Source: Chaetoderma sp. LZ-2023a (lineage: Eukaryota > Mollusca > Caudofoveata > Chaetodermatida > Chaetodermatidae). From it: 64,000 nucleotides of DNA. Below, piece by piece: positions 1 to 64,000 of this stretch; position 1 is the first letter of the stretch, and each line of letters opens with the position of its first letter. A program made the translations under genes and the position numbers. The notes below the pieces were generated by a model, which was not told the origin of the DNA, did not search any database, and was given only the letters and a program-made list of their open reading frames with translations. Where the stretch lies: positions 94,119,712 through 94,183,711 of the forward strand of contig CM067369.1 in assembly GCA_034401795.1 (NCBI GenBank), in the 5' to 3' direction.

Positions 1-93
1 GATGGCATAAACACTCACGCTCAGTCGCTCAAGCATACATACCCTTCTTAGTGGTCCCAGACACAAACATTTCAGATAAACGCAATTGACAGA

Positions 94-505
94 TAATGGA
101 TGATTCCACTTTTAGCTATGCCGCAGCCATCTCTATAAGCTCTACCCACGCTCTTCCCGTGTTTGGATTGATTGAACCCTAAACTCCTTGAATCTCAATT
201 TCCAGAAAAATTAAAGAGTCAAGTAAGCTGTTGAACATTTTGAAACTAATTTGATTGGGTGCTGTTGCTGCCTATGGCAGCAACAGCGCCCAGACAAATT
301 AGTTTCAAAATGTTCAACAGAATGTTTCTTAAATAGTAAAGACATACAATTCATACAACTGTCAGACTTTTAAAAGTTCCTCAGACAGACTTTAGGCTAC
401 ATCATTCATTACATAGTGGATTGTGATGTTATAGCTACATGGGGACGTAATTAAATTGATTATGAGGTCAAATACTTGATCAACAGATTGGATTCCTCTA
501 TTAAT
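94..505 (+). mobile_element. Family A foldback MITE, near full length
   Basis: A central hairpin (228-320) has arms running from CTGTTGAACATTTTGAAAC to its inverted copy ending TTCAACAG, around a GGCAGCAACAGC core. Outer ends are weakly inverted (AATGGATGATTCCA left, TGGATTCCTCTATT right). The same order of left arm (TTTAGCTATGCC, TCCACCCACACCTC-like), hairpin and right arm (AAATAGTAAAGACATACAATT) recurs at 54461-54844 and, reversed, at 59664-60031. It has no coding capacity. The superfamily is unknown because no clear target duplication is visible. Confidence 0.75.
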
Positions 506-672
506 GGTAAATGACAATACAAAAAAAATAATCAGACAATGAATAATGAAATAATGGCACTGTGTCTCTCCTTAGTACACTGAAAACGACATGCTACACA
601 CGCATCGATTCAAAACTGTTCAAGATTAAGCTGAGTGGGACAAAAGATTTTTGAATAATTTTATATACGTTG
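506..672. other. Short AT-rich spacer
   Basis: Nothing recognised between the family A MITE and the AGCTTGG element. Confidence 0.5.
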
Positions 673-2128
673 TGGCCGCATCCAGGCCAAAAAAAGCTTG
701 GATATTTATGAATATCCAAGTTCTGTGGAGCTTGAATAAACCAGCTAATCCAAGCTTTTAATAACTTGGAAAAGCTTGGATTAGCTTGCTGGTATTGGCC
801 ACATAAAATTCAAGATAATTCAAGAAAATCCAAGAAAGGCCTAGTTAAAGTAAAATCCAAGAAAATTCCAGATAGCTTGAACATTCAAGAAAATGCTAGC
901 TAACTTGGACATTCAAGATAATCCAAGCTAGCTTGTCTGTATTGGCCACTTAAGATCCAAGAATATTCCAGCTAGCTTGAATATTCAAGAAAATCCAAGC
1001 TAGCTTGAACGTTCAAGAAAATCCAAGCCTGCTTGAACGTTCAAGAAAATCCCACTTAGCTTGGATTTTATTCCAGAAAGTCCCAGCTATCTAGAACTTC
1101 AAGAAAATCCGAGCTAATCCTAGCTTTTGAAATAGGTTAGCCATTAACATAAAATGTATGCACGTACACATACACGCTGCCACACAGAGATTATATATAA
1201 ATATGTACGCTTAAAACCCAAAATCACCTTCATGGGAGTTGAGTTATTCAATAACAAATACAATTTCAGCCAGACATTAGCAATGTATGAGTTTCTGACT
1301 GACTTGTCTGTTATTCTTATAGACATAGATTGTTAATGTGCCATATTATTTAGAAAGGCATCATCACTGCCTTAATTACATAGAACTGAAAAAGCTATAC
1401 CAAAACTGGTAATTCTGAATAAATCTCTGGAAATCAATAAAATACATACCTCAAAATACAGTTCTGTTTCCATTTAAGGTTACTGATGCTACGCATTCTA
1501 TCTAACAGTACTGTCAGTGTTTCCAAACTATCATATTCTATATATCCATAGCTGGTAATGATCAATGCAATGAATGTACTGTTTGCTTTTTTACAAAGAC
1601 TAAATTTCCCACCAATTTACCCGGCCAAGGTCGCCTCTAGTCATGACTATACAGAACCTGTTCGTGCCTTAGTGCAAGCTATTTCAAGATAATCCACGGT
1701 AGTGTAAGTGAGTCTACAAATTCAAGACATCCAAGTAGCTTGAATTCTTTTATGTCTGACAAAACAAAGTCCTAGAAAATCCAAGCTAGCTTGCATTCTG
1801 TCAAATCAGAAATGTCCAAGCAAATCCAAGAAGCTTGCACTTTTTCATGATGATATTCAAAAAGTCCTAGAAAATCCAAGCTAGCTTGAATTCTGACAGG
1901 GGAATTTTCCAGCAGTTCAAGCAACTATATAACGTCCAAGCTAATTCAAGGTAATCCAAGCTGGTATGGGTTGAATAATTTTCCAATAGCTTGGATATTC
2001 AAGAAAATCCAATTTACTTGAAATTTATTTCACACGGGTTAAACTTAGCTGGGATTAGCTGGTTTATTCAAGCTCCACTGAACTTGGATATTCATGAATA
2101 TCCAAGCTTTTTTTGGTCTGGGCAGGCA
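673..2128. mobile_element. AGCTTGG word-array element with terminal inverted repeats
   Basis: The first ~75 bases (675-755) and last ~80 bases (2045-2128) are inverted copies of each other. Both contain GGCCAAAAAAAGCTTGGATA or its near match, TGAATATCCAAG, GGAGCTTGAATAAACCAGC and TAATCC. Inside each end is an array (about 755-1135 and 1660-2045) of short words such as CCAAGCTAGCTTGAA, TTCAAGAAAATCC and AGCTTGGAT, many of them self-complementary. A unique core of about 500 bp (1140-1640) lies between the arrays and has no convincing ORF. The layout is end-array-core-array-end. It is probably a non-autonomous DNA element. No known family name is assigned and the target duplication is unclear. 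Confidence 0.7.
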
Positions 2129-2129
2129 T

Positions 2130-3160
2130 AAATAAAAACAAATTTTGGTGAAACACGATCACAACTAAAGTCCTCTCACATGGTATCTATGTACCAAATT
2201 TGAACTGAATATATGTTTAGACATTTTCAAACAATCCAACAGAAAACAAATTTTCAACAAATTTTAATTAGTCTGTCAGGTGAATAATCAGTGATTTCAT
2301 GGAAATTAAATCATATAGCACTGCATAATTTCCACCTAAATGATCCACTGGAAAGAAATGGCGAGTTTATATGTTCAAACTTTATGGGCCGGACAAAAAA
2401 TGTCTCATGAATTATAACTATGTCAGGGATGATAACTCTGCTGAATCCAAACAGATTTTGCTGAAACATGATAATAATTGAATATGTCTTAACATTCATA
2501 ATTAATGTAGTGGAAACTGAATTTGACAAATATTTAATTCTGCGCCATCTGGAGGAGATTAAACTACCTAAATAAGGATGTATTTCATCGAAATGAAATC
2601 ATAGCACTATGTGGATTCCACATAAAATATTCAGGGGAAAAAATAAGAGCTTGGTAAAAAAAACTTTGATCTGGAAAGAAGTAAATTTGTATGAATAATA
2701 AGGTTTTACGAAGAAGATAATTCTGCCCATCATCGGCAGATTTCACCGACATGTGCCTGAAGCAAAATCATAGTTACTGAAGCTCTGTGTAAAATATTCA
2801 CTGAAAATAATTCTGAGAGAATAGTTTTGAAACTCTTAGAGATTGGGACCAAAACAAGAAAATTAAGACGACTAGTTTTCCAGGGGAGATAATGTATTTC
2901 AGTGAAAAAAGTACGGGGTAACCCACATATCTTCATGTGTTACTTCAAGCCACAATTACCAACGTTTACAAGAATCCATGTAGGAGTTGGGTTTACAGAA
3001 GATGATCACAGACAAACAGACACTGTCAGACAGATGGAAAGACAGATCGATGCCAAAACAGATGGACAGGCAGGTAAATGTTCAATGCCAATGGTTACTG
3101 ACCATGATGCTGATGCAAAAGAATTTCTGGTAAAATTTAAATGAATAATTGGATGTGCAT
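2130..3160 (+). mobile_element. Degraded core-repeat (pearl/Helitron-like) element
   Basis: Weakly conserved modules recur: TAGCACT, GGGATGATAACTCTGCTGAAT, GATTTTGCTGAAACATGAT. They resemble the 8390-9200 element. The array ends in a GACAGACAGATGG-type microsatellite (3010-3075), the usual position for the simple repeat in pearl-like elements. No terminal hairpin was found. The short ORFs here follow the repeats and are not genes. Confidence 0.45.
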
Positions 3161-3292
3161 ACAATTCTATGCACATTTCATCTACAGCATAATGCCCGAT
3201 GAAAACACTATACATATACTGAAAAAAGCAAATTCTAATAAATATATACTACACCCCATACTCTAATCTTAATTATGTAATTTAAACAAGCA

Positions 3293-4056
3293 GTCAAAGG
3301 GCCCACAGTATCACCCACCTGAATCATTAGTCAATCATATTCCTCTATATAAGAACAGAATCTGTTTGGATACGTGTTGAAAATTTGGTTCAAATTTCTG
3401 CAACAAAGTTCTGAAGCAGCTCAGTACCAAGCTTAACGTCCCTCCCGCCAATTTTGGTTGAAATCGACTTAGCATTTCTAAATGAGATGTAGTCTTTTAA
3501 ACAATCTCCTGGATATTTGCGGGAATTCAAGATAGCCATCAAAATAATTGGGTCTGTGACCTTGAACTATAACCTTTTGTTTCCAAAGGTTATTGGCAAC
3601 CCCTCCATTGGATTATTGTAAAAAAATTGGCATTTGAGCCTTGATGTTTTGACCACAAAGTCATGACACTTCTACAGGCATGTCAGGTTACTAAAGGTGC
3701 TGCTGCTGCTATTGCCATGGTTTGTGACAATCTGTTCCCTTTAATGGTCAAGATTTTTCAGAAGTGTATGTCCATTTGCAGGCCAAGAAAAGGCAATCTT
3801 TGAAAATTCATCACTGGAATGACTGGCTAGATTATCGAGCCAGTCATTCCAGTGATAAATTTTCAAAAATAGTCTTATCTTGGCCCACAAATGGACATTC
3901 CTCAAGACCACTGAAGAGGCAGGTTTTGGCCAACTTGACCATTAAAGGGTCATGCATGCCATTAGCTCTTGATTTTTCTAAGCAAGATGGCTGCCCGTCA
4001 AAGTGACCAATCAAAATTTTGAATGGTTTATGTCTCACCCAGGTGAGCTAATAATA
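3293..4056 (+). mobile_element. Core-repeat element of the CACCTGG/CCAGGTGAGC group, with a nested foldback
   Basis: The left end (CAAAGGGCCCACAGTATCACC) and right end (CACCCAGGTGAGCTAATAA, 4036-4054) match the ends shared by the elements at 22313, 43118 and others. The interior has modules of the type AATTTTGGTTGAAATCGAC and AAGATGGCTGCC. A family B foldback sits inside it (3737-3949). The element is old and has lost its microsatellite. Confidence 0.6.
3737..3949. mobile_element. Family B foldback MITE
   Basis: This is a nearly complete 213-bp palindrome: CCCTTTAATGGTCAAG at the left end pairs with CTTGACCATTAAAGGG at the right. The inner stem is TCACTGGAATGACTGGCT and its inverse GAGCCAGTCATTCCAGTGA, with TGTCCATTTGCAGGCCAAGA in the arms. 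It is non-coding; ORFs on both strands simply mirror the palindrome. Flanks here (TGTT/TCAT) are not the TTAA seen around other copies. Confidence 0.8.
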
Positions 4057-4536
4057 TCCACATTCATAAATTTCATATCAGTGAATCTCACTTTCATATT
4101 CCTCCACGATTCATTTTTTATCTTACCTTCCTGCTATTAATCAGATTTATATATTATTGTGCGGAGATAAAGATGTATTTCAATGGTGTCTGTCATGGCG
4201 CAGTATCGTTTTATGACCACTATACCAACAGTTAAACCATAACCCCTGCAATTCAGATCTCCGCATCTCAGATGCGATATTCCACATTATAAACTCTCCA
4301 GAAATATTTTACATAATAATGTGGACATTTTTACATTAGTAGATCTTCTGCTCCAAAATGGACAAATAATACGGAAAATATATGGAGATATATGGAAACA
4401 TTACAGGATTGTGGACTTAGTTTCTTTCAATAGAGGGAAAAAATGCAGATATGATGTGAAGTTTTTTCAATAGCGGGAAAGATACGGTAAATATGCAGAG
4501 AAAATGCGGATGAGATCACTTCACATAAAATGGTCT
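4057..4536. other. AT-rich interval, nothing recognised
   Basis: No ORF, RNA gene or repeat shared with the rest of the window was seen. Short direct similarities (GGAAAATATATGGAGATATATGG, in part self-similar) suggest simple-sequence decay. Confidence 0.4.
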
Positions 4537-4540
4537 TTAA

Positions 4541-4772
4541 CCCTTTAACACACATATCGGTCAAAAACTGCTTCAGCGGTGTTCTTGAAAAATGTCCATT
4601 TGCAGACCAAGAGAAGAGTATTTTTGAAAATGTACTACTGGAATGACTGGCTTGATAACCGAGCCAGTCATTCCAGTGGTAAGTTTTCAAAAATACTCTT
4701 CTCTTGGTCTGCAATTGGATATTTTCTAGGAGAAAATTGAAATTTTTTAAAACAAATTTGAGGGGTAAAGGG
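4541..4772. mobile_element. Family B foldback MITE flanked by TTAA
   Basis: TTAA (4537-4540), then CCCTTTAACACA..., then ...GGGGTAAAGGG, then TTAA (4773-4776). The inner palindrome is ACTGGAATGACTGGCT/AGCCAGTCATTCCAGT. A TTAA duplication with CCC...GGG ends is the signature of piggyBac-type transposition, so a piggyBac-like transposase is the likely mobiliser (inference). The element itself is non-coding. Confidence 0.8.
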
Positions 4773-4776
4773 TTAA

Positions 4777-5755
4777 TCAAACACATGCAGTTCTGGAGTC
4801 TTAACACCATAGGCCGGTGAAAAGCATTAATTGTAGGTAAAAATATGTATACTTAATTTACTGCATTTTTTGTTTGAAAATTAAAACTAGGACTTCATAT
4901 TGAATGAGTGCATGTAGCTGTTAGCCTTTATGTCCTTACTCACTCACCCCACCCTCTCCCGCCACACCCCCTACAGTAAAATACAAGAAAAGCGGAAAAT
5001 TCTGTGAAATTATTCCGCAAACATATCTCGCAGAGATTCCTGGTTATTGGTTGTCTTGCGGATATTTTGTAGAGAATTCTCTCCGTGGTTTATTTTGCAC
5101 AGTCGATGCAGAACTAATGTGTCTGTCGCTGTCGTACTAGTAAATTAGATTTGAAATCTTCAACATTCGCAGCTTACATCCATATATGCTTAACCCGCTA
5201 CAACCTGAGGCACTGGGATATTTCAGGGATGAAAGAGTTAAACCAGTTCCATACTGGCTTTTAAGATTATTGTTTTTCCAAATGAGACAGATAAAAAACA
5301 TTTTCTTACTTTTATAGCAGCAGAAGCTTAATACCAAGCATTCTGCAGCTTACTGTATATCACTTAATTTAACCATTGAAACCCCAGAAGCTAACATTAA
5401 CAAAAAATCACAGACAAGACGCTGAATATTTATAAGTTAATGCTCATGGCTGTGACAGCCAATTTAGTTTCAAATTGTTTGACATATTTCCTTCATAAAA
5501 AAGAATTGGTTGCATTAATTGCCATTGGCCTGCCTGTATGCCAATGAATGGGTCAGCACTCTTTTTTACTACTAACACTATCAGGTTTTTCATCTATACG
5601 ACTTTCTCTACAAACACTTTGATGTGGTAACCATTATTATATCCCTGTCTGAAAAGCTTTGACAATGATTTGATCAACTTCAGAATATCTCTAACAGTTT
5701 AATGATCAAGCTGGCCAACATGATTTCTTAAATCCCTGAACTGATCCCAGAAAAC
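4777..5755. other. Interval without recognised features
   Basis: Mixed AT-rich sequence with a C-rich patch (4940-4975). The minus-strand 66-codon ORF at 5137-5337 has no recognisable domain and is not called. Confidence 0.4.
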
Positions 5756-6022
5756 TATACAGGTAAGCTATTGAATATTTTGAAACTAATTTGACTGGGT
5801 GCTGGGCACCCATTCAAATGAGTTTCAAAATATTCGACAGAATGTTTATTAAATATTAAAGATAGACAGTTTGTACGTGTCTGACTATTAAATGTTTAAA
5901 TACGGACTAAATCGAGTCATTTATGCTACAATTGATTCTGACGTCATCCTACACGTCATGTAGTTGATTTTGAAATCATTTGACATCAGGTGATAGATCG
6001 ATAAACTGGAAAGGTCCATTAA
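5756..6022 (+). mobile_element. Family A foldback, 5'-truncated
   Basis: The hairpin (5770-5852) has a shortened loop (GGGTGCTGGGCACCC). It is followed by the family A right arm with TGACGTCATCC and AATCATTTGACATCA motifs, and ends AAACTGGAAAGGTCCATT. Confidence 0.7.
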
Positions 6023-6246
6023 GCCGAGTCAGTGGTAACTTTAAAAAACACTCTTCTTGGCCTGTAGGTATACATTGAGCAAAGACGTAACATTTCAATG
6101 GGCATTAACCTTGTGCTGCTTGCTGAATATGTTGAAAACAATTTGAAAGAAATCTTTGATGGGTTAACCACCAATAACCTTCTGTCAAATTGTTTTCAAA
6201 ATATTCAGTAAACCCCAAGGAAAATGTAGTCAAGCAGACAGTCTAA
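6023..6246. mobile_element. Fragments of family B and family D foldbacks
   Basis: 6030-6112 is a family B arm (CAGTGGTAACTTTAAAAAACA, CTTCTTGGCCTG). 6118-6232 is a damaged family D hairpin (GCTGAATATGTTGAAAACAA pairing with TTGTTTTCAAAATATTCAG), then GGAAAATGTAGTCAAGCAGA as in other D copies. Confidence 0.6.
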
Positions 6247-6418
6247 TCAGTGATTATGCATTGCATTCTGAATAATCCTAGTATATCAATCTTAAAGCAA
6301 CGATACTGCAGGCTAACTATTTTAAAATTACACTGATAGAAAATTTATAAGATTGCAATTAAAATTCAATAAAATTATATAATCATTAAAATTATAAGAA
6401 AACAATTTTGACAATTCA

Positions 6419-6448
6419 GTGTGTGTGCGTGCGTGCGAGCGTGCGTGT
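6419..6448. repeat. GTGC-type microsatellite
   Basis: Short (TGCG/GTGC)n run. The overlapping ORF starting at 6408 is a by-product. Confidence 0.7.
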
Positions 6449-6747
6449 CAAATATAGCATTGATACAATAAAGAAATCTAGCTTGCCACACTGCCAAGCA
6501 GTGAGGAGGCATTTTATTTTATTGTACATCATAAAAATCTTATTGATTTTTAAGCCATGCCATTCAGACAGCTCGTTTACAGCGATCTACCATATAATTT
6601 GGAAACAAAATTTGCTGAATATTATAAAATAATTAGATTTGAAAGTAATCATTCATGTCACTGCACGGCAGCATATGAGGGGAGGATGTTGCCGAAATAT
6701 AATGCTGGTAGTGGTGGATCCATGAAGCGTAGAAAACAGATTATTAA

Positions 6748-6953
6748 CTGTCTGCCTGCTGAATTTATGCAGACTACATTTTCATTGGGGTTTAACTCTG
6801 GATATGCAGAATATTTTGAAAACAATTTGACTGAAAGTTGTTGGTGGCTAAGCCACCCATAACTTTCAGTCAAATTGTTTTCAAAATATTCAACAGGTTA
6901 AAGAGTTATTTCCCATTTAAATCAGGATCTGGTGGCTTGCAGCAGCAAGACAG
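6748..6953. mobile_element. Family D foldback MITE flanked by TTAA
   Basis: 206 bp between TTAA at 6744-6747 and TTAA at 6954-6957. The ends are CTGTCTGCCTGC and GCAAGACAG. The central hairpin pairs GAATATTTTGAAAACAATTT with its inverse around GGTGGCTAAGCCACC. The copy at 53088-53292 has the same length and layout. It is non-coding; two overlapping opposite ORFs mirror the palindrome. Confidence 0.8.
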
Positions 6954-6984
6954 TTAAACCATTTAACTGTCACAGACCCGCGAC

Positions 6985-7313
6985 GATAACCTAGGCTTAT
7001 TAAGCCAGTAATACCGGTGATAAATTTTCAAAAATAGTCTTCTCTTGGACATTTCTCAAGACCACTGCAGAAGCTGGTTTTGGCTGATATGAGTGTTACC
7101 CCTTTAACACCTATTTCAGCCAAAAACGGCTTCTGAACAGGTCTTGAGAAATGTTCATTTGCAGACCAGAGACCATTTTTTTTAATTTTACCACTGGAAT
7201 CAATGGCTCGATAACAGAGCCAGTCATTTCAGTGGTAAATTTGCAAAAAAGTCTTCTTTTGGTCTGTAAATGGACATTTTCTTGAACAAATTCGTGAGAT
7301 AAAGGGCTAAAGG
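6985..7313. mobile_element. Half and whole family B foldbacks, head to head
   Basis: 6990-7099 is a right half (ACCGGTGATAAATTTTCAAA to GCTGATATGAGTGTTA). It abuts a whole copy, about 7100-7313, starting CCCCTTTAACACC and ending AAAGGG near TTAA. Confidence 0.7.
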
Positions 7314-7369
7314 GTTAAGCACGCTACTCTTATAGCAACAGGGTTCACTGATAAGTCTCTTATTTTATG

Positions 7370-7875
7370 ATCAAGTTCGACTTGCTAACCATAGCCAGTT
7401 TACTAATTTACTGAACATGCGCAGTTGCTATGCCCACTGGCATGATGGATACCAGATTCCCCATTAAATTACTATAGAAAATTTGGAGCTGGGTACCTGG
7501 CAGTCTCTATTAACCATTTCTGTCAACTGTTTTGATGGCCCACGAAAATGGGTTACTTTTGTCCGCAAAGATGTCAAAAAAGTGTCCATATAATATAAAG
7601 TGGGAAGGAAATGGATCTTGGGAACATTGACACCATAATTTCATCAAACTTAGATAGGTTACTATTAGGGAAATATTATCATGTTTATATGCATTTAACC
7701 GTGACAAGCGAAACTTGTCCGCCATTTTGGATTCTATAGCAATTTCATAATAACCGTTTGGAACCGAGCTCGGGTGCTCGGTTGACTATAGGTGACTAGC
7801 TAAAGTTAACTATTTCAAGTTTGACTGGAATCTAGTTAACTATAGCTAACTATGGTTAGTGAGTCTAACTTGACC
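7370..7875 (+). repeat. Family E interspersed repeat
   Basis: Matches 63060-63570 over about 500 bp with indels: GATTCCCCATTAAATTACTA, CACGAAAATGGGTTACTTTT, AAAGTGGGAAGGAAATGG. The right end is an AGTTAACTATAGCTAACTA palindromic-word cluster (7780-7860) in both copies. No coding capacity conserved between the copies was seen. Confidence 0.75.
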
Positions 7876-8389
7876 TATGATGATCATCATAGGCTTTGCT
7901 ACAAGAGGCGCTTTTAAATAAATCCACTCAGACAAAGGTGACTGACCTTAATAGACCTTTACCACATTAGCGTATTTTAGGAAAATACTTTCCCGGAATG
8001 CATCACGCATACCACTTCCGGTGGGTAAATGCGATATCCACCGCGCAAACAGCATTACTTTACCATGGGAATCAGATACAGTGCCCTTTAGGCAGTGCAT
8101 ATGAAAAACTATGTTCATAATATTTTTGAAGTCATACAACATTGGAAAGCTAAGCCAATTGTCTATACATTTCTGTATTAGTTTTTATAGTTTTATAAAA
8201 TTTAATACTGTTGATTGCAATTTAAAAAAAACAACTATTGTCCACTTGATTTAATGAATCTAAGTCGAATGGTGTATTTTAGATATGCAAATAATTCAGT
8301 GAAAACGTTACAAAAATATAAAATATAATGCATTAATGTTTCGGCAATTGAATGCGCTTTCCAATGATATATGATTTAAGCCGATCTCG
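7876..8389. other. Interval without recognised features
   Basis: Contains the short inverted word GATGATCATC (7878-7890). No coding or RNA signal. Confidence 0.4.
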
Positions 8390-9215
8390 CTCAAATAAAA
8401 TCATGACACTTCGTCTCTACCTAATAATTGTCCACTGGAAAAAAGAATTTCAAATGTAGGTTCAAAACTCACAAATCTTACTCTTTTCAGGGGGTGCATA
8501 ACTCTCACAAATACGGATGGATCTTGCTTAAACAAAATTATGACACTTCGTGATTAGCTAATATGTCCACTGAAACAAAAAAATTTAAATGTAGATTAAA
8601 AACCTTTTGAGATATGGCCTTGGACATGAAATATTTTACGCATTTTAGGGGGGATAACTCTCACAAATATGGACAGATCTTGCCAAAACCAAACCATGAC
8701 ACATCGCCTCTACCTAATATATGCAATGAAAAAAATTTCAAATGTAGATTAAAAACTTTTTGAGATATGGCCCAGACAAAATTTTTGATGCATTTTAAGC
8801 ATTTCAGTGGGAGGGATTATCAACTGTCACAAATATGAACGGATCTCGCTGAAACAAAATCATGACACTTCTCTACATAATATAGTCACTGAAAAAAAAT
8901 GTCAAACGTAGATTAAAACCCTTTTGAGATATGGCCTGAACATGAAATTTTGTATGCGTTTTAAGCATTTCAGAGGGGACAACTCTCATAAATACAGACG
9001 GATCTCGCCGAAATAAAATCATGACACATCGTCTCTACATAATATTCCACTAAAATGAAAATTTCAAACCGACATTAAAAACTTTTTGAGATATGGCCCG
9101 AACATGGATTTGCTAGCAGACGGACAGACAGACGGAGAGACAGATGGCATGCGTCATCACATAATACAAATCTGCGTTGCAGATTGGTATTTGTATTTTC
9201 TGGTCTGATTGTGAG
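8390..9215 (+). mobile_element. Core-repeat element with GACG microsatellite and 3' hairpin
   Basis: Four to five tandem cores of about 159-165 bp, each carrying AAAATCATGACAC, TTTTTGAGATATGGCC, GATAACTCTCACAAATA and CGGATCTCGC (8840 and 9000 are 159 apart). Then GACGGACAGACAGACGGAGA (9119-9140) and a hairpin AATCTGC-GTT-GCAGATT (9169-9187). Cores, simple repeat and terminal stem-loop are the published layout of pearl and Helitron-associated interspersed elements. It is non-coding. Confidence 0.7.
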
Positions 9216-9542
9216 ATTTGTGACTATGAAACAGTTAAAGTATCAGCAGTGGGGCATTAAAGCTGTGCTGACTAAATGAATGTAGCGGTATCGATATCAA
9301 TTTCCATACCGGTATACCTTTAATATCGGTATTATAATTGTGAAGGGCAAAATATAGTGAGGATTGGATAGTATGATTCCATATTCAACGTATATCAGCG
9401 CTCCTGAAATAGATGCTGAGCGTTACAAATTTCCACAATAAAACCAAGAAATTACACAAATCCCGATATTAAACGCTAAATTAAAACTGTTTTCAATTAA
9501 ATCATATCCCAAAATGGCTTAACTCCCCAAAATAAAGGGCTT
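9216..9542. other. Spacer before the candidate gene
   Basis: No repeat shared within the window apart from short CGGTAT words. On the minus strand it would be the 3' UTR of the candidate at 9543-9770, but no clear polyadenylation signal was seen. Confidence 0.35.
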
Positions 9543-9770
9543 TTATAACATATGATTCGAAGTTGCCATGTAATTACAACTATTTCTGCGATCTGCACAG
9601 AGAATCTGCTTTTTAATAGCACCGGCGTGGAGATCAGCGAGATAATCTGTGACCATATCGCCCCAAAGACATTTGCCTAATGAGACTTTGTGAGCAGTTA
9701 AACCTGTTGCTATTTGACTGGCAAATATCAATGTTATGACTAAAAGATGTTGAATATGACAGGGCTTCAT
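9543..9770 (-). CDS. Candidate small secreted protein, last coding exon
   Basis: An unrecognised 75-codon minus-strand ORF. The N-terminus looks like a cleavable signal peptide: MKP..., a hydrophobic stretch LLVITLIFASQIATGLTA at about residues 9-26, then a polar mature part of about 49 residues with three cysteines (KCLWG, ILCADRR, NSCNY). Directly upstream on the minus strand is TGATTTTTCAG followed by ATATG, a good splice acceptor placing a 5'-UTR intron two bases before the ATG. It lies between transposable elements but is not itself repeated in the window. Secretion is inferred. A chance ORF with a hydrophobic start remains possible, and the odd number of mature cysteines argues for caution. 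Confidence 0.38.
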   Translation of the reverse strand: MKPCHIQHLLVITLIFASQIATGLTAHKVSLGKCLWGDMVTDYLADLHAGAIKKQILCADRRNSCNYMATSNHML

Positions 9771-9794
9771 ATCTGAAAAATCATGGTGAGCTAG

Positions 9795-11055
9795 ATACGA
9801 CCAGGGCTAGGCAAGTGATCACCCTGTTTTCCTAACCATGGTCAATGAACATGGTTTGATCATGAATTGGCCATGAAAAACGATCAGTTACTATGCAGGT
9901 TAAATGGCACCACAGTCAGCCCATGGTCTAGCATGATCAGCAAATTTCTCATGACCATGATAAAACCATATTGACGGTCGGTGACAAACCATGGTTTGAC
10001 CATGGTCAAACAGACCATGGTTTGAACGGTGACATTTAAGCTCTGTTTTTCCTAACCATCGACAAACCATGGTTAATGACCATCATTGACCATGCAGGTT
10101 AAATGGCACCACAGTCAGACCATGATCAACAAATTTCTCGTGACCATGATAAAACCAAATAGAACATGGTCAAACAGAACATGGCGCGACCATGGTAAAC
10201 CACGGTTTGAATAGTGACATTTGACCATGGTCAAACGTGGTCTACCTTGGTCTTACCGTGGTGCCACTTATCCTGAACGGTTGAGATGGTCATGGTCAGC
10301 AATCCAGCTCCGCTTTTATAACAAAGTGTACATTTACTATTCAAATGTCATAATTAATGATGATTACATAATTTATGTGCAATTGAATAATTGAAGACTT
10401 TAAATGCAAAGGACACATGTTTTCAGTGAAAGAGTTGCCTCCCTTATTAAATTACACTGACCATGGTCAAATAATTGTTCCTGAAAATGTTCAGTAACAG
10501 TTTTAAAAAGGGAATTTTAAGCAGAATTTAAGGTCTAAGAACCTGAAAATATTCAAGAGCAGCGTAGGAACATTTTAATATCTCACGTTCAAGAATTGTT
10601 CTTCAGTACTATCTTTTTTTAGATATTGGGTGCCATCTCTGGCCATGGTATCACTGTCAATAGGAATAACATTGAAATTCTCCAGTGACCATAATATATC
10701 ATGTCAGAGGGACATTAATTATTGTTAAAATACATCTGACCATATCACTCTCAATAGCAATAACATTTAAATTCTCCAGTAACCATGGTCGACCATAATG
10801 TATCATGATCAGTGGGGTAGAAATTCAGTTACACATGAACTGACCATCAAGTGACCATGATATCATGATTGATAACAAAACCTCTTAAATTTATGGCAAA
10901 CATGGTTATTCGTGGTCATCTGACCATGATGTACTGACCATGTTAGCATGGTCATTGGGACCCTGGTCAGGTGAGCAGAAAATCATGGTCGACCATGGTC
11001 AAACCATGAACTACCATGGTCGACTGTGACATCATGGTCAGTAGCAATTCAGGGA
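9795..11055. mobile_element. CCATGGTCA word-array element
   Basis: Dozens of ACCATGGTCA, TGACCATG and CATGGTTTGACCATGG words occur in both orientations, in two arrays (about 9830-10290 and 10640-11040) around a unique core (about 10310-10620). In the left array a ~200-bp unit beginning ATGCAGGTTAAATGGCACCA is present twice (9893 and 10093). No terminal inverted repeat was found. The layout matches the elements at 673 and 23640. Confidence 0.55.
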
Positions 11056-12440
11056 CTGACTCCTCTTGTAGAACCAAAATTTGCAAATATCTTACTATTT
11101 TTAATTTGCATTTATAGCAAAATATCTAAATGTTCATTTATGTTTTGAGATTTGACGCGAGCTACTCCAGAGATGAAAAACGAGGTGAGATGCATGCGCG
11201 AGAGTGATACTGACTCTCCTCAAAATCGAAGCCTTGATATGGATGTAAATCTATGTTTTACTCATTTTCCTGTTTACTTGTATTGATATACTCCAAAATA
11301 ACAAGCAAACTTTCTACCGGAACCTGCGCATATTGGATGAAATTTGCAATGAGATGAAACTACCAGGAGTCATAGAAATCTCTGCACATGGGTTAAACTT
11401 CCAAGCTATTATAACACTTACTAAATAGACCACCATTCTGAGAATACATAGGCCTACGTTGACTCCCATTAGAGTAGCTTGTATCGATCGATATCTAGCA
11501 ACCTGCCAACATAAGAAGGGAATAGAGCCTGCAGGGATTGAGAAGTGTTAGCTCCTCTTTACTTGGGGTGTTTGGCAGTCACTACAAAGTTGTACAATTC
11601 TGGGAATTTTTCTAATTAATCAGGCTGTAGTAATTGATATAAAATATTACGATATTAAATATTCATTTGAAATTATGATTTTCTAGCACAGGCCAAAATT
11701 ATAAAATATTTAACCAACCCCTGTCCCATGAGGTTAATTGAAATAAGTTTTCTTCTATTTTTTGCGAGAAATGTATTCGTATAAATAGTAAATTTTCGTA
11801 ACAGTAATCGTTAAATTATCAATTTCTCTAGCCTTTGAGTCTAAACAACAATGTGACAGGTCCGGATAAAAAAGAAAATGCTAAGTGTAGTCCGTAAATA
11901 CAGGCAAAATATCATTTTCCCTATACGAAGAGCAGTCACTTATCTCATGAGACACATTTATTTTTGAATTTTGTTAATTATGGAAAGCAGATTATCTGCC
12001 TAAACAGAATGTTATACCGGTTTTATGTTACATCTCGAGAGTTCGGTATCAGCAAAATCATATCAGTATAACTAACAGTATAGCTATGATACTGGTATTC
12101 AAGATAATATTGGTTTATCGTGAAACCCTAGCTGCGACTAGTGAGACTACTACCTACACCAAGCTAAGAGTAATGAGTCAATAGAGTTAAGTCTGCAGAA
12201 CTTGAGACGTAATAATCGGCTGCCTCTATCACCTACAGGTGCTTTTCAACCAGCTACTTTGCTGCTGCATTAAAATCTATACAATAAAATTCCACAAGAC
12301 CAACCCAACACCAACCCCCACCACAACCCCCACCCCCACCAGTGTCCATACTGGATTATATTCCGCTACAGAAGGAATGTGCCAACGATAAGGACTTTAT
12401 AAACGAGGAAAAGAAATCCCTGGCAAAGCATAAATTATGC
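11056..12440. other. 1.4-kb interval without recognised features
   Basis: No ORF of note. An ACCCCCACC-rich patch lies at 12303-12340. Degraded repeat or intergenic DNA; any host exon here is too short to support. Confidence 0.4.
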
Positions 12441-13100
12441 TAAAGAAAATGATGATCCACTTCATGGCAGAGAACCATGGAAAAGTAAAATCCTAAGCTC
12501 ACTGCTCTGCAGTACTGCTTATATTGCTGCGTCATGGCCGGAAACATAACTTTCCAGTCGTTATGAAAACTGTGGATTCATAGATCAAAGATGCCCTTGG
12601 CAAGAAGAAGTTTGTAAATGCAACTTGTGTATCCTTGTTCCTGTACAACTGTATTAGCTGGGCAGCTCCAAAGGCAGCTCTAAACAAACTCGACACCTCC
12701 CGCCCACTCACTGCGCACTGACGGCTGGACAGCATAATTTCCAACGATGAACTATATTCAAGATGTGTAACATATCGCTGCTGTCCAGAAAAGTCACCCA
12801 GCAAAGATGGTCCATGTTTGGTTGGCGATGAGCTGAGGATGCCAGAGGTCACACCCATACAAAGAGTCTTCTCCCTACTGTGAGCTAAGTAACTATAAAG
12901 CCAGGAGAGGATGACATTGTATAAATCTTTTAAGACTACTGTGAAGTGACATCAAGAAAATAGGGCGCGGTATACTCAGATAAAAAATGGACCTGAGGAA
13001 GCTAAAGATTTTGGCTACGGACAAATTAGTGGTCAAAAGGACTGATTGCAGCTGTAGGATGTTTCTACGTAACTACAGCCGCAGGATAGTTAATTTATAC
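12440..13100 (+). pseudogene. LINE 3' fragment (C-terminal ORF and 3' UTR)
   Basis: Plus-strand reading in shifting frames resembles the C-terminal region of a LINE ORF2. It aligns at DNA level with the minus-strand copy at 55680-56985: both share AAGATGCCCTTGG, GCAGCTCCAAAGGCAGCTCT or its near match, AAAGATGGTCCATGTTTG, GACCTGAGGAAGCTAA and a 3' tail GATTGCAGCTGTAGGATGTT. It is 5'-truncated, with many stops and frameshifts, and starts after the reverse-transcriptase domain. The clade is not assigned. Confidence 0.7.
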
Positions 13101-13779
13101 ATTGTGCAATATAATCTAAATGAGATACACACACACGCACATTAATTTAAAGTTTGTCGAGTTGTCTGTTTATCACTTATTCTGCTTAGGATAAAGACAT
13201 CAGATCAGGCATGCCACATCTAGGTCAGACACTTGTATTAAAGTAGTCAATTGTAGTAATGACTTGCAGCTTGGATCAGCCATTCATCCATCGCACACAA
13301 TAGCTTTATATTCAATTTAGACATATATTGACAGTACTTTATAGCAACAACTTTCAGTCAAATAAAAAACTAAAATTGCTTTTAAAATGAGCAATAATTT
13401 ATATATATAATGAACTATGACATAAGGAAAAGTGCAAAGCATTAACTCGACATCAAAATATTATCAATCAAACTCGTGAGCTTCAATAAATTCCTGGTCA
13501 AATTTACAATCAGCCTTGACAGATATAACCTATAAAGTTTGCGGAATAGCAATAAACAGAAGTAATAATTCTCTGTGAAGCGTTATCTGAACTGACAATC
13601 GCGCAAGAACAAGACGGATCACTTCAGCCTCACCTTCAATGTCAAGTCAAAAACCTAGTGAGGAGAATAACGGCAAATAGTTGTCTCTTGGAGAAAAGCT
13701 AGTCTGTACAGTACAGCAAAGAAATAACTTCGATTGTTTTCAAAACAAACAAGAATTCCACGGAATTAAATGTCTCGTC
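13101..13779. other. Interval without a gene
   Basis: A segment around 13650-13710 (CCTAGTGAGGAGAA, AGTTGTCTCTTGGAGA) weakly resembles 42570-42625, hinting at an old interspersed repeat. Nothing else seen. Confidence 0.35.
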
Positions 13780-15195
13780 TGTCTCCTGTTTGTCACAGTG
13801 GCATTGACCTTTGACCTTGTGACCTCTGTGTTATGATGCCACTTCCTAACATTATAGGCTACCATATATTCAAGTTTAGATTAACCAATCCTGAAATGTA
13901 AATGATTTGCTGAATGGAAAAACTTACGGTTGAAAAGCAGAGTTCAAATAGCAATATTAGAATAGCCTTGACCTGTGTCCTGGTGAGCTCTATGTCACCA
14001 TCTTGTATCCTCTTGGCATAAGCAACCATGTACCCAAGTTGTGTTCGATTTGGGTTAAGCAATCCCGAAATATAAAATATGATAAGATTTGCTAAGCCTA
14101 AGAACTTAACATTGAAAAGTAACAAAGTTTTGTAGAAGTCAGAACGACCTTGACCTTCGACGTTGTGACTTCAGTGTCAGCATGCTGCTTCCTAACATTA
14201 TAGGTAACAAGTTATCCATGTTTAGTTCCAATACGGTTAACCAATCCAGAAAGATAAGCCAAGAGGTTTTGCTAAACACAAAAACTTAACAATAAAAAAG
14301 CAGAGTTTTGTATCATGATCACAGTGACCTTGACCATGTGGCCTCAGTATCATCATGATGCTTACTAACAGCATAACCTACCTCATAGCCAAGTTTAGTT
14401 GCAATAGGCCTAATCAATCATGAAATATAAGCTGAGAAGTTTTGTTAAATGCAAAAAATTAATGTTGAAATAACAGAGTTCTGTATCAAGGTCACGTGAT
14501 GCTGACATCAGCGTGCTGTTTCCTTTCAATGTATATCTCATGTACCCAAGTTTGGTTCCAATTGGATCAGGCATTGCTGAGATATAAGACAATAATTTTT
14601 GTTTAACGCCAAAGACTTAACGTAAAATATTAACAAAGATTATACCGTGACCTTTGACCCCATGACCTTGACTGCATGATGTCTGCATAAGCATGCTGCT
14701 TCCTCTTGATGTATGTCACCATGTATCCAAGTTTCGTTCGAATTGGATCAGGCACTGCTGAGATATAAGACAATAACTTTTGTTTAACGCAAAATATTAA
14801 CAAAGATTATACTGTGACCTTTGACCCCATAACCTTGACGTCATGACCGCTTTATCAGTAGCCTCCTTCCATTCAATGTATATCACGATGTACCCAAGTT
14901 TGTTTCAAATTGGATCAGGCATTGCTGAGATATAAGGTAAAAACTTTTGTTTAATGAAAAAACTTAACGTAAAATATTAACAAAGATTATACCATGATCT
15001 TTGACCCCCATAACCTTGACCGCATGATGTCTGCATCAGTATGCTGCTTCCTTTTGATGTATATCACCATGTACCCAAGTTTGGTTCCAATTGGATCAGG
15101 CATTGCTGAGATATAAAGCTATAACTTTTGTTTAACGCAAAAACTTAACGTAAAATATTAACAAAGATTATACCATGACCTTTGACCTCATAACC
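13780..15195 (+). mobile_element. GACCTTGACC core-repeat element, left part
   Basis: About eight tandem modules of roughly 165-181 bp, each with TGACCTTTGACC, a GCATGCTGCTTCC box, CCAAGTTTGGTTCCAATTGG, CAGGCATTGCTGAGATATAA and ACGTAAAATATTAACAAAGA. Spacings of the CCAAGTTTG box near the end are 181, 167 and 181. It continues after the pogo segment at 17106-17340. It is non-coding; ORFs repeat with the modules. Confidence 0.75.
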
Positions 15196-16241
15196 ATAAT
15201 CGCCAAGGAACAGAAGATATCACCAGCAGATTTCAAGGCATCACTAAGCTGGGGACATCGATTCATGGCCAGAAATCATTTATCCATCCGCCGGCGTACG
15301 CACATAGTACAGAAGCTTCCATCAGACTTCGAGGACAAGTTACTGAATTTCCAGAGATTCATCATCAAGAAAAGAAAAGAAAACGAGTACCATTGCATCG
15401 GGAATGCAGATTAGACGCCGTTAACATTTGATCTGCCTTACAGCACAACTGTAGAAAAAAAAGGAGCTAAGACTGTTAACATTGTCACCACGGGAAATGA
15501 GAAAAACAGATTCACTGTAATGCTGGCATGCCTATCAGATGGCACGAAGCTTCCACCCTATGTCATCTTCAAAAGAAAAACCATGCCGAAAGAGACATTT
15601 CCACCAGGCATCATAGTGTGAGTACACCCAAAGGGATGGATGGATAACGAAAACACCAAAGACTGGGTTAAGACCGTCTGGGGAAATCGGCCAGGAGGTT
15701 TAAGAAAGAAACGGAGCTTGCTTGTCCTTGATGCTTTTAGATGCCACAGAACACCGGAATTGAAGCAATATCTCACACAGGACCACAACACATATATTGC
15801 CATAATACCAGGTGGCATGACATGCATGCTTCAGCCACTCGATGTATGCATCAACAAACCGATCAAGGACATGTTAAGAGGAAGATGGAATGAGTGGATG
15901 ATGTCCGGAAGCCACACTTTTACGACGGGAGGGAAATGCGCAAGCCCGAGCTGCCAACAATATGTCAGTGGATAGTGGATGCCTGGACACAGCTTGACAA
16001 GAATATTATCATCCATTCTTTCAAGAAATGTTCAATATCTAACGCATTAGACGGCACCGAAGACGACACATTATGGAAGGATCCAAGCACAGACACACAG
16101 ACCACCCCCATGGATGAAGATGAATGAGACGCATACTACCACGATTCTGAAGAACAACAAGATTTACTATCAAGTGACGATGAGGAAGATTTCCTGGGAT
16201 TTGAGGGCGATGTAGCAATACATGAAGAAATGGACATTTAA
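15196..16241 (+). pseudogene. Pogo/Tigger-type transposase relic
   Basis: A DDE_1 transposase reading frame. A Tc5/CENP-B-type helix-turn-helix piece comes first (FKASLSWGHRFMARNHLS, RTHIVQKLP). Then DLPYSTTVEKKGAKTVNI, the second acidic site LLVLDAFRCHRTPE, and CMLQPLDVCINKPIKD with the third acidic residue 36 positions on (DD36D). Next come KCSISNALDGTEDD and an acidic tail ending at TAA 16241. In-frame stops lie at 15412-15414, where DETP would be expected, at 15619-15621 and at 16125-16127; a frameshift lies near 15930. The N-terminal domain is missing. The first seven codons of the apparent ORF at 15175 belong to the flanking GACCTTGACC array. Nuclear cut-and-paste transposase in origin; now dead. 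Confidence 0.85.
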
Positions 16242-17105
16242 TACAAATAATCCAGCTTGACATGCCTATCAGATGGCACGAAGCATCTTAATATATTCCC
16301 AACATTTCCAATCGTATCACTGTCATATCGTATTTTATATAATATATCATAGTATATCATCATCATCATAATAATATATTATAATATAGTGCTATAATCT
16401 AGTTTATTCCACGCATTGTTTATTAAATAAATTGAATTATCTTCAATTTGAAATGATTTTCTATTCTCATCCTTTCGTTTCCATAGTTACTTCGTCATAC
16501 GTTGACGGCTGTGACCTTTAACCTTAACCTGTCAATCATAATCATCATCCTGCATGCCGATTGGTCAAAACGTTGTGCCGTTTAGCACATAGAAAACATT
16601 CCTTTCTATATCTATGTAAATGCTAGATCGCCTTGAAAAGCATCGGCCCTATCATTCTTTTTTAACATATTTATGTCCGTATCTGTGTAGCAATCTATGG
16701 ATTTTAAACATCTCTATGTTCAACTTGGGAAGACAAGAGTAACCTCCCTTTATAGACATAAATTAGAACAAATTACAGGAAACAATGGCGTTGTAAAAAA
16801 GTTGAATGATGGTTTATTTGATCATTTTACAACACCATATGATATTTAATAAAGGTATAACACAATATTTAGACAGTAGTAAGGCATTTCAACGATCTAT
16901 TTGAGATAGTACCATTATAGACATGTTAGAATGCGATCGTTATTCCCGACTGATTCCCGATCCATAAAATCACATTTTCAGCTCTGAATTTTGTGATTCT
17001 GACGAAAAATTCTGAGGAAAAAAATGTGACAAATATTTATCCTTGTATATAGTGCGCAGCAGCTTTTTATAACATGTAATTTGAGCAAAAAAGTGTGCAA
17101 TATAC
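16242..17105. other. Sequence downstream of the pogo relic
   Basis: Unique in the window. It holds AATAAATTGAATT (16427) and AATAAAGG (16847), possible poly(A) signals, and ATAATATAT-rich DNA (16330-16400). It is probably the 3' part of the inserted element, but no inverted end was matched. Confidence 0.4.
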
Positions 17106-17340
17106 ACAGAATTTAACGGTAACAAAGATTATACTGTAACCGTTGACCCCTGTAACCTTGACCTCATGGCCTTTTTATCAGCGGGTTGCTTCATTTTGAC
17201 GTATATTACCATCTACCCAAGTTTGGTTCCAATTGGATCAGGCATTGCTAAGATATAAACTTAGCTTAAAAGTTTATGCCACCGCCGCCGGAAAAGTGAT
17301 ACCTATGTCTCGATCCTGCTTCGCAGGGCGAGTAAAATTC
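17106..17340 (+). mobile_element. GACCTTGACC core-repeat element, 3' end with hairpin
   Basis: The last module (GGTAACAAAGATTATACTGT, CCAAGTTTGGTTCCAATTGG) is followed by GCCACCGCCGCCGG and a stem-loop CCTGC-TTC-GCAGG (17310-17322) before GAGTAAAATTCTG. It lacks a GACG microsatellite but keeps the terminal hairpin. Confidence 0.7.
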
Positions 17341-17352
17341 TGAAAATAATGT

Positions 17353-17425
17353 ACGAAATGTTTTGCTGAATATTTTGAATTTAATTGGATTGAATTTTCC
17401 AATTATGTTCAAAATATCCAACAGT
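17353..17425. mobile_element. Short foldback (family A/D-type arms)
   Basis: TGCTGAATATTTTGAATTTAATTGG pairs with CCAATTATGTTCAAAATATCCAACA (positions 17361-17421), with a minimal loop. Confidence 0.6.
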
Positions 17426-17452
17426 ACGTTTTATTTTGTTTTGGAAACATGT

Positions 17453-17700
17453 TTTAACCCTTTCACAGAGGCCAGTTTTTGCCGGCTTGACCGCTAAAGG
17501 ATTAAGCTTTTTCTGAGTTGTACTGTACATTTCTTTACTGCTTTAATGTTCAAATTTTGCCAAGAAAATTTCAATTCTCTCATACGAAACCTCCATCTGT
17601 CCTTTAGGCTGCAAATGGAGGTTTTCCGAACCTATATCAGAAGCCATTTTGGCGATCTTGACCATTAAAGGGCCGATAGACATTCCATTATAAATGACAC
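17453..17700. mobile_element. Family B fragments
   Basis: TTAACCCTTTCACAGAGGCC (17454-17473) and GGCTTGACCGCTAAAGGATTAA (17490-17506), then arms with GGCTGCAAATGGAGGTTTTC and TTGACCATTAAAGGG. Degraded. Confidence 0.55.
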
Positions 17701-17799
17701 TGACTGAAATTTAAGTGTGCAATAGGCGAATGATGTTAGCTCGCAGTGCTAGTTTGCGCAAGCCATCCACAAGCACACACTGTTAACTTTCCCTGTATG

Positions 17800-18357
17800 C
17801 TTAACCGCATGCTACTGCAACTTTATGCATGCTTAACTGCGTGCTCCCTCAACCTTGCACATGCCTAACCACATGCTCCCATAACCTCGCACAAGCTTAA
17901 CCGCATGCTACTGCAACTTTATGCATGCTTAACTGCGTGCTCCCTCAACCTTGCACATGCCTAACCACATGCTCCCATAACCTCGCACAAGCTTAACCGC
18001 ATGCTACTGCAACTTTATGCATGCTTAACTGCGTGCTCCCACAACCTTGCACATGCCTAACCACATGCTCCCATAACCTCTCACAAGCTTAACCGCATGC
18101 TACTGCAACTTTATGCATGCTTAACTGTGTCCTCCCACAACCTTGCACATGCCTAACCACATGCTCCCATAACCTCGCACAAGCTTAACCGCATGCTACT
18201 GCAACTTTATGCATGCTTAACTGTGTGCTCCCACAACCTTGCACATGCCTAACCACATGCTCCCATAACCTCGCACAAGCTTAACTGCATGCTCCCGCAA
18301 CTTTGCACACACTTACCCAACCGCATGCTCCCTCAACCTCGCGTGCTCCCACAAACT
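17800..18357. repeat. Satellite with 96-bp higher-order unit of three 32-bp monomers
   Basis: About 5.5 copies of a 96-bp unit; AAGCTTAACC recurs at intervals of exactly 96 (17894, 17990, 18086, 18182, 18278). Each unit is three related 32-mers, starting CTTAACCGCATGCTACTGCA, CTTAACTGCGTGCTCCCTCA and CCTAACCACATGCTCCCATA. Copies differ at only a few bases. The array decays after 18300. It is non-coding. Confidence 0.9.
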
Positions 18358-18840
18358 CATCTTTTTAATCTTTTCAAACCTCTTCACAGACCAGATTGAG
18401 AATATCAGAAATCTTTGTCTCTCTGTTTCTCTGTCTGTTCGTCAAATCTTTTACATTTTTGACAAAGCTGCCTAAGTAACAACTATAGTGCATCACACTT
18501 GTCCTAAGATGGTGGAAATATCCGTAATAAGAATTTTGAGAGTGAGTTAACTATATGGAAATCACTGTTGTCTGAGATTATATTGCCTGTTCCTGTTTAA
18601 ATTGATTTCAAATTACAGTATTTCAGGCAGTTTCGGATCACTACTTAAACCATTATTTCCTATGAAGTTACTCATGGAATAAATTTAAATTTAGTTTGAC
18701 TTTTGCCCTTCGAAGAATTTTACAATAGTATGAGTTAACTGAATACAGCAATTCCGATCACTTTGGGTAGTTTCAGATCATGCCATTTTAACTGTCAGTT
18801 TGACGACTATAAAAGAATATTTTTAAACCAATCTTTCCTA
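18358..18840. other. Interval without recognised features
   Basis: Contains TTTGGGTAGTTTCAGATCA and a similar TCAGGCAGTTTCGGATCACTA, a weak direct repeat. No coding signal. Confidence 0.35.
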
Positions 18841-18879
18841 ATGTCATATGTTTTGACACGGCCAAAAACAACAAGAGCT

Positions 18880-19995
18880 CCGAAAATGGCGCATAACACC
18901 CTGCCATGATGACAAACCAATGAATGAGAGCTATCAGAAAATATTTATTTCTTCCTCAGACCCAGACCAGTCATCCTTATGAAGTGTTAAAGCAATCCGT
19001 TAAAAGGTCAAGGAGGTATCGTCCGGAAAGCAATTTTCAAGATGACCATCACTGACTGGTGACCATATTGGATTTTGGATATTTCGATAGGTTTCTTCAA
19101 CACACATATTCCAACGACCCTAAGAAGTGATCCGATAAATGGTAACGGAGATATCATCCAGACACCAACTTTCAAGATGGTAACCCATGGCTGGCAGCCA
19201 TCTTGGAGTTCAGATCATCATCAATTTCGATAGGTTTCTTCTCCAGACCTAGTTCAACCACCCTATCAAGTTTCATAGCGATCTGATAAACGATAACAGT
19301 TATCATTTGGAGACCAATTTTCAAGATGGCCACTGGTGGCTGGTGGCCATCTTGGATTTAGGATCAATGTTGATTTCGATAGGTTTCTTCCCCAGACCTA
19401 TTCCAACAACTCTACAAAGTTTCAGTGATCCGATAAATGGTAACGAAGTTATCATCCGGAAACCAATTTTCAAGATGGCCGCCAGTGGAGTGGCTGCCAT
19501 CTTGGATTTCTGATCATTGTTGATTTCGATATGTTTCTTCCCCAGACATAGTCCAACCACTCTATGAAGTTTCAAAGCGATCCGATAAACGGTAACGGAG
19601 TTATCATCCGGAAACAAATTTTCAAGATGGCCGCTGGTAGTTGCCGGCCATCTTCGATTTCAGATCATCGCAGATTTCGATAGATTTCTTCCAAAGATCT
19701 AGTCCAACCACCCTATGAAGTTTCAATCCGATCCGACAAACAGTAATGGAGTTATGACCCGGAAACCAATTTTCAAGATGGCTGCTGGCGGCCATCTTGG
19801 ATATTGGATCATCGTCGCTTTCAATCGGTTTCTTCCCAAGACCTAGTCCAACCACCCTATAAAGTTTCAATGTGATCCGACAAACGGTAATGGAGTTATC
19901 ATCCGGAAACCTCTCTGCCGCCCGCCAGTCCGCCCGAACGGATGGCGCCATTACATAATACCATGCCAAATTATATGGCGGGGTATAAAAATGTG
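18880..19995 (+). mobile_element. Core-repeat element with AAGATGGCC modules
   Basis: About six tandem cores of 148-153 bp with CCGGAAACCAATTTTCAAGA, GGCCATCTTGGATTT, TTTCGATAGGTTTCTTCC, CCAACCACCCTAT and AGTTTCAAAGCGATCCGATA. Then a GCCCGCCAGTCCGCCCG patch and an imperfect terminal stem-loop, CCATGCCA/TATGGCGGGG (19962-19985). The minus-strand ORFs at 19321-20035 only reflect the period being divisible by three in places. Confidence 0.7.
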
Positions 19996-20614
19996 AAAAC
20001 CATAAATGACATACAAATGTATGCTGTCTATACAAGCATTTTTAGCATACCAAGCTTTGATAAGATTCTCAAGATTAGATTTTAGTAGTTGGATCGTTAA
20101 TCGGGACAGGGAGTTTATTATGGATTAAATGCTGGAAATCTGACACAATTGAGATGGTTTGTATGTTTCTAGGTTGTCTATAAACTGAAGCTACTAACAA
20201 ACATAGCAAAATATTAAACAAAAGCCGAGTTCCAAGAAACTTGTTTGATATTTAAGATAGTCATCTGAAATTGCCGATGATCCGGAACTGCTGTACCAAC
20301 TGTATTGAACATATTTCTTGTAGCCTTCTGGTTGACAGAAATCTAAAGGGATTTGATTGGCGAAAGCATTAAAGATTTATCAATCTTATGGCATGGCACA
20401 ATATCTCATGGACTTCGACAAGACCTATATTTACTATATATATTTAAAACAGGCCCTAAAATTTGGAAGACTATAGGAACCTAAAAATCGATTACCTGAT
20501 TTTTGCCACAGGTAATCTATCGTTCGGTTATGCAATATGGCTTTGCATAACCTTTTTCATTATATTAAATGGTTACCTAATGTAAGACCTGTGTATTTAT
20601 CTCCAAATTCTCGA
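19996..20614. other. Interval without recognised features
   Basis: No ORF, RNA gene or shared repeat seen. Confidence 0.35.
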
Positions 20615-20618
20615 TTAA

Positions 20619-20800
20619 CCCTTACCACTCTGGTGTCAATATTCTATCTTTTACTGTGTCAATATCAAAGAAACTGGTGTACATTTTTCAACAATTTTGT
20701 TGGGCGATGTTGCTGTCCACCAAATTTGATGAAAAATGAACACAGTTCATCTTTTAATTCAACTATAAAATTAAAAATATTGACATCAGTGTGGTAAGGG
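20619..20800. mobile_element. Family C foldback MITE flanked by TTAA
   Basis: 182 bp between TTAA 20615-20618 and TTAA 20801-20804. Ends CCCTTACCACTCTGGTGTCA and TGACATCAGTGTGGTAAGGG. The arms include TTTTTCAACAATTTTGTTGG and its inverse. A related copy at 53640-53840 also has TTAA on both sides. The end structure suggests piggyBac-type mobilisation. Confidence 0.85.
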
Positions 20801-20804
20801 TTAA

Positions 20805-22312
20805 AGCTGCCTTTTAAACAATCATTGAATATCTGGATGCTAGCGTTTTCTCTGTGATATTTGATTTGTATCGGGATGCTAATGTTTTCTTTGTAACATT
20901 TCATTTCTATCACAATCTATCAGTTTATCCAGTGAGTCATTTATGTGTTCTACAGTATCTTGACTATCTGATTATTGCAATGCAAATGCGTAGTGTTACC
21001 ATGCAGGGCTAGAATTTTAACACAAATCCATTAATGGATAAAAATATGACATAGTTTTAAAATGGCTAATATTTAGTTATCTAAAGCTGCCATTATGTAT
21101 TATTCGAAACAGAAAGGTTGAGATAAGAGGTTAATTTTTTTAGACTTCACAATATAAATTTTGCTTGTCTTATGTTGAGTGGTCGTCATTCAGAATATAA
21201 TTTGAAAAGAATGTTCCAGATAAGTTTGTTTTTCCAAACACAATAAATTTGGTGCATCTTATGTGGGTTCGAGATAAGAAGTGCGTTTTATGGCACTTCG
21301 CTGTATAAATTTGGCGCGCATTATGTGATACAGACATTGTGCATTATAGTCTATATTCTTCCGAGATTGGAAGGTAGGTTTTAAATGCCTTTAAAGCATT
21401 CTGAATCTGTCTAACATTCAGCTTTTTTCGCTTAGCTACTATTTTAAATAAGGAATCCAAAAATAAACATATAGCACATTTTTCATTATTTATCTGAACA
21501 ATTCCGAAATGTGTTGTTTCAAGAGCTGTTCTATGAGTCTTAATACATTATAGTATACGATTAGTAACTGACAAACAAGACTAACTACGACTTATGGACT
21601 ACTTTATTACTAATCATCCAGACCTACATACAGTTAAAGCTGATGCTCCACTTATATAAACACATTTCCTTCTTTCGAACGCAGAGCTAACCAAACCAGA
21701 CCACATATATTTTTATATGACAATGAATTTGATTAGACTGAGAACAATCAGGTCAACTAATCATAATCATGGATACTTAAACTTATGGCCGGCTTCTGAT
21801 GTGAAACTATGCAATTAGCACTTATCAGAGACGTCTGAGCAAAACACACATAATGGTAATATGTTTGGTTTATGCCCGACGTTTTCCATAGTTTATCTAA
21901 GTTATTTCCAATTTGCCACGAAAAGCTTAAAAAAACACTGGCTTATTTTCAGCAAGCATGCGAGCTCAAACCACCCACCGAGCTTGTCCATGATAATCCA
22001 TTCCAATTTACATCCTCGGAAATCCATTTGTATGATTTTATTGGATACCAGTGTAAATTCTGCCAACTTCATTCTGCTGCGTAGCCGTAGGATAGCATAA
22101 CATGACCCAAGTAGTTATAAATTCTCCCTAGTCACGAAAATCTGTCAACAATTATGGTACATCAACTGGTTTTTCTTATTTTAATAGCCGATTTTCATAT
22201 CTAAATACGCACAACCGGATATAGATAACTTTCAAGGCACATGGAACTGAATGAAATGAATGTAGCAGAAAAAATTCAAAAACTTTTAATATAATTTTTT
22301 ATTTTAAATTCA
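20805..22312. other. 1.5-kb interval without recognised features
   Basis: AT-rich. The words GATAAGAGGTTAA/GATAAGAAGTGCG and TATAAATTTTGCTTG/TATAAATTTGGCGCG occur twice each (21123-21300), an old tandem duplication. Overlapping ORFs at 21861-22100 show no recognisable domain. Confidence 0.4.
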
Positions 22313-23570
22313 GAACAAGAGGCCCAAGGGTCCTGTATCGCTCACCTGGACCATAGGCATCTCAAATAGAATGGTCATTAACAATAAGTAAAACTCCAAT
22401 GAGTTGAGCAGACTTGTAACAAGAAAACAGAGGCCATGTTTCTTTATGTATCAACTTCTCTTGAACAAACTTTAATGGCGCTTAGTCATCAATATCATAT
22501 CGCCAAAATTTCGGCCCAATCCGTTCAGTGGCTCTGGAGACGAAGTTGTTTTCATGAAAACCAGGCGATCCAAGATGGCCACACAACCATTTTGCAAATC
22601 AAGTTCCTTTAAACAAACTTGGTTCAGCTTGTGCCCTAAACGATATTTTATGACTTTTGAATCAATCGCTCAGTTTCAGCGAAGATCTTTAAAGACATTT
22701 CTAAAAATCGGCCAAATCCAAGATGGCCAGCGGCCAAATTGGCCGATCAGCTTTGTTTGAACAAACTTGAATCTCTACACCCTAAGGATGCTTCCTGCCA
22801 AATATAATTGAAATCGGCCCAGCAGTTTTCGAGAAGACATTTTAAATTTCCCATTGCTTTAGTATGGGAGCTTTTGGCAGGAAAATGATTCAAGATGGCT
22901 ACCAAACCATTTATCCGACAGTTTTAAAAATTGCAAATTTGTGATCAGAATACCAAAAAACATATATAAAACCAATTTCCGCCTCAAAATCGATCAAATA
23001 AAAAAATCTAACATGGTCGCCAAATATGCTGTATTTTGATTGGCCCACTGCGGCCATGTTTTTTGACGGATCAACTTCCCTTGAACAAACTTTAATGGCC
23101 CTTAGTCCCTAATCATATCTGCCAAATTTCGGCCCAATCCGTTCAGCGGTTCTGGAGAAGTCGTTTTCACTAAAACTAGGTCAACCAAAATAGCCACCGA
23201 ACTATTTGACCAATGACGTTCCCTTGAACAAACTTGGTTCAATTCTTGCCCTAGATCATATTTCATGGGGTTTGCTTCAATCCACCAAACGGTTTCGGAG
23301 ATTTTTAAAGACATTTCCTAAAATCAGCCGAAATCCAAGATGGGTGCCAGCCAAATTGGCTGATCGACTTCCTTTGAACAAACTTGGATCCCTATGCCCT
23401 AAGGATACTTCCTGCGAAATATAATTGAAATCGGCCCAGTGGTTCTTGAAAATACATGTAAGTCGTTTAAAGGAAAAGTTGATGGACAGACGACGGATGG
23501 ATGATGGACACACGATGGACGGTCGCCACAGCATAAGCTCACTTGGCCTTTCAGGCCAGGTGAGCTAATA
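22313..23570 (+). mobile_element. Core-repeat element, complete, with 5' and 3' hairpins
   Basis: The left end AGAGGCCCAAGGGTCCTGTA is followed by CTCACCTGGACCATAGGCAT. Cores of about 148-150 bp follow: AACAAACTT boxes at 22463, 22613, 22761, 23085, 23227 and 23377, with AATTTCGGCCCAATCCGTTC and AAGATGGCC. Then a GACGGATGGATGATGGACAC simple repeat. The 3' end is a 31-nt stem-loop (23536-23566) pairing AGCTCAC and TGGCCT with AGGCCA and GTGAGCT, then AATAA. The best preserved member of this group here; non-coding. Confidence 0.8.
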
Positions 23571-23639
23571 ATGATGGTGAGCGATTTTTCGTTTATGTCT
23601 TTTTAGCATCGGGTAACTGACAGGCGGATGAAACGATCG

Positions 23640-24416
23640 TTCTTTGTCCTACAGTAATATTCATGAGCAGTTCCCACCATTTTGCTGTCAGCCTATTGTC
23701 AGTTTATTGCCAGTATGTTGTAAGACTATTACCAGATTAAAGTGGCAAGAAACAATGATGCAGCTGACAATAGACTGGTAATAAGCAGCTGACAACAGAC
23801 TGGTAAGAAACTAATTTGTAGCTGACAACAGGCCGACAATAATGTGACAACAGACTGGCATGCAAATGACAAAACCAGTGGTAGATTCTTGCCAGTGTAT
23901 TGTCATACATACTGCCAGTGTGTTATCAGTTAACTGACGAGAAAATATTTGGGACAAACTTCTGACAACACACTGACAATATAGCTGACAATACAGTGAA
24001 ACTGTTCCAAATCCCTCCTATTGTCAGATATTCAGTGTATTGTCAGTGTATAACCAGTCTGTTGTCAGATGTTAAAATGTTTCCAGTGTATTGTCAGTCT
24101 ATTGTTAGATCAATTTCTCCTATTAGATATATGTTAAGTCTTTGTAAATTTTGAGTGTGTCTTCACTTACTGAGTTTCATAAACCATCATTACCAGTCTG
24201 TTGTTAGTCTATTACCAGCTTATTATCAGTGGGTCAGAGTACAAGATGGCATCTGACAATAAACTGACAATAGACTGAAAATACACTGGCAATCATCTGA
24301 CAATTTATTACCAGTTTATTACCATATCTGACAATAGTATGACAACACACTGGTTTCACACTGACAATAGGCTGTAATAGACTGACAATAGACTGGTAAT
24401 AAGTGAATTTTTCCTA
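23640..24416. mobile_element. CTGACAATAGACTGGTAA word-array element
   Basis: More than thirty variants of TTGTCAGTCTATTACCAG and its inverse CTGACAATAGACTGGTAATA in mixed orientation. A short unique core lies at about 24110-24190. Words are spaced irregularly, unlike a satellite. No terminal inverted repeat longer than the words themselves was found. Strong secondary structure is expected from the mixed orientation. Confidence 0.6.
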
Positions 24417-25071
24417 AGGGAATTCCTTTATGGAATTATGCAGCATAAACAATCATGGACAACCTCAGATATTTTACCGGGAATGTCTGTGATTGTCCGT
24501 GCCTGTCTTCAGCTCTGCCAAACATGGACTTTCTTTGTGGCATTCTCATCAATGACATATATTTAATCTCAAAATATTCAGTTTCATCTACACTTTAATA
24601 CCACAGCCCATTCATTCAAGGTGCAACATTAATTGATATACATTATATATATAGCATAATTAAAATATCTAACAAAATACATCTTATGTATGAGGATTGT
24701 GTAACCTTACTGTGAGATATGCCGAAATAATAAGTAAAGTAGTTAACTGTTATAAAATGCCTCCTAACTTCAGGCCTACAATTAAAGATAATAAACTTTG
24801 ACAAGCCCTGTGTGAGGTAATAATAGATAACAACTATAATTTCAGAAGGCATTAACAATGTATGATAACCCTGTTTGATGTGAATGCTATAACCTTAGAT
24901 TGTTAACATACTACATGTATTAGAAAGACTGGTCACTGCATTAATATAGAGCTTAAGAAGTTGAACCCAAATTGATTACCATCAATAAATCTCAGCAAAT
25001 TAATAAAATACATTCTTCCCAATACAGCTATTTCTATTTTAAGGTTACTTAGTGCTAAGCAGTCTATTTAT
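24417..25071. other. Interval without recognised features
   Basis: A segment around 24890-25040 (TTGTTAACATACTACATGTA, AATAAATCTCAGCAAATTAA, TTTTAAGGTTACTTAGTGCT) resembles 1335-1500, so an old repeat may lie here. No gene seen. Confidence 0.4.
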
Positions 25072-25301
25072 CCCTTTGATGCTCAAGCCGGCCAAAACAC
25101 ACCTCTGCAGTGGTCTTGATGAATGCACATTTGCAGGCCAAGAGAAGACTATTAAAAAGAATTTACCACTGTAATGCCTGCCGTCGATAACCGAGCCAGT
25201 CATTCCGGTGTTAAGTTCTCAAAAAGTCCTTTTTGGCCTGTAAATGGACATTTAATGAGCAAATATTTTGATTTTCTTAACCGCATTTGACCATTAAAGG
25301 G
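25072..25301. mobile_element. Family B foldback MITE
   Basis: Starts CCCTTTGATGCTCAAGCCGG and ends GACCATTAAAGGG. Inner arms ACCACTGTAATGCCTG and CGAGCCAGTCATTCCGG are partly decayed. Confidence 0.75.
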
Positions 25302-25309
25302 CTACCAGA

Positions 25310-25625
25310 TATATGTCAGTCTTTTAAAGATCGTAAAATAAAATTCAATAGCCGCCAAACATGCTACATTTTGATTGATTCAGTAGCCATATTTTTTTTA
25401 TGTTTTAACTTTTTTTTAACAAAGTTTAACAGTTTGAACAGAATTAGATCTTTATGCGCTCTGGATGCTTCCTGCCAAATTTGGATGAAATCCATCAGAG
25501 GTTCCTGAGAAGCAGTTGTTTGAAGAAAAAGTTGACGGACGGATGTAGGATGACGAAATGCAGAATGGACAATGGCCACTCGCCAGACCCAAAGATCACT
25601 TGCCCATTCTTGCCAGGTGAGATAA
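25310..25625 (+). mobile_element. 3' remnant of a core-repeat element
   Basis: One module (GCCGCCAAACATGCTACATT, GCTTCCTGCCAAATTTGG), then GTTGACGGACGGATG and ATCACTTGCCCATTCTTGCCAGGTGAG, the decayed 3' hairpin of the 22313-type element. Confidence 0.65.
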
Positions 25626-25639
25626 TGGAAAAACCTAAA

Positions 25640-26008
25640 ACTCCCACCAGTGAGACAGAAGGAAACAAAACCACCATTTTTCTGTTATACAAAAATTGGT
25701 CTAAAGCCCCAAACAAAGTTACCATAACATTTAAAAGCAGTCTACAGAAGCCAATTCAGAAAACCAAAAACATGCACAACAGCCGCTTCAACAAAATTTA
25801 TGCGAGAACCGACATCTTTAAATTCACCATTATTCCCAATATGATAAGAGATTGGAACACACTATCGCAAGATCACCTAAGCAGTTCAGAAAGGTCAACA
25901 AATCCAGCAAAAATTTATAGAATTACTCAGAGAAAAACAATACATCTAACTGAGCTACTTGATGAATGTGCGGAAAAGAACGTCCTCTGGAAGTGCCGCC
26001 ATAACTAA
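25640..26008 (+). pseudogene. LINE ORF2 C-terminal piece
   Basis: The downstream part of the 184-codon ORF (from about 25690) resembles the extreme C-terminus of CR1/Jockey-type LINE ORF2: TKNMHNSRFNKIYARTDIFK followed by TIIPNMIRDWNTLS, where the family has a (Y/F)ARTDxYKxSFFPxTIxxWNxL block. The first ~60 codons belong to the preceding core-repeat remnant and are not LINE. The RT domain is absent; a dead 5'-truncated insertion. After the stop, 26075-26140 (CTCAACTTTACGACTTTGCA) is shared with 44910-44950. Confidence 0.65.
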
Positions 26009-26146
26009 TCAAGATCCAATATACTTAAATTGCCACCGTTAGGAAGGCAACTTTAAAACATGAAATGTGGGTGCAATGCATTGCAACCACGACGCTCAAC
26101 TTTACGACTTTGCAATGAACTATGAAGCTTGACTTCAAACTTAAAA

Positions 26147-26838
26147 CAAGATGCTCAAGGGCTCACCTGGAACATTAGCATTTAGACCATCTTCCTTTAA
26201 ATAAACATAATGGATAGTTTTTGGAAAATCCAAGATGAACACATACACACCCCAACAAATTGACCAAGTAAACTTCTCGTTTGATATAGTAATGCGTTCT
26301 ACTCAAGTTTTATTGAAATCTGATTATTGATTATGATTCCGGAAAATTTTCAGTAAATCCAAGATGGGCACCATAAAATCAAACAGTCAGAACTTTGAAT
26401 AGAAGTTCTAGAACCTACATGTACCACCGTAAGATCCTTCTGGCCAAATTTGGTTAAAATCCACTAAGTTGTTAAGGAGATGCGATTTTTACCAAAAAAT
26501 TGACCCAGCAAAATTCTGAATAGATGTTCTAGAGTCTACTAAGATAGGATCTGTCTAGTCAAATTCTCTCATATAGCTAAGCCGCGCATTGACAATTTCC
26601 AGTAAATTTTTCCATAAGATTTTCACACCAAAAAATTGACCAAGCAAAATTCTGAATATAAGTTCTGGTGAAGCCTACCACCATAGAAACCTTCCAGCAA
26701 AATTTGGTTAAAATCTACCAAGTGGTTAAGGAGATATTGAACACAAAAATTGATCAATCAAAAATCTGAATAGATATTCTGGAGCCTAGTATTAGATAGG
26801 GTCCTTCAAGCCAAATATGGTTGAAATCCACCAAGTAG
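26147..26838 (+). mobile_element. Core-repeat element, left half (split by a 5.5-kb insertion)
   Basis: The left end CAAGATGCTCAAGGGCTCACCTGGAACATTAGCAT belongs to the 22313/43118 group. Cores include TTCTGAATAGATGTTCTAGA, GGATAGTTTTTGGAAAATCC and AAATCCACCAAGTAGTTAA. The last core stops mid-module at 26842 and resumes at 32333 (GATACGCTTTGTCACTTTCC). Confidence 0.7.
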
Positions 26839-27377
26839 TTAAAGGTCCCCTAAAATGCCACATACCTACTTAGTGAAATTGCATAGGAAAACTATGATAG
26901 AAATCACTTACAGAAGTTATTTCATGAAAATTAGCTCAGTTTTCCGAAAATAGCAAAATTAAGATTGAATGACCTTATCAAATGTGCAAAACCCGCCTGA
27001 TGTCATCGGATGAAGACGCGTCATAGAGTGAGCGCCTTTGTTCACATTTGAGTTAGTAAATGTCATGTTTTTATTTTAATCCACAACTGCGTTAAGTTCA
27101 ACATAATTTTTATATTTACTAAATTTAGTATCGGTGGCTAGCTGATATATCAATATATAATATACAAGTCATCAGATAATGCTTACACTAAGAAAGTTGT
27201 GTCAAAATTCAAGCTACGACCCCAGGGTTCCTACTTAGAAATCTGGCGTTGGTTCAGTGTGAATGCCTGAAAATAATATTTTCAGAAACAGGAATAATAG
27301 AAGTAACAACTAATGCATAGGGCTTATCGTTGCACGCAAAATTTCTATGAAAGCTAAACTATCCAGACAAATTTATA

Positions 27378-27540
27378 CTTTTAGCAACAGTAACAACGCT
27401 GCCGCCGCTGATAGCGACACCGATGACAACCAATGATGACGACGACAACAACCAATGCCGATAACGATAATGGCGGTGGTAGTGGCAGCAGCACTGCCAC
27501 CACTGCTAGTGTTCAGCGCAGCAGCCAGAGCATTCTGTAG
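27378..27540. repeat. Degenerate trinucleotide tract
   Basis: Imperfect GAC/AAC/ACC/GCC triplets (GATGACGACGACAACAACC, GGCGGTGGTAGTGGCAGCAG). The Ala/Ser-rich minus-strand ORF across it is a by-product. Confidence 0.7.
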
Positions 27541-27983
27541 GAGGTAGGTTGCCATCTCTGAACGATTATATATTAGAATTCATGGAATATTTGTCTTCCA
27601 GAAAATTGGCGTTTTGACATTTCTATAGGCTGCTTAAAAGCTTGTCCTTAAGAAATACAAATTAACAGTACATTTTATATTCATAACCTATCAAAGATGG
27701 GTTATTCTCCCATATGAAGGGTGGGAGCGCGGATATAATGTAAAATTGTCTGCTCTGAGAAACCATTTCCTGCATTCTGGGTGATACAAGAGCTTCTTTA
27801 CTTAGCTTTAAATTGTAGATATAGCTTCATTTTAAGAGGACTTATTGATACATTGAAATCTTTTTTGGATCCTAATCCGCACATGTAATCTCATGTATGC
27901 TATAGCCTAAATATGGTCTATCTAATTGGATTAGTGTTATTCTATAGGCTAGGCATAATGTAAGAAATATTACATTCATTATT

Positions 27984-29338
27984 AGCTCACCTGGCCTGAA
28001 GGGTCAATTGAGCTTATGCCATGCCGATCGTCCGTCTGTTGCGCCTCGTCCGTCATCTATCGTCTGTCGACCAACATTTTCTTCAAAAGCCTACTCATTA
28101 ACCACTTGACCGATTTTAATTAAACTTGGCTGGGAGCATCCTTGGGTGGTAGGCCTAAGAATTTCTATTCAAAATTTTTCTTGGTCAATTTTTCCGGCGG
28201 TCATCTTTTCCAAAAATTATATGGAAATCATTTAAAACGCTACTCCTCCAATATCAATAGCCCGATATGGACGAAACTCTGGTGGAATAATCCTGTGGTG
28301 GTACTTTTCAACACTTCTAACGAATATTTTGATTGGTCAATTTTTCTGGTGGTCATCTTGGATTTTCCGAGGATTTTGGGACATCATTGTTTCTTTAAAC
28401 TTTTTCTTTAAAAGCCTTGGTTGGAATAATCATGTGGTTGTATGCTTCAACACTTCTAACGAGAATTTTGATTGGTTAGTTTTTCCGGCGATCATCTTGG
28501 ATTTTTTTAACGTTTCGAGAAATCAGATAAAAACCTACTCCTCATTAAACACTTGGCGGATTTCAAGCAAACTCGGTGGGACGAACCCTAGACCAATATG
28601 CTTCATAACCTGTATCCACAATTTTTGATTCGTCAATTTTTTCGGCGCCCATCTTCAAACGCTACTCTTCATTAACTGCCTGGGCAATTTTAACCAAACT
28701 TGGCTGGAAGGATACTAGCCTGATAGGTTTCAGACCTTGTACACAGAATTTTGATTGGTCAATTTTGGCCAGCTTGGATTGTCCAAAAATTTTGGGAAAC
28801 CAGTTAAAAATCTACTCCTCATTAACCACTTGGCCAATTTTAAGCAAACTTGGCTGAAAGGACTCTAGAGTGCTATGCTTCAGAACATGTATACAGAATT
28901 TTGACTGCTTGATTTTTTTTGGGTTATCATCTTGGATTTTCAGAAAGATGCCGGGAGATCGTTTAAAATGCAACTCCTCATTAACTGCTTTGTCAATTTC
29001 AACCAAATTTGGCTGGAACGATTCTATAGCGTCAGCCTCTAGAAATCCTATTCTGAATTTAGATAGGTCAATGTTTTGGCAGCCATCTTTGATTTTCTTT
29101 AAATTTTCCGGAACCATTTAAAAATGGTACTCCTAAGTAATGACACAATTTCACCAAAACTTAGGTTGAAAGATCCTTTGACAGTAGGCTTCAACATATC
29201 AAACGAAAATCTTGATTGCTCAATTTTTTGCTGGCCATCTTGGATTTTCCAAAAGTTATCCATCATGTCTATTTAAATGCAAATGATTCACATGCTAATC
29301 ATTCAGGTGAGCGTCACAGGCCCTTGGGCCTCTTGTAA
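27984..29338 (-). mobile_element. Core-repeat element, reverse orientation
   Basis: Begins on the plus strand with the inverted 3' hairpin AGCTCACCTGGCCTGAAGGG to TTGAGCT (27984-28014), then the inverted microsatellite (CCGTCTGTTGCGCCTCGTCC), then 140-170-bp cores (ATTTTGATTGGTCAATTTTT, GGTCATCTTGGATTTTCC, CTACTCCTCATTAACCACTT). Ends with the inverted left end CAGGTGAGCGTCACAGGCCC and AGGCCCTTGGGCCTCT-type hairpin near 29320-29336. Nested inside the 26843-32328 insertion. Confidence 0.75.
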
Positions 29339-30900
29339 AAAAAATAGGAGTAAGATGGATTTTGAAAAAGAGATGAGATTGGGCCGTGGCCCCTCGACAG
29401 CCCACATGCTCCGGGGAAGTGGCATCCCACCCGGCCACCTTGACAACCACTCTCTTCATCACCGCATCTGACAGATATGATAGCTATTAATTGTTTGTAG
29501 GCTTATAAGTAAAGATGAATAAAACATGTGCAGATACCTCATATTTAAAAATGGAGATGATAGCCATTGAAGACATTGTGTGCCCAATTTGCAAACAAAA
29601 TTATTTTATGTAAGTAACAGTAGCACAACAATTACGCAGCACAGTGTACTTATAAGTCCTGCTCGTTGCCAGTCGCGAGGATTGTCGCATTAGTTTTTTA
29701 AAAGCTCAGGTAAAAGTTAGGTTTTTATATTTATGATTCAATAGCTTCATAATTATTTGTATCATGGCCCATGGGTGTGGGCGGGTTGGGAGGGTGATTC
29801 AACACCCAAAACCCTTCGCTACACCACTGGTTCAAATCTCCGATTTTCTTAGGATTTGCTTTAGATTTTTTCTCAGAATAAGAGCAAAGATTCGAAATCC
29901 TAGTACATGCAGGTAAACTCAGGCACTCACCTCACTACACGCATGCACAGACACACGCACACACACAAGCATACAGGCAGGCCCATGTGCAATACAATTT
30001 TTCTAGGGGTCGGTGGGGAGCTAAGGTATTGAATATGAACGAACGCATTAGCTACCTTTTTTATCGCATTACCCTCAGCCTGAATGGGCCATATAGAAGA
30101 GGATATATTGCATTCGGGTCTGTCTACCTCTGCCTGCGTTCATACGAGATTGCGTACATGCCCAGATCTCTATCCAATTAAGTGACACGCTATATTGTTA
30201 CGATTAATGGCCGCCTTTGTTAAAGATGTAAACAAAATGAGAACGATAGGCTGACCGACCAACAAACAGACTGATTACCTTGCAGGCAGCTAATAAACCG
30301 ATAGGCTGATAAACCGAGAGGCTAATAAACCGGCGTACACCATATATTTGCGAGCTGCAACCAAACACTTCTGATCCAATATTTGGCTCAAGGTTTACCG
30401 CAAGAAAGGTTACTATCTTGTGCTAGGATTTTCAAATGCAGACACTGATTGACATCTCAGGTACTGTTAGTCCATTTTGGCGCAAATTCAACTCACAATT
30501 TTTTGTCACCGTGTGCTAGCATTCCTGCCACATTGATCATGGTGCGAAAGAGAATCAAAAAATGTGGATAATTTGAAATTTAAGAAAATGTGACAAAACG
30601 GACGGGCAATGGTCTGCAATCTGATTGTTCTCGTTACTGTTAATGTCACTTTGTTACCCGTGAATAAAGAATAACACTTCAATCTTGGAGCTTCTATTTG
30701 TATTAGTAAGTTGCTAACCGGATGTCAAAGTGATTATGTTTATTATTGCCACATTGTCATTATACGTTCTGATGTCCAGTCCTAAATGCATTAAGTACAC
30801 CTTTAATGTAAATGAACCTGTAAACTTCGCGCAATTTATATATTTACATTGATGTTTATATTATATATTATTTACGATGTATATGCAAGCATTTATATAA
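29339..30900. other. Interval inside the 5.5-kb insertion
   Basis: A CACACGCACACACACAAGC patch at 29950-29970 and GATAGGCTGATAAACCGA repeated two to three times (30255-30330). ORFs 29277-29471 and 29987-30181 carry no recognisable domain. Confidence 0.4.
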
Positions 30901-30903
30901 GTT

Positions 30904-30909
30904 AATGTG

Positions 30910-30965
<56 letters not shown>

Positions 30966-30990
30966 TGTGCATGCATGTGTGTGTGTGTGA
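30904..30990. repeat. (GTGC)n microsatellite
   Basis: About 15 GTGC units followed by a (TG)n tail at 30976-30990. Confidence 0.95.
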
Positions 30991-31079
30991 GTCTTTGGCA
31001 TAATAATAGGCTAATATTTTGAGAAGTCCACCTTCCACCTTTGGCTTTAAATTTTTGAGACCAAAATGATGATACTTCT

Positions 31080-31345
31080 TCAGGACTCACCCACCCACCC
31101 ACCCAATCAACTATCCATCAACCCACCCGCACTCATGTTTATGCATGCACGCACACACACCCACTCGCCCGCTTGCCCGGCCACTCACCCGCCCACCAGC
31201 TCGCTCATCTGTCCACTCACCCAACCACTCGCTCGGCCACCTGCCCGCCTGCGTGATCACAAGCCAGCCCACCCGCCCACTCACTTTCACACACACGGGC
31301 ACATGCATGCACGCTCTCTAATGCACGACCAAACACATGCATGCA
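31080..31345. repeat. CACCC/CACT-rich low-complexity tract
   Basis: CACCCACCCACCCACCC grades into CACTCGCCCGC, CCACTCACCCGCCCACC and GCATGCACGC runs. Pro/His/Thr-rich ORFs on both strands are by-products. A (G)19 run follows at 31699-31717. Confidence 0.8.
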
Positions 31346-32332
31346 CGCATGCATGGACCTCATCATTATCATCATCTTTATTTAATCAGTATCGCCATAT
31401 TTCTATTTTTATCCACATGCATTTTGGACAAGAAACGGATAAGATAAAGCAAATGCCTCTGTCTGTTTGTTCGTCCATCCGCGTAGTCAGTCTGTACGTT
31501 TACTCACCTGTCTGGCCGGCCTGCTATCTCCGCTGAAACTGTTTGGCGGATTCAATGTACCATAACAACTCCCCACCCTTTGCTGTTTCAAGCCGCCCTT
31601 GCCCCTCAATATAAATTCTTCTCTCAATCAGCAATCATATGGGTAACTCACATAACAAACTTGTTTGTCTGGGTGGGGTGGATGGGGTTGGGATGGTTGG
31701 GGGGGGGGGGGGGGGGGCTCTACCACGTCCACATTATCATGCACCTGTGATGTGATGGCAGATATATGGATGACTTCAATGAGTATTTGCAGCCAATCTA
31801 GATGTTCGACTCAAAGGTTCTTATAGTTAGGCCTATATTATCAATGATATTCATTGTGGAGTTTTAGCATACATCTTCCCATGAGAATCTTAACCTATAT
31901 GTGGAGATACAAATAGGCCAACAAGGCTACTTTAGTTCAAGGTTTTATTTCTTCAGATATAGGATATTATTATTTTTATATCTGAATTGCGTTATAATAT
32001 AAAATATTTCAACTTATCTCATGATTCTGTAGACATATAAAATTTATTGCGCAAGCTCTATTACTTTCGGAGGTACATACGCTTGAACGCGCATACCCTG
32101 TGTTTTCTACGACGGTCATCTTCCCGCCTTCATCCGATGATGTCATAAGTCTTGCGTTCAATTGCGTTTTGTTTTTCCAAGCGGGTTAAAATGACCGACT
32201 TTGGGACGTAATTTTGTCTATTTACCAGTCAAAATTTTCGAAATGATGTATCTACATCAACTTATAGTATTGGCCCCAATATCTTTAGGGGTATATATGT
32301 ATTTTCGAATATGCATTTTCCAGGACCTTTAA

Positions 32333-33265
32333 GCAACAGATACGCTTTGTCACTTTCCAGTAAATGTTTTACAAAATCTAAGATTTTCACCAAAAGCATT
32401 GACCATTCAAAAATCTCAAGCGAAGATCTAGAGCCTCCCTCCATAGGAGACTCAAAGCCAAATTTGGTAAATGTTTTGATATTCAGCAAAAAAAATTTCA
32501 ATAAAAAATTTGAAAAACTTCACACCTAATTTGGTTTAAACCTGTCAAAAGCTAAGGGAGGAGATGCGTTTTGACACTTTTCGGTAGATTCTTATAAAAT
32601 CTAAGGTTTCACCAAAAACTTACCAATCAAAATTCTGAATAGAAGTTCTAGAGCCTACCATGATAGGACCCCTCCAGGCAAATTTAGTTGAAATCCATCA
32701 AGAAGCTAAGGAGGAGATACGTTTTGACACTTTCCAGTAATTTTTTTATAAAATCTAAGATTTTCACCCAAAAAATTTACAATCAAAAATATGAATAGAG
32801 GTTCTAGACCCTACATCCATAGAATCCTTCTGGCCAAATTTGGTCGAAATCTGTCAAGAAGATAAGGAGGATCGAGATGCATTTTGACACTTTCCGGTAA
32901 ATTTTATTACAAAATCTAAGCTTTTCACCCAAAAAATTGACCAATCAAAAATAAATTGAATAGATCTTCTTGAGCCTACCTCCATAAGATCCTTCAAGGC
33001 AAATTTGACTGAAATTTGTCGAGGAGATGCATTTTGGCACTTTCTGGTAAATCTCTATAAAATCTAAGATTTTTTACCAGAAAATTGAAGAATCAAAAAC
33101 TTGAATAGAAGAGTAGAGCCTACCTCCATAGGATCCTTACAGGCAAATTTGGTTAAAATTCGCCAAAGCAGTTTATGAGGATACATTTTAAAGTAAAGGT
33201 TAAGGGATGGATGGACGGATGGACGGACGACAGACGGACATTCTGACCAGGTGAGTTAACAAATA
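32333..33265 (+). mobile_element. Core-repeat element, right half (continues 26147-26838)
   Basis: Resumes mid-core. Cores of about 150-165 bp follow with TTTTGACACTTTCCGGTAAA, TCTAAGATTTTCACC, GTTCTAGAGCCTACC and GGCAAATTTGGTTGAAAT. Then GGATGGATGGACGGATGGAC and GACGACAGACGGAC (33209-33240), then GACCAGGTGAGTTAAC. Confidence 0.75.
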
Positions 33266-33278
33266 TAGGCTTATCAAC

Positions 33279-34380
33279 AAGAGGCCCAAGGGCATATAAT
33301 GCTAACCTGGACCATTAGTATTTGAACCATTTGCATTTAAATATCAGTAGACATTATTACCGATAATTTTTTGAAAAATTCAAGATAACCACCAAAGAAA
33401 TTTACCATAGGATCATTCCACCCATGATTCAATGAAATCGGGCCACTAATTAAGGATGAGTGTTTTAAATGGCTCTGGAAAGTTTTTTAAAAATCCAAAT
33501 GGCGCCACCAAAAAATCAACTAGCCAAAATTCTGAATAGAAGTTCTAGAGCCTACCACTATAAAATACATCCAGCAAAATTTGGATAAAATCCACCAAGA
33601 GGTTATGGAGAAGAATCATTTTGATGATTTCTGGTAAAAATTTTCATAAAATTTATGATATTCACCAAAAAAAAGGACCTATTAAAGTTCTGAATAGATG
33701 TTCTGGAGTCTACCACGATAGCGTCTGTTCAGCAAACTAGGGTTGATTTCTCTAGCCGTTAATGATGAGTAGCGTTTTGATGATTTTGTGTACATTTTTC
33801 ATAAAATCTATGATTTTCACCTAAAAAACATCAACCAAACGGTTAATGAGGAGTAGTGTTTGACAATTTCTAAGGTTTTCACCAAGAAAAATGACCAATC
33901 AAAATTCTTTATACAGGTTCTGAAGCCTAGCCGCATAGAGTCTGACCATCCAAATAGGGTTGAAATTTGTCAAGCGGTTAATGATGAGTAGCATTTTGAC
34001 AATTTCTGGTAAATTTTCCATAAAATCTCAGATTTGACCAATCAAAATTCCAAATAAAAGATCTGAAGTCAAGTCCTATAGGGTCATTCCAGGCAAAGTA
34101 ACTTGATATCTGCCAAGGGGTTATTGAGGTACAGTGTTTTGACAATTTAATTGTCAAAACACTGCTCCTCATTAACTCCTTGGCAGATTGAATTTCCGAT
34201 ACATTTTTCATAAAATCTAAGGTTTTCACCAAAAAACTTGACCAGTCAAAACTCTGTATATAAGTTCTGAAGCATAGACCCATAATGTCCTTCCAGCCAA
34301 AGTAAGTTGAAATCCGCTCAGTGATCAAACAAACATGTGATATAAACAGAAAAGCTCAGCTGTTGCAAGTTGCAAAAGGT
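33279..34380 (+). mobile_element. Core-repeat element, 3' end lost
   Basis: Left end AACAAGAGGCCCAAGGGCAT, then ACCTGGACCATTAGTATTTG. Cores of the 43118 type follow (GTTCTGAAGCCTAG, TTTTGACAATTTCTGGTAAA). 34140-34180 is a local inversion: TTTTGACAATTTAATTGTCAAAA is palindromic (34137-34159). It runs into a GACCTTGACC-type module (34386-34480). Confidence 0.65.
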
Positions 34381-34499
34381 GAGTGACCTTGACCTTCAAC
34401 CTTTTGACCACAAAGTTATTGTCTGATGCTGTGTCATTATAAGGAAGAATGTGCCCAAGTTTGGGTCCAGTATGATTATAAACATTATATTACTTATTG

Positions 34500-34643
34500 C
34501 ATGTACATTTCCAGACCAAGAGTAAACTATTTTAGAAAATTTACCACTGGAATTACTGGCTCGGTTATCGATCCAGTTATTCCCGCGGTAAAATTGCAGA
34601 AATAGTCTTCTCTTTGCATTCCTCAATGCAACGAGTGAGGCCA
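34500..34643. mobile_element. Family B foldback, left part (interrupted by the DIRS element)
   Basis: Inner palindrome ACCACTGGAATTACTGGCTC and GATCCAGTTATTCCCGCGGT, then TAGTCTTCTCTTTGCATTCCTC and GTGAGGCCA. The missing end, TTGGCTGGCTTCATCATTAAA, is found at 41468-41488 on the far side of the DIRS element. Compare GGTTTTGGCCAACTTGACCA in the intact copy (3922-3941). Confidence 0.75.
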
Positions 34644-34674
34644 GTTGTTATTACACCACAAAAACATCCATTAC

Positions 34675-34921
34675 CATTCAATCACTACTTGCTAAATCAA
34701 TTATCTGCATTTAGCTACCAGAATAAGATTTTTATGCTTGCATACTCTCCTCCCCATGCCTATTCCTATTAATATGGACCCTCAACCAGGCTACTGGTTA
34801 AGTCCATCTCCAGTTTATAACCTGATATAGACTGGCACCAGTCTGTACTCACTTCCTAGTGATGCCCGTTACTATACGCGCTTGCACATGCGCACTGGAG
34901 TCCAAATAGGAAACAGATTCA
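34675..34921 (+). repeat. DIRS left inverted terminal repeat
   Basis: Matches the inverse of 41158-41404 over about 245 bp with around 14 differences. Shared blocks include GCTTGCATACTCTCCTCC, TATGGACCCTCAACCAGGCT and GTCTGTACTCACTTCCTAGT. Confidence 0.9.
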
Positions 34922-35349
34922 CATTTCAATTATTCTGCAAGCAGAATAACTGCCTAAATATTATCAGAAAGTTTTTATAGCTTTGCGCTGTGTCAGCTTA
35001 CTATTGAAGGACTTCTATGAAGTCTATCCTCCCTAAATTATGTTTTTGGAAGTATTTTGTGGTTATATTGAACTTTATAACCATGTATATAAATGTTACC
35101 GGTTTTCGTGGGGTTTCGTTTTCGTGGCAATAACCGTAATATGTCTAAGTCATCATCATCTAAAATCCCTCTATTACTCCAATGAGCCGTTATTCACTTT
35201 CAGTTTAGTGCATTACAAGGAATTACGTTTATTTCCCTATGAAAGATTGTTTTCTAGTCATTACAGATTTTTGAATTTGAACTTTTCCGGCCTTTCTTTG
35301 AAATGCGTTTGCATGTTTCTAGACTCTTTTTAACGAAATACCAAGCTGT

Positions 35350-38200
35350 ATGCTTATTTGTAATCTTCTTTCATTTTTAGGAGTCTGTTAAAACGACTGA
35401 TAAAATCAAGTGCACGTCCTCAATGTGTGACCGAGTTCACTCAGCGGAGTATGGAGGACATGTCTGTTCAAAGTGCACTACGTGTACCCCCACAACGATA
35501 TGCAGGATTTGCATAGGGTGGTCTGACGTCCGTATCTAAGGTTTTCGTCTAAACAAGCGCTGTCCTCTGGTCGTTCTTTCCCCACCCCCATTGCTGTTAT
35601 GTCTAAAACTGTGTCTTTTGCTAAATCTAATGTATCTAAACCATCAGCAATGGAGGGGGGGGGAACTTCTTCGGTGAATTCTGAAGCCGTTTTGGTTTTG
35701 TATGTAAGATTCGAGTCATCTGCGTCTGTTCTGATCAAATCGTTAGATGAGAGGATTTCGTCTGCCATCTGCGAGGCCAAGAAACAGGACGTTTCATCTG
35801 AATCGGACATTAGCCCGAGGGCTAGCGGGCGTGCCCGCAAATGGGGAAACATATTGCTCTTACGTTCCGTCAGGAAATCAGGTCTCCGAAGCAAAAAACT
35901 ATAGCAAATAAGCTCTCGAAGGTGAACTCGAGCAGGTCACCGGGTCAAACCCACGTGAGTCTTGAGGTTGAAAAAGAAGAAAAGGCATGACCCTCAAGCA
36001 GTGGTGGCGGCGGCGGAAGCTCCCTTCCTAAACTCATATGCCAATGTCAAAGAGCAAAAAATTAGAGCAAATAAGCTCTCGAAGGTGAACTCAAGCAGAT
36101 CACCGGGTCAAACCCACGTGAGTCTTGAGGTTGAAAAAAGAAGAAAAGGCATGACCCTCAAGCAGTGGTGGAGGCGGCGGAAGCCCCGTACTAAACACAT
36201 ATGCCAATGTCAAAGTCTTGGTCATTCTGGTTGTCAGAAATGTCCACATATCGCCTTTAGCTAGTGTTCATCAGTTCTGGGATGACTTCTGGTTTGCGTA
36301 TTTCCGGTTCCTATGCTTATTCTGGGTTTTTTACTGTACATCCGGGTTCAGTTTCCGGTTGTCTTCTTCCGGTTTGCGCATTTCCGTTTCCTATTTTTCC
36401 ACTTCTGGATTTTGTACATCCGGGGATAGGGTCATTTCCCGTTTTCATGGTGTTCTATGATTAACTTCCAGTTGTCTTCCTTTTTTGGATTTCTGGTGAT
36501 AGCTCTTACTGAGATTCCAGGTTTGTCTTTCCTAGGATCTAGTCATCATCTTGCCTAAGAGTTAGTCTTATTTCAGTAAGTGCTTTTAAAATCGGAATGT
36601 TTAATCGCTGAAAATATTAATTCCGAGACAATGCCAGTCTTGAAATCTCTCTTGGAATTGTAGATATTCAGCATTTATTCTTTTATCAGTGAAACAATTC
36701 AACGTAATCAAAGACTCTTCCGACTGGTTGCCGGATGGGTTTTTTGCTGCAGCCAATAAGTCAGTCTGTATTCTACGCATTATCGCTAGATACATAATTC
36801 TTAATTTCATCCAACTTTAGATGACCAGTTGTCTTCGGGCCGTTCAGCCTTTTTTCGCACTCTTTTTTCCTCTTATGTCGGTAGGTTGACATATTTATTT
36901 TAACCAAAGGGAGTTAATTTGTTGAAGAAAACCCCTGTTTCTAGCGTAATTCTTAGTCCAATTCTGACAGGCGCTGAAAGGAAAAGATTCAGTAGTGGAT
37001 TCATAGGGAAGAGAATGGCTCTAAGATTAATGATTACAAGAGCAAGAAGACGCTGCGAACAGAGAAATAAGACAAAAAGGGAGAAGGAAGAAGGAATAAA
37101 AGCCGAGTTTTTTCTTCTGCATTTGTTTGGTTTCGGTGACTTATTTCGCTTTGATTTTATATCGCCTCTGTCTTTCAGTGTTTTGTTTCGTGATTCAACC
37201 CAGTGTTTCATCATAATCAAGTATGAGTGTTTTGTGTATTTAACATTCGAGCTGATCCCGGAGATTCATTATCAATCTATCAATCATTCCTTTTATTGGC
37301 ATATCAAACACAATGACATACATCTTTACAAAGATGATAATATTGGTTCTAAGTCTTTAAATATAAATAAGTAAAGATAAGCATAGGTCACTTCCTTCAT
37401 CCTCTGCCCCTTCTCCTTCGGCGAAAGTTTTCTTCTAGTCATGTTCTCCTTTCTCTCTCTCTTTCAGGCTTCCTCCTTTCCCCTCCTCTGGGGTTTTCCC
37501 ATATTTCATCTTCTATCAATCCTCTCCAGGGATCTTCTGGTCCAGTTCTTTCCTCTTCATCTTCCATTCTTCTTAATTCCTCTCTTCCTCCTTCTTCTTC
37601 CTCTTCTTCCTTCTTTGATCATCTTGATCCGATTGTTTCTGTCGTTCTCTCCTTTGAGCTTCAGTTTCAAATTGTTGATTAAGGTCTGGTTTTCTCATTG
37701 TTTTCTGTGCTTAGGGATTTGCCCCTTGTTCGTTCTTTCATGTCAGCTTTTTTCTCTATTCTATCACTTTCCATGTCCTCTGGTCAGGATGTTGTATCTG
37801 ATCACATTCCTTCTGATCAATCTTATTCCTTTTCTGATTCGTTACAGTTTTCTTCTCAAGCTTCCAGGATGCCTTGCCTTCCTCTTTCCATTTGAACTGT
37901 TGATTCTATGACCTCTGGTGACTCTTTTCATCATTTTTCTTCTCCATCTCCTAATCCTTCTTCTAATTCGTCAATTCCCAAGTCGGTCAGGGCTGAGGAG
38001 ATTTTGTCCAGTCAAGGTCTCTTCGGATGACTGGTCTGTCTCCAACCCTTTCTTCTATTTTATCTCTCCTCTTCCTCTTCTTGGGTCTTTGGATCCATCG
38101 GTCCAGTGCCTTATACATACATGCGAGCGTTCAGCCTAGGGTAGGAATTCCTACCGTCATTAAATCTTAGTAAAATGAAATGATCTCTATTCACTCTGAA
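35350..38200 (+). pseudogene. DIRS gag-like (ORF1) region
   Basis: Assigned by position, upstream of the reverse transcriptase. It is Ser/Pro-rich in parts and contains a 163-bp tandem duplication (about 35895-36220). Sequence at 36900-37380 may be foreign. No enzyme domain is expected here. Confidence 0.5.
35895..36220. repeat. 163-bp tandem duplication inside the DIRS ORF1 region
   Basis: Two copies of a segment with AAATAAGCTCTCGAAGGTGA, GGTCAAACCCACGTGAGTCT and GCATGACCCTCAAGCAGTGG, 163 bases apart. Confidence 0.85.
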
Positions 38201-38339
38201 ACATTCAAATCTGCATTAATTTTAATTTAACAAGGGGGTACATGTATGACTTAATTTCCTACCCTGCTTGGTGAAGTCACTCTCATGTATGCTTATACCC
38301 ACCTTGTTAGTTGAAGGGCACCATTCTCTGTTCTGGGAG

Positions 38340-39660
38340 ACGTGGAAGTCCCTCTTTCAAGACTCCTGGTTAGTAGATTAGACTCACTGGGGTTATGCAC
38401 CTTCTTGGATCTGTCGTCCTCCTCCACTTTTTCTTTTTCCCAAGTGGACTCCAGTTCCTTCCAATCTAGAGAAGTTGGCGGCCCTGGACGAGGAGTTGGA
38501 TTCGATGATCGACAAGAAGGTCATAGAAGAGGTTACCCTTTGGAGTGTTACACCTACAACCATTTCGTAGTTCCCAAAAAGACTGGAGTTTGGCGTCCTA
38601 TCATAAATCTTAAGAAGTTGAACCTCCTTATTTTAACCCCAAAGTTCATAATGGAACTGTTCCCTCAGTCAGAGCAAGATTCTTTCTGAGAGCAATAGGC
38701 TTGATGGTCAGCGTAGAGAATGTCATTTCTAGGGCGGTGCTGATGAGAAGACATTTTCAGATGTACTTAATGTCCCTTTGGAAGCAGTCAATCCACTCCA
38801 TTTATCTTCAGATTCCCATAAGAGATCACTTAATCCTTCATCTAGAATTTTGGAAGGATCTTTCTTTGCCTCTGAGGGGTGTCCCTCTGGTCAAGTTTCC
38901 CCGCCCCCCCCCCCCTCAGGTGATTATTTTTACAGACGCATCCCAGGAGGGATGGGGAGCAGTCTGGGATTCCCTGTTGGTCTCAGGCCTTTGGTCTCTG
39001 GAGGAGTCGACAGCTCTCATCAACATCTTAGAGTTGTGGGCAGTCAGGAAGGCTCTCCTGGCTTGGTCAAATCAATTAATAGAATTCAAAACCTCGATCC
39101 GTTTGGACAATTCGACAGTAGTCTCCTACTTCATCAGACAGGGGGGGAACAAGAATCAGATTTTCGAGGGTCCTCCCATGTCCCAGGCAGTCTGAATTTT
39201 CTTGCGGACCAGCTGTTACGTCTCAGCATATTCGCCTACACAGTGGCAGTTAAAGAGGTCGGTTGTCAGAGATTTTCAGTCATGGATCGTCCTCTTGTAG
39301 ATCTGTTTGCGACCTCTTAGAATGCCCAGATCTCCTCTTTCAGGTCCCCTTTTCCGGTCAGTCAGACCATGGCGCTGGATGCCCTGTCTCAGTCCTGGAC
39401 AGGAATGTTCGCCTATGCATTCAATCCAACGTTTTTGATCCCTTTAGTGTTGAAGAAGGTCAAAGACCAAATCTGCATGGTTCTCCTAATAGCTCCCTTT
39501 TGGCCAAAGAGGATCTGGTTTGTAGACCGTCTAGATCGCCTGGTAGACTTCCCTCATCTTCTTCCAGTCTCCCCAGATCTTCTGTCTCAAGTAAGAGGCT
39601 CTTGTCTTCATCCAAACCCAGAAATCTTCAGTCTGTGTTGTTTGGAGAATATCGAAAGTA
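38340..39660 (+). pseudogene. DIRS reverse transcriptase and RNase H region
   Basis: An RT-type block (HFVVPKKTGVWRPIINLKKL) near 38560 is followed by an RNase H block (IIFTDASQEGWGAVW) near 38930 and a conserved DIRS C-terminal region (LIAPFWPKRIWF) near 39490. Broken fossil. Confidence 0.8.
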
Positions 39661-39679
39661 AAATCTCTGAGATTAAAGT

Positions 39680-40660
39680 TTCTTCAAGATCTCAGGAAAT
39701 TTATCGATTCTGCCAGAAGAGAGTCGACCCGCAGAGTTTACAAGGGTCGACTTAAAATCTTTGGAGACTGGTGTTCAGATCATGGTCTCGTGCCCGATTC
39801 TGTTTCTATTCCCCAGGTTTTAGATTTTTTAGCCTATCTCTTTGATTCCTTACAGTTATCAGCTAATACTGTTAGGGGGTATAGATTTTCTTTGGCGTCT
39901 TCTCTTCCTTGTCTTCTGAATGCTGATGTCAAGGACACTAAGATTCTTAATAGTTTTATCAGAGGTTTAGGCAATATTTGTCCTCCGATAACTAAGCCTT
40001 TGCCTTCCTGGAATTTGGCATTGGTCCTTCAGGTGTTGGCAGGCCACCATTTTGAACCTCTTGCCTCCATCGGTATTAAACTCTTAACTCTTAAGGCTGT
40101 TTTTCATTGTTGCTGCGCCTTCTGCGAGAAGACATTCAGAAATTTGTGCTCTTTCGGCTGAAAGGGACAGATTTATAGTTTCAGGAGACGGTTTAGTTTT
40201 ATATCCCAGAAGGGCTTTTTTTTTATCTAAGACCCTGTCTAACCGCTTTCCTGCTAGTCAGATCATTTTAAAATCATTATCGTCTTTTTTGCCGTCCGAC
40301 AAATTCCGGTGTCCTGTTAGGGCATTAAAAGTTTACAAATGGCGAACCAATTTAAAAAAGATCTGACCCGTTCCATTTATGATTTTTGTACGCGGAAGAG
40401 TTAGCCAAACCGGTCTCAAAGTCTACAATTGCCAGATGGATTTGTGAGACCATCAAACTTTGTTACGAGATAGCTTCTCCGGAACAAATTAATCTTTCTC
40501 ATATTAAAGCTCACGATGTTAGAGGAATGGCTACCTCTTTTGCTCTCTTTGCCGATGCTTCTCTAGACGAAGTCATGTAGGTCGCAGGATGGAAATCTGA
40601 ATCCACTTTTACCACTTTATCTAAAAGATTAGAGTGCAGCAGCATACTTCTTTCGTAATA
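39680..40660 (+). pseudogene. DIRS tyrosine recombinase region
   Basis: A block with SANTVRGYRFSLAS near 39870 and a HDVRGMATSFALFADASL block near 40515, the HxxR region of the catalytic domain. Similar to the Crypton/DIRS recombinase group. Broken fossil. Confidence 0.75.
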
Positions 40661-40947
40661 TTGCGATTTTAACCAAAAAAGCCGAAGACCATGTACCAAG
40701 CACATCCTGCCATTTTCATTAAGACTGTGCGCCTGTGAGAAATGGCTAGAGTTTATTTGGTTTTTATTTATTTCTTTAAGTTCAAAATTTTTCTTATTTG
40801 ATAATCACGGTGTGATTGATTAAAATGCACTATTATGTTATTTTATTAACATTTGGATAAGATTGGTTTGATTTTTATCCATGTTTGTAGATTCTCAAAT
40901 CTCCTCTCACCTAATTTTTAAGTGGGCCACTGACCAAAGCTACGGGT

Positions 40948-41090
40948 TTAGCAAGTAGTGATTGAACGGTAATGGATGTTTTTGTGGTGTAATAACAACC
41001 CCCCACAGACCCCCCTTGCAGGTTTGTCTGTAGTTTTATTAACCACTATAAAAACATACTTACCGTTCACTCACTACGACCCGGCCTCAG
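40948..41090 (-). repeat. DIRS internal complementary region
   Basis: 40950-40998 is the inverse of the outer left edge (34644-34696: GTTATTACACCACAAAAACA). 40993-41085 is the inverse of the outer right edge (41385-41467, including AAGGGGGGTCTGTGG). This junction defines both element ends and is the circle-closing template in the DIRS model. Confidence 0.85.
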
Positions 41091-41157
41091 CCACCCCGCG
41101 TGGAAATGATTTGAGAATCTGCCTATAATATTTGGCACTTAAATTCAGAAAAGTTAA

Positions 41158-41404
41158 TCTGTTTCCTATTTGGGCTCCAGTGCGCATGCGCAAGCGCACA
41201 TAGTGACATGCGTCACTAGGAAGTGAGTACAGACTGGTGCCAGTATATATCAGGTTATAAACTGGAGATGGACCTAACCAGTAGCCTGGTTGAGGGTCCA
41301 TATTAATAGGAATAGGCATGGGGGAGGAGAGTATGCAAGCATAAAAATCTTATTCCGGTAGCCAAATGCAGATAATTGATTTAGCAAGTAGTGATTGAAT
41401 GGTA
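41158..41404 (-). repeat. DIRS right inverted terminal repeat
   Basis: Inverse of 34675-34921. The terminal extension 41405-41467 leads to GGGGGGTCTGTGGGGAGTT at the element edge. Confidence 0.9.
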
Positions 41405-41679
41405 AGTATGTTTTATTGTTGTTAATAAAACTACAGACCAACTCGCAAGGGGGGTCTGTGGGGAGTTTTGGCTGGCTTCATCATTAAACAGTTAAATGTG
41501 GGTTTTTTTGAAATAGAACAAGATACAAGATGGTCACATACCGAATTAACCAATATATACTCTTTTTCAAAATCCTCAAACTCCATCAACAGATGCTTAC
41601 ATTTGATGGGTGAATAAAAGACATAATGTTCTTTCATGAACAAAGATAAGTTGCACTCCAGAAGTCACTAATCATATTT

Positions 41680-42078
41680 CCAAAATTTTGTCCAGATCCC
41701 TTCCGCAAAGTCTAGAGGATTTTTTTCCAAAACCTAGGTCATTCAAATCATCTAAGCAGGTGCTCTTGCCCAAACTTCATAGGGTTTCTGGTGTTTCACA
41801 TCAATGAGCCACATTGTTTCTAAGAAAAACATCCTTAACTGTATGTCTAGAAATAGTTAAAAATCCAATATGTCTGCCGCCCAAATTGACCATTCAGATT
41901 CCTTTGACACATCTTGTATCTCTTTGATCACACAACGATACCTCCTGACAAATTTGGTTGAGATCTGCACAGCAGTTCTTGAGAAGATATGTTGTTGAGA
42001 GAAAAAGGTTGATGGGCAGATGACTGACAACAGATGGTTGTCATGGTATAATTTAACATGTCCAGGTGGGCGAATGAG
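41680..42078 (+). mobile_element. 3' remnant of a core-repeat element
   Basis: Two modules (CTCCTGACAAATTTGGTTGA, TTCTTGAGAAGATATGTTG) then AAAGGTTGATGGGCAGATGA and a decayed end TGTCCAGGTGGGCGAATG. Confidence 0.55.
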
Positions 42079-42114
42079 GTCTAATATTATTTTAATTTCA
42101 AGGTAAACATGCAA

Positions 42115-42200
42115 CAAAGCGATATCTTGAAACTAATTTGAATCTAAGTTGTTGCCACAACAGCCATCCTGTCAAGTTATTTTCAAAATAAATTTTTTAT
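42115..42200. mobile_element. Degraded family A-type hairpin
   Basis: CTTGAAACTAATTTGA and TCAAGTTATTTTCAAAATA arms around GTTGTTGCCACAACAGCC. Confidence 0.5.
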
Positions 42201-43115
42201 TGTTTCTTGCTTCATATTGAGACAAGTTCATAAATAAATTAATATATACATATTTTGTGTGTAGCATTTAAATGGGTACATCGTTGGATAGTTTACACAT
42301 AGCTCAATATTCCATCATCAATAATTAAATGAAATGCGTAAAATACAACACGCTTGAGAATATCAGTGAACACATCGCACAACCGGAAAAGCAAACCAAT
42401 TCCCAGATCGAGGAACCACTTCCCCTACTTTACGATCAATATAGCTTTTCCTCGAGAATTTACAATCAGTCAGACGAGGTTGTAGTGTCAATTGTCGTCT
42501 GTAATAACCCCATTACAAAGTCCTGATATTCACGCCCAAGCTAACCAGTGTAGCGTGATTTATTTAGACGGAAATCCTAGTGAGGAGAAACGCAATTAAG
42601 AAACACTAGTTATGGGAGAGAAGCGCAGTCTTGGGATTTCCAAGTTCATCAAAATCTCATTCCGCCATGACCTTCACATCAACTCGTGGATTACTGTGAG
42701 CAAAGGAGAAGCTAAGGAATTTGATTTCTTAAAGCTGGAAGCATTTTTGTTGAACAACTTATCAACTTATGGTCATGTCCAAGTATTATGAAATTCATGC
42801 AGATTGTTTTCAGCTATACCCAAGAGAAACTGTTTGGTGACATTGGTATATGCTAACTTATACTAAAATGACACTCACTGTCCAGCCAACGCACTTTATT
42901 GATTATAAAAACTGTTTATCACTTTAATGGTCAAGATTGGTCAAGACAATGGAGAAATCAAATTTATAAGTCAATGTCGATGTCATAATCAACTACATCA
43001 CATATAAGTTAGCATCACAATCCAGTGTCACAACCCACAATCATAATTGACAGAAATAGTCTGTCTTTAACCTGGAATAGTCTGGCAAGTTGTACGAATT
43101 GTACATTTTTACTTT
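42201..43115. other. Interval without a supported gene
   Basis: The 65-codon plus ORF at 42329-42526 (Gln/Ser-rich, no signal peptide or domain) is not supported further. 42570-42625 weakly matches 13650-13710. 42660-43010 contains family A right-arm-like words (CATAATCAACTACATCA). Confidence 0.35.
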
Positions 43116-43117
43116 TT

Positions 43118-44263
43118 AACAAGACGCCCAAGGGCCTGTGGTGCTCACCTGGACCATTAGCATTTGAATCATTTGCATTTAAATAAATATGATGGATAAT
43201 TTTTGGAAAATCCAAGAATGCCACCCAAAAGATTTACCAATCAAAATTTTGAATAGAAATTCTAGTCTACCTTTAGCCAAATTTGTTTGAAATATGTCAA
43301 GCAACTAAGGAGAAGCAGTGTTTTGACAAATTCTGGTAAATTTTTCATAAAATCTAAGATTTTCACACGAAAAATTGATTAATCAGAATTCTGAATAGAT
43401 TTTCTAGAGCTTACCGCTATAGAAACCATTGGAGAAATTGTTTTTGAAATATGTCAAGCAGCTAAAGAGGGTAGCAATTTTACAATTTCCAATACATTTT
43501 TCATAAAATCCCAGATTTTAATGCAAAAAATTGATGAATCAAAATTCTGAATAGATGTTCTAGAGCATTTTGGCAATTTCCGGTACATTTTTCATAAAAT
43601 CTCAGATTTTCACCCAGAAAATTGATGAACCAAAATTTAGAATGGAAGTTCTGGAGCCTATGACCATTGAGTCCTTTCAACCAAATTTGCTTGAAATCAC
43701 TCAGAATGGTAAGGAGTAGCATTTTGACAATTTCCGGTACATTTTTCATAAAATCTCAGATTTTCACCCAGAAAATTGATGAATCAAAATTCGGAATGGA
43801 ACTTCTGGAGCCTATGACCATGGGTCCTTTCAGCCAAATTTGCTTGAAATCGCTCAGAAAGGTAAAGAGAAACATTTTGACAATTTCCAGTACATTTTTC
43901 ATAAAATGTAAGTTTTTTACCCAAAAAATTGATGAATCAAAGTTCTGAATGGAAGTTCTGGAGCCTATGACCATTGGTCCTTTCAACAAAATTTGATTGA
44001 AATCGGTTAAAATGGTAAGGAGAAGCATTTTGACAATTTCCGGTAAATTGTTAATAAACAGATTTTGACCCAAAAAATTGATGAATCAAAATTCAGAATG
44101 GAAGTTCTGGAACCTACGACCATAGAATACTTTCAACCAAATTTGGTTGAAATCCCCCATCCGGTTAATGAGTAGCGTTTTAAAGCAAAAGTTGACGGAC
44201 GGACAGATGACGGATGGTCACCACGGCATAAGCTCACTTGGCTTTTCAGGCCAGGTGAGCTAA
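43118..44263 (+). mobile_element. Core-repeat element, near complete
   Basis: Left end AACAAGACGCCCAAGGGCCT, GCTCACCTGGACCATTAGCA. Cores repeat at 153-154 bp (CATAAAATCTCAGATTTTCA at 43593, 43747 and diverged at 43901) with AAAATTGATGAATCAAAATT, GGAAGTTCTGGAGCCTATGA and CAAATTTGCTTGAAATC. Then GTTGACGGACGGACAGATGA. The 3' hairpin is at 44231-44261 (AGCTCACTTGGC...AGGCCAGGTGAGCT). The minus-strand ORFs 43501-44073 follow the period and are not genes. Confidence 0.8.
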
Positions 44264-44458
44264 TAAACAAACAAAAAATTTGAAATTAATTTGTGCTATT
44301 GCTGCCATAGGAATAGATCGATCTCAACACAGGTAAAGCCTGAGTGGAGCTGAGCTAGAGATGGGCGGGTATAGTTTAAAAACGATATGCCTCCATTGCA
44401 ATTTGTATTTATGATAGAATGTTCATTTATAGAGCAATTAATAGAACACTAATTTTTA

Positions 44459-46350
44459 ACCAAGGGGCCCAATTCCTGTGATGCTCACCTGGACAGTTTA
44501 GCACTTGAACCATTTGTATATAAATAGACACGATGGAGTTTTATTGTAAAAATCCATGATGGCCATCCCAAAAATGGACCAATCGAAATTCTTGTTTGAT
44601 ATGTTGAAGCCTACAGTCATAGAATCATTCCACCCAAGTTTCATGGAAATCGGGCCAATGATTCACGAGTAGTATTTTAAGATTTACATGGTTACACAAA
44701 ATTTTCAGAAAATCCAAAACAGTTGCTAAAAGATTAACCAATCAAAAATCTGAATAGAAAATTTAGACTACCACCATAGGATTCTTCCACCTGAATGGGG
44801 TTAAAATCTGCCAAGCAGTTTAGAGGAAATACATTTTAAAGGATTTCTGGATAATTTAAGTTCCATGATGGCCACTTCAAACCAGAAATGTGGTTACAAT
44901 GCAGCCATGAAGCTCAACTTTATGACTTTGCAATAAACTATGAAGCTTAATTGATTTCAACCAGAATATAAAAACAGAAGACTTATCAATACACCTCTCA
45001 ATAACCATAACCTTTGACCCCAAAATAAGTGTCTCATCCCCTCTCATTAGCATGTATCCAAGTTTGAGTCCAGTATGAATAACATAACATGAGATATGAA
45101 CTGCCAAGTTGAGCCAAACAAAATGGTAATGTCGAAAAAAACAAAAAACTTTTGACCAATATCACAATAACCGCGACATTTAGCCTTTTTTACTCCAGCT
45201 TCATTGCATGATACCCTCCAATTATAAGGAAGTATGTGTCTAAGTTTCAGTCCAGTATTCTTAAGCAATGATAAGATATGAACGGCTAAGTTGACCAAAA
45301 TGCAAAATGTTAATATTGAAAGTTTTTAGCAATGTCACAGTGATCTTGACTTTTTGACCCCAATGCCATTATGTCATGCCCTTTCATTATATGGAATCAT
45401 GTGTCCAAGTGTGGGTCCAGTATGATTAACCAAAGTTGAGATGTGAACTGCTAAGTTGAGCCAACCGGAACATGTTAATATTGAAAATACAAAGTTTTTA
45501 CCAAGGTTACAGGGATCTTGCCCTTTAAACTTTGACCTAAGGTCAGTGAGTGATGCTGTGTCATTATAAAGAAGCATGTGTCCAAGTTTGGGTCCAGTAT
45601 GCCAATATGAGATATAAACAGAAAGGGTGAGCTAAATGGAAAATGTTAATGTTGAAAAAACCCATGTTTTTCCCAAGGTGACAGCGACTTTGACAACAAT
45701 ATTATAGTGTGATGTCATGTCATTATAAGGATGCATATGCCCAAGTTTGAGTTCGGTATGATTAACCTGCAAACATGAGACATAAACAGAAAATTTGAGC
45801 TAAACGCAAATTGGACGACGATGCCACCACCACTAACTCCGCCGGATGATGTCCAGGGTATCATAAAAACTTGTTTTACTTCGTAAAGTGACCAATGAAA
45901 ATTCTTGTCTGCTATGTTGAAGCCTACAGCGATATGATTGGTCCACACAAGTTTTGTTGAAATCGGGCCATTGATTCAGGAGTAGCCTTTTAAATGGTTC
46001 CGGAAAAATGCTCAGAAAATCCAAGATGGTCGGCCCAAAAAATACCAATCAAAATTCTAAATAGAAGTTCTAGAGCCTACCACAGGCACAGGTTCTTTCC
46101 ATTCACATTTGGTTAGAGTCCACCAAGCAGTTAAGGCGATGCAATTAGACAATTTTCGGTAAATACTTTTTTTAAATCCATGATTTTCAACCAGAAAATT
46201 GATGAATCCAAATTCTGAATAGATCTTCTGGATCTTACCATTATAGGGTCCTTCTAGTCATATTTGTTTGAAATCTGTCAAGCAGCTAAGGAGAAGCGGG
46301 ATGGTTACCATAGCAGAAGCTCACGTGTCCTTTCAGGCTAGATGAGCTAG
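44459..46350 (+). mobile_element. Core-repeat element with a second core family nested inside
   Basis: Outer element: left end AAGGGGCCCAATTCCTGTGA, GCTCACCTGGACAG; cores with TTCTGAATAGAAAATTTAGA; 3' hairpin AGCTCACGTGTCCTTTCAGG...GATGAGCT (46318-46348). Inner: 44990-45885 is a GACCTTGACC-type array (GTGTCCAAGTTTGGGTCCAG, TGAGATATAAACAGAAA modules of ~170 bp) ending GCCACCACCACTAACTCCGC and a GGGTATCATAAAAACTTG tail. Confidence 0.7.
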
Positions 46351-46354
46351 TAAT

Positions 46355-46795
46355 CAAAGAATTTGTCTGTAATCATCAACAAATATCTTTCTCCCAGGAC
46401 TATTTGCAGTTGAAGAGATGAAACAAGATTTATGGTTGCAATACAACGATGAATCTTGATTTGACGATATTATGTTGAGCTAGAAAGCTTGCCTTCAGAT
46501 ATAGGTCTACGTTAACATAGATGACGGCTTAATATACTGAAGGCCATATACCAATATACTTAGCGGTGACCAAGACAAGGTCATTCTGCCATCCTCTCTC
46601 ACTACAAAGAAGCATGTCTCCAGGTTTGAGTCCAGTACCGATTAACCAAACATGAGATACAGTATAAACTGCTAAGTTGAGCTAAGCGTAAAATATTAAA
46701 GTTGATAATACATTATGTTTTTATCAAGGTTACAGTGAATTTGACATTTGATCTTTTGACAAGTTCATGTCTTCTCATTATAGTAGGCAGGGAGA
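46355..46795. other. Interval with a stray GACCTTGACC module
   Basis: 46560-46760 carries CAAGACAAGGTCATTCTGCC, CCAGGTTTGAGTCCAGTACC and AACATGAGATACAG, one or two modules of the inner array of the preceding element. No gene. Confidence 0.5.
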
Positions 46796-47555
46796 GAAAT
46801 TAGTGGAAAAATCCACTAGCCCTGGGGGGGGGGGGGCTACCCTGCCTAAATTCTTAGTAGACCCCTCTGAAATCTAGTAGCCCCGAGCAATGCACAATGT
46901 GGGAGGAGGAGGATTGTCCGGGAGACTTCTCCAGGGAAAATCTGATATTTATATGCTCTGAAAAGCCATCTCCAGCATTCTAGACTAAAAATGCCTCATT
47001 ATGGCATTGTATGGTGCATCCAAATTATGCCTATATATCTATTACCTACTGGTTTATGAAAGTTATCACTACATCATCACTTTTTCAGTGTTTCTTAGGT
47101 ACATTGTGGATCTTTATAACATCCAGTTTGAAATTAGATCCCAGCCAGTAACAAATGTTCTACCCATTTCATACATGTGTAGTTCTGGCAAATGGCACAG
47201 TACATTTTGTTTTTTATTACACTGTTTTCAGCCTTTGACCGGATGCCCGGTATAACTAATTAAAGATTTCTCCATCGTCAATTATTTCGTCAAATTCTCG
47301 ATTAAATGTGGGCATCCATTAATGTCGCGAAGTGTCAAATCCTGTGAATGTATCTTTAATTTTCAAGGAAATGTAAAAAATCTATCAACAACCAACAACC
47401 GGCAATCCCCACCCCATATGCCCATATTTGGCCACAATCAAAGTCAATCCCCAGGCTAAACCCAGGAGGGTATAAGAGGCTGAAAAATTAGCTTCAGGCC
47501 ATTCAGACTTCTGGATTCACAACCGATTCCAAGCGTCAGGCTTTTTACTTCAACC
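46795..47555. other. Interval without a supported gene
   Basis: Starts with AGGCAGGGAGAGAAATTAGT, a short hairpin AGTGGAAAAATCCACT (46802-46817) and a (G)13 run (46824-46836). CCATCTCCAGCATTCTAG (46966) resembles CCATTTCCTGCATTCTGG (27762). The 84-codon ORF at 47001-47255 has no recognisable domain. Confidence 0.35.
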
Positions 47556-47559
47556 ATTC

Positions 47560-50174
47560 TTGGTTTGCTGTCAAACAAGGATACGTCCTAGCAAATTTCT
47601 TTAAAATCAGTCCAGTGGTTTTTGACATTTGAAATTTCCCATTGGTTTACTATGGGAGGTGTTGGCAGAAAAACAAGCGAAGATGGCTGCCAAAATATTT
47701 TCCCACAATTTGGAAAGTAGTAAATTTAAAATCAGCATACACAAAAACATATATAAAACCAATTTTGACTTCAAAATCCATCAAAAATAATTCCAGTATG
47801 ACCACCAAGATGCTGAATTCTTATTGGTCAAAGGTGGCAATGTTTCTAATGTACTAACTTCCCTTGATCCAACTTGAATGGCCAGATCCATTCAGCAGTT
47901 CTGGAGTAGTATTCACGAAAACTAGGTTATCCACGATGGCTGTCGTAACATTTGTCCAAACAAATTTCCTTGAACAAACTTTGTTCAGTGGTTTCGAAGA
48001 TTTTTAAACATGTTTTGAAAAATCAGACAAAATCCAAGATGGCCATCGGCCAAATTGACCAATCATCCTTATTTGAAAAAGCTTGGATCTCAATAGCCAA
48101 AGGATCTGTTCAACATAATTTTGTTAAAATCGATCCAGTCGTTCTCGAGAAGAGAAATTTCTTATTGCTTTTGCAATGGAGTTTTTGGCAGCGAAAAAAT
48201 CCAAGATGGCCACCAAAACATTTATTCAACAAATGGCAAATTTGAAATCAACAGACCCAAAATCGGTTATAACACCAAATTTTGGATTCAATAGACATCA
48301 AATAAAAAATTTGGTATGTCCACCAAGACGCTGAATTTTGATTGGTCAATGGTGGCTATGTTTTTAACGTACTAACTTCCCTTGAACAAATGACCCAGAG
48401 TCCCTAATCCTTAACTTCACAAATTTCGGCCAAATCCGTTCAGTGGTTCGGGAGGAATCGCTTTTGTGAAAATGAGGTCATTCAAGATCGACAATGAAGC
48501 ATTTGGACAATGAAGTTCCATCGAACAAACTTGGCGCAACTGTTGCACTGAATGATGTTTCATGAGTCAATCAATCCCTTACGTGGCTTCTGAGGTTTTT
48601 AAGACTTTTTTAAATCGGTCAAAATCCAAGATTGCTGCTGGTCAAATTGGCCAATCAGCCTTATTTGAACAAACCTAGATCCATATGGTTCCAGGATACT
48701 TCAGACTGCATTCGGTTAAATTTGGTCCAGTCTGGTTCTCGAGAAGACATTTTAAATTTCCTATTGCTTTAGTATTGGAGATTTTGGCAGGAAACAAATC
48801 AAAGATGGACATAAAACCATTTATTCGACAATTTCGAAAGTTGCAAATCTAACATCAGCATGCTTGCTACCCAAAAACCTATATAAAATCAAAATTCTAA
48901 AAATGTTGGTCCTAATCCCAGGATGATTCATGATACGGAAAATTAGTTACCTCCCTTGGATGTTGACATTGTTTGAGTGTAGCTTTCGCGACAAACTCGG
49001 TCACTTCTTGAACATCACAGCAACACTTCTTCAACACTGACGGTTGCTGGCTATGCCACTCTGGTCAGTTCTTGTGGAATCATGTGACAGCATTGATTGG
49101 AAGAAGTGACCAAGATGGTCACGAAAGCTACACTCTAACAATTTCTACATCGTGGAGAGGTAACTAGTTTTCCTTATCATATACATGTATAAAACCAATT
49201 TACCACCAACCCCGCTACATATTGATTGGTCAAGGATGTATAAAAGCAATTTCGACTTCGAAGTGCATAAAATGAAAAAATCCAATATTACCACCAAACA
49301 TGCTACATATTGATTGGTCCAGGATGGCCATGCTTTTTTATGTATCAACTTCATGTGAATAAATTTTAATGGCCCTTAGTCCCTAATCATATCTTATAAA
49401 TTTCATCCTGATCCGTTCATTGGTCCTTGTAACAAAAAATCGGTCCTCCAAGACGGCTGTTGAATTGCAATTGGCCAATCGGGTTGCCTTGTTGCCGTAG
49501 ATGATGTTTCATGAGTTTTGAATTGATCTCCCAAGTGGTTTCGGAAAAGATTTTTAAAGACGTTTCTAAAAATCGCCCAAAATCAAAGGTCAGTGCCAGC
49601 TAAATCAGCTTTATTTTAATAACCTCTGATCCTATGGTCCAATGGTCTTCTAACAAAATTTGTGCAAAATCTGTCCACTGGTTCTCGAGAAACAAATATT
49701 TTAAATTTTCTATTGCTTTAGTATGCAATTTTTTGATCGGACTCATCCGAGATGGCTGCCAAACCATTTATTCAACGGTGTCGAACATAACAAATTTGAA
49801 ATCAGCATACCTAAAACCTATATCAAAACTAATTTCGGCTTCAAAATCCATCAAATCAATAAATCAAATATGGCCACCAAACACGCTACATTTTGATTGG
49901 TCCATGGCAGCCAAGTTTCATTACGTATCACCTTCCCTTGAACAAACTTTAATGGGACTCAATCCCTAATTATATCCCGATACATTGAGCTATTTTGGAG
50001 ATGTCGTTTTTGTCAAAACTAGGTTATCCAAGATGGCTACCAAATCATTTGGCCAATCAAGTTCCTTTGAACAAATGGATGGATGACAGGCTAACGGATG
50101 GCCGGATGAACGACATATGGACTGAAGGTCGCCATCTCAAAAGCTCACTTTGCTTTTCAGGCCAGGTGAGTTAA
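47560..50174 (+). mobile_element. Long core-repeat element of AAGATGGCC/AACAAACTT type
   Basis: Same module vocabulary as 22313-23570: AATTTCGGCCAAATCCGTTC, CCCTTGAACAAACTT, CATGCTACATTTTGATTGG, TATTGCTTTAGTATG, in at least a dozen modules. A simple-repeat remnant (ATGGATGACAGGCTAACGGA) follows, then the 3' hairpin 50142-50172 (AGCTCACTTTGC...CAGGCCAGGTGAGTT). The left hairpin end is missing. A foldback lies within it at 48930-49180. Confidence 0.7.
48930..49180. mobile_element. Family G foldback MITE nested in the core-repeat element
   Basis: 251 bp. ATGATACGGAAAATTAGTTACC at the left matches the inverse of GGTAACTAGTTTTCCTTATCAT at the right. Arms continue inward with GAGTGTAGCTTTCGCGAC/GTCACGAAAGCTACACTC and GGTCACTTCTT/AAGAAGTGACC. 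Loop about 70 bp. Non-coding; no target duplication recognised. Confidence 0.8.
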
Positions 50175-50270
50175 TAAACAAATATCTTGACATTCTTGAC
50201 CACATTTAGTCATTAATGGGTTAAAACCAATACAGAAGTACAGGTGATAGTATATAACTAGAATGCTTAC

Positions 50271-50351
50271 CTGACTGGCGAGTTTAGGGTTTTCGCTGGC
50301 CACGTTTCCAACAGTGAGCACGCGGACGGGAAATTGGATACCAAGAGACAT
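50271..50351 (-). CDS. Possible first coding exon of a host gene
   Basis: On the minus strand an ATG (50351) opens 27 codons, MSLGIQFPVRVLTVGNVASE then NPKLASQ, that end exactly at a CAG|GTAAGC donor (intron from 50270). An in-frame TAA lies 27 bases upstream of the ATG. The stretch is GC-richer than its surroundings and is not repeated in the window. There is no signal peptide and I do not recognise the protein. No further exon was found on the minus strand at lower coordinates, so chance remains quite possible. Confidence 0.3.
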
Positions 50352-50474
50352 ATGTATACAACTGCTAGTAACGGTTTATTGCATAATCTCTCAATCCAAT
50401 GTGACATCATTTCTGTAATACAATACACAACTAACACTTTAGACATTTAACTTAAATGTATTCAGGAAAATTTC

Positions 50475-50790
50475 CATTTTCCCATAGAAAATGCCAATTT
50501 GCATACCAAGATTATTTTTAAAAATTTTACCACTGGAATAACTGGCTCGTAATGGCTCGGTTACTAGCCAGTCATTCCAAAAATAGTCTTCTCTTGGTCT
50601 GCAAATGGATATTTGTCAAACCCACTGTCAAGCCATCTTAGCCATGGAGCTAGAGTATGGGTCGTATGCCAAAACGTTCCTCTTCAAGACTGCGATAGTC
50701 TTGAAAATGTCCTTTTGCATGCCAAAAGGAGACGATTCCTTTGAAAAATTACCACTGGAATAACTGGCTCCCTTGCGAAAACTGTCAGAG
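50475..50790. mobile_element. Two degraded family B foldbacks
   Basis: 50490-50640 (TACCACTGGAATAACTGGCT, TAGCCAGTCATTCCA, TAGTCTTCTCTTGGTCTGCA) and 50655-50775 (TCAAGACTGCGATAGTCTTGA palindrome, TACCACTGGAATAACTGGCT). Confidence 0.65.
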
Positions 50791-51019
50791 ATTTTACTCA
50801 TAATTATGGAAGCCTGTGGATTTCCACTGACATCCATTAGATTATCTGGGCAACTTATAGTTTCAAACCGAATTCTTAAATTGTAAATGATTTTTCACAT
50901 TTTGTCATTTGTGCTAAAAGCATTCAGCCATGTATAGCCATGTAATGGTAAAAATTTATTAAGAATCCAAATGTCTTTTTATTTGTAAGTTTGCATGACA
51001 GCTCTTATGGAAAATAGTC

Positions 51020-51125
51020 CAGGCTTCTCCTCACTAGCCTGGATATCACTGGAAATCCCTGGATATCCGGATTCAGGTCCCACTTTTTGAGTGAGGATAA
51101 GCCTGGATATAAGGCTGGACAACTG
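51020..51125. repeat. Short cluster of CCTGGATATCC words
   Basis: AGCCTGGATATCACTGG, CCCTGGATATCCGGATTCAG and AAGCCTGGATATAAGGCTGG within 100 bp, in the style of the larger word-array elements. Confidence 0.4.
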
Positions 51126-51542
51126 TGTTCACTAATTAATTCTTCAACAGCACTTTTAGCACAACTTGCACATTCAACCCGAGTTCATCGTTGCTATTCC
51201 AGCACCAGGGCCCATTACCTTTGTTTTTGATATTGAATTCTTTATTATGTATTAATTATTGACCTTTGTGCCCAGTTTGCAAACTTGGAGAAGTGACTAA
51301 ATGTGTGTTCTAATAGATACTGTGGCCTTGTGCGAATGTTGTTCATCTGTTTAGACACTGCAGCGCATGTAATAACCCGGTAAATTATTCAGATGGTGGA
51401 ACACTTGTATTCCCAACTGCATGGATTATTAGCCATTAGCATGAAACATGTCAAAGCTGGACAATAAATCTTCAGCTTTGTCAGGTTACCATCACAGAAC
51501 TGGCACTACTCACGTAACCGTTAAAGATATTCTGTACATCTC

Positions 51543-51675
<133 letters not shown>

Positions 51676-51959
51676 ATATGACTAACTGTTGAGCAATGAT
51701 CATATTTTACAGTCTAGTTGCACAGCGTACTCGAAGTACCCAAATCACTGTGCAACGACTATGTTTATGATTTTGTAGATCAACTGGTGCGTAGTTACTA
51801 TAACCACTGGGTAATCATTACATTTGTGGTTTAGTAACCATTCTGGATTTACTCACCATGTGCAAGGTTAGTTTTGATATTAGTCGGCGATATTTACAAT
51901 CACTGGATAAACGTACACAACCCTTGTACCAACATGGCACCAGCTATTATTTAGATTTT

Positions 51960-52145
51960 GGCCATTATGGTGCGAACATTGCAGTTAGTACCCAGTCTGT
52001 CTGTCTGTCTGTTGTTTGTCCGCAGCATATCTCCAGAATGCAAGAAGGTAGAATCATTAAATTTGGCACAATCTTATTGTGGCTGGCTAGAGGATGTTCA
52101 AGTTTGAGTTACTATATATATATATAGTAACTCGAACTTAGCAGG
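51960..52145 (-). mobile_element. End piece of a core-repeat element with a strong hairpin
   Basis: An inverted microsatellite (GTCTGTCTGTCTGTTG, 51996-52012) precedes one module (AGCATATCTCCAGAATGCAA, GGCTAGAGGATGTTC). A palindrome follows at 52098-52138: GAGTTACTATATATATATATAGTAACTC with AGTT/AACT outer arms. Confidence 0.5.
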
Positions 52146-52649
52146 TATGTTTCCAGTTCTCTGTGCAATGTCTTATTCTGATCAAGATGGCAGATATGAG
52201 TGTTCATGCAGAGCCAATATGACAATTGGCCTCTGCCAGTCTGGCATACTTAAAAGAGCATGAACCGGGCCCGCTGTCACACATCTTTAAGGCAGTAATA
52301 TCCCACTGGAATGACTGGAGTGTTGCTCATTCTGGACAAGGTGGGAAACAATTGATGCAAACGGTGCGACCAACAAGTCATTATGTCTCGGTGCCACACA
52401 CGTGCGCACACATATAAAGCATAATTAGATCTTAAATCAGCCTTACCTATACCAATATATTTCTGTCACAAAGATTGCAATTGACTTAACCTATGGTCAC
52501 ATTGTTACCCATGAAATTACAACATTGATTTGACGCAATTGTCACACGCGAGCCTCGCTTATAGGCTAACAGCTGTTGCTGGTCAAGATCGACAGCCAAA
52601 AATATCATATGCAGTGCTCATGACAAATATCTATTGACAGGCTAAGAAG

Positions 52650-52935
52650 ACAATGGAGGATTCCAGTTTCTCAGTCAATTGTATGGTCTCATAATCAACA
52701 ACACGTCACGTGTAGGCTGATGTCATAATCAATTACATCATGAATGAAGTAGCTAAGTTCGTCACGAACACTTAACTGATAAGATTGATCAAGAACTTAC
52801 AATTCGTACACTTGACAGACAGTTCAAGCATCATGACGGGGTTATAATATGTGATTATGATAGTAACATCAACTCACTAGTGACGTAATTGATTATCATG
52901 TCAGATAATGTACTTGGGTGACAGATTGGATCCCT
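52650..52935 (-). mobile_element. Family A fragment, reverse, decayed
   Basis: CAATGGAGGATTCCAGTTTCTC, then CATAATCAACAACACGTCAC, GATGTCATAATCAATTACAT and ACTTACAATTCGTACA, the inverted family A right arm. Confidence 0.55.
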
Positions 52936-52974
52936 CCATTATTTTTAAATGGACAACTAATGGGGTGATACAGA

Positions 52975-53087
52975 ATCGATAACAGAGCCATTCATTTCTG
53001 TGGGTAAAAGTAGTCTTCTCATGTTTTGCCTGTAAATGGACATTTGCTAAGCAGACATTCATCTTCTTGACCAATCTTGACCATTGA
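52975..53087. mobile_element. Family B right-half fragment
   Basis: AACAGAGCCATTCATTTCTGTGG, AGTCTTCTC, TTGCCTGTAAATGGACATTTG, then TTGACCATTGA. Confidence 0.55.
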
Positions 53088-53292
53088 CTGTCTGACTACT
53101 GTGATCCATCAAACGATAACTTCAATGAGCAATAACTCTGGATGTGTTGGATATTTTGAAAACAATTTGACTGAAAGTTGCTGGTGGCTTAGCCACCAAC
53201 AACTTTCAGTCAAATTGTTTTCAAAATATTCAGCCAATCCACAGTTAAAGCCCATGGAAAATGTAGTCTGCAACAATTCAACAGGCAGACAG
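53088..53292. mobile_element. Family D foldback MITE
   Basis: 205 bp; left flank TTGA (decayed TTAA), right flank TTAA 53293-53296. Ends CTGTCTGACTACTG and CAGGCAGACAG. The central hairpin is near perfect (53140-53238), with GGTGGCTTAGCCACC at the loop. Sister of 6748-6953. Confidence 0.8.
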
Positions 53293-53519
53293 TTAAATAA
53301 TTAATTTATAGGTGTTTTTTTTCGAATTCAAAGAATTCTGGGATATCACGTGTCAGCAACAAATATGAAACATACAGGAATCTTTTTGACTGAAACATAA
53401 CTTTCACTGAATTACTTTTCAATATATAATCTACATGGCCAAATATATGCCATTTGAATATGAGACCGTTAACGCTTATTATTGCTCACTGAATGTTAAG
53501 TTTCACGTGAGTTTAGAAA

Positions 53520-53630
53520 CGTAATATCGAGCCAGTCATTCCAGTGGTATATTTTCAGAAAATGGCGACATGGACACATCTCAAGACCGCCATGTAAGTG
53601 TTTAATTTTGGCGGATTTAACCATTATTTA
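53520..53630. mobile_element. Family B right-half fragment
   Basis: CGAGCCAGTCATTCCAGTGG, ATGGACACATCTCAAGACCGC, then TTGGCGGATTTAACCATTA. Confidence 0.6.
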
Positions 53631-53639
53631 AACAGTTAA

Positions 53640-53840
53640 TCCTAACAACTCTGATGTCAATATTCTATGTTTTACTGTGTCAATAGCAGAGAAACTGGTG
53701 TACATCTTTCAACAATTTTGGTGGACGATGTTGCTGTCTACGACAGTACCATCTTCCGCAAAATTTGTTGAAAAATGTACACCAGTTCAGCTTTTAATTT
53801 AATTTGAAAACTTAACATTTTTACATCAGAGTGTTAAGGG
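53640..53840. mobile_element. Family C foldback MITE flanked by TTAA
   Basis: 201 bp between TTAA 53636-53639 and 53841-53844. Ends TCCTAACAACTCTGATGTCA and TACATCAGAGTGTTAAGGG. Arms CTTTCAACAATTTTGGTGGA and AAATTTGTTGAAAAATGTAC. Sister of 20619-20800. Confidence 0.8.
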
Positions 53841-53844
53841 TTAA

Positions 53845-54460
53845 AATCGAATAAACATATTACATAATAGCTATGCACAAATAACAATATATACATTAAC
53901 CAAACGCACTGTAAAATTATCTGCCAAAACACCATCATCAATCCCGGAGAAGAAAACAACATACACTGAATACCAGGCCGTGTAACTCTTCTGACATCAG
54001 CTACCTCAACCATGCTATAAATAACCCCTCCTCAGAGCTCCTAATCTGCCAGAATCTGTATTGTTTTCTTATCCATTCATAACCCCTTTATGACTAAATT
54101 GTCAGCTTCAGTTGCCTTTAGTGCGATAACGCGAGTTCATTTTCGAATCAGTGCAGCATTTAGCCATCTTTTAAAGCGGCTAGATTCTCATTATAGCGAT
54201 AGTTTTAAGCAATATAGTTGCCAATATACATTACATATTTAACAGCGCAGTAATAATCAGGTGTGAGCGAGATCTACAAAAATAGTAATGCTTTATTCAT
54301 TGCAAATGTATTATGTGTGGCACTAGCCAAGAAACTTCTATGTATCCTGCCTCTACACCCATTCCCATTCACCATCATCCCCTCCGCCAACCCCCACCCC
54401 GCCACGCATAACTACAATCCACCAATGACGTACAATACAACATAGGGGCAATATCTTCCA
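53845..54460. other. Interval without recognised features
   Basis: AT-rich. A CCCCTCCGCCAACCCCCACC patch at 54379. No coding signal. Confidence 0.35.
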
Positions 54461-54844
54461 ATAGACCTCTCCAGTTAAGCCGCGCCCACCTCTAGCTAAG
54501 CTACACCCACACCTCGCTTGTGCTGGGATCGATCGATCCCTGAACTCCCTGACCATCAATTTCCAGAAACCTATACAGATAAGCTGTTAAATATTTTGAA
54601 TCCAATTTGACGGGGTGCTGTTGATGGCAGCATCAGCGCCCAGTCAAATTAGTTTCAAAATATTCAACACAATTTTGATTAAATAGTAAAGACATACAAT
54701 TCGTACAACGATGCATAGTCTGTCATGCATTCGTGACGTACTTATCTACGTCATTCATAACGTCATTGATTATGATGTCATTATACACGTCACATAGTTA
54801 ATTATGATGTCATATGCTGGATGGTTAGAGTGGAAAGGTCTATT
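54461..54844 (+). mobile_element. Family A foldback MITE, full length
   Basis: 384 bp. Outer inverted ends are ATAGACCTCTCCAGTT and AGTGGAAAGGTCTATT. The left arm has GATCGATCGATCCCTGAACT. The hairpin is at 54583-54670. The right arm has repeated TACGTCAT, AACGTCATTGATTATGATGT and CACGTCACATAG words. The reference copy for this family. Confidence 0.8.
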
Positions 54845-55335
54845 GAATGATGTTCAAAATATTCAATAGAACACTTCTTACATCAGGTTCGAAATTGTAC
54901 TAACAAATCAATTTTTGCCTTGGACTCATTTATATGCTTAAAGAACCTCCATTACTGTCATAGTGCAAGGACTGTTATTTTTTATGTGAACACAGTCTAG
55001 AAGTGGGACTACGATGGACTGACTCACTATATCCTGAGTGCCACTCCATAATGTATATATCATGGTTACACTTTTGTTTATGTTACTTTTGAGTACAGAA
55101 ATGACAGGAGGTGGGGTGGGGTGCGTGTGTAAGGAAATAAAATTGCACTAAATACAGATGCATTGGGAGAGGAAATAGAGTATTGCAATGGACCTTTCCA
55201 GTTTTAGCTATGCTGGAGTTTCAGCTCAATACTAATTAAACTCGAGCTTGAGTTCGAGCTCCACACTCAAAACTCATAAAACTCTGTGGGTGCCCTCAAC
55301 CCTAACAAACCCAGGCATATATAAGGCCCAAGGAA
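54845..55335. other. Interval with family A left-edge sequence
   Basis: 55188-55215 reads CAATGGACCTTTCCAGTTTTAGC, a family A left end, then diverges into CTCGAGCTTGAGTTCGAGCTC (55240-55260), a palindromic word cluster. No gene. Confidence 0.45.
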
Positions 55336-55339
55336 TGAG

Positions 55340-55515
55340 AGAGACGGGGGAGTTGAGATGGTTGTATTTTGAGTTGAGCCGAGATGGTTTTAATTTGAAG
55401 GGAGTTGAGATGGTTGTATTTTGAAGAGAGTTGAGATGGTTGTATTTTGAAGGGAGTTGAGATGGTTCTATTTTGAAGAGAGTTGGAATGATTTTATTTT
55501 GAATGGAGAAGTGAG
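55340..55515. repeat. 26-bp minisatellite
   Basis: About five to six copies of a GAGTTGAGATGGTTGTATTT-GAAG unit; successive GTTGAGATGG starts are 26 apart. The minus-strand ORF is a by-product. Confidence 0.85.
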
Positions 55516-55679
55516 ATATCAACTGTCTGACTTACATTGTATTCATGTATATAGCTGTATAAAGTAAACACTACCAAATTTAGTTTAGTAAAAGAAATAG
55601 AATTAAGAATTCTGTGTTTTTGTTCTCCATTGGGTAATCTTGAGAGAGACAGAGAAACGAGAGAAAGAAAAACTCAACA

Positions 55680-56985
55680 GTATGTATGATTACTGTATTC
55701 TGCGGTTGTAGTAGTAGAAACATCCTACAGCTGCAATCAGTCCTTCTTCGTTTTTGCCCACTGTGTCTTGTCCTCAGCCAAAATCCTTAGCTTCCTCAGG
55801 TCCATTCTTGACTTGAGTGTACCTAATCCGGCTTTCTTGAGGCCACCTCGCAGCACGCTTAGCAGATTTATGCAATGACGTCCTCTCCTGGCTCTGTATT
55901 TGCTGGCTCCGAGTAGGGCGAATTCCAAGGCTCTCTGTGCTGGTGTGTCTTCTGGCATCCTTAACACATGGCCAAACATGGACCATCTTTGCTGGGCGAC
56001 TTATAGACAGCGACAGCGTATTACACATCTTGTATAGTTCATCGTTGGAAATTATGCTCTCTGGCTATCGGTGTCCAGTGATGGTGCGTAGGTGTTTGCG
56101 GTGGCAGGCATCAAGTTTGTCTAGAGCTGCCTTTGGAGATGCGCAGCTGTTACAGTTATACATCATCAAGGATGCGCAGGTTGCATTGTATAAACGTAGT
56201 CTTTTTACCAAGGGCATCTTTGATCTACAAATCCATAGCTTCCAGAAGGACTGGAAAGCTATGTTCCCCATGATGCAGCGTGCAGCAATGTCAGCAGTAC
56301 TGCAAAGCAGTGAGACCAGGATTTGACTTTTCCTCCATGCTTCGCCGCCAGCGTGGATCGTCATTTTCTTAAGTTTCACGCTTTGTAGATAGGTATATGT
56401 GGGTGAACTCTGTTTTGGATTCATTCATAGAGATTCTGAATTTTAAGTTTGATTGCAGCTATTGGGAGAAGTTCGTCAAGGGGTTTCATTTCCTCATCTA
56501 TAAAGTCCACATCGTCGGCATATTCCATCTCTAGCGGCATGCCCAGTATTGACACCGGGGGGATTTGGTCTTGTGGAGTTTTCCCACACGGATTTCAATG
56601 CAACAGCCAGGTAACAGGTGAAGAGCACAGGGCGTAGACCATCTCCCTGTGGGAAGCCGATTGATGTCTCACTCTACAGACTTCACTGACTTGACTCGTA
56701 CTCTCAGCTTGGTGTCTGCAAGCAGTAGTCTCACTAGTCGTAGCTCATCTTCATTGCAACTGGCCTGGCACAGTACATCTAGGATCTTTGAGCATTTAAT
56801 TGTGTCGAAGGCTCGTGACATGTCAATGCCCATTTTGTGGAAATCCCAGTGTTTGGACATGACTACCGACACAAACATGCGTTGAGCCCATACAATGTCT
56901 GCGCAGCTGCGTCCATGTTTGAAGCCACTTTGACATGATCCGGTGAAGTCGTCGATCTCGGCATAGAGTAACATTGGACAGGATT
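55680..56985 (-). pseudogene. 5'-truncated LINE: RT domain, C-terminus and 3' UTR
   Basis: Minus-strand blocks in shifting frames. RT motifs QSGFKHGRSCADIVWAQRM and GIDMSRAFDTIKCSKILDVL come first (56669-56974), then a C-terminal zinc-knuckle-like block (LYNATCASLMMYNCNSCA, LDACHRKHLRTI) at 56065-56424, then MFGHVLRMPEDTPAQRALEF at 55979. The catalytic FADD-type region falls between ORFs near 56500 (YADDV visible in one frame). Several frameshifts and stops. The 3' end matches 13030-13080. Reverse-transcribed from its own mRNA when active; clade not assigned. Confidence 0.8.
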
Positions 56986-57165
56986 TTCAACAGCATGTTT
57001 AGTAAATAGTAGATACATACAATTCTTACAACGTTGCGGACTATTAAGAGTTAATGGACGGGCCTAATAGAATCATTTATGATGTAATGATTGTGACATC
57101 ACCCTACACGCCGCTTAGCTGATTATTACGTCATATCACGTCATTACTCAGGAGAGGTCAATTGC
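56986..57165 (+). mobile_element. Family A right half
   Basis: Starts at the hairpin edge TTTTCAACAGCATGTTTAGT directly against the LINE 5' end. Continues with ATAGTAGATACATACAATTC, GATTGTGACATCACCCTACA, and ends GAGAGGTCAATTG. Confidence 0.65.
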
Positions 57166-57407
57166 AATGGTGTTTGTCCTTTAGTATTTGTTAATCTGTT
57201 TGACGCTTTACATGCATCACAAAAACTTACGATACAATTAGTTTTCCTGACTCTGTTTCGACCACATAAGATGTTCCCTGACCATGGTCAACCGTATTGT
57301 GAACATGGGAAATCTTGGATTTGACCTTGGTTGACCATGTTTTTATCTGACTTGATGTAAAATAATAAGGCAGGTAACTCTTTAATTGTAAACTTGTGTC
57401 TTTTTGC

Positions 57408-58578
57408 AAGAGGCCAAAGGGCCTTGACACTCAGCGGCCTAATACTTTAAGAGAAACACAAGAAAAACAAATGGATTTTTTAAACAAGCTGATATCACAG
57501 CATGCAGGTAAATGTGATAAGCGGACAGAAGAATATCGTTTATAGACCTGCCCTCATGACTAAGACAGCAGGCTCTATACATGTAAGTTGCTTAAGAGAA
57601 ATTGACCTAAATTTTGACCTATACGCGTAACAAGAGAGCTCTAAGCAGTAAATAGCAAACTGACCTGTCAGATTCTCTTGAACAACCTTGGTTCAGCTAA
57701 TTGCTGTAGATAAAGTTTCTTGAGTTTCACATCAATCTGCCAAGTCGCTTCAGAAATTTTTTAATGTGTTTCTAAAAAAATAGCACAAAATCAAAGATGG
57801 CCACTGGCTAAATCGACTTCTTTTGGACAAACTTGGATCTCTAGCTGTACCATAATGGAACTCACTGCTTTCTGCCAAATATGATTGATATCGGCCCCGT
57901 GCTTCTTGAGGAAGACATTTTCCCAATCTTTTTCCATAGGAGTTTTGGTGGTAAAGTAATCGAAGATGGTCACCAATCCATTTATTTTAGAAAAGAAGTG
58001 CAAAATTTGACATCGCGTTAGACCTATATAAAACTAATTTTGACTTCATGGACAAAATCCATCAAATAAAAAATTCCAATATGGCCACCAGAATTCTGAA
58101 TTCTGATTGGTCGCTGGTAGCCATATTTTTAATATACTAACCTCTCTTGAACAAATTTTAATGACCATCAGTCCCTAATCATATTTACCAAATTGTGGCC
58201 CACTCCCTTCAGTGGTTCAGAAGTAGTTTTTGTGAAAACTAGATCATCCAAGATGGCAGACAAGCAAATCGACCGATCAGATTCTCTTGAACAAATTTGA
58301 CTCATCCATTTCCCTAGATGAAATTTCTCGAGCTTCTCATCAGTCTGCCAAGAGGTTTCCAATATTTTTAAAGGCGTTTCTAAAACTCCAAGATGGCCAC
58401 CGGCCAAATCAGTCACTTGACTTCTTTTGAATAAACTTGGATTTCTATGCCCTACGATGCCCTACAAGAGGCTCCTGCCAAATATAACTATAATCGAACT
58501 AGTGGCTTTTGAGAAGATATGGTTTAAAGAAAAAGTTGACAGACGGACAAACAATGGAGGGTCGCTATGGCATAAGCT
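57408..58578 (+). mobile_element. Core-repeat element with truncated 3' hairpin
   Basis: Left end CAAGAGGCCAAAGGGCCTTG. Modules follow of the 22313 type: TTCTCTTGAACAA, AAAGATGGCCACTGGC, GCCAAATATGATTGATATCG, TTTAAAGAAAAAGTTGACAG. The 3' hairpin is cut after GGCATAAGCTC, where a family A element begins. 57270-57350 also holds a few CCATGGTCA words. Confidence 0.7.
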
Positions 58579-58850
58579 CAATGGCCCTTTCCATTTTTAG
58601 CTATGCCCCGCCCATCACTAGCTAAGCTCCACCCACACCTCGCCGTGTTGAGATTGATCGATTCCCAAATGCCCGAGCTATCAATTTCCTGAAAACTATA
58701 CAGGGAAGCTGTTGAATATTTTGTAACTAATTTGACTGGGTGCTGTTGCTGCCTATGGCAGCAACAGCGCCCAGTTAAATTAGTTTCAAAATAGTCAACA
58801 GAATATTTATTAAATAGTAAAAGCAAACAATTTGTACAACAACGCATAGA
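58579..58850 (+). mobile_element. Family A foldback, right end lost
   Basis: CAATGGCCCTTTCCATTTTTAGC, the left arm (TAAGCTCCACCCACACCTCG), and a near-perfect hairpin 58709-58802 (GGTGCTGTTGCTGCC-TAT-GGCAGCAACAGCGCC). It is inserted in the 3' hairpin of the preceding element. Confidence 0.75.
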
Positions 58851-58920
58851 CCGTCTTCAAATATTTTACTCACAGGTTCCAATGTGAAAATTGACATTTT
58901 ACAAATATTATCAATAAACT

Positions 58921-59043
58921 AAGTCTACGACAGCACAATCTTCAGCAATATCTTCCACCAAATTTGTTGAAAAATGAACCAGCTTATCACTCCATTTCCA
59001 TTTAATTTGAAAATTTAACATTTTGACATCAGAGTGGTAAGGG
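58921..59043. mobile_element. Family C right half
   Basis: CTACGACAGCACAATCTTC, CACCAAATTTGTTGAAAAAT, ending TGACATCAGAGTGGTAAGGG then TTAT. Confidence 0.7.
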
Positions 59044-59047
59044 TTAT

Positions 59048-59663
59048 TATATATATCATCTTACTCAGCCGACTGAACAATTGGTTAAACATAAGATATG
59101 ACCGTGAACTGCGCTATCACATAGAGTCCGTAAAATATTGCTTCAGATGTAATAGCTGTCTCACACTGGTCAGGAATCATAGAAATTCATTACATTATGG
59201 CATGTTATTGTCTGCAGTGCAATGACAGACAGAAATTGTTTAAATATCTCCAAGATCAGAATAACAGCGGCTAGCTAGATGTGGTCTCATTCGCACAAGC
59301 ATTTCCTGTCCGCACAGGCTATAATCAGCCAGTAAATTACGCACACCCTTGACATGTTGGGAGTAAACGTTCTCTAGGGGAGGGTAAAGAACGACTTTAT
59401 ATGCGATAAATAATCAACGCAGTCATTCCAGAGGGAAACCTAACATAAAGAAATGTAATTTATTTTTCGATGAAACTGCCTTAAGTCTTACGTTCACTAT
59501 ATCTTGTATGTGCAATATCTGCAAATAAACACAAGATGACGTAAGTTATAAAAAAAGATTTTTTTTGGGGGGGGGGGGGTGGAGTTTTATAGAAATGTGC
59601 TTTTGTTCTCGGTGAAACTGCCGTAGTAAATTAAATGAATAAATTTTTGACTTTGCATAATAG
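59048..59663. other. Interval without recognised features
   Basis: A (G)13 run at 59567-59579. The 63-codon ORF at 59034-59225 overlaps the family C end and has no domain. Confidence 0.35.
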
Positions 59664-60031
59664 AATTCACCTTTCCAGAGTATCCATCTACGATCATCCG
59701 ACCTCATATGACATCATAATCAGCGCTAAGCGGCATGTAGGATGATGTCATAATCATTATATCATAAATGATTCTATTTGGCCCATCTTTAACTCTTAAT
59801 AGTCCGACAGCTTGTACGAATTGTAGATCTCTATGATTTAATAAACATGCTACCATAGGCAGCAACAGCGTCCAGTCAAATTAGTTTCAAAATATTCAAT
59901 GGCTTATCTGTATAGTTTTCTGGAAATTGTTAGTCAGGGAGTTCAGAGATGGATCGATTCCAACACGAGCGAGGGTGTGGGTGGAGCTTAGCTAGAGATG
60001 CGTGGGGCAGTAAAAAATGGAAAGGTTCATT
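59664..60031 (-). mobile_element. Family A foldback, reverse, half hairpin
   Basis: Starts CACCTTTCCAGAGTATCC and ends AAAATGGAAAGGTTCATTG. The right arm is inverted (GATGATGTCATAATCATTAT). Only one hairpin arm is left (CAAATTAGTTTCAAAATATTC), then GATCGATTCCAACACGAGCG and the inverted TGGGTGGAGCTTAGCTAG. Confidence 0.75.
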
Positions 60032-60234
60032 GGCCCAACAGAACTATACTTGAATGTATCAAGTAGCTCTGTCAGTCCTGTACCAGATTTGCGAAGCCTG
60101 GTATAGAAGTATGACTAGTTTATTATAATTTTCATACCACACAATGGTGAACTCTTTGCGACACCCCTACGACAAAAATTCATTACAGATTCATTGTCAG
60201 GCTTGAAATCTGTGTGACCATGGTAAATGTTTTC

Positions 60235-60400
60235 TAGAAGAGGACTTGAAAGTTTACCAACAGGAATGATTGGCTCGTTTGTCAAGACGGCATTTCAGTG
60301 GTAAAATTTCAGAAATAGTCTTCTCTTGATCTGCAAATGGACATTTTTCAAAACCACTGCAAAAGCAGCTTTACAGACAGCTTGCTAATTAAAGCGTTAA
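60235..60400. mobile_element. Family B foldback, decayed
   Basis: TTTACCAACAGGAATGATTGGCTCG, ATTTCAGTGGTAAAATTTCA, TAGTCTTCTCTTGATCTGCA. Confidence 0.65.
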
Positions 60401-60408
60401 GCTTTTAA

Positions 60409-60635
60409 CCCTTTAGTGGTCAGGCTGGCCAAAACCAGCATCTACAGTGATCTTGAGGACTTGCCATTTGCAGGTCACGAGAGCTGCGAACGTATAATTT
60501 TTTTTAATTGATCACGGCAATGATTGAGCCATTCATTCCAGGGCTAAAATTTCAAAAATAATCTCTTGGTCTGTTAATGGACATCTTTCAAGACTACCGC
60601 AGAAGCTGTTTTTGGCTGATATAAGTGTTAAAGGG
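60409..60635. mobile_element. Family B foldback with one intact TTAA
   Basis: 227 bp. TTAA 60405-60408, CCCTTTAGTGGTCAGGCTGG, inner arms ATCACGGCAATGATTGAGCC and ATTCATTCCAGGGC, end ATAAGTGTTAAAGGG, then CTAA. Confidence 0.75.
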
Positions 60636-60674
60636 CTAACCAGCAACAGCTTCCAGTAAAATCGGTTTCATATA

Positions 60675-60700
60675 TACACCTGTGCAAAAGTTAAGCACCA
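60675..60700 (+). repeat. Tc1 5' terminal inverted repeat
   Basis: 26 bp, identical to the inverse of 62310-62335. Preceded by the TA duplication. Confidence 0.95.
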
Positions 60701-60985
60701 GCAAAAACAATAGAACGTAGAAACATGATGGTACAACTAGGCTGCCATACTTTTTGTCCCCGCGTTAGCTGACATAATTCCAAGTACGAAATGCACATGC
60801 ATGCATGACTTCACGCCGCTTGATGTCCGTGCGTGGCGGGAAATAGCACACGTGTTCAGTTATGTAAAAGTCCAGTTTGAGGTGTAGAACATTACATACA
60901 GATTTAGGCGACAAGATTAGGAATTTTGTGTTCATGACCATGGTTTATTTGTTCAGAGAGAATTAGCTCTTGATTGTGAACCGCT

Positions 60986-62011
60986 ATGGCAAGACGAAGG
61001 TTAAGTGATCGTGTGAAATGGCAAATCATAGGCATGCATACCACTGGTATGTCATGCAGAGAGATTGGCAGACAGCTGAACATTAACCATACTGTAATCA
61101 GTCGTTTGATTGCAAACCATGGGCAAACTAACGAGGTGAAGGACAGGCCTAGATCTGGAAGACCGAAGAAGACTACTGCCCGTGATGATCGAGCCCTAGT
61201 ACGCCTTGTTAGGAGATCTCCATTCACCAACAGCAGAGTGCTCAGCCAGCAATGGGAAACGCGCAATAGAGTGTCAATGTCTACCGTCAAAAGGAGACTG
61301 TATGCTGCTGGCATAAAAGCTAGGAGACCTGTCAGACGTCCTCTCCTCACTGCACACCACAAAGTGGAGCGTCTGAGGTGGTGCAACGAAAGAAGACACT
61401 GGAACATGAGATCCTGGAGACGGGTACACTGGTCCGATGAAAGTCGGTTCCTGCTTCATGCCACAGATGGTCGAACTCGTGTATGGAGGTCCAGACGCAC
61501 GGCGTACGACCAACGTAACATCATGGAGGAAGTTCCATTTGGTGGAGGTTCCGTTATGATATGGGGGTGCATCTCATTTGATTGTAAGCTGGATCTGTTG
61601 ACTGTACCTGGAACACTAAATGGACAAAGATATCAAGATTCCATACTGGATAGAGTTGTGGTCCCTCATTTTGTAAATCATGCACCTGGAACCCACCCTA
61701 TATTCATGGATGACAACGCCCGACCACATCGTGCTAGAGCTGTGCATGAATACCTCCGCCAGAATGCCATCGAAACCCTACCATGGCCAGCAAGGAGCCC
61801 TGACATGAACCCTATTGAGCATATCTGGGACATTCTGGGAAACATGGTGAGAAGGAGGGATCCTCCTGTGCAGAACCTACAGGAATTAACAGACGCACTC
61901 CATCTTGAATGGCAAGGAATACCACAATGGTGTATCAGTCGGTTGGTGACCAGCATGAGACGTTGTGTCCAGGCCGTCATCCAGGCACAAGGTGGATATA
62001 CCCGGTATTAA
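60986..62011 (+). CDS. Tc1-like DD34E transposase
   Basis: 341 residues, usual length for Tc1 transposases. It cuts the element out and joins it at TA dinucleotides in the nucleus. An N-terminal paired-like DNA-binding region of two helix-turn-helix parts comes first: LSDRVKWQIIGMHTTGMSCR and EIGRQLNINHTVISRLI (about residues 6-45), then ARDDRALVRLVRRSPF to VSMSTVKRRLYAAGI. The linker RPRSGRPKKTT is a GRPR-like hook. The catalytic triad is D in HWSDESRF (about 150), the second D of IFMDDNARPH, and E in SPDMNPIEHIWD, 34 residues apart. The GGGSVMIWGCIS glycine box is present. The first ATG keeps the whole DNA-binding domain, and the TAA stop is at 62009. No internal stops or frameshifts. Catalytic activity is inferred. 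Confidence 0.95.
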   Translation: MARRRLSDRVKWQIIGMHTTGMSCREIGRQLNINHTVISRLIANHGQTNEVKDRPRSGRPKKTTARDDRALVRLVRRSPFTNSRVLSQQWETRNRVSMSTVKRRLYAAGIKARRPVRRPLLTAHHKVERLRWCNERRHWNMRSWRRVHWSDESRFLLHATDGRTRVWRSRRTAYDQRNIMEEVPFGGGSVMIWGCISFDCKLDLLTVPGTLNGQRYQDSILDRVVVPHFVNHAPGTHPIFMDDNARPHRARAVHEYLRQNAIETLPWPARSPDMNPIEHIWDILGNMVRRRDPPVQNLQELTDALHLEWQGIPQWCISRLVTSMRRCVQAVIQAQGGYTRY

Positions 62012-62309
62012 TAATGACAGTCTCAAACTCGTGCACAGATGTTAAACTTCGTTTTCAGACACCATTAATGACAATCTAGCCACGTGTGTCAACTGTAGGG
62101 CAATAGTTGTCAGTTGTGTCAACGTAACCATATTCAGGCCTCGTTTTCAAGTTCAAACAAAAACATACAGTGTTTCCCCACCATCATAATCAGCATTCCT
62201 CTAGTTGCATTATTACCTCTTGCACTAAGATGGATGGGTACATAAATGTTTATGCTAATGCTTTCTTCATAGCACATGAATATACCCTCGCATGTGCGTA
62301 AAAATAGGG

Positions 62310-62335
62310 TGGTGCTTAACTTTTGCACAGGTGTA
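62310..62335 (-). repeat. Tc1 3' terminal inverted repeat
   Basis: 26 bp, identical to the inverse of 60675-60700. Followed by the TA duplication. Confidence 0.95.
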
Positions 62336-62337
62336 TA

Positions 62338-62915
62338 TGATAGCAACAGCTTTATGTCAAATCAGTTTCCATATATTCAACACAGTCTGCCTGTTGTAGT
62401 GGTGAAGGGATATCCTAAGTTGTAAAGGTTATTATACAAATTCAATTGATTATGTGAATTACGCTGGTTCAAGGGATGGGTAAGTGGTTGCGTGGCAGGA
62501 TGCAAGAGTAAAGTGGGTACTGGTGCTCGGTGGTTGGTTGTGTACAGCGGAACCGGGATAGGTCTGGTGCACATTAGCATTCTGTACATGAATGCATAAT
62601 ATACATTAATATTTTGTAGCATGTCTTATTCTGCGCAAACACTAACAGCTGATAGCAAAATATATACATATAGTTCATGAAAATGCAGATTGCATATTGA
62701 AAAAAATATCTATGTTTCTTTTATTCTTCATTTTCCATTTTCTCATCCGTGAATGCAGCGCACGGAAAAAACACCAAAAACATACACAGAGTAGTGTTTG
62801 TATCATTAATGCGTTCAGAATCGCAACATGTGCCGGCGACTTAAGATCTGTCCAGTAGAGCTCTGAGCAATTAAAATGAAACAAGTTTCCAAAACAAAAT
62901 AAAACGTACTTTTGA
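62338..62915. other. Foldback debris and interval without a gene
   Basis: 62340-62398 is a family D-like arm (AGCAACAGCTTTATGTCAAA, TATATTCAACACAGTCTGCC). The rest shows no feature. Confidence 0.45.
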
Positions 62916-62990
62916 ATATTCTTGCCTTAATTTGACTGGCAGCAATGGCATCCAATCAAATTAAGTCAAAAATATTCAACAGAACATTTA
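62916..62990. mobile_element. Family A-type hairpin fragment
   Basis: GAATATTCTTGCCTTAATTTGACTGG pairs with CCAATCAAATTAAGTCAAAAATATTC around GGCAGCAATGGCA. Confidence 0.6.
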
Positions 62991-63059
62991 TTACACTAAG
63001 TTCAAAATTGTACTAACATGTTTCTGTTTTTGTTATGGAATCATGTTACCTTCAGTTGG

Positions 63060-63570
63060 ACAAGTTCAGTTTGATAACCATTATAAGTCAGTTTGCTGGT
63101 TTACTGAACATGCTCCTTTGCTATGCCCAATCGAATGCTGTTTATTGAACTATAGTTCATTGGTACTAGATTCCCCATTGAATTACTATTGCAGAAAATT
63201 CGGAGAAGGGTACCCGAGTCTCAATTAAACATTTCTGTCATCTGTTTTGATAGCGTACGAAAATGGGTTATTTTTGTCCGCTAAGACATCAAAATGCGTC
63301 CATATTAGTTAAAGTGGGAAGGAAATGGGCCTTGGGAACATTTCCTATACAATAGGAAAGGATAACTTCAACAAACCTAAGTCATATAGTAAAATATTTA
63401 CAGTTTTATATGCATTTATTCGTGGTAAATGAGGTGTGTCTACCATTTGGAAATTTATGCAAATTTTGTACTAACCATTTGGAACTGATCGCAGGTGCTC
63501 GATCAACTATACCGGTAGTTAACTTAAGCTAGCTAACTATTTCAAGTTTGGTTGGTGTATACTTAACTAT
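63060..63570 (+). repeat. Family E interspersed repeat, second copy
   Basis: Matches 7370-7875: GATTCCCCATTGAATTACTA, TACGAAAATGGGTTATTTTT, AAAGTGGGAAGGAAATGGGC. Ends in AGTTAACTTAAGCTAGCTAA and ACTTAACTATAGTTAAAC words. Confidence 0.75.
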
Positions 63571-63582
63571 AGTTAAACTTGA

Positions 63583-63835
63583 GGCGCATTGACTAGGTTG
63601 GCAAAACCATTGCGCCACACATGCTTGGAATTCCAATCCAAAGAGCCGGGTTCGATCCCGCGTTCAGGCATGTGATCAACATCTAAAAACCTATGCCATT
63701 CCATACGTCATTCCCATGACACAGGCTTCAGAGGGGACGTAAAGCTGTTGGTTCTATCTTGTGTGCTGTCTGTGCCATAAGGGATGTAAAAGAATTCACT
63801 CTGAGCATCAGGCCCTGTACCGGGAACTCAGTTTT
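63583..63835 (+). mobile_element. tRNA-derived SINE
   Basis: A pol III promoter-like head: an A-box-like TTGACTAGGTTGG (63592-63604) and a perfect B box GGTTCGATCCC (63649-63659), about 45 bp apart. Then a body with AGAGGGGACGTAAAGCTGTTGG and TGTGCTGTCTGTGCC, and a weak T-rich end. The head cannot fold as a working tRNA with a proper anticodon arm, so this is a SINE rather than a tRNA gene. Single copy in this window. Confidence 0.65.
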
Positions 63836-64000
63836 TTAATATTCTCTTACTGTTCAAATAGTGTAAATATATGTCAGATGTCAGTCCGTGTCTCCATGAA
63901 GCCATAACTGACACTTACAGTAGTAGAACGACAGGTGGTGATGCCATAGCTGATGCTGATTGGGCGTGACTGAGGGCAATTAGCTGGTAGCCTGCTCAAA

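Follow-up and report, generated by a model that had tools for sequence, protein, structure and literature searches.

Three dispersed families of non-autonomous DNA transposons with bidirectional word arrays in Chaetoderma, probably of the CACTA superfamily

The stretch of DNA analysed here (64,000 nucleotides, hereafter the window) lies on the 278-Mb scaffold C11 of the 2.44-Gb assembly of Chaetoderma sp. LZ-2023a and contains members of three transposon families, termed E1, E2 and E3 (Table 1). All three families are dispersed over many chromosomes, begin with CCC and end with GGG (according to copy alignments and end tables, in which single copies deviate), are associated with 2-bp target-site duplications (TSDs), and carry arrays of a short word at both ends, on either side of a non-coding core.

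Table 1. Features of the three elements in the window (positions are those of the window)
Feature	Position	Strand	Basis and remarks
E1, complete non-autonomous DNA transposon, ~1.36 kb	681..2038	+	ends from alignment of 20 loci
E1 left subterminal array	695..1125	.	17 of 33 words, AGCTTGGA or complement
E1 unique non-coding core	1140..1655	.	1 of 33 words; no stop-to-stop frame >62 aa
E1 right subterminal array	1673..2038	.	11 of 33 words
Inverted left-end fragment of a second E1 copy	~2044..2122	-	4 of 33 words; query 1373-1450 reverse-matches left ends
E2, old non-autonomous element	9822..11054	+	copies and ends; CCCTGTTTTCC ... CAGGG
E2 left subterminal array	9833..10298	.	24 of 45 words; CATGGTCA, palindrome ACCATGGT
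E2 right subterminal array	10640..11040	.	19 of 45 words
E3, right 40% of a 5'-truncated element	23640..24420	+	genome copies; ends CCTAAGGG
E3 right subterminal array	23694..24390	.	23 words, CTGACAATA/GACTGGTAATA, <=1 mismatch, 11-bp steps

E1 starts with CCCAGGCC and finishes with CACACGGG, the window copy itself starting with TCCAGGCC (TCC); its words (n = 33) were located in 682-2117 with up to 1 mismatch. The original prediction had placed a single element at 673-2128. An array element is indeed present there, but E1 proper takes up only the part given in Table 1, the remainder being the left-end fragment of a second copy, and it is because this inverted left end adjoins E1 that the whole interval appears to possess a long terminal inverted repeat. 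The composite of E1 and fragment has CA on both flanks (679-680 and 2123-2124). When 673-2128 was used to search the assembly, at least 42 places, including the window copy, were found at E = 0 (best 40 of 1,103 candidates scored); the 41 others were 91-95% identical, except one at 88%, and most places aligned only over query positions 10 to ~1366. The E1 left-end 40-mer, allowing up to 3 mismatches, occurred 353 times in the assembly and the right-end 31-mer, matched exactly, 116 times, against 0 for the reversed-pattern control of the former and 0 for the control of the latter. A Pfam search with three frames from the E1 core gave no match.

For E2, a search with 9700-11150 returned matches in pieces, mostly 71-86% identical (best 40 of 1,543 candidates), and the copies of this family are older. 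The bounds first proposed, 9795-11055, do contain an array element, which is however confined to the slightly shorter interval of Table 1. The two E2 words lying outside both arrays (2 of 45) form one palindrome at 10458-10469, and the window copy is without identical flanks (CA / AC). For E3, a search with 23600-24460 found at least 40 other main places, 77-89% identical (best 40 of 200 candidates), and 26 of these 40 begin at query position 41 or 42, which corresponds to window 23640-23641. Several copies run on together for ~1.1 kb upstream, to a clean left end, CCCTTACGAAAACG, and complete copies, of ~1.95 kb, read CCCTTACGAAAA ... TTTTTCGTAAGGG; 8 of 10 usable rows measured 1,940-1,992 bp, the other two 1,527 and 1,857 bp. 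Since the copies thus continue upstream of 23640, the left array and core of E3 lie outside the window, so that of the array-core-array layout claimed for 23640-24416 the right array stands, while the left array and core are missing through 5'-truncation. L050, a complete copy, has most of its words in 1-480 and 1148-1924 and three weak hits (<=2 mismatches) between these parts. The E3 right end, with up to 3 mismatches, occurs 51 times in the assembly (control, 0).

We then compared the flanks of the copies of each family. Identical 2-bp flanks were observed in 12 of 22 rows for E1, 4 of 12 for E2 and 6 of 12 for E3, as compared with permutation means of 3.1, 0.75 and 1.15 (reached in 0 of 2000 permutations, P = 0.002 and P = 0.0005, respectively), the test being weaker for E2 and E3, which contributed 12 rows each with poor ends included. 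No significant excess was detected in the rows of the three families for flank lengths of 1 and 3-8 bp. The duplications seen include TA, CA, CT, GT, AA, TC, GA and GG, and identical 2-bp flanks are absent from 10 of the 22 E1 rows and from half or more of those of E2 and E3. These figures count all rows, among them the truncated E3 window copy with a chance left end (L041), one E3 locus read twice, on both strands (L053), a copy with a poor left end (L026) and the composite E1 window copy (L001), and dropping them would raise the fractions of identical flanks. The terminal inverted repeats are short, with little beyond about 3-12 bp, and have little in common among the three families beyond CCC. 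No stop-to-stop frame longer than 84 aa exists within E1, E2 or E3, and none of ten frames from or near the cores gave a Pfam match above the cut-off; weak matches below it were to DUF7385 (E 0.024) and DUF3671 (E 0.079). On the strength of their copies, ends, TSDs and arrays, E1, E2 and E3 belong, as had been supposed, to a single class of dispersed non-autonomous elements, and only their words differ.

That each region is densely and irregularly filled with copies of one word in either orientation, as had been perceived, was borne out by counting the commonest 8-mer on both strands, simple repeats excluded, against 500 dinucleotide shuffles per element. This 8-mer occurred 12, 18 and 13 times in E1, E2 and E3, respectively, versus shuffle maxima of 5, 5 and 4; the arrays are far above chance, which this comparison rules out as their source. 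Same-sized tiles of the window that ranked higher in repeated 8-mers overlap either other elements or tandem arrays (14520-15195, 17797-18339, 18948-19911 and 43279-44154), and the word CTGACAATA was found 12 times in E3 and nowhere in the rest of the window. A tandem satellite is ruled out for E1 to E3 by the irregularity of the arrays, the presence of both orientations, and the fixed ends. The words had further been described as largely self-complementary, which holds for E2, where CCATGG lies within the word, but fails for E1, whose 7-mer (AGCTTGG) has the 4-bp AGCT as its sole palindrome, and for E3, whose proposed 15-mer is not self-complementary (at best 8 of 14 letters). As regards spacing, (i) E1 half-words of opposite orientation are paired at 20 bp (6 pairs), and same-orientation words stand 10 or 28 bp apart, (ii) E2 words are spaced 10-11 bp in the same orientation (7 pairs) and 4 and 20 bp when oppositely oriented, palindromic overlaps of 4 bp between words being found 8 times, and (iii) E3 words, measured in L050, are spaced 11 bp (34 pairs) and 22 bp (14 pairs) in the same orientation. 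The main spacings approximate one or two turns of the helix, a relation that the 28-bp period of E1 does not fit.

Taken together, E1, E2 and E3 are probably non-autonomous cut-and-paste transposons of the CACTA (En/Spm) superfamily, of a TRC-like branch, with arrays that would represent protein-binding sites. Published TRC elements are marked by CCC ends and duplications of 2 bp, CCC being reported from Schistosoma, Tribolium and Aedes, and for SmTRC1 2-bp repeats are given at 7 of 14 copies (PMC1636069), while the Hydra element Spongebob/EnSpm-4N1_HM starts with CCCAGCC (CCCAGCCAACATTGAC) and has a 2-bp TSD (PMC4298943). In addition to the CCC start and duplication length, the Aedes sequence CCCAGTCAAC and the Hydra CCCAGCC resemble the CCCAGGCC of E1. 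In contrast, SmTRC1 is described with a Transposase_21 protein, a 54-bp terminal inverted repeat inside which a motif recurs, and a region of tandem repeats, whereas E1 to E3 encode nothing; and the passages on animal TRC elements in these two papers, unlike our elements, present no long bidirectional word arrays. Such arrays are familiar from plants: units of 10-20 bp in both orientations are given as the hallmark of CACTA subterminal regions, and in En/Spm, Tgmt*, Jozin, LsC1 and deletion derivatives they extend over several hundred bp, as here. In maize, TNPA recognises the subterminal arrays of CACTA elements, and the motif diverges widely between CACTA families, even within soybean, with conserved ends (PMC2613891); E1 to E3 likewise differ in motif and agree in their CCC...GGG ends. 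The plant elements depart from ours in having CACTA ends and 3-bp duplications in place of CCC and 2 bp. Because bidirectional arrays and family-specific motifs are already published, the architecture shared by E1, E2 and E3 is ordinary for the CACTA group, and the statement that such arrays are foreign to ordinary satellites and MITEs, although true, overlooks that CACTA elements possess them. What may be new here is the three families themselves and the combination of bidirectional arrays with CCC-type ends, the architecture as such being known from CACTA; our search of the open literature, as distinct from repeat libraries such as Repbase, yielded no recognisable description of the E1, E2 or E3 families.

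According to this CACTA/TRC-like interpretation, the arrays would be clustered sites for a DNA-binding protein encoded by an element and supplied in trans; dimers would assemble on word pairs, which occur in both orientations at a distance of one or two turns of the helix, and would join the two ends, and a conserved transposase would cut at the short CCC terminus. Co-divergence of the binding protein with its sites, under an unchanged catalytic end sequence, might have given each family a word of its own, and changes in array length would be passive, through slippage or unequal exchange of direct units. A conserved transposase end joined to a diverging array of binding sites would be expected to yield unrelated words within one architecture, as seen here.

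We also looked for an autonomous partner. Pairing by eye of 100 of the 353 left ends with 100 of the 116 right ends of E1 gave two long spans, neither of which is a long autonomous E1: L061 consists of two copies 5 kb apart, the first with a 1-kb insert, and L062 is one copy split by retroelements (LINE-like and DIRS-like frames, by eye). In addition, 20 E1 left ends were fetched regardless of body from the 100 listed of 353; being outside the main E1 search places and with no exact right end nearby, they lean towards imperfect copies. Behind 17 of these 20, the E1 array and core were present at least in part. Of the three lacking an E1 body, L065 turns into DIRS-like sequence after 44 bp, resembling the L062 insert (by eye), while L073 and L076 look like deletion remnants. 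In this E1 sample the core thus travels with its own array, as anticipated, and neither cores without arrays nor satellite-like arrays were encountered. No autonomous partner was found among the listed E1 end pairs and the 20 sampled left ends. For E3, 27 of the 51 right ends fall outside the places found with 23600-24460 (best 40 of 200 candidates) and could include that of an autonomous E3. The Transposase_21 (PF02992) and DUF1258 (PF06869) profiles gave one hit each in the 2.44-Gb assembly, in the same ORF on contig C2641, whose protein recovered one further remnant, on C4; in these searches the best candidates were scored and introns were not read, so that absence is not proven. No link of the ORF or the remnant to the E1, E2 or E3 ends was seen, and the sequence around the ORF, from 6.7 kb upstream to 1.6 kb downstream, is free of comparable arrays. 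As no autonomous partner was found, TRC membership rests on ends, duplications and arrays. The scarcity of Transposase_21 relatives, none of them linked to these ends, would suit a hitherto undescribed DNA transposon group that shares the CCC ends and 2-bp duplications but uses a different transposase, and so would the divergence of E1 copies from their majority sequence, which is 1.8-3.3% for 20 of 21 copies (6.5% for the other) and implies that a partner should have existed fairly recently. Yet the ends, duplication length and array style match published features of TRC and CACTA elements, autonomous partners are often lost, and the transposase searches had the scope just given; we therefore consider such a group unlikely, albeit not negligibly so.

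Array length, compared between copies, was found to vary. In 34 E1 copies we recorded 43 length changes of at least 8 bp, grouped into bins of position (6 bp) and length, a procedure by which one event may count repeatedly; 31 were in the arrays and 12 in the core. Exactly 10 bp were involved in 12 of the 43 and exactly 28 bp in 5, the others including changes of 8-9 bp, of which many fall in the core, as well as deletions reaching 100 bp. The most frequent change was a 10-bp insertion near position 60-70, shared by 16 copies. Added 10-bp units match their neighbours at 0.8-1.0 in direct and 0.5-0.7 in inverted orientation, and two 28-bp insertions at 0.86-0.89 and 0.57, respectively, while a few 10-bp deletions, located near consensus 84 and 1328, resemble their direct and inverted neighbours to about the same degree. 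Among E2 copies, seven (L022, L024, L025, L026, L027, L028 and L031) carry ~180-300 bp of extra sequence at the equivalent of window position 10332, and in others, including L030, L036 and L037, stretches of ~120-140 bp from the right half are reiterated in direct order. The original prediction was that the elements may enlarge as short palindromes are copied, for example when repair is primed by a hairpin or when slippage occurs in the course of transposition, an idea to which the two word orientations, the pairing of half-words as palindromes in E1 and E2, and the length differences between copies lend some appeal. Against it stand the added 10- and 28-bp E1 units, which are direct and not inverted duplicates of their neighbours, as well as the direct order of the repeated E2 segments, and we judge it highly improbable; ordinary slippage or unequal exchange is enough for the changes in array length.

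Helentron-like elements carrying repeat arrays have been described from oyster and Drosophila (PMC7492417, PMC4067079), and E1 recalls them through the dissimilarity of its two halves and through a palindrome of 18 bp close to its left end; the 2-bp duplications, the CCC...GGG ends, and the subterminal position and double orientation of the arrays make this affiliation quite implausible. The remaining classes can be dealt with briefly. piggyBac, with CC[C/T]T ends and TTAA duplications (PMC2872659), is ruled out as there is neither a significant 4-bp flank excess nor TTAA; ISL2EU, which duplicates AT in A|AT|T (PMC4482050), because the duplications include eight dinucleotides other than AT; and an ordinary MITE, usually <500 bp with a conserved terminal inverted repeat (PMC2872659), by the size of E1 (~1.36 kb) and E3 (~1.95 kb) and the arrays. 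The 2-bp duplications of E1 to E3 likewise rule out a Helitron or Helentron. These elements are not known to produce target-site duplications. Elements of the P superfamily have their own type of ends and longer duplications than E1 to E3. One of their number, Galileo, bears several THAP-domain binding sites within its long terminal inverted repeats (PMC3688188), and thus resembles our elements in having many transposase-binding sites in long ends, the sites here being putative.

Overall, the window brings together plant-CACTA-style bidirectional arrays beside CCC-type ends and three families of very different ages. As these families stand side by side, the co-divergence of binding protein and word could be tested in one genome. 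Beyond the CACTA/TRC-like assignment, the elements might even stand for an animal transposon lineage with CCC ends, 2-bp duplications and a transposase other than Transposase_21, in which the ends would be recognised through large, fast-diverging, helix-phased word arrays; this we regard as improbable. Were it true, the three families would constitute a natural series within one genome: a single cutting end retained, and a docking word wholly different in each.

Two copies of E1, the non-autonomous TRC-like DNA transposon with subterminal word arrays, are composite: at locus L011 a second copy is inserted inside the first, while the copy at 681-2122 of the window consists of a first copy and a joined inverted left end. 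As the outer 2-bp flanks match in each case (TA and CA, respectively), both composites look, from their sequence, as if they had been moved as a single unit. At a further locus, L061, an insert of ~1 kb lies within the first E1 copy, close to the start of the E1 core. The E1 copies L062 and L065 are broken by elements resembling the DIRS-like one of the window, and L073 and L076 show, by eye, hairpins like the window's foldback MITE-like ones.

Other repeats and transposon-related features of the window
Feature	Position	Strand	Remarks
Near-perfect hairpins, foldback MITE-like	231-322, 3765-3900, 4593-4735, 5760-5840, 6790-6900, 7140-7280		by eye
Tandem array, 32/96 bp	17797-18339		
Degenerate DIRS-like retroelement frames	38315-40161	+	named by eye
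Tandem array, about 156 bp	43279-44154		
Tandem array, GTGC	51547-51673		
Tc1/mariner-like transposase frame	60980-62011	+	343 aa, no interruption

The DIRS-like frames matched a tyrosine-recombinase N-domain slightly below the cut-off, and the Tc1/mariner-like frame carries both the HTH_Tnp_Tc3_2 and DDE_3 domains.

Profile searches of the assembly revealed a sole Transposase_21/DUF1258 frame (549 aa; L063/L064, contig C2641). No arrays comparable to those of E1-E3 were present around it in the 6.7 kb upstream and 1.6 kb downstream that were read. This frame could represent a domesticated or stranded TRC transposase.
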